From positions 1-21,812 of the IMG/VR virus record IMGVR_UViG_3300023109_002475: a DNA stretch of 21,812 bases; one strand, written 5' to 3'. The DNA is from a virus. The translations under genes were made by a program, and so were the position numbers. The notes under the pieces were generated by a model. That model was not told where the DNA came from. It made no database searches and worked only from the letters and a program-made list of their open reading frames with translations. Shown here piece after piece: positions 1 through 21,812 of this stretch. How positions within the stretch are numbered: position 1 is the stretch's first letter; every line of letters begins with the position of its first letter.

Positions 1-2828
1 ATCATGTGGTGCCGTCCGAGGATTGGGTCGGCCTCGTTCATATCGAAGTCGATGATGACCATTCGGTCGCTGGTGCTGGGTATGTTAGCGACCATCGTCA
101 TATCGAGGTGGATAGGTGAGCATCCGACCTCAGAGCGACCCATGTCGGTGATTTCGTGACCGGCAGGTGCGGACCAATCGCTGGTGACTGCTGTTGGGCT
201 CAGAGATGGGGACATTGCCAATCTCGTACCAATTCGCTCATGTGTTGGGATTGGTCTGTTGCGCCCGTAGAGCCATCCAGCAGGCTTCGTGAAGTCCCAA
301 CCGTGTGTACCAGTACCCGACTCAATGTACGACCACAGCGGGGTTGAAACACCACGCCAAGCCCACTTGTCAGGGCCACCACGGCCAGTGACTGAGGCGT
401 GTCCGTCGTCAGGGTCAAGGTCACTTCTAACCCTCCACAGTGAGTTATCGAGATTTTTCACCTCAAGCGGGTGATTGCTCCCGAAGAAGCCGCTTGCGGG
501 GACAACGACTGGTGGCTTTCCTATCGAGTTATATCGGACGCAAAGGTCGTGGCCCAGTGGTGGTGGTACTCGGAGTGAACCATCGCCGCTGGTGATGACT
601 GGGGGAGCGGAAGGAATGTCCTCGCTTGGTGTCGCACCGAGGGTCTGAATGGATATTGACCGAGGCACTGGTCGATTGCCAGCGAACTGATTCAATTGGT
701 CTTTTAATTCTCGTTCCGCGATAGTAATACGAGAGGGGTATGTGTCGTTGCGAGAGGATGCCTTGGGTACATTGGAGTCACCTTGGGACATGCCGGCCTG
801 ATAACCGGTGCCTATGCGTACCGAGGCACGCTTTCCATCAGGTAGTTGGAAGCGAGTCTTGCCGAGGATGGTATCGAATACTGGGTTTCTCGTTTCACGG
901 ACATCGGGTAGGTTGCTGGCCATGTCGGTTTCGGTAGCCTGTGGACTCATCGAGCCGTTGACCTTCTCGAAAAAGTAGGTCTGCTGACCAATCTCAGGAC
1001 CGCCGACTCGACCGGAGCACCATGTGGCCCCTGTGGTGTCGTACAGGGCAGTGGCTGGTAGTAGGTTGGGGTGTAGGTAGCAGTGAATCTCCAAGTAGTT
1101 GCCGTCTTGAGGGTCGGATGTGTCAACGATTCGGGAGACGAGCCACCATCCGTTACAGTCCATGACCTGTGTCGTCGGCGTACCATCGACATGTGAGCGA
1201 CGAGAGTCGTATCGCGTCGGCCATATCTTGCCGTTGCCCTTGCGCATATCGGTGTCGCTACCCAACACCCCTGTCACACCTTCGATGAGGATTGGCTGGC
1301 CCACGACTGGGAAGCCTTCGGTGCCGAGGTACGACTGAACATCAGCGCCAGTGTAGGTGTCGGTTATGAGGTCGGTTGGAACCTTGATGACCAAGCACTT
1401 GCTGTGCACCTTTTCTTGGTCCGGCACACCCACACCACCGTACCAATCCTTGACGCCTATTTGTGCCACTGACCTGCGTGATGGGTTTGGTGGTACCTCG
1501 AATCGCATCGGGGTAGTCGTGACGGGTGTGTGGTCAGCCAGCACTGCGTGCGTCCAATTGCTTCCCTGTGCTCGTGGTGTTATTGGCCCCTGTACGAAGT
1601 CAAAGAGAGGGTAGATGCCCGCTGGTCGCTCTCGCATCAAATCGGCGGTTGTAGAGGCATCCCCGTGACCTGCTCCGCCATTCCACTTTAGGTACATGGT
1701 GTCGGTGTTCACGCCACCCAGTGTGCGTCGAGAGTCGTAGGAATATGGGATGATGACGCCATTGTTCAGAGCGTAGGTTCCATCCTTGAGGAAGCACGCC
1801 AGCGCCTGTGCCATCCGGTACTTTGGAGCGGGTGCTTCGGACGAGTCCTGACTGAACCACACAGCCCCCTTGCCCTGACTGTCACGAGCCCAGTTCAGGT
1901 TTCGCTCGTGGTCGCCGGAGTACATATAGGTTTTCCATAGACTGTTTTCTCGTGGCGGTCGACTGATTCCACTCTTGGCAAATCCTCGGAGGCCATCGGA
2001 GTACAGCGTGCCCCTATTGACATCCGCTATGTTGCCGAACTCGATTCCACCTTGGCTTACCCCTTGATTGAGGTGCAGTTGGTTGTTATCGAGCATCATA
2101 GGCATGAAGACCGTCGCTCGGTACTTCCCAGTCGCTGGTAGGTTGGACGAAGTCACACGGTTGTCAGCACTGAAATCTTGCCATGGAAGAAGGGGTCCGT
2201 TGGCGATACCATGTGGCATCCACGCCTTCTTGTCGGAGTCTTCCATGCCGGCATTGCCGGTAGGGTTGATGTGGCGGTAGGTGTCAATGAGTTCAACCAA
2301 TTCTTGAACGGTCATAAAGACCGGATATGGCCCGTGTCGGAAGCCGTTGCCAGCCATGTTCTCGATGTATTCCTTGATGTCGACGGTGCTCCTTGTAGCA
2401 TCCCTGTTCACATCTTGATGGATGACCTCGATGGGTATGGTTCCAGCGTTGTGTGCGGCCTCGGTGTCAAATCCTTCCACGCCAAGTGACGGGGCAATCA
2501 ACATGATGACCGTTGAAGTGCCATCTGAGTGATTGATAGTGCACTTGGGGGAGAAGGTGCCGGAACCGGAGATGACGATGGTTGGCTCTGTCCCTGAGAG
2601 GTCGGACCCATCGTCCTCGATAGCCTCGACTCTGATACCTGCAACGGTGGCCTCGTCTGCAATCTCGCCTGACTGCGTCCCGAAGTTCGTTTTGAACAAC
2701 ACTGGGTCGACAGTTATGCCGAGCAGTCCATCGTCCTTGATGTACGCTGGCCACCACTTCTGTAGTTCAGCGAGGTCGCTCTTGACCCGTGAGAACTTGT
2801 GGATGGGTTGCTTCTTGAAGGACGCCAT
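1..2828 (-). CDS. Large tail/baseplate-associated protein, 3' end missing
   Basis: The minus-strand frame starting at 2828 (MASFKKQPIHKF...) has no stop down to base 1, giving at least 942 codons; the gene continues past the left edge. The start ATG overlaps the tape-measure stop by one base (TGATG), and a Shine-Dalgarno-like GGGGGT lies about 7 bases upstream. Residues about 50-140 look beta-rich and Ig-like (repeated Gly/Thr/Ser with hydrophobic alternation). The rest is rich in Trp, Tyr, Gly, Pro and Asp, as in tail-tip, baseplate or receptor-binding proteins. No transmembrane segment or enzymatic motif was recognised. Position directly after the tape measure is where distal-tail and tail-tip proteins are encoded in siphovirus-like genomes. 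The structural role is inferred from context and composition, not from a recognised family. Confidence 0.8.
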   Translation of the reverse strand, partial: MASFKKQPIHKFSRVKSDLAELQKWWPAYIKDDGLLGITVDPVLFKTNFGTQSGEIADEATVAGIRVEAIEDDGSDLSGTEPTIVISGSGTFSPKCTINHSDGTSTVIMLIAPSLGVEGFDTEAAHNAGTIPIEVIHQDVNRDATRSTVDIKEYIENMAGNGFRHGPYPVFMTVQELVELIDTYRHINPTGNAGMEDSDKKAWMPHGIANGPLLPWQDFSADNRVTSSNLPATGKYRATVFMPMMLDNNQLHLNQGVSQGGIEFGNIADVNRGTLYSDGLRGFAKSGISRPPRENSLWKTYMYSGDHERNLNWARDSQGKGAVWFSQDSSEAPAPKYRMAQALACFLKDGTYALNNGVIIPYSYDSRRTLGGVNTDTMYLKWNGGAGHGDASTTADLMRERPAGIYPLFDFVQGPITPRAQGSNWTHAVLADHTPVTTTPMRFEVPPNPSRRSVAQIGVKDWYGGVGVPDQEKVHSKCLVIKVPTDLITDTYTGADVQSYLGTEGFPVVGQPILIEGVTGVLGSDTDMRKGNGKIWPTRYDSRRSHVDGTPTTQVMDCNGWWLVSRIVDTSDPQDGNYLEIHCYLHPNLLPATALYDTTGATWCSGRVGGPEIGQQTYFFEKVNGSMSPQATETDMASNLPDVRETRNPVFDTILGKTRFQLPDGKRASVRIGTGYQAGMSQGDSNVPKASSRNDTYPSRITIAERELKDQLNQFAGNRPVPRSISIQTLGATPSEDIPSAPPVITSGDGSLRVPPPLGHDLCVRYNSIGKPPVVVPASGFFGSNHPLEVKNLDNSLWRVRSDLDPDDGHASVTGRGGPDKWAWRGVSTPLWSYIESGTGTHGWDFTKPAGWLYGRNRPIPTHERIGTRLAMSPSLSPTAVTSDWSAPAGHEITDMGRSEVGCSPIHLDMTMVANIPSTSDRMVIIDFDMNEADPILGRHHM

Positions 2829-5170
2829 CAAATGACCCCCTTGGCGCCTCGGAGCATCTCGGCTCTGAGTATTCGGGGCATCTCACTGGAAATCATGGTC
2901 CGCACCTCACTAACCGAGAGGTTAGCACCACCGTTAATGACAATATCGCCTATGCTGACTGTGAGGTTGTTCCCAGTTAGCCCTGCTTTGGCCGCAAGAG
3001 CCTCTCTACGGCCCGCCTTTCCATTTGATAGGGGAATGACCACCTCGGGTCCTGCTTCGCCCACAAGGCCTACTGTAGGCGTCGAAACGAATCCACCGTC
3101 AGCGAACCTGTCTTGTACGAAGGCGGCTTGATTGCCTTGGCTTGCGCCTCCGCTCTGAAGGGCACTGGCTCCCACGGCTACACCACCCTGTACGCCCTTC
3201 TTCACCGCCATCTTTCCAACGGCGGCGCCAACACCAGTACCAGCGATTTTGGCCGCACCTGCCGCACCCAGTGCCTTAGCACCGTAGCCTCCGATACCAC
3301 CAGTTCCAACGGTCAGTGCTGTCAGTGCACCTCCGACGACAGCGTCCTTGAGACCGGACATGAACAGACCTTTGCCCTTAGTACCCTTGGTTGCGACGAT
3401 TTGGAACAGACCTAACAACATGTTCCCGATACCCGATATGAGTTGCAGAACGGGTGACAGCACGGCCATCAAGATTCTGAACGCTACGACGAGGATGCCG
3501 ATGATTGGGACGATGGCCTTGAGTGCCATTATCATGTCAGGTATCATGTCAATCGCCAGTGGCACCACCATCATCATCAAGGCCCCCAACGACTCACCCA
3601 GTTCCAAGAACAGTGGCATGTTCTCCTTGAGCGCATCTGAAATCATCGGACCGAGTACATCTGTCAATTTGACCAGCATGCCGATGAACGGCTTGCCGAC
3701 ATCGAGCAGAGCGTCTTGAATGACCGAGTTGAATATGAACAACATCTCCTTGGCAGAGGCTGTTCCATCGGTCAGTCCCTGCAAGGCATCCATGTAGTTC
3801 TGAGTGGCGCCAGCGGCGTTGTTGTTCTCTTCGACGAGCATGTGGAACGCTTCACGCTGAGAGAGCAGAGACGCCATGGCAGTACCACCACGCACACCGA
3901 AGATTTCGAGAATCTGCGTCGTCGTCGCACCGGCTCCGGCCAATTGGTCCAACACATCACCGAGGCTCGTCAGGCCCGTCGTCTGTTGCTCCACGGTCTT
4001 GGTCAATTCATTGCTCTGCTTGCTCAAGGCCGATTGTAATTCAGACTGCTGGGTGAGGTTGTGTTGAGTCTTCTGACGCTCCAAGTCAAGCGTCATCTCG
4101 CTCAGTCGGAGGTTTTCATTCGCCTTCTGCATCCGTGCGACGCTGGCTTCTTCCTGACTGGTCAGGTCACGATTGGCTCGCGCGGCCCGTGCTCTAATCT
4201 GCTCGATAGCCACGGTGTTTTCCATCTGCTCGATTGACAGTTCTGACATCTGACCGTTGAGGACTTTCATCTCATCCGATAGGCTCGCAGTGGCACTTTT
4301 AGTGGCAGACAATTGCCGTGCCACCGTTGAAAGGGTTTGACGCGCTTGCTCACCACGAGGACTCAGGACTTGGACCTTGAGACCGAGGTCGTTCATCGCT
4401 CGCTGTGCGTCGAAGGTGGGCTTGAGCAATTTGTTGATTGACATACGGAGACCGGTACCAGCAACGGTGCCACGGAGACCAGCGTTGCCGAGAGCACCGA
4501 TAGCGGCGGCAGTCTCCTCGATGGCCAAACCAGCGCTGTGAGCGACCGGTGCGGCGAACTTCATACCCTCACCGAGGGAGACGATGTCTACATTTGAGCG
4601 AGTGAATGTTCGGGTCAGTACATCGGAGACAAAGCCCAGTTCAGTCATCTCCATCCCGAACGCCTTAACGCCGGCGATACCTATGTTGGTCGCGGTCTCG
4701 ATGTCCACGCCACCAGCGATTGCGAACTTGACGAGGTTTTCCAGTGCTCCGTCGCTAATCATCTCGTCAGCGCCGACACCTGCAATTGCCAATTTGTTGG
4801 CGGCCTCTCCGACCTCAGACGCTGTGAATCGGGTCGTCCTACCGACCTCACGAATCTTGCTTTCTAACTTCTCCATACCAGCCGATGACTCGCCGAGAAT
4901 CGCACCAGTGCGAGCCAGTGTGTCGTTGAACTCGACATACAATTTGGACGCCTTCATTATCGTCTCGCCCATGACTTTGGCAGAGATTGCAGTTGCGGTC
5001 ATGGCCAGTGTGACGGGATGTAACACACCTCGGGCTATCGTACCCAATCGGGACATGGCGCCACCAGCGGCGTACATGGATTGAGATGCGAATCCCATCT
5101 GCTGACGGAACTTTGCTGTGTTGGCCTCAAGGGATAATCTGAGTCGGGTCTCGTTTGTCATACCTGCCAT
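2828..5170 (-). CDS. Phage tail tape measure protein (TP901-type core)
   Basis: This 780-aa protein sets tail length and sits inside the tail tube before DNA ejection. Residues about 80-250 match the TP901 tape-measure core: alternating Gly/Ala helices with segments such as TRFTASEVGEAANKLAIAG and GLRGTVAGTGLRMSINKLL. A long charged, Gln-rich region (about 290-400) is a likely coiled coil. Hydrophobic segments follow at about 500-600 (for example IVPIIGILVVAFRILMAVLS). The C-terminal part has the GEAGPEVVIPLSNG motif common in tape-measure proteins. The start is well supported: GGAGGTGA lies 4 bases before ATG 5170. It follows the two chaperone-like genes with a 4-base gap and overlaps the next tail gene, the standard tail-module order. 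Confidence 0.95.
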   Translation of the reverse strand: MAGMTNETRLRLSLEANTAKFRQQMGFASQSMYAAGGAMSRLGTIARGVLHPVTLAMTATAISAKVMGETIMKASKLYVEFNDTLARTGAILGESSAGMEKLESKIREVGRTTRFTASEVGEAANKLAIAGVGADEMISDGALENLVKFAIAGGVDIETATNIGIAGVKAFGMEMTELGFVSDVLTRTFTRSNVDIVSLGEGMKFAAPVAHSAGLAIEETAAAIGALGNAGLRGTVAGTGLRMSINKLLKPTFDAQRAMNDLGLKVQVLSPRGEQARQTLSTVARQLSATKSATASLSDEMKVLNGQMSELSIEQMENTVAIEQIRARAARANRDLTSQEEASVARMQKANENLRLSEMTLDLERQKTQHNLTQQSELQSALSKQSNELTKTVEQQTTGLTSLGDVLDQLAGAGATTTQILEIFGVRGGTAMASLLSQREAFHMLVEENNNAAGATQNYMDALQGLTDGTASAKEMLFIFNSVIQDALLDVGKPFIGMLVKLTDVLGPMISDALKENMPLFLELGESLGALMMMVVPLAIDMIPDMIMALKAIVPIIGILVVAFRILMAVLSPVLQLISGIGNMLLGLFQIVATKGTKGKGLFMSGLKDAVVGGALTALTVGTGGIGGYGAKALGAAGAAKIAGTGVGAAVGKMAVKKGVQGGVAVGASALQSGGASQGNQAAFVQDRFADGGFVSTPTVGLVGEAGPEVVIPLSNGKAGRREALAAKAGLTGNNLTVSIGDIVINGGANLSVSEVRTMISSEMPRILRAEMLRGAKGVI

Positions 5171-5174
5171 CTAC

Positions 5175-5369
5175 TCACCTCCGTGCCCTTGCCTTAGCCA
5201 TCTCAGCCTCTTGCTGGTTATTGACTCTACGGTTCTTTTCTGACATGCTGTGCATGTAGAATACCTTGTCACGGGGGTCCATCGACCGCCAGTCGTTGAG
5301 ACTCATGCCGAGGTGGCCGAGTATTGAGAAGATGAATTGTCCCTCGTCCGTTTCGGCGAGGGATTTCAT
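5175..5369 (-). CDS. Tail assembly chaperone, second (GT-like) part
   Basis: A 64-aa, mostly helical protein with a basic, Gln/Ala-rich C terminus (MAKARARR). Its ATG lies inside the end of the previous gene (overlap 5366-5369, ATGA type), in the -1 frame relative to it. It sits immediately before the tape measure. In lambda-like phages this slot holds the T part of the G/GT chaperone pair, made by a -1 ribosomal frameshift; the chaperone coats the tape measure until the tube polymerises. The segment LGHLGMSLNDWRSM resembles the short helical C-terminal domain of GT proteins. Function is assigned mainly from position, size and the overlapping frame. It could also be translated separately by reinitiation. 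Confidence 0.7.
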   Translation of the reverse strand: MKSLAETDEGQFIFSILGHLGMSLNDWRSMDPRDKVFYMHSMSEKNRRVNNQQEAEMAKARARR

Positions 5370-5704
5370 TCCCCCAGTGCGCCGTCGTCTCCTGTGGCGG
5401 TACCGAGGGCCTCGGTTATCGCAACGGATAGTTCACCGAGGATGTGGAGTGGGAGGTGCTTCATCTTGGACCACGAGACACTTGGGTCGGCCTTGGCCAT
5501 CATTTCACAGACCATCAGAAGACCAAGTCGTTCGACTCTGTCGTCACCTTCAAGCGAGCGCATCTCAGGGTGTTGCTTGAGCACTTGGTACTCGTTGGCG
5601 CTCAGTGGTATTGCTTCTACTGCGTCTACACCAAGTCCGATGTGTCGTACATCGACGATGATAGGTGCTCCTGCTTTCTCTATTGCGTTGTCCAGCCAAG
5701 TCAT
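5366..5704 (-). CDS. Tail assembly chaperone, first (G-like) part
   Basis: A 112-aa protein lying between the tail tube-like gene and the tape measure. ATG 5704 is preceded by an excellent ribosome binding site, GGAGG, with 8-base spacing, so this start is secure. The sequence includes a segment typical of G-type chaperones (IPLSANEYQVLKQHPEM) followed by a helical domain; the C terminus is acidic (TGDDGALGE). Its stop overlaps the start of the 64-aa gene, and the last codons read CTG GGG GAA TGA, a run of G that might support slippage into the -1 frame. Role inferred: binds the tape measure during tail assembly, alone and as a frameshift fusion. Confidence 0.7.
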   Translation of the reverse strand: MTWLDNAIEKAGAPIIVDVRHIGLGVDAVEAIPLSANEYQVLKQHPEMRSLEGDDRVERLGLLMVCEMMAKADPSVSWSKMKHLPLHILGELSVAITEALGTATGDDGALGE

Positions 5705-5738
5705 GTGTGTGCCTCCTCAAGGGGGTAGCGATAACGAT

Positions 5739-6152
5739 TCAGACACGAGCCCAAGTCAAGCCTTCAAACGACGCGTTAATCATCAACGCTCCGTCTGAAC
5801 CTGCCTCGATACCCTCGACAGCAAGGTCCGTTAGGATGCAACCGCTTAGGGTGTAGGTGTGTGTGCCGCCGGCGGCGCCACCGGCACCGTCACCGTCGTT
5901 ATCGAATACGATGTCGAACTCAGAGTCCGTGTCGAAGTAGCCGTAGAGTGTGTTGTCATCGACACCCCATGCCTTCTTCAAGGTACCTGAGACTGAGCGT
6001 AGGCCTCGTGTGTGGCCCGTGCTGTACTTGGCGTTCAATTGGTTGTACTTGCCAGTGGCTACTGCCAAAGTGAAGTCGCCTGAGACGAAGCCGACGAGGC
6101 TCGTGCTAACGGTAATTTTTGCCGTGACTCCGGTGAATTGGTGTACTGCCAT
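5739..6152 (-). CDS. Tail tube protein-like (major tail protein)
   Basis: From ATG 6152 this encodes 137 aa (MAVHQFTGVTAKITVSTS...). It is beta-rich, with a central segment resembling tail tube proteins (a Gly-containing turn, then VSGTLKKAWG, then acidic loops such as FDNDGDGAGG and a TYTLSGCILTDL strand). Size and position, upstream of the chaperone pair and tape measure, fit a tail tube protein, which polymerises as rings forming the DNA channel. The open frame extends upstream to a TTG at 6200 that overlaps the previous gene, but the ATG gives a more typical N terminus. GAGGGT sits unusually close to this ATG. No convincing TATA box precedes it, so it is probably transcribed from the PCNA promoter. 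Confidence 0.7.
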   Translation of the reverse strand: MAVHQFTGVTAKITVSTSLVGFVSGDFTLAVATGKYNQLNAKYSTGHTRGLRSVSGTLKKAWGVDDNTLYGYFDTDSEFDIVFDNDGDGAGGAAGGTHTYTLSGCILTDLAVEGIEAGSDGALMINASFEGLTWARV

Positions 6153-6183
6153 ACCCTCAAGGTTGGCGAGGTGGTTCTTAACC

Positions 6184-6399
6184 CTATTCTGTGCCAGCAA
6201 GGTCGCTGAGGTGGGAAACGGTCTTGTTGATTTCAGTCCTCAATCGGTTGGCATAGGCCAGTGTAACCATCTCTTCCGTGATGCCCAGTGCGGCTGTCAG
6301 GAGGTCAATCGTGGCGAGCATTCTCAGCATCGTCTCGTCGTCGTGGTTCATGCTCAGTGCTTCATGTGCTGTGTCGATAAATCTCTGTGTTTCGTCCAT
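6184..6399 (-). CDS. Hypothetical 71-aa helical protein
   Basis: Starts at ATG 6399, three bases after the PCNA stop, with GGAAGT about 9 bases upstream as ribosome binding site, so it is probably translated from the same mRNA as PCNA. The protein (MDETQRFIDTAHEALSM...) is acidic and predicted mainly helical, without cysteines or transmembrane segments. It does not match a family I recognise. It sits between PCNA and the tail tube-like gene, so it could be a clamp-associated factor or a small tail-related protein; nothing in the sequence decides between these. Confidence 0.65.
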   Translation of the reverse strand: MDETQRFIDTAHEALSMNHDDETMLRMLATIDLLTAALGITEEMVTLAYANRLRTEINKTVSHLSDLAGTE

Positions 6400-6402
6400 G
6401 TT

Positions 6403-7209
6403 TCATACTTCCTTGATTGCCTCGGTGGCGACTATGGTGATAAAGGGCTCTGAGAGCGTCTCTACGACGACGAACTGACCCTTGTGGTGCTTGGAGACCT
6501 TGAGAGGTGTTTCTTCGCTTCTAAGCACACCTATGAGCGTTTTGAGGGAATCGGTGAATGAGACTGTGAACTCAGGTCCACTGACCGTCGCTGTGAGCGG
6601 CGTCCACGAGCGGTTGGTCTTGCCGTTCCAGTGGCCACTGCGAGCCTCCGACTTGGGGCCCAGCGTCATAACGACATACGGTGCGTTGGCCGTGACCATC
6701 TCGCTCAGAGCCTTGCGCAGTTCGTGATTGGTCAGCAGAGCCTCGCTCGTCGCAGGTTCGTTGTCGAACATAGGGAACAGGCGCTTGCCGTCAGAGATGG
6801 GGAGGGTGTTGCGGTCAGGGATGGTCATGCAGTCGTCCTCGTCTGCCGGCATCACCTCGACGCCACCACGACCCTTGGTGCTCACCACGATGGCTTCACC
6901 AGCCGCAGTCTTGATGCGGACGACTTCGCCCTTGCCCTTGGACCTAACCATGTCCCCAAGTTCCTTGGGGTTGCAGACGAGCACACACGGCTCCTTGACC
7001 TTGTAGTCATCGAGGGGCTCGTTGTCCAGCATGACCATCAAGGTCTTGCCAGCGTTCATGGTCCAGCACGATACGCCGTCATTGGTGAAGAGGAGGCGCA
7101 GAGGGACTGCTGGAGTGTCGGTGGTGACTCGGCTCAGGAACCTCGCCAGCGACCCGCTGTTGACCTGTATATTGGCCGTGCGGGACACCTTTGAGTTCGG
7201 GGTGAGCAT
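6403..7209 (-). CDS. PCNA-like DNA sliding clamp
   Basis: From ATG 7209 the product is 268 aa, close to the roughly 250 aa of archaeal PCNA. It begins with a segment resembling the clamp N terminus (SGSLARFLSRVTTDTPAVPL), followed by FTNDGVSCWTMNAGKTLMVM, equivalent to the conserved strand-turn after the first helix. The two-domain layout and C-terminal strands (FVVVETLSEPFITIVATEAI) also fit. A trimeric clamp would tether a polymerase or nuclease to DNA. The frame is open to a GTG at 7230, but the TATA box (7231-7238) lies 25-26 bases before ATG 7209, indicating a leaderless start there. It heads an apparent operon that continues into the tail genes. Confidence 0.85.
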   Translation of the reverse strand: MLTPNSKVSRTANIQVNSGSLARFLSRVTTDTPAVPLRLLFTNDGVSCWTMNAGKTLMVMLDNEPLDDYKVKEPCVLVCNPKELGDMVRSKGKGEVVRIKTAAGEAIVVSTKGRGGVEVMPADEDDCMTIPDRNTLPISDGKRLFPMFDNEPATSEALLTNHELRKALSEMVTANAPYVVMTLGPKSEARSGHWNGKTNRSWTPLTATVSGPEFTVSFTDSLKTLIGVLRSEETPLKVSKHHKGQFVVVETLSEPFITIVATEAIKEV

Positions 7210-7230
7210 ACCCTCAGAGGGTGCCCCCAC

Positions 7231-7238
7231 CTATTTGA
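7231..7238 (-). promoter_or_regulatory. TATA box of PCNA operon (GTGGGG class)
   Basis: TCAAATAG read on the minus strand, centred 25.5 bases upstream of ATG 7209. It is directly followed by GTGGGG (7225-7230). The box lies just after the stop codon of the upstream 125-aa gene. This is the last convincing TATA box before the left edge, so it may drive PCNA and the entire tail module. Confidence 0.8.
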
Positions 7239-7240
7239 AC

Positions 7241-7618
7241 TCAAATCCAGTTCCGTGGTCCTCGGTTGCTACCTCGTGCGTTGGACCATCCAGTCTCGCC
7301 AGTCATCGACGCGTTCTCGCTCATTGCTTCTTGCATCGACTCAGCGCATGGGTCTTCCCAGTTCGCACGGTTGCGAAGGTGGGTGATTTCGCGCTCTGCT
7401 TCCATCCAGTCATGGTGATTCCATTCTCGACCGGTCATGCGGGCGAACTCAGCGAGGTAGAACTGAATGTCCTCGTTGCATGCTTCCATCTCTTGGATTC
7501 GCTTCTCGCCCATCTCTTCACCAGCGGCACCGTATGCCTCAGCCCATTCTTCGGACTCGTAGTGCAATTTGCAGAGGATTCGGTTGATGATTTTCAGGGG
7601 GGTCATGTGGTTCGCCAT
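7241..7618 (-). CDS. Hypothetical 125-aa helical protein
   Basis: Starts at ATG 7618, with a TATA box centred 26.5 bases upstream, so the mRNA is probably leaderless. The protein is rich in Glu, Met, Trp and His; residues about 20-95 form likely amphipathic helices (KLHYESEEWAEAYGAAGEEM, REWNHHDWMEAEREITHLRN), and the C terminus is Ser/Gly/Arg-rich and probably disordered. No catalytic motif or known family recognised. The gene stands alone with its own promoter between the nuclease operon and PCNA. Confidence 0.75.
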   Translation of the reverse strand: MANHMTPLKIINRILCKLHYESEEWAEAYGAAGEEMGEKRIQEMEACNEDIQFYLAEFARMTGREWNHHDWMEAEREITHLRNRANWEDPCAESMQEAMSENASMTGETGWSNARGSNRGPRNWI

Positions 7619-7640
7619 GTTTAGTCCTATAGGGTTCCCC

Positions 7641-7648
7641 CTATTAAA
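7641..7648 (-). promoter_or_regulatory. TATA box with GAAC/CTATAGG element
   Basis: TTTAATAG on the minus strand, 26.5 bases (centre) before ATG 7618. Between it and the start lies GGGGAACCCTATAGG (7626-7640), similar to the element after the NUDIX gene's TATA box (10752-10766). Confidence 0.75.
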
Positions 7649-7660
7649 GGTTTCGGAGAA

Positions 7661-7996
7661 TCACACTTCATCGTATGCGTCAGGATAGGCGAGCCAAACC
7701 TTCTGAGGGTACTTGGTTCGGCCATCCAGTGATGCGATTCTGACTGAGCCAGCGTTGAAAAAGAGGTGAGGTTTTTTGGCGAGGTGGTTGCTGAGGCGGT
7801 TCATCTCAAACGGCTGGTTATCGAGCGTGAGTATCTCACCTGTGGCTATTGGAGTACCTTCGGGGAAGTGTGCCCCAGCCTCCAACATGGCCTTCCAAAG
7901 ACGCTTGACATTGCGCCCATCTGACTTTCCAAGGCGCCCCTTCTTTCGGGTGCCGTACTTGCTCGATGGCACTTCGTCAGACTTCTTGTTTGTCAT
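7661..7996 (-). CDS. Small basic protein, possible DNA-binding
   Basis: From ATG 7996, 111 aa; overlaps the 3' end of the nuclease gene by 20 bases. A GGAG sequence 7 bases before the ATG, inside the nuclease gene, makes this start better than the GTG at 7999. The N terminus is strongly basic (KYGTRKKGRLGKSDGRNVKR). A later segment (PFEMNRLSNHLAKKPHLFF followed by GSVRIAS) resembles a winged-helix recognition helix and wing. Cotranscription with the ATPase and nuclease suggests a role in DNA processing or regulation; this is inference. Confidence 0.7.
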   Translation of the reverse strand: MTNKKSDEVPSSKYGTRKKGRLGKSDGRNVKRLWKAMLEAGAHFPEGTPIATGEILTLDNQPFEMNRLSNHLAKKPHLFFNAGSVRIASLDGRTKYPQKVWLAYPDAYDEV

Positions 7997-9209
7997 CACC
8001 GCTCTCCTTTGCCTTGATTATCAGCATTCGCTGGGGCTTGCTTATCTGCGAACGCTTGACAGCGTCCGCGACATCATCGGGGAGAATAGGGAGGACACGG
8101 TCCACGGCGCTGTTAGACAGCGACACGATGGTCCCAAACACGGTGGCTGGGATGAGGCGTTGGACTTCGGTTGGGATGTACGAGCGTCGGGTCTGCTCTC
8201 GCCATTCGACTGACCAGTCATCGGTCTCGGCCTTGCAGTCCGCTACCTTCATGGTGCGGTCGAACACTTCGTTCTTGATATGGTCGTCGATAGCCTTCTT
8301 GCGCTTGGTCAGCATTGATGTGCTGGCCTTGATGGTCGCCAGTTCATTGAGCAGGTCGTTCAGGTCGCCGCCGAGCGTTGGAGTTAGCATGTCCCATGCA
8401 CCGTTCTGCATGAGGCTCTGCGCCTGTGGGCACAGGTCGGTGTAGGCACACCATTGACAGCCCTTGCCGATGCTCGCTGGTACCTTCATGGTGTCAGAGC
8501 CATCAACGGCGATGATTGACTGGTACTGGCCGTGTAGCCAGTCCTTGAAGGTCTCAAGGCGCTCGTCTGTCCACACAGTCGTCACGGTGCCGTGGCGCTG
8601 TAGGTCGAAGGTGAATTGGAGCGGGCGGTCAGGCCACCACTCACGAGCGACGCAGAGATATATGGCGGCTTGGACATTGTTGTCGGCCTCAGCCTGTGTT
8701 ATGTCCATGCGTTGTGTCTTGTAGTCGACGAGTTCGATGGTCCCGTCCTTATGTTCGATGATAAGGTCGATGAATCCCAGCACGGGTGTGCCGGTGCGCT
8801 GGAGGATGTGTGGTCCGACTGTTGGGTCGAACGAACCAAACATGCGCTCGACCGATTGGACACGGACTGGTTCACGACCTCGTCGGTCGAACCAGCGCTT
8901 GAGCATCCGCTTGCCGTCCTCGTACATGTCGAAGTCGACCTCACGACCGGCGCTGACCTCCTTGTAGAGGGTCATCAGGCGACCGAACGAGGGCTTGGGT
9001 GTATTGCCATCAGCATCGGGCCTACGCCACTCCTCAAGGGCGTCGTGGACATTGTTTCCAAGACGGCCTGCTTGACTGTTGTCACGGTGGTTGCCGATTT
9101 GCTTGAGGGCAACAGCGTCAGCGTTTGGCTCCTCGTAGTGGAAGTGGTACTTGAGAGAGCACTCCTGTGCAGTCTTGAGTCTCGATGCTGAGATGTACGG
9201 TACTTTCAT
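7977..9209 (-). CDS. PD-(D/E)XK nuclease with Fe-S cysteines (RecB/Cas4-like)
   Basis: A 410-aa protein with RecB/Cas4-type nuclease motifs in order: Cys17 in SASRLKTAQECSLKY, His55 in GNNVHDALEEW, Asp148 in LGFIDLIIE, Asp162 and Lys164 in ELVDYKTQ, Gln180 and a following Tyr (QAAIYL). A cysteine cluster follows at 251, 254 and 260 (CQWCAYTDLC). Together with Cys17 these are the four cysteines that bind a 4Fe-4S cluster in Cas4, AddB and related PDDEXK_1 proteins. The family cuts or resects DNA ends during replication and recombination. ATG 9209 is preceded by GAGGCG at 6-base spacing, 10 bases after the ATPase gene. The last 130 residues are helical and charged. Confidence 0.88.
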   Translation of the reverse strand: MKVPYISASRLKTAQECSLKYHFHYEEPNADAVALKQIGNHRDNSQAGRLGNNVHDALEEWRRPDADGNTPKPSFGRLMTLYKEVSAGREVDFDMYEDGKRMLKRWFDRRGREPVRVQSVERMFGSFDPTVGPHILQRTGTPVLGFIDLIIEHKDGTIELVDYKTQRMDITQAEADNNVQAAIYLCVAREWWPDRPLQFTFDLQRHGTVTTVWTDERLETFKDWLHGQYQSIIAVDGSDTMKVPASIGKGCQWCAYTDLCPQAQSLMQNGAWDMLTPTLGGDLNDLLNELATIKASTSMLTKRKKAIDDHIKNEVFDRTMKVADCKAETDDWSVEWREQTRRSYIPTEVQRLIPATVFGTIVSLSNSAVDRVLPILPDDVADAVKRSQISKPQRMLIIKAKESGDDKQEV

Positions 9210-9219
9210 TCAGAACGCC

Positions 9220-10113
9220 TCACTGCGCCGACTTCTCAACCGCTTTCCAAAACCGTTCTTGTGTTGGATTTTCCAACCGGAAGGGCTTACAGGCTCTCGA
9301 TTTCTTGATGTGGGCAAAGTGTCGGCTCTCGACCTCCCCCTTAACCGTTCGCTGTTGCTGGGTCATCTCGACTATCCAGTCGAATAGGGGGTCAGTCATA
9401 TCAGGGCGACCTGCGGCGAGCACCACACGGTTCTCGTTGGGTGTGCCGTAGTTCTCGGTCTTGGTCTTGAGGAGCACGGTGCTGAGGAAGTGGTAGCGAT
9501 ATAATTCGCCGCCAATCTTGAGTCGCTCGTACGGGCTGTAGAACAATTTGTTGATGACTTTGTAGGCGTGCATTTGACCCTCTGCGTACGCTGGCAGGGT
9601 CTTCTTGCCTTGGCTCAGGGCCTCTTGTTGACGGGAGAGCAGTAGTTCACCCTCGGTCTTGCCGTGGACGCTCACAGAGTAGTGCTCACGGCACGAGAGG
9701 TAGTAGGCCCCTTCGTTTTCCATGACCATGACTCGGACGCCGTCAGGGTACTCCTCTTGGTGCTGTCGCATGAGGTCGATGAACGCCATTGAAATGTCGT
9801 TCACTTCGTCAGGAGTTCGACACACCTTTCGTAGAATGCGAGGGCGTAGAGATGGTGTGACAATATCGTCACGAGCGACCAAGTCGGCTTGACCTTCAAG
9901 GTCGCAGTCGATGATGCACATGAGAGCCTCTTCGGGCTTCAAATCCTTGGCGTAGTGAGAGAAGAAAGTCAAGCCCCATGTGGACTTGCCTGCTCCGCTG
10001 AAACCCTGCAATTTGATGTGTCGAGGTCTGTTCTTAATCATCGTGTCGCCGGTGTCGCATGATGCGATTAGAGCGGCGTACCCTTCGGCTTTCTTCTTAG
10101 CGTTGCGTGCCAT
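9220..10113 (-). CDS. RecA/AAA-type P-loop ATPase (phage recombination ATPase-like)
   Basis: From ATG 10113, 297 aa. Walker A is GFSGAGKST (about 37-45), close to the N terminus after a basic stretch (ARNAKKK). A hydrophobic strand ending in acidic residues (VRVMVMENEG, about 126-134) fits Walker B. The small size and early P-loop resemble phage AAA_24/Sak4-type ATPases, which work with single-strand binding proteins in strand annealing or recombination. That fits an operon with the Fe-S nuclease. The frame is open to a GTG at 10134, but this lies next to the TATA box (10135-10142), whose centre is 25.5 bases from ATG 10113, so the shorter, leaderless start is preferred. The exact subfamily is uncertain. 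Confidence 0.82.
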   Translation of the reverse strand: MARNAKKKAEGYAALIASCDTGDTMIKNRPRHIKLQGFSGAGKSTWGLTFFSHYAKDLKPEEALMCIIDCDLEGQADLVARDDIVTPSLRPRILRKVCRTPDEVNDISMAFIDLMRQHQEEYPDGVRVMVMENEGAYYLSCREHYSVSVHGKTEGELLLSRQQEALSQGKKTLPAYAEGQMHAYKVINKLFYSPYERLKIGGELYRYHFLSTVLLKTKTENYGTPNENRVVLAAGRPDMTDPLFDWIVEMTQQQRTVKGEVESRHFAHIKKSRACKPFRLENPTQERFWKAVEKSAQ

Positions 10114-10134
10114 GCACTGAACTTGCATCCCCAC

Positions 10135-10142
10135 CTATATGA
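10135..10142 (-). promoter_or_regulatory. TATA box of ATPase-nuclease operon (GTGGGG class)
   Basis: TCATATAG on the minus strand, centred 25.5 bases before ATG 10113 and followed directly by GTGGGG (10129-10134). It lies between the NUDIX stop codon and the ATPase and fixes the ATPase start. Confidence 0.85.
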
Positions 10143-10147
10143 AGGGC

Positions 10148-10687
10148 TCAGAAGAACAGAGATGCCGGACTCCAAGTGCGGAAGGGAACTCCGTCCACCA
10201 TGGTCGTGTAGGTGAATTGTTCGTGTAGGGTATCGGTGGCGATACAGTGCTCGACCCAATGAGCGAGGTGGTGGCTGATGGTTTCAGGTTCGTCTTGCAC
10301 CCATTGGCGAAGTTCACCGAGACTTATCCACTTGTAGGCGTCGTGCTCAAAGGACAAAGTGACCTCGGGTTCGGTGAAATGTGCGTCTACAAAGAGGTGG
10401 TATGCCTTCTTCTTCTTGTAGTCGTAGTCGGTGGCCATGTAGGTCGGAGAGCGGTCAAGACCAGTCTCCTCAAGGAGTTCTGTACGGGCTGTCCAGTAAA
10501 TGGTCTCGCCTTCGTCAACCTTGCCACCAGCGACTTCCCACAGGCCTTGGCATGTGTCTTCAAGAGCAGAGCGGCGGACAACGAGAATCATCGGCTTCTC
10601 ACCTCTGTATGTGGTCAATATGCCACAGGCTTGTCGGTAGTCAGGCTTCCAGTTGGGGTTGTGGTTGATGGCGTTCATATTTTTCAT
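10148..10687 (-). CDS. NUDIX hydrolase
   Basis: From ATG 10687, 179 aa. The NUDIX box is at about 55-77 (GKVDEGE ... TELLEETGL): Gly55, Glu61, Glu70, Glu73, Glu74 and Gly76 fit the consensus, but the usual Arg before the first Glu of the helix is Thr69, with an Arg one residue earlier. Typical flanking strands are present (CGILTTYRGEKPMILVVRRS; CQGLWEVAGG). The family hydrolyses nucleoside diphosphates linked to another moiety: nucleotide sanitation, dNTP control or removal of signalling nucleotides. The predicted transcript starts near 10745, so the mRNA has a leader of about 57 nt. The reading frame is also open upstream, and ATG 10678 is an alternative start. Confidence 0.85.
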   Translation of the reverse strand: MKNMNAINHNPNWKPDYRQACGILTTYRGEKPMILVVRRSALEDTCQGLWEVAGGKVDEGETIYWTARTELLEETGLDRSPTYMATDYDYKKKKAYHLFVDAHFTEPEVTLSFEHDAYKWISLGELRQWVQDEPETISHHLAHWVEHCIATDTLHEQFTYTTMVDGVPFRTWSPASLFF

Positions 10688-10691
10688 CTCT

Positions 10692-10715
10692 TCATAGTGG
10701 GGGTTCTTCGGACAT
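10692..10715 (-). promoter_or_regulatory. Possible upstream mini-ORF and hairpin in NUDIX leader
   Basis: The first ATG of the predicted leader (10715) opens an 8-codon frame, MSEEPPL-stop, ending 4 bases before the NUDIX ATG. It overlaps an inverted repeat CTTCGG/CCGAAG (10706-10711 and 10727-10732) that competes with a shorter hairpin formed by CGGT/ACCG (10718-10729). Translation coupling or attenuation is possible; the short length means chance is also possible. Confidence 0.35.
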
Positions 10716-10766
10716 TCCGGTTTGAACCGAAGGGTCTCCAGTTCAAACCAACCTATAGTGTTCTCA

Positions 10767-10774
10767 CTATTAAA
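10767..10774 (-). promoter_or_regulatory. TATA box of NUDIX gene with GAAC/CTATAGG element
   Basis: TTTAATAG on the minus strand, same octamer as at 7641-7648. It is followed by TGAGAACACTATAGG (10752-10766). The predicted transcription start is near 10745, about 57 bases before the likely NUDIX start codon. Confidence 0.7.
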
Positions 10775-10788
10775 GGTTCCGGTTGGGA

Positions 10789-10874
10789 GGGACGACGGGG
10801 CGAAACCCCGAGCCCCGTCATCCCATGAGTAGGTGGGGAGACCCCGCCGCGAAAAAGCAACAAACGCGGCAGGG
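10789..10874. terminator. Tandem GC-rich hairpins after SSB-like gene
   Basis: Two strong inverted repeats fill the 150-base gap between the SSB-like stop (10926) and the NUDIX promoter. One has 13-base arms at 10789-10801 and 10812-10824, with 12 Watson-Crick pairs and one T-G wobble on the minus strand. The other has GCCGCG/CGCGGC arms (10846-10851 and 10865-10870), extended by GGG/CCC beyond one mismatch; its minus-strand loop contains TTTTT. They could terminate the SSB-like transcript or fold as a separate RNA. No TATA box points to an independent RNA here. Confidence 0.5.
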
Positions 10875-10925
10875 CAGGTGACGGCCAATGGAAGCAACCG
10901 CCTCCCCATGGAGGGTGTGTGAGAC

Positions 10926-12092
10926 TCAGTCCCAGTCGTCGTCCCACTCTTCGTCGTCGCCTTCGGCTGTCCAGCCTTCGTCGCCTTCTTTCAGAGCGGG
11001 AGCCTCGGAGGATTCCTTTACCGTGCTATCCTCAGTGTCTTGAGCCTTATCCGGCTCTACTGTTTCTTCACTGGCGGATTCCTCCTCGGCTTCACTGTCG
11101 TCATCGAGGTCGATTGTCTCGACCTTGGTGTCGGTGTTGAAGTAGGATGCGGCGTTGTCATCTGAGTCGTCGCCCGACTTTGGGGCTTCGACAACAGGCG
11201 GTGCGATGACGATGACGCCGACGGCGCATTCGATGGTCGCAGAGAGCCCGTATTGGTCGGACATGCTGGTTGTGAGCAGAGCGAGAACCTCGCTGTACTT
11301 GCCGAATCGGTTGGCGATTTCAGCGTTGCAGAGAGCGTTGAGCATGAGCCCTTCGCCGGATTCAATCGCTTCCATGGTCATGGTCGATTCGTCCTTGAGG
11401 AGCATCTTGCCGAAGGTGTTGCCGGTCTTGGATTGTTGAACGCCAGCGTAGGACACGGTGGCTTCGACCAATCGGTAGTCGTTGCGGTTGCGAGAGATGT
11501 CGTCCTCAAGTTCTGCAATCGGTGTCACATCGTATGTGTCACGGAGCAATTGAGTTCGGTCGCCGTGGTCGTAGTCTTCTTCGGTGAAGACAGTCATACC
11601 GGAGAGCGGGCGGAGGTCAAGAATCTCAGTGTCGAGGTTCTTGCACGAGATGGAGGCGGTGTACGAGGCACCAGCGACGATGTCGTCAGCGAGTGCGGCG
11701 TCTTCGTCCCACAGTCCCATCTTGAAGAGGGCTGTGTCCATGGTGGAGTCACCGTCTTCAATGACGACTTGTCCGAAGATGTTGGCCATTGCTCGGCCAG
11801 TGCGAGTCATACGAGCGTCAACCGACCAAATGTCGAGGTGAGCAGAGAACGACTTCTGACGAAGCATGCTGGAGAGGTCAGTCATAACGCAGTTAGCGAC
11901 GAATCGCTGTGCGGCTGTGGTCTTCATTCCACCGAGTTCGGTGACGGTGTCTTTCATCTCGTTGGCCTTGCGGCGGTAGAGTGCGACGACAGGTTGGTCA
12001 TCGTTGAAGATGCCGTTCTGCACGCCCTTGTCGATGAAGGGCTGGAGTCGCTTTTGTACGCTTGCTGGTAGGGTATGTTTCTTGCTTGCCAT
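10926..12092 (-). CDS. Single-stranded DNA-binding protein-like, acidic C-terminal tail
   Basis: A 388-aa protein: about 300 residues of folded, beta-containing sequence, then roughly 80 very acidic, low-complexity residues. The last residues are GDDEEWDDDWD. An acidic tail with aromatic residues at the very end is the hallmark of phage and bacterial SSBs (T7 gp2.5, T4 gp32, E. coli SSB), where it recruits replication proteins. Segments such as VEATVSYAGVQQSKTGNTFGKMLL suggest OB-fold strands, but I cannot identify the fold with certainty. The start is ATG 12092: it is preceded by GGAAGTGAAC, 8/10 matches to an archaeal Shine-Dalgarno, and the TATA box at 12140-12147 predicts a leader of about 25 nt. 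It lies between the AAA+ helicase-like gene and the NUDIX gene. Confidence 0.65.
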   Translation of the reverse strand: MASKKHTLPASVQKRLQPFIDKGVQNGIFNDDQPVVALYRRKANEMKDTVTELGGMKTTAAQRFVANCVMTDLSSMLRQKSFSAHLDIWSVDARMTRTGRAMANIFGQVVIEDGDSTMDTALFKMGLWDEDAALADDIVAGASYTASISCKNLDTEILDLRPLSGMTVFTEEDYDHGDRTQLLRDTYDVTPIAELEDDISRNRNDYRLVEATVSYAGVQQSKTGNTFGKMLLKDESTMTMEAIESGEGLMLNALCNAEIANRFGKYSEVLALLTTSMSDQYGLSATIECAVGVIVIAPPVVEAPKSGDDSDDNAASYFNTDTKVETIDLDDDSEAEEESASEETVEPDKAQDTEDSTVKESSEAPALKEGDEGWTAEGDDEEWDDDWD

Positions 12093-12139
12093 GTGTGTTC
12101 ACTTCCTGTTGGGTTGTATTCTGTCCTGTGCTCCCCCAC

Positions 12140-12147
12140 CTATATCA
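12140..12147 (-). promoter_or_regulatory. TATA box of SSB-like gene (GTGGGG class)
   Basis: TGATATAG on the minus strand, followed directly by GTGGGG (12134-12139). Predicted transcription start is near 12118, so unlike the other GTGGGG-class genes this mRNA carries a leader of about 25 nt with a ribosome binding site. Confidence 0.8.
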
Positions 12148-12157
12148 AGGAAGAGGT

Positions 12158-14149
12158 TCAAACCCCGTCCTCCAGTGCTTCAAGTTGGGCGTCGAGCATT
12201 GCTTCCCATAGGTCCTCAGTGTCTGCTACAGCGGCCTTAGACGCCGCTTGGATAGCCTGTTTGACCGTTCGCTTCTTGGTCAGGGCAAGGGTAGCAACCG
12301 AGTCGGATTCCTTGAACCAAGCATCGCCGTTGAACAGCGATTCTCGATGCTTAGAATCCTTGCCGACGATGTCCCAAAGAAGGGTGCGCTTGCCGGACGG
12401 TCGGAGGTAGGATGGGAGGAATAGAGAGCGCCAAACCTTGGAGGATTCCTTGTCGGGACAGCCGATGCCACGGAGCAGGTGCATGTCGTTGCCCTTGAGT
12501 GGGAACTGGCTTATCGGTGGCGATGATGTGGCGAGCACATCGCTGAACTCTGACACGATGGATTCGAGATTGAGGCCGGCTGATTCCACGAAGAGTGGAG
12601 CGAGTGCGTAGTCGTCCATGAGACCCGCTCGGGACTTGACGATTTTCCACGACTTCTTGCCACCGCCACGGCCACCGCCACGGCGACCGGTCTCGATGAG
12701 CCCAGCGTCTTCAAGCGTGGGCAGGTGGCGCTCTTTGAGGGCGTTCTTGCTGACTTGGAAGGCATGGATGCCCAGCCACTGGAGGATATTGTCCTCAGTC
12801 AGTGGGCGCTTGGCTTCTTCCATCTGCACGAGGTGTTGATACACCGTCCATGTGCCGTCAGGTACCCCTGAGAGGCTCGCACGGAGTACGAGGTCACAAA
12901 GGAGCAGAGCGACGACATTGTCCTCTACAGACGACAGGAGGTACTCCTGACCGTCGATGGTTTGGACAGGCCGTTGCTTCTGATGAAGAAGTGTGACTGC
13001 GTCGATGATGGAGAGCACCTTGCCGATGTCACGCTGGTGTTGAGCGTTGCGAGCAGGGAAGAAGTCGACCATGAGCGGAGCGAAGATGTTGCGCACCTTG
13101 TACCGGTTGAGCGACAGCATGGATGCTTGGAGCATCTTGAGGTCAGGATGGATTTGGAAAGTCTCAGGTCGAGCCTTGGCCAGCAGTGCGTTCCGCACCA
13201 CATCGCCGACCTTCTCGACGGTGGTATCGGGAGTCATAATCAATTGCCGTGTGATTTGCTCAGCCTCACTGGGATTGCGAGTGGTCAGTGTGATGAACGA
13301 CGGTCGTCCTCGGATGATGAAGTCACGGGTCTCGATGTCGCCTGTCAGTTCGTTCTTGACCGGTGTCTTCCACACCAGTTCGTCGTCGTCGCCGGACATG
13401 ATTGGCTTCATCTTCTTGATGAAGGCGAAGGACTCGTCCTTCTCAAGTACAACGATGCACCGTCCGTCCACATTGACGATGAAGTTCCCCTCCTCGTCCA
13501 CCTCGTCGTAGTCGTACTTGAGGGCCTCCTTAGAGGCACCAGCGAGCACCATAATCATCGACTTGGGGAAGCCGTTGCGAGCGGTCAGCGTCATGTAGGT
13601 CTTGCCGCTGGATGACTGTCCAATCATCTCAAGGTTGAGCGGGTTGTCAGTCTTGCACGACAGGAACACAAGGAAGGTGAGAAGCAGGTTCGCATCGTCA
13701 CCGACGAACGGTGTCTCACGGCTCTCGTGAAGAATCTCGTTGATGCGGTCCAGCAGGTGGCGCTGGCCGAGGAAGGTGTTGATTGTGCCTTCGCCGATAA
13801 GACCGTAGGTCGAGTCTTCGTCCACCAGCGCTTCCTTCTCAGCGTCCTTTTTGTCAGACACTGTGGCTACCACATAGGTGCCGTCCTTGAGGATGATACC
13901 AGCCCTGAGCATGTCCTTGACGAACGCTTTCTGATGGTCGGCTTCGACAGCAACCTTGCCCAATCGAGCGAGGCTGTGCTGGCTGAGAACATTGACTTTG
14001 CCGTGGGGCTCGTCGTTGACGACTGCGGAGAAATCCATGCGACCTTTGGTGGCAGAGAGGAAGGTGAGGACGACCTCGGCGTCACCCGCTTGGAACAGGA
14101 AGTCTGACGAGGATTCAGTCGATTGGTGGACGGTGAGTTCGGGGCTCAT
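12158..14149 (-). CDS. AAA+ replicative helicase-like ATPase
   Basis: A 663-aa protein with Walker A GQSSSGKT (about 177-184), a strand ending in acidic residues as Walker B (CIVVLEKDES, about 231-240) and a sensor-like strand FITLTTRN (about 285-292). The C-terminal third has a likely winged helix (about 430-505) with an unusual GRRGGGRGGGKK stretch (about 488-499). The SSSGK P-loop followed by a segment like AGASKEALKYDY resembles helicase domains of primase-helicase proteins of phages and mobile elements rather than canonical MCM. The first 150 residues may be a DNA-binding or regulatory domain; I see no primase motifs. Role inferred: viral DNA unwinding. The TATA box at 14173-14180 is 27.5 bases from ATG 14149, so the mRNA is probably leaderless. 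Confidence 0.7.
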   Translation of the reverse strand: MSPELTVHQSTESSSDFLFQAGDAEVVLTFLSATKGRMDFSAVVNDEPHGKVNVLSQHSLARLGKVAVEADHQKAFVKDMLRAGIILKDGTYVVATVSDKKDAEKEALVDEDSTYGLIGEGTINTFLGQRHLLDRINEILHESRETPFVGDDANLLLTFLVFLSCKTDNPLNLEMIGQSSSGKTYMTLTARNGFPKSMIMVLAGASKEALKYDYDEVDEEGNFIVNVDGRCIVVLEKDESFAFIKKMKPIMSGDDDELVWKTPVKNELTGDIETRDFIIRGRPSFITLTTRNPSEAEQITRQLIMTPDTTVEKVGDVVRNALLAKARPETFQIHPDLKMLQASMLSLNRYKVRNIFAPLMVDFFPARNAQHQRDIGKVLSIIDAVTLLHQKQRPVQTIDGQEYLLSSVEDNVVALLLCDLVLRASLSGVPDGTWTVYQHLVQMEEAKRPLTEDNILQWLGIHAFQVSKNALKERHLPTLEDAGLIETGRRGGGRGGGKKSWKIVKSRAGLMDDYALAPLFVESAGLNLESIVSEFSDVLATSSPPISQFPLKGNDMHLLRGIGCPDKESSKVWRSLFLPSYLRPSGKRTLLWDIVGKDSKHRESLFNGDAWFKESDSVATLALTKKRTVKQAIQAASKAAVADTEDLWEAMLDAQLEALEDGV

Positions 14150-14172
14150 GCCTCAAGTCACGGCAACCCCAC

Positions 14173-14180
14173 CATTATGA
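14173..14180 (-). promoter_or_regulatory. TATA box of AAA+ helicase-like gene (GTGGGG class)
   Basis: TCATAATG on the minus strand, followed directly by GTGGGG (14167-14172), 27.5 bases (centre) before ATG 14149. The box is slightly degenerate compared with its class. Confidence 0.7.
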
Positions 14181-14285
14181 AGGCCGCTGGTTAATTCCTT
14201 TCTTTTTATGTCCTATCATTTACATATACACAATAAATAATATGTGTGTCTATATGACCCTAAGTCAGGTTGAATCGAAAGTGGT

Positions 14286-14310
14286 AGAGCCCCCCCTACG
14301 GGGGGTCTCT
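14286..14310. repeat. Strong GC hairpin
   Basis: Inverted repeat with arms AGAG(C)CCCCCC and GGGGGG(T)CTCT around a 3-base centre: ten pairs with one mismatch. There is no T run after it on either strand, so it is not a standard terminator. It may be part of an origin or a barrier between the small RNA and the helicase-like promoter. Confidence 0.6.
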
Positions 14311-14393
14311 AAAGATGCAGGGTTTTTCGGGTTTTGTTCGGTGAAAACGCTCAGAACCTATCGCTTGGGCAAACCTTCATCGGAAGAAATTGG

Positions 14394-14420
14394 AAAAACC
14401 CCCCAACATTAAATCGGGGG
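14394..14420 (-). terminator. Hairpin plus T run ending the candidate small RNA
   Basis: On the minus strand, CCCCC pairs with GGGGG across an 11-12-base AT-rich loop and is followed immediately by TTTTT. It resembles an intrinsic terminator; archaeal RNA polymerase also stops at T runs. Confidence 0.55.
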
Positions 14421-14503
14421 TGAGGGGACAGACCCGCCCATGAGCACATATCAAGAGGTGGGGGGAACCGAAGTTCGCTTGGCTATAGGGTCTGTCGCCT
14501 CAT
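14394..14503 (-). ncRNA. Candidate small structured RNA, about 110 nt
   Basis: A TATA box at 14524-14531 predicts transcription on the minus strand from about 14502. No useful ORF follows: the ATG at 14503 is stopped after six codons. The transcript would begin with a stem of perfect 9-base arms, GACAGACCC (14496-14488) and GGGTCTGTC (14435-14427). Inside is a GAAC-UUCG-GUUC tetraloop hairpin, and CAAG/CUUG can also pair. It ends with a CCCCC/GGGGGG hairpin (14420-14416 and 14404-14399) followed by TTTTT (14398-14394), a terminator-like end. Promoter, compact fold and terminator together support a discrete RNA. Function unknown; no tRNA, snoRNA or riboswitch class recognised. Confidence 0.55.
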
Positions 14504-14523
14504 TCTATCTCATGAGCATCACC

Positions 14524-14531
14524 CATATAAA
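14524..14531 (-). promoter_or_regulatory. TATA box of candidate small RNA
   Basis: TTTATATG on the minus strand within the context CACC-TTTATATGGG, which matches the CCTTnATATAGG pattern of the other promoters. A plus-strand reading (CATATAAAGG) is also possible and would give a leader of about 28 bases for the 74-aa gene. The minus reading fits the local consensus better. Confidence 0.55.
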
Positions 14532-14551
14532 GGTGTCGATGGCCGATACTA

Positions 14552-14559
14552 TTATATAG
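14552..14559 (+). promoter_or_regulatory. TATA box of the plus-strand gene
   Basis: TTATATAG centred 25.5 bases before ATG 14581, so the mRNA is probably leaderless. It is followed by GGGTGGCCCATAGGG, not by the GTGGGG seen at replication genes. Confidence 0.8.
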
Positions 14560-14580
14560 GGGTGGCCCATAGGGTAAAAC

Positions 14581-14805
14581 ATGCGCAACGAAACCGCAAC
14601 CCGAAACCTGACACTAAGAGCAATGAACTTCTACGGACTGAGGCTCTCACAGTACATCGAGTATTTCTGTGTACTCAAGCACATGCCTGACGGCGAACCG
14701 TACATTTGGTTGAATGACAATGTCACCATGCAAAAGACATTCGCTGTATGGGTCAACCACGGAGACCGAAAAGAGAAGTTAATGGCCCTCTTGGCATCAA
14801 AGTGA
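14581..14805 (+). CDS. Hypothetical 74-aa protein, only plus-strand gene
   Basis: MRNETATRNLTLRAMNFYGL... is a compact, basic 74-aa protein ending in a helix (KEKLMALLASK). It contains an aromatic-rich middle (YIEYFCVLKHM, YIWLNDN, FAVWVNHGD). It does not resemble a family I know. It is credible because an excellent TATA box sits 25.5 bases before the ATG, as for other leaderless genes here. Its 3' end overlaps the end of the tail hub-like gene by 9 bases in convergent orientation. A role as an early regulator transcribed away from the helicase-like gene is possible but unsupported. Confidence 0.75.
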   Translation: MRNETATRNLTLRAMNFYGLRLSQYIEYFCVLKHMPDGEPYIWLNDNVTMQKTFAVWVNHGDRKEKLMALLASK

Positions 14806-16629
14806 TACTTCGTTGGCAAAGCGCAGTGTGGAGACGAGGTTGGGGCTTTGACGCCCTACATTCAGCGTCATCATAGCGCCGGCTGGTGACATTGTCCAAG
14901 ACACTGAGAACACCCTGTGACGGCCCGCTATGCCCGCATGCGTGGCGAACTCCATCACATCTCCGGCCATGATGTCGAAGCGCTCAGGGATGCCCTCTAC
15001 GGTGTACGATTGACGGGTCCTCCCGATGTTCTGTAGCATCAGACCTGCGAACATTTCAGCCTGTCTGACATCCCGCACGGTCTTCTCGTGGACCACCCTG
15101 TGGACTGGTCGGGTTGGGAAGTTCTGCTGGGTCGGAGACGGCACTGTCACATTGATTCCAAGTTCCTCGTTGATGACCGTGACGACATTGAAAATGTCAA
15201 GGTCTCCACTGATTCGCTCGACCGAGGTCGGGTAGAAATCCTGTGGCACATCGGTCCTTGGTAGTCGTCCGGCGACCAACGGGTACACCGTCGAATCGTC
15301 GACTTCGCGCATCTCCCGTAGGTGTATGTAGCCCTTCTCATCGGCGTAGATAACCTGTGGACGGGGTGTGTTGTTGATGAGTCCGAGAACTGATTGAACT
15401 GCGGCGAGTCGAGTCTTCCCCTTGAGGTCAAGACCAGTCGGAACGACGACCCTCGACTTGGACATAATCCGACCGATAGGCGGCGAGTATGACGACTTGG
15501 CGATAATCGACTTGATGACGCTCGATGCGTCACCAGTGATTGACGGATTTTCCAAGAGCGTCTCGTTGGTCAAGAATCCGAGCGTGTCCAAGCAGGTCAG
15601 AGTGACATCATTGGAGGTCTCCTCGATGTCGCTGATATAGCCCGTGAACACCAGTGGAGGGTTCGCCCACTGTCGTGGTGCGGTGAACACCTGCACGGTG
15701 TCTCCGATGGCCCCTGTGCCCGCCCTACGACCTGCTACGCTGGAGATTTTGATGGTCATCACCTGCGGGGTGTTCAATTTGTGAGACGACGAGATACTGA
15801 GCACGCCGTGAATCGACTGGGAACCGTTCAGAACTACAGAGGGTGCGCGAGGCGTTGCCTCATCGACGGCGATAGGCCCGTACAGATTCCTGAAGAAAAC
15901 CTGACGCGAGCGCACGAAAAACACCTTGTGCGGCCAAGCGTTTCTGAGGCCACTGAGTCTCATCTGACGAGGTCGGTTGGTGTACTGCAACCCTTCGGGA
16001 TTCCACCCACCGTCGCTGAATCCGAGGTCGCCGAGGTTGAAGGTCGGAGATGGGAGGATGGTCTGCGGGTAGTTCCCCTCGGTCGGTCCAGTGGTGAACG
16101 AGAATCCGCCTCGCGGTCCTCCGCCCCGTCGATGGATTATGTCGTACTTGTCCATGAACGGGGAACCGCCTTGGTAGTGGTAGCCGAAGCCGACGGTGTC
16201 GGGTAGCGTAGATGAGTGGAGGTGAGGGTCGAATGGACGCGGTGTGCTCAGGCTGGAGTAGCAGGTCGTGACGGTCTTGTCCAGTACCCATCCACCCACC
16301 TCGTTGGGGAATGGAATGAGGCTGAGGCCGAAGTCGGTTGGATAGTGCTGTGGCCTCTCCATGATTTCCTTGTCGGCTGGAGCGGCGTCGAGAGAAATCT
16401 CATCAGCGCTCCTCCGTACGACTTCTCGCCTCGTCTCTGCCCAGTGGCTTGATGCCCATCGAGCGATTGCCGTTCGTGGCCTTCGTGGGTCCTGCCCAAG
16501 CCGCTCTGCTTCATCGAGGAGCACCTTGGGTGGGGTGATGATGAACTCGTCGTCCTGAGTCCGCACGATGCGCTGAAAGCGCTCATTCTCATCCCCCATG
16601 CCTTGTTCAAAGCCAGCGCGGTTATTCAA
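14797..16629 (-). CDS. Tail hub/baseplate-like protein
   Basis: A protein of up to 610 aa. Residues about 270-400 show the pattern of phage tail hub proteins (gp27/gp44/late control D group): GDTVQVFTAPRQW, then PLVFTGYISDIEETSND and VTLTCLDTLGFLTNETLLEN, then helices and SVIKSIIAKSSY. The C-terminal part (DIMAGDVMEFATHAGIAGRH...RVFSVSWTMSP) also fits the final hub strands. The first 250 residues are Pro/Gly/Arg-rich and probably extended. The start is uncertain: TTG 16629 overlaps the stop of the preceding small gene, while ATG 16599 is the first ATG; neither has a clear ribosome binding site. The gene lies apart from the main tail operon. Assignment rests on pattern recognition and is moderate. 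Confidence 0.65.
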   Translation of the reverse strand: MNNRAGFEQGMGDENERFQRIVRTQDDEFIITPPKVLLDEAERLGQDPRRPRTAIARWASSHWAETRREVVRRSADEISLDAAPADKEIMERPQHYPTDFGLSLIPFPNEVGGWVLDKTVTTCYSSLSTPRPFDPHLHSSTLPDTVGFGYHYQGGSPFMDKYDIIHRRGGGPRGGFSFTTGPTEGNYPQTILPSPTFNLGDLGFSDGGWNPEGLQYTNRPRQMRLSGLRNAWPHKVFFVRSRQVFFRNLYGPIAVDEATPRAPSVVLNGSQSIHGVLSISSSHKLNTPQVMTIKISSVAGRRAGTGAIGDTVQVFTAPRQWANPPLVFTGYISDIEETSNDVTLTCLDTLGFLTNETLLENPSITGDASSVIKSIIAKSSYSPPIGRIMSKSRVVVPTGLDLKGKTRLAAVQSVLGLINNTPRPQVIYADEKGYIHLREMREVDDSTVYPLVAGRLPRTDVPQDFYPTSVERISGDLDIFNVVTVINEELGINVTVPSPTQQNFPTRPVHRVVHEKTVRDVRQAEMFAGLMLQNIGRTRQSYTVEGIPERFDIMAGDVMEFATHAGIAGRHRVFSVSWTMSPAGAMMTLNVGRQSPNLVSTLRFANEVSL

Positions 16630-16822
16630 CGAGTCGCTTGCTGTAGTCTTCCACGATTGGAGCGTAGTCGGTCACGCCTTGTGCCAGTGCCAGTGCGTTC
16701 AATTCAATGTCCACGGTGGCGTTGCACATGACCAGTGCAGTCACGACCTTCTTGATTATCGAGGTCTTCTTGAGGTCAAGTGAAATCGTGCCGTCTGAGT
16801 CTCTCTTCGTTGGTAGGTCCAT
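16622..16822 (-). CDS. Hypothetical 66-aa protein
   Basis: From ATG 16822, 66 aa (MDLPTKRDSDGTISLDLKKT...), ending inside the start of the tail hub-like gene (8-base overlap if that gene starts at TTG 16629). It has a short strand region, then helices (IIKKVVTALVMC, IELNALALAQGV). The TATA box at 16843-16850 is centred 24.5 bases upstream of this ATG; an in-frame ATG at 16828 is only 18.5 bases away and so less likely. It may be a small virion or assembly factor for the hub; no family recognised. Confidence 0.7.
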   Translation of the reverse strand: MDLPTKRDSDGTISLDLKKTSIIKKVVTALVMCNATVDIELNALALAQGVTDYAPIVEDYSKRLVE

Positions 16823-16842
16823 ACCCATGCTACGGACCACTC

Positions 16843-16850
16843 CTATATAA
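16843..16850 (-). promoter_or_regulatory. TATA box of 66-aa gene and tail hub-like operon
   Basis: TTATATAG on the minus strand, followed by GAGTGG. It is the only promoter visible for the hub-like gene and selects ATG 16822 over ATG 16828. Confidence 0.75.
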
Positions 16851-16865
16851 GTATGCCGGTTATAT

Positions 16866-17402
16866 TTATTGCCACCAGTAGGGAGCAGGTACGCCCTTTG
16901 TCCACTTGGCGAAGCCGACCTTGTCGCGGCGGTAGTATTCCCGATAGGCCTCGACTACCGTGTGGCGGGTCGGGTCAATCAGGTCGAGGTTCTCACCCTT
17001 GGACTGGTTCATGGCCCGTGCGAACGGGGTCTGAGGAATGTCAGGGAATCGCATTTGGATTTGTGCAGAGTTAGTCCACAGGGTGCGCATCTGCTCGTGC
17101 AGAATCGAATGGTCGTTGTCGAACCGGTCAATCATGTGCTTGGATAGCCCCACGGTGTGAAGCAGTAGCCACATCCAGTTCGCTCGGCTCTCAGACGCCC
17201 ACACCGTACATGGGTGGTGCTTGTACCCACCACGGTGGTGGGTTCCAGCCTTTGTGAGCGGCATCATGCTGGGTGAGCACCCATTGAACAGTGCTGATGC
17301 CACGAGCATCTGTATGCTCTCCTTGAACTGCGAAACGATGTGCTGGTCACACAACATGTCGGCGGCTATCAACGGGTCTCGGTCTACTACGAATATGTTC
17401 AT
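16866..17402 (-). CDS. Phage-type pyrimidine dimer DNA glycosylase-like protein
   Basis: A 178-aa protein matching, from memory, a widespread phage family often annotated as pyrimidine dimer DNA glycosylase. It opens with MNIFVVDRDP, then AADMLCDQHIVSQFKESIQML, then HHPCTVWASESRANWMWLLL, then DIPQTPFARAM, and ends with VEAYREYYRRDKVGFAKW and a Trp-rich terminus. The conserved HPC-x-W-x-ES and YR-x-YY-x-x-DK motifs are present. Repair of UV damage would suit a sunlit-water virus. I cannot confirm the catalytic residues, so the activity is a family-level inference. The TATA region (17423-17430) is about 25 bases before ATG 17402, implying a leaderless mRNA, and is followed by GTGGGG like the replication genes. 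Confidence 0.65.
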   Translation of the reverse strand: MNIFVVDRDPLIAADMLCDQHIVSQFKESIQMLVASALFNGCSPSMMPLTKAGTHHRGGYKHHPCTVWASESRANWMWLLLHTVGLSKHMIDRFDNDHSILHEQMRTLWTNSAQIQMRFPDIPQTPFARAMNQSKGENLDLIDPTRHTVVEAYREYYRRDKVGFAKWTKGVPAPYWWQ

Positions 17403-17422
17403 AGTACCCCTATAGCCCCCAC

Positions 17423-17430
17423 ATACTTAA
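17423..17430 (-). promoter_or_regulatory. TATA box of glycosylase-like gene (GTGGGG class)
   Basis: TTAAGTAT on the minus strand, followed directly by GTGGGG (17417-17422) and then GCTATAGGGG. Its centre is 24.5 bases before ATG 17402. The TATA box is weaker than others, but the GTGGGG spacing is the same as at the replication genes. Confidence 0.6.
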
Positions 17431-17443
17431 AGGTTACGCCATA

Positions 17444-17474
17444 GGTTGTATCGTACAACCAGCCTGAGGAGGCG
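17444..17474. terminator. Tandem hairpins after the zinc protein gene
   Basis: A perfect 7-base inverted repeat GGTTGTA/TACAACC with a 3-base loop (17444-17460) and a second short one, GCCT/AGGC with a 4-base loop (17463-17474). Both lie between the stop codon at 17495 and the next TATA box. There is no T run, so a terminator role is only suggested. Confidence 0.4.
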
Positions 17475-17494
17475 TTCAATCATCCGCATCTGAA

Positions 17495-17746
17495 TCAGCA
17501 GTTCCCATTGTCCCAGCCAAGGTCAATTTCAACGATGAAATCCTTGCTTTCAAAGTGCTCGCAGTCTTCGTTTGGGCAAATGAAAATATACTCATAAATG
17601 GAACCGTCTCGCTCGCATTGAACATATTCGGTTTCGCCACCACAGCAGTCGCATTTTGGTCCGACCGGTGTTTCGTCGTCGTATGTCATTCGTCGCAGTT
17701 CGGTCCGACTTTCCTGTGCATCTCCAAGTCCGTGTGTGTAGGTCAT
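17495..17746 (-). CDS. Small zinc-ribbon-like protein
   Basis: An 83-aa acidic protein with two cysteine pairs that could hold zinc: CDCC (Cys32 and Cys35) and CPNEDC (Cys57 and Cys62), plus Cys44 and a C-terminal Cys83. This two-knuckle arrangement is typical of small zinc ribbons in transcription factors and adaptor proteins. The mRNA is leadered: the TATA box (17783-17790) predicts a start near 17761, and AGAGGCGA lies about 7 bases before ATG 17746. The leader is almost identical to that of the 103-aa gene at 20343, and both proteins begin MTYT. Confidence 0.75.
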   Translation of the reverse strand: MTYTHGLGDAQESRTELRRMTYDDETPVGPKCDCCGGETEYVQCERDGSIYEYIFICPNEDCEHFESKDFIVEIDLGWDNGNC

Positions 17747-17751
17747 ATTTA

Positions 17752-17773
17752 TTCGCCTCTGTTCTATCGTAGT
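17752..17773 (-). repeat. Shared 22-base leader element, copy 1
   Basis: Identical to 20349-20370. It spans the region between TATA box and transcription start plus the ribosome binding site GAGGCGA. The match resumes at the start codon (ATGACCTACAC in both). Confidence 0.9.
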
Positions 17774-17782
17774 GTGTGGTCC

Positions 17783-17790
17783 TATATTAA
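17783..17790 (-). promoter_or_regulatory. TATA box of zinc protein gene
   Basis: TTAATATA on the minus strand (context TTAATATAGG), centred about 40 bases before ATG 17746, so the mRNA should carry a leader of about 14 nt. Confidence 0.75.
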
Positions 17791-17804
17791 GCCACCGGTC
17801 AAAG

Positions 17805-18200
17805 TCACTCGCCCTTGACGAATATGACTTTGTCGCCCACTCGCATGTGTGCCTCTTTCTTGCCCAGCAAGTACAGCACCATGTCTGTCATGGTGGTACT
17901 GACTGAGACGCCCTCTTCGTAGGTGCGTGGAGCGTCAACATATATGTATCGTCCATCCGCGTTCAGCGTCTTCATTTTGCGACGAGGAGCACGCTCAATC
18001 GTGTCAAATCGCAGACTGTACTCTTCGTAGTCTTCTGACCAAAAGTTGTTGCTAACGCGAACAGACAGTGTGTTTTCCCAGTAGGCCCACTTGCCTTGGT
18101 CCAATTTGAGGTAGTGCACTCCATCGTACTTCAACCAAGCACCAATTTTTGCTTTTTGCATCTGTGCTGGGTTCCATTCTCGCATGTTTTTGGCTCGCAT
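17805..18200 (-). CDS. Hypothetical 131-aa protein
   Basis: From ATG 18200, 131 aa (MRAKNMREWNPAQMQKA...). It is basic and Tyr/Trp-rich with several likely beta strands (GAWLKYDGVHYLKLDQGKWA, GRYIYVDAPRTY, RVGDKVIFVKG). No family recognised; the final strand motif resembles small SH3-like barrels, but this is weak. The open frame extends to 18221, yet the TATA box at 18222-18229 is 25.5 bases from ATG 18200, so the shorter leaderless form is preferred. Confidence 0.75.
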   Translation of the reverse strand: MRAKNMREWNPAQMQKAKIGAWLKYDGVHYLKLDQGKWAYWENTLSVRVSNNFWSEDYEEYSLRFDTIERAPRRKMKTLNADGRYIYVDAPRTYEEGVSVSTTMTDMVLYLLGKKEAHMRVGDKVIFVKGE

Positions 18201-18221
18201 GTTTAACCGTAGGGGGTTCAC

Positions 18222-18229
18222 CTATATAA
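18222..18229 (-). promoter_or_regulatory. TATA box with GAAC/CTACGG element
   Basis: TTATATAG on the minus strand, followed by GTGAACCCCCTACGG (18207-18221), similar to the elements after the TATA boxes at 7641 and 10767. Centre 25.5 bases before ATG 18200. Confidence 0.8.
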
Positions 18230-18238
18230 CAGTGCCGT

Positions 18239-19996
18239 CTATAACTGTCGCTTGAGCCACGGTGGAGCGTCCTTGATGTTGTTCCTGAACCAAGATGGGA
18301 TGAGGTGAGCGCTGTTGCGAGCGAAGCGTTGCCAGCCACCGTCGAGGATGAACAGGTGGCCCACATCGTCGGGCGTCCTGACCACGCGGCCAGCGCCTTG
18401 CACGATGGCCAGCGCCGTCTGCAATTGGTACCACTTCTGACACGGTGCGTCGCAGGTGAATCCTGCACCACACAGTTCGCCGCTGTACTTGGTAGGAGGC
18501 TCGTAGGGGCACGAGGGGGTGTCCTCGTGGACCGCTCGCCACGCCTGTTCGTCTTGCATCATTCGCTCGCCGATGACGGGGTCCTTGGTGGGTAGGTAGG
18601 GCACCTTGAGGATGCACAGCCACTCGGCTAACTTGCCCTTGAAATCGAATCCCTGCGTGACATAGGTCGAGATGAGAACGAGGTCGTCTCGGTCACTGGT
18701 GAAGAACTCATCGAGCACCTCCTTGCGTGCGCGAGGGTTGCCGTCGTGAGTCAGGACTCTGTCCTCATGTCCAGCGTCCTTGAGGCCCTGAACAATCTCC
18801 TTGCGAATGGCGTGGCTATGCGGCAGAATAACCCCTCGCTTGTTGGGGAACTGGCGCATGATGGCGTCGATTGCCTTGACCTGCTTCGGCAGTGTGAACT
18901 TGCGCTTGCCCCATGACATGGAGCCACAGGGGGCGTAGTGGACATTGAAGTTCTGAGACGGGAATGGCGACTCGGTGATGTTGATGTAGAGCGTCTTTTG
19001 CCCCTCCAGCCCAAGGCCGTGGAGGAAGGTGTCGATGTCGAGAATGGTAGCAGAGAGCATGATGCGCTTCTTGCTCACCGCCTCGATGATTTCAGCGGCG
19101 TACTGGCGCACCCGAATCGGCTTGAGGATGAGGTAGTGGCCCCACTTGTTGTTCTCGTACGAGATGTGGACATTGGAGGGCTTGTGTAGGATTTCAACGG
19201 CAGTCTCCATCTTGCTGACAGCCTCTCTAATCCGCTCCACCTCCTTCTCGGTGGTGCCCATGTTGAGGTCTGCCTCGGCCTTGCTGAGGGACTTGCGTGC
19301 CACCTCAATCCGCTCCTTCATCTCCTGTCTCCAGTCTCGTGGCGTCAGGTGGTTCGGGAACCGCTCCTTGCCAAAGACGGACTGCCACTCCTTGGCTGAC
19401 AGCCGCACCTCCAGTAGGTCGTGAATGAATCCCTCAAGGTCGTGCGCCTCGTCTATGATGGCGAACTCGCGCTGGTTGAAGTTCGTGTAGCCCTGCACGG
19501 CTCGGAAGAGGTACGCTGGGTTAGAGAGTGTCAGGCGTGCATCCTCAGCCTCGAATCGTTGCTCGTAGTACCCACAGGGGTCTCCACCGTCTTCCTTGCG
19601 CTTAGCGTGCTTGCATGAGCCGGCTTTGGACCAACACGGAGCGCCCTTGGCGGTACCGTTTCGGACCCAGCAGTCGAAGTTCGACCTGCCACGCACCTCG
19701 GACAATTTGTGCCCGTAGTCGGCCTTGTACTGGTCGATAAGGCCAAGGCTCGGAGTCAGCAGGTAGGCTGACTGGAATCGGTTCTGCACCGTCATGGCGA
19801 GGGCTGATTTGCCGATGCCGGTTGGTGCTTGGATGACGATGTTGTCGAAGTCGTCATTTTCCATGGCCCAATACGCTACAGAGAGCGCTTCGGCTTGGTA
19901 CTTGCGTGGAGACGGCATCGGGAAGTCATCCCGAATGTCGTCCCACATGTCCGGCAGGCTGGCCTTGGACGGGATGTTGATACGCACTACTGCCAT
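18239..19996 (-). CDS. XPD/DinG-like Fe-S superfamily 2 DNA helicase
   Basis: From ATG 19996, 585 aa. Motif I is APTGIGKS (about 57-64) and motif II is DEAH (182-185). Between them four cysteines, at about 109, 121, 128 and 141, match the 4Fe-4S cluster of XPD, DinG and FANCJ helicases. The C-terminal helicase domain has RGVILPHSHAIRKEIVQGL, LISTYVTQGFDFKG (motif V) and IVQGAGRVVRTPDDVG (motif VI). Such enzymes unwind DNA 5' to 3' in repair and replication. A second cysteine group near the end (LCGAGFTCDAPCQKW) is noteworthy. The TATA box (20019-20026) lies 26.5 bases before this ATG; the longer open frame to 20041 includes the promoter and is rejected. It appears to be transcribed alone. Confidence 0.9.
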   Translation of the reverse strand: MAVVRINIPSKASLPDMWDDIRDDFPMPSPRKYQAEALSVAYWAMENDDFDNIVIQAPTGIGKSALAMTVQNRFQSAYLLTPSLGLIDQYKADYGHKLSEVRGRSNFDCWVRNGTAKGAPCWSKAGSCKHAKRKEDGGDPCGYYEQRFEAEDARLTLSNPAYLFRAVQGYTNFNQREFAIIDEAHDLEGFIHDLLEVRLSAKEWQSVFGKERFPNHLTPRDWRQEMKERIEVARKSLSKAEADLNMGTTEKEVERIREAVSKMETAVEILHKPSNVHISYENNKWGHYLILKPIRVRQYAAEIIEAVSKKRIMLSATILDIDTFLHGLGLEGQKTLYINITESPFPSQNFNVHYAPCGSMSWGKRKFTLPKQVKAIDAIMRQFPNKRGVILPHSHAIRKEIVQGLKDAGHEDRVLTHDGNPRARKEVLDEFFTSDRDDLVLISTYVTQGFDFKGKLAEWLCILKVPYLPTKDPVIGERMMQDEQAWRAVHEDTPSCPYEPPTKYSGELCGAGFTCDAPCQKWYQLQTALAIVQGAGRVVRTPDDVGHLFILDGGWQRFARNSAHLIPSWFRNNIKDAPPWLKRQL

Positions 19997-20018
19997 GCTT
20001 CCATCAACCCCGCCCCAC

Positions 20019-20026
20019 CTATATGA
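20019..20026 (-). promoter_or_regulatory. TATA box of XPD/DinG-like helicase (GTGGGG class)
   Basis: TCATATAG on the minus strand, same octamer as at the ATPase operon (10135-10142), followed directly by GTGGGG (20013-20018). Centre 26.5 bases before ATG 19996. Confidence 0.85.
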
Positions 20027-20031
20027 GGGGC

Positions 20032-20343
20032 TCACCAGCACCCGTTGCTCATGGTGTAGTTCATCAAGTCGTCGCCGCCGTATGGCTCGTTGCGAATGTT
20101 TCGCCAGTCGTCTTCTTCACGCTGTGCTCGGAGTTCTGCGTCGGTAGGTAGGTCAGCCATTCGCTCTGCGATTTGGTCTCGTTGTGCGAGGCAGTCTTCT
20201 GCAATTGCTCGGCAAGCGGTTCGGACTGATTGGTCGACAGTCGCCAATCCAGTGTCGAGTGAGTCCATGATTTCAGCGGCCTGCGCTTCAAGGGATTCAA
20301 TTGCGGTTTGTGCTTGTTCTTGGGTTTTCGGGGTGTAGGTCAT
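20032..20343 (-). CDS. Hypothetical 103-aa coiled-coil protein
   Basis: From ATG 20343, 103 aa. Residues about 5-80 are helical and rich in Ala, Gln, Glu and Asp with a heptad-like pattern (AQTAIESLEAQAAEIMDSLD, AIAEDCLAQRDQIAERMADL), so a coiled coil is likely. The C terminus is short and polar (DLMNYTMSNGCW). No family recognised. The start is fixed by the TATA box (20379-20386), predicting transcription from about 20357, and by AGAGGCGA before the ATG. The leader is nearly identical to that of the zinc protein gene at 17746. Confidence 0.75.
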   Translation of the reverse strand: MTYTPKTQEQAQTAIESLEAQAAEIMDSLDTGLATVDQSVRTACRAIAEDCLAQRDQIAERMADLPTDAELRAQREEDDWRNIRNEPYGGDDLMNYTMSNGCW

Positions 20344-20348
20344 CTTTG

Positions 20349-20370
20349 TTCGCCTCTGTTCTATCGTAGT
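20349..20370 (-). repeat. Shared 22-base leader element, copy 2
   Basis: Exact copy of 17752-17773, in the same place between TATA box and start codon. The TATA boxes and coding sequences otherwise differ. Confidence 0.9.
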
Positions 20371-20378
20371 AGGCGCCC

Positions 20379-20386
20379 CTATATAA
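20379..20386 (-). promoter_or_regulatory. TATA box of 103-aa coiled-coil gene
   Basis: TTATATAG on the minus strand, centred 39.5 bases before ATG 20343, so the mRNA should carry a short leader with the ribosome binding site. Confidence 0.8.
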
Positions 20387-20405
20387 GGGTGCCGATGATA
20401 GATAC

Positions 20406-21812
20406 TCAAAGTGGCCATCCAGCGATACCTGCACCACTGGTCTCACCCTCGCCGACGGTGGTGAATGAACCACCTGCGTACGGGAAGTAGAGCCTCGATG
20501 CACCATGAGGACTGGTCTGCCATGACGACTCGTTGGTCATCCACTGCAAATCCAGTTCGCCAGCAGAGAAGCCCCAAAACCGCTGATACCGCAGTTGAGG
20601 GTTGGTGTGGGTGAAGTCCTCTTGACCGCTCAGAGATTGTGCTGAGCCGACTGGTGTCCATCCTGTAGTTGCGTGGTAGGTCATCGACGGGACTGAGAGC
20701 CAGCGGATGTTGACCGACCGGATGACTTCGTCAGACTCGCTCGGGTCTTGGCTGAACTCAAAGGTCGGCATCCACACTTCCATGAAGTGGGTAATTGGTC
20801 CCGATAGTGGTGTGAGATTCGTGCCACCGGTAGGCCATTCGTAGTTCAATGGCACAGGTATCGGGTCATACCCACCGTCCACGGTTAGCCCCGCTGGTGG
20901 ACTCTGAGTATCGTCGTTCGCCGGCGTTGCACCCCACTGGAGTGGAGCGATAGTAGACTCGGTCACACCATCTCGGTAGACTCGTCCTGCGTACACCGAC
21001 TGGATGTTGCCGACGCCGGATAAACGGAAGCCAAGCACCATGTGAATCTCACCCTTGCCATTGGTGGTCATCGTGATGTGCTTGTAGTCGGGTCGGACCA
21101 TGATGTTCTTTGGAATGAACAGAGCCTTGGTGACTCCGAGGCCATTTGCATCAGTTCGTTGGTCGATGAGCGGTCTACTCGGATTGAACGAATTGACCAG
21201 CGTGGTGCGCCCGTTATCGGACTTGATAACGGTGACGAACGACCGGTCCCTTTCGTCGATGACAGCGTCGTAGTAGATGACTCCCGAAGCGGGGTACTGA
21301 GAGGCATTTTGAACACCCACACAGTGCATGGCATTCGCGTGGTTGAATGTGAATCGACCGCTGGGGTCCAAGCCACCTGCGACCGAGCGGCCAGTGTTGA
21401 CATAGATGGCGGCGTTGGCCCTGTCACCGAACACTGCGGAGTCGGCGAGCATGGAGCCTCGGTAGTAGACGATTGGTACATTCCCACCCGTTAAGCACAC
21501 CTTGGGGGCATCACAGTGTCTAACGGCATGACTTGTACCGTCAGCGGCGTTCTCGGACGCTGTAGGGGTGCTACTGACGCTCTTGTTGACCTTGCTCCAT
21601 CGGGTGTCAAGCCAGTCGGCTGGGTCGTTGACAAAAGCCGGCATTGGTGTCCAATCCTCGCCGGCCAATTTGGTCGTGTAGATGATGTGTGACTGGTCTG
21701 CGACCATGCGGCATGCCAAGTGAAGGCGGTCGTTGCCGTCGCAGACGAGGGATGGTTGTCGAAGGTCGTACCCCGAAGCGCTCACAGCCACTGCCGTGTG
21801 TTGGCTCCAGTC
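20406..21812 (-). CDS. Tail fibre or receptor-binding-like protein, 5' end missing
   Basis: The frame is open to the right edge, giving 468 visible codons before the stop at 20406; the GTG at 21791 is an internal codon, since the same frame continues upstream (DWSQHTAVAVSASG...). Segments such as LVCDGNDRLHLACRM...IIYTTKLAGEDW and TTNGKGEIHMVLGFR...GNIQSVYAGRVYRDG resemble sialidase/BNR-type beta-propeller repeats (Asp-box-like turns, then His-hydrophobic strands). The remainder is Gly, Asn, Ser and Trp-rich, typical of adhesins. I infer a tail fibre or host-recognition protein. The match is by pattern only; a virion glycosidase is an alternative. It has no close tail-gene neighbour. Confidence 0.7.
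   Translation of the reverse strand, partial: DWSQHTAVAVSASGYDLRQPSLVCDGNDRLHLACRMVADQSHIIYTTKLAGEDWTPMPAFVNDPADWLDTRWSKVNKSVSSTPTASENAADGTSHAVRHCDAPKVCLTGGNVPIVYYRGSMLADSAVFGDRANAAIYVNTGRSVAGGLDPSGRFTFNHANAMHCVGVQNASQYPASGVIYYDAVIDERDRSFVTVIKSDNGRTTLVNSFNPSRPLIDQRTDANGLGVTKALFIPKNIMVRPDYKHITMTTNGKGEIHMVLGFRLSGVGNIQSVYAGRVYRDGVTESTIAPLQWGATPANDDTQSPPAGLTVDGGYDPIPVPLNYEWPTGGTNLTPLSGPITHFMEVWMPTFEFSQDPSESDEVIRSVNIRWLSVPSMTYHATTGWTPVGSAQSLSGQEDFTHTNPQLRYQRFWGFSAGELDLQWMTNESSWQTSPHGASRLYFPYAGGSFTTVGEGETSGAGIAGWPL

What the first reader, a model, noticed from the sequence alone, without database searches (positions are those of the whole stretch)
1..21812. GATC, AGCT, ACGT and CTAG appear completely absent
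Reading all 21.8 kb, I found no occurrence of these four palindromic tetramers. At roughly 54% GC, about 80 of each would be expected by chance, while other palindromes (TCGA, GTAC, CATG, GGCC) are common. Selective loss of several palindromes in viral genomes is a known response to host restriction enzymes. Losing four at once suggests hosts with several restriction systems, or one broad defence. No methyltransferase is encoded here. CTAG is rare in many genomes, so its absence is weaker evidence.
Basis: seen in the sequence. Interest (0 to 1): 0.82.

Follow-up and report, generated by a model that had tools for sequence, protein, structure and literature searches.

The report
Archaeal virus purged of restriction sites
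This marine archaeal virus, like a large family of relatives, has had dozens of the short DNA words that host restriction enzymes cut erased from its genome, so its DNA records the defences of microbes nobody has grown.

Summary
Confirmed. GATC, AGCT, ACGT and CTAG occur zero times in 21,812 bp. Markov expectations are 87, 76, 77 and 36; shuffles that keep the proteins and codon usage give 68, 62, 50 and 28.

The window is a fragment of an archaeal head-tailed virus. Relatives in IMG/VR (94 loci, 1.1 Mb, GC 38-64%) hold 1 AGCT where 3,580 are expected and 97 GATC where 4,238 are expected. Six ~80-kb relatives each lack 30-60 distinct 4-6-mers. These words are strongly enriched for known Type II sites, asymmetric ones included (odds ratio 17, p = 6e-20). 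Accessory sites switch on and off repeatedly along the capsid tree. Pelagiphages and Poseidoniales genomes show no such loss.

Best explanation: purging of restriction sites under diverse host restriction systems, probably of Poseidoniales (Marine Group II). An almost unrelated 106-kb virus contig binned with a Poseidoniales genome shares the AGCT/GCWGC/CCWGG/GTAGA part of the fingerprint.

The phenomenon is known (HF1-group haloviruses). Here it is a new, unusually broad marine member. Which host enzymes are responsible is largely unshown.

The parts
1..21812 (.). Whole window: zero GATC, AGCT, ACGT, CTAG, CCNGG, GCWGC, CCAGA/TCTGG, AAACT/AGTTT, RAATTY, CTCGAG, CGGCCG, CCGCGG; CGCG and GTAAG strongly depleted
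3..2831 (-). Large protein (943 aa in window, runs off the end; about 1,720 aa in relatives) downstream of the tape measure, probably a virion/tail protein
   Evidence: ORF; no Pfam hit; function inferred from position
2828..5170 (-). Tail tape measure protein
   Evidence: PHROG 1533 E 7e-46, PF10145 E 4e-33
6403..7209 (-). Sliding clamp (PCNA-like), archaeal type
   Evidence: profile of 4 homologues hits an archaeal sliding clamp chain, 3aix_B, E 2.8e-5
7977..9209 (-). PD-(D/E)XK nuclease (RecB/Cas4-like exonuclease), not a recognised restriction enzyme
   Evidence: PF12705 E 3e-22, PHROG 69
10148..10690 (-). NUDIX hydrolase
   Evidence: PF00293 E 8e-17; the start at 10690 is my choice
14797..16629 (-). 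Conserved 610-aa protein of unknown function, present in relatives
   Evidence: no family hit
16866..17402 (-). Pyrimidine-dimer DNA glycosylase-like protein (PHROG 624)
18239..20041 (-). DNA helicase used to find relatives
   Evidence: PHROG 2488 E 1e-79; PF13307; 23 relatives

Best explanation
The window is part of a roughly 80-kb archaeal head-tailed virus whose genome has been purged of restriction recognition sites. Each site left in the genome is a chance of being cut on entering a cell that carries that enzyme, so mutants without the site are favoured until none remain, and new sites are removed as they arise, mostly by synonymous changes. Because the viruses meet many host strains with different Type II restriction-modification systems, each lineage ends up lacking dozens of sites: a near-universal core (AGCT, GATC) and an accessory set that turns over between lineages. 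Shown: the absences, their enrichment for known restriction sites, the lineage-specific turnover and the controls. Inferred: that restriction is the selective agent, that the hosts are Poseidoniales, and which host enzymes are responsible.
For: (1) Zero counts against codon-preserving expectations of 28-68 for the four tetramers and similar for six or more further sites. (2) 94 family loci, 1.10 Mb, GC 0.38-0.64: AGCT 1 observed, 3,580 expected; GATC zero in 89 of 94; ACGT zero in 55 of 86; CTAG zero in 54 of 84. (3) Six 78-83-kb relatives lack 30-60 words each, for example TCGA 0/598 and GATC 0/421 in G311. (4) Absent asymmetric words match known restriction sites: unique 6-mers 33/233 known against 17/1730 unknown (odds ratio 16.6, p 6e-20); 5-mers 17/68 against 13/436 (odds ratio 10.8, p 7e-9) (pooled version). 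(5) Absence switches repeatedly on the capsid-protein tree: GTAC at least 8 changes, ACGT 7, GCAGC 7, GTAGA 7, CGCG 5. (6) Controls: 80 pelagiphage loci, some from the same metagenome samples, GATC 0.97 and AGCT 1.07 of expectation; lambda 1 absent word; four Poseidoniales genomes none. (7) Host link: a 106-kb contig binned with a Poseidoniales genome, with portal only ~20% identical to this family, lacks AGCT (0/90), GCAGC (0/40), CCAGG (0/33) and GTAGA (0/33 in two pieces), while another contig of the same bin is normal; a 5.5-kb viral-type contig in another Poseidoniales bin has zero GATC, AGCT, ACGT, CTAG and TCGA. (8) Poseidoniales do carry Type II systems, e.g. a C5 methyltransferase next to Eco47II-family and TdeIII-family endonucleases; GGWCC is among the words some relatives lack. 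(9) Some relatives encode DNA methyltransferases, the other standard answer to restriction.
Against: No host enzyme for AGCT, ACGT or CTAG was identified, and the DpnII family (GATC) was found in 0 of 194 Poseidoniales genomes. Methyltransferase families are patchy there (PF00145 in 25 of 194, PF02086 in 27 of 194), which explains many lineage-specific losses better than the near-universal AGCT and GATC losses. Host identity rests on archaeal-type replication genes, shared fingerprint and binning, not on a CRISPR match or a cultured pair; the window's helicase has no close match in 293 Poseidoniales genomes. Thirty absent asymmetric words match no enzyme in the REBASE copy used.
Confidence: 0.9

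Rival explanations
1. The host's own composition or mutation/repair bias makes these words rare, and the virus merely follows its host.
For: Poseidoniales stretches are mildly depleted in GATC (0.30-0.57 of expectation) and AGCT (0.33-0.67).
Against: No word is absent in any of four Poseidoniales genomes sampled. Zeros hold across GC 0.38-0.64. Non-palindromic restriction sites are lost too and the set varies between close relatives.
Confidence: 0.03
2. The virus encodes its own site-specific nuclease(s) that degrade host DNA without a matching methyltransferase, and its genome avoids its own cut sites.
For: AGCT is absent in essentially the whole family, which is more constant than patchy host systems would suggest; nuclease genes are present (PD-(D/E)XK, window 7977-9209; ERCC4-type in G011).
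Against: 30-60 absent words per genome exceed the number of plausible nucleases. The nucleases seen match exonuclease and repair families, not restriction enzymes. An almost unrelated Poseidoniales-binned virus shares the AGCT/GCWGC/CCWGG/GTAGA absences.
Confidence: 0.05
3. Assembly, library or sequencing artefact (for example digestion during library preparation).
For: All sequences are metagenomic.
Against: The pattern appears in contigs from many independent metagenomes with different missing sets, while pelagiphage contigs from some of the same sample ids have normal counts.
Confidence: 0.01
4. Only a few core words (AGCT, GATC) are lost to an order-wide host defence of a non-classical kind (for example phosphorothioation-based, or an unknown nuclease), with classical restriction explaining only the accessory set.
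For: AGCT absent in 49 of 49 tree loci, GATC in 46 of 49; no DpnII-family enzyme in 194 Poseidoniales genomes; a phosphorothioation-based antiviral system modifying GATC is known in archaea (cited in PMC7230728).
Against: No search for phosphorothioation genes was made here; other GATC- or AGCT-specific Type II enzymes could be missed by the single family searched.
Confidence: 0.2

Closest known systems
HF1-group haloviruses (Hafunaviridae; HF1, HF2, Serpecor1, Hardycor2), PMC7230728
   Same: Archaeal tailed viruses with complete absence of CTAG and GATC (AGCT too in HRTV-7) and of many 6-mer palindromes, attributed to host restriction. In 50 kb of HF2 my pipeline finds 37 absent words, 35 of them known sites, including GCWGC, CCWGG and GGWCC.
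   Different: Different virus family and habitat (marine). Here AGCT is the universal loss and ACGT is usually lost, whereas HF2 has normal AGCT (207/227) and ACGT (243/279). HF1 authors looked at palindromes only.
Archaeal tailed viruses in general (Liu et al. 2021, PMC8651126)
   Same: They state that these viruses escape restriction by self-methylation or by purging the recognition motifs.
   Different: Their motif example is GATC and the phiCh1-like Dam methylase; the breadth seen here (30-60 words, many asymmetric) is not described in the passages read.
Restriction-site avoidance in prokaryotic viruses (Rusinov et al. 2018, PMC6286503)
   Same: Elimination of sites, concentrated on orthodox Type II systems.
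   Different: They found elimination for 7.1% of Type II (site, genome) pairs and under 0.5% for other types, and none for Type IIG; here many asymmetric sites are at zero, including some (CTGAAG, GAGGAG, CTCAG) that I know as Type IIG or IIS-like sites.
Poseidoniales viruses (magroviruses; Satyavativiridae, PMC13108676)
   Same: Marine archaeal tailed viruses of roughly 80-100 kb, predicted host Poseidoniales.
   Different: Membership in a named family could not be tested: their sequences were not in the collections searched (PP497040 not held).

Membership tests
Restriction-site purging (the phenomenon) | Words at or near zero against a null that keeps coding content | tested here: met
Restriction-site purging (the phenomenon) | Absent words are recognition sites of known restriction enzymes | tested here: met
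   (enriched; about 85% in near-complete relatives)
Restriction-site purging (the phenomenon) | Host genome does not lack the words | tested here: met
   for Poseidoniales, the inferred host
Restriction-site purging (the phenomenon) | Host carries an enzyme cutting each absent word | tested here: inconclusive
   Eco47II/TdeIII-family (GG-type sites) and BglII-family enzymes found; DpnII family 0 of 194; most specificities untested
Restriction-site purging (the phenomenon) | Unmodified DNA carrying the word is restricted in the host | not testable with these tools
   needs a culture or purified enzymes
Archaeal Caudoviricetes | Tailed-phage structural genes | tested here: met
   tape measure; portal and terminase in relatives
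Archaeal Caudoviricetes | Archaeal-type replication genes | tested here: met
   sliding clamp profile; RFC small subunit whose nearest phage-collection hits are haloarchaeal viruses; PolB; ERCC4 domain
Poseidoniales viruses (magroviruses and relatives) | Link to a Poseidoniales host | tested here: inconclusive
   shared fingerprint with virus contigs binned in Poseidoniales genomes; no close helicase match in 293 genomes
Poseidoniales viruses (magroviruses and relatives) | Capsid/terminase phylogeny placing it in a named family | not tested
   reference sequences not held
Hafunaviridae (HF1 group) | Close sequence relationship | tested here: not met
   helicase hits in the phage collection are all under 60% identity, the best listed about 26%; DNA polymerase hits 22-24%

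The most novel reading that the evidence does not exclude
The avoidance profiles are a negative print of the restriction repertoire of uncultured Poseidoniales. The absent words with no known enzyme (GTAGA/TCTAC, AGTTG/CAACT, CGTCC/GGACG, GCAGGA/TCCTGC, ACATCC/GGATGT, TTGCAA and others) are undiscovered restriction specificities, and the near-universal AGCT loss marks an order-wide defence not yet described.
Probability: 0.35. Interest if true: 0.72.

Novelty: new member of a known kind. Interest (0 to 1): 0.55.

Why it matters
It extends extreme restriction-site purging from haloarchaeal viruses to an abundant marine virus family and to asymmetric sites. It shows that viral sequence alone can report the restriction systems of hosts that have not been cultured, and it gives a fingerprint that may help assign viruses to hosts. 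It also shows a large coding constraint: 12.4% of random single-base changes in the window would create one of twelve avoided motifs.

Tried and rejected
Searches for named relatives: helicase, tape measure, capsid and the 663-aa protein against the phage collection gave only distant or no hits. Helicase against genome contigs: none. Helicase against 293 Poseidoniales genomes: two weak hits, one of which led to the 5.5-kb contig L174. L174's helicase against IMG/VR: none. DpnII family in Poseidoniales: none. D12 methyltransferases in 46 family contigs: none. I tried to match viral methyltransferases with retained sites (for example CCGG), but the cases disagree (G012, G316, G317, G327 and G330 keep CCGG; G004 and G326 lack it), so no specificity is proposed. 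Known Poseidoniales virus PP497040 was not held, nor was PMC11706807. Rejected: host composition, artefact, and a single viral nuclease as the sole cause, for the reasons given under rivals.

Full report
OBSERVATION. The window has no GATC, AGCT, ACGT or CTAG on either strand. Two nulls agree that this is far from chance: maximal-order Markov (87, 76, 77, 36) and shuffling of synonymous codons within genes (68, 62, 50, 28). The codon shuffle keeps the proteins and codon usage, so the absence is not a by-product of amino-acid content. A systematic scan found more words at zero, among them CCNGG, GCWGC, CCAGA/TCTGG, AAACT/AGTTT, RAATTY, CTCGAG, CGGCCG and CCGCGG, and strong depletion of CGCG and GTAAG.

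WHAT THE SEQUENCE IS. The window is a virus record of 21,812 bp in itself, coding almost wholly on the minus strand. It holds a tape measure protein, a helicase, a PD-(D/E)XK exonuclease, a NUDIX hydrolase and a pyrimidine-dimer glycosylase-like protein. The protein at 6403-7209 matches an archaeal sliding clamp through a profile of four homologues (E 2.8e-5). Relatives carry a clamp-loader small subunit whose nearest viral hits are haloarchaeal viruses, family-B DNA polymerase, portal and terminase and an ERCC4 domain. Several genes are preceded by TATATAGG/TGGGG-type boxes, as expected of archaeal promoters (own knowledge). The near-complete relatives are 78-83 kb, so the window is about a quarter of a genome.

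THE FAMILY. Helicase and capsid searches of IMG/VR gave 23 and 80 loci. Over 94 loci and 1.10 Mb, with GC from 0.38 to 0.64, AGCT occurs once against 3,580 expected and GATC 97 times against 4,238, zero in 89 of 94 loci. ACGT, CTAG, GTAC, CCGG, CGCG and TCGA are at zero in 55/86, 54/84, 36/79, 25/89, 24/79 and 21/93 of the loci where at least eight are expected. Six near-complete relatives lack 30 to 60 different 4-6-mers, with 1,300 to 5,100 expected sites missing per genome. The sum counts overlapping words more than once, so it is an upper figure.

WHY RESTRICTION. If restriction is the cause, absent words should be restriction sites. Palindromes are a weak test because nearly all are known sites. 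Asymmetric words are a fair test: 33 of 233 known asymmetric 6-mer sites are absent in at least one of nine large genomes against 17 of 1,730 other 6-mers (odds ratio 16.6, p 6e-20), and 17 of 68 against 13 of 436 for 5-mers (odds ratio 10.8, p 7e-9). Each word is counted once there, so relatedness of the genomes does not inflate it; the pooled version agrees. The absent sites include those of many Type IIS or IIG-like enzymes (BciVI, BseRI, BspCNI, AcuI, BbsI, BsrDI, BtgZI; enzyme types from own knowledge).

TURNOVER. On a tree of 49 capsid proteins, AGCT is absent in all. GATC has returned once, in the clade L284/L285/L333. ACGT needs at least 7 changes, GTAC 8, GCAGC 7, GTAGA 7, CTCAG 7, CGCG 5, CCGG 4, TCGA 4 and CTAG 3. 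This is what changing exposure to different enzymes would give and not what a fixed composition bias would give. These counts assume the tree of one protein stands for the genome; recombination would change them.

CONTROLS. Eighty pelagiphage loci, some from the same sample ids (for example 3300021960, 3300025070, 3300017968), have GATC at 0.97 and AGCT at 1.07 of expectation. Lambda has one absent word, four Poseidoniales genome samples none. HF2, the known case, has 37 absent words in 50 kb, which shows that the method recovers the published phenomenon (PMC7230728) and that its breadth there was larger than the published palindrome lists.

HOST. Inferred: Poseidoniales (Marine Group II). Sixty-seven Poseidoniales-type loci were obtained with a group 16S probe. 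Two virus-like contigs binned with Poseidoniales genomes carry overlapping fingerprints: L174 (5.5 kb, helicase about 35% identical to the window's) has zero GATC, AGCT, ACGT, CTAG and TCGA. A 106-kb contig, with portal and terminase-like genes and portal only about 20% identical to this family, has AGCT 0/90, GCAGC 0/40, CCAGG 0/33 and GTAGA 0/33 but keeps GATC and CTAG; one of its pieces contains masked N. Other contigs of those bins are normal. Binning is not proof of infection. GTAGA, for which no enzyme is in the REBASE copy used, being absent in both virus groups is the most telling shared item.

HOST ENZYMES. Poseidoniales methyltransferases are patchy: PF01555 in 111 of 194 genomes (largely one conserved gene), PF00145 in 25, PF02086 in 27. 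One genome has a C5 methyltransferase beside Eco47II-family and TdeIII-family endonucleases, and another a BglII-family endonuclease. No DpnII-family enzyme was found. So a single host does not carry dozens of systems; the virus lineage must be averaging over many host strains. Species-representative bins lose strain-specific genes, so the true repertoire is larger than seen. This step is inference.

HOW ZERO IS KEPT. In the window 12.4% of all single substitutions would create one of twelve avoided motifs, 7.4% one of the four tetramers. With ordinary mutation rates this means a new site appears rarely per genome per generation, so even modest selection is enough to hold the count at zero (own reasoning). 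What is remarkable is the number of motifs kept clean at once.

NOVELTY. Purging of restriction motifs by archaeal tailed viruses is published (PMC8651126, PMC7230728) and site avoidance in phages is long known (PMC6286503). This is a new member of that kind: a marine family with a different core (AGCT) and very broad accessory loss, asymmetric sites included. In the passages read, Rusinov et al. report no avoidance of Type IIG sites and rare elimination outside orthodox Type II; whether the asymmetric losses here reflect IIS or IIG enzymes cannot be told from sequence.

LIMITS. Maximal-order Markov expectations for 6-mers are small numbers and single 6-mer absences with expectation near 8 to 10 are individually weak; the enrichment test uses them collectively. 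REBASE content is the copy in Biopython. The window alone supports about ten avoided sites; the larger numbers belong to its relatives.

Noticed in passing
L185-L264 (pelagiphage loci): Pelagiphage contigs lack GGCC (0 observed, 243 expected in 679 kb) and are very low in GCGC (21/357) and CGCG (16/139), a separate possible avoidance signal in phages of SAR11.
   Followed up: no
L030:9002-9904 (+); G004:30950-32363; G316:77170-80337: Some relatives encode C5-cytosine and N4/N6 DNA methyltransferases, one or two per genome; their motifs are unknown.
   Followed up: partly
window 10129-10157, 12134-12162, 14167-14195, 20013-20041 and 17736-17810, 20333-20407: Repeated upstream elements with a TATATAGG then TGGGG core before several genes, probably the virus's promoter motif.
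   Followed up: partly
G263 contig 2 (106,262 bp), pieces L379-L381: A 106-kb virus-like contig in a Poseidoniales bin with portal, terminase-like and protease-like genes; apparently a separate large virus with AGCT, GCWGC, CCWGG and GTAGA purged.
   Followed up: partly
L119:1225-2211 and equivalents in more than half of 194 Poseidoniales genomes: A conserved PF01555 DNA methyltransferase occurs in most of the larger Poseidoniales genomes, suggesting an order-wide housekeeping methylation mark of unknown motif.
   Followed up: no
L030:5901-8243, L026:19597-20000: Collagen-like triple-helix repeats in a structural protein of relatives G012 and G011.
   Followed up: no
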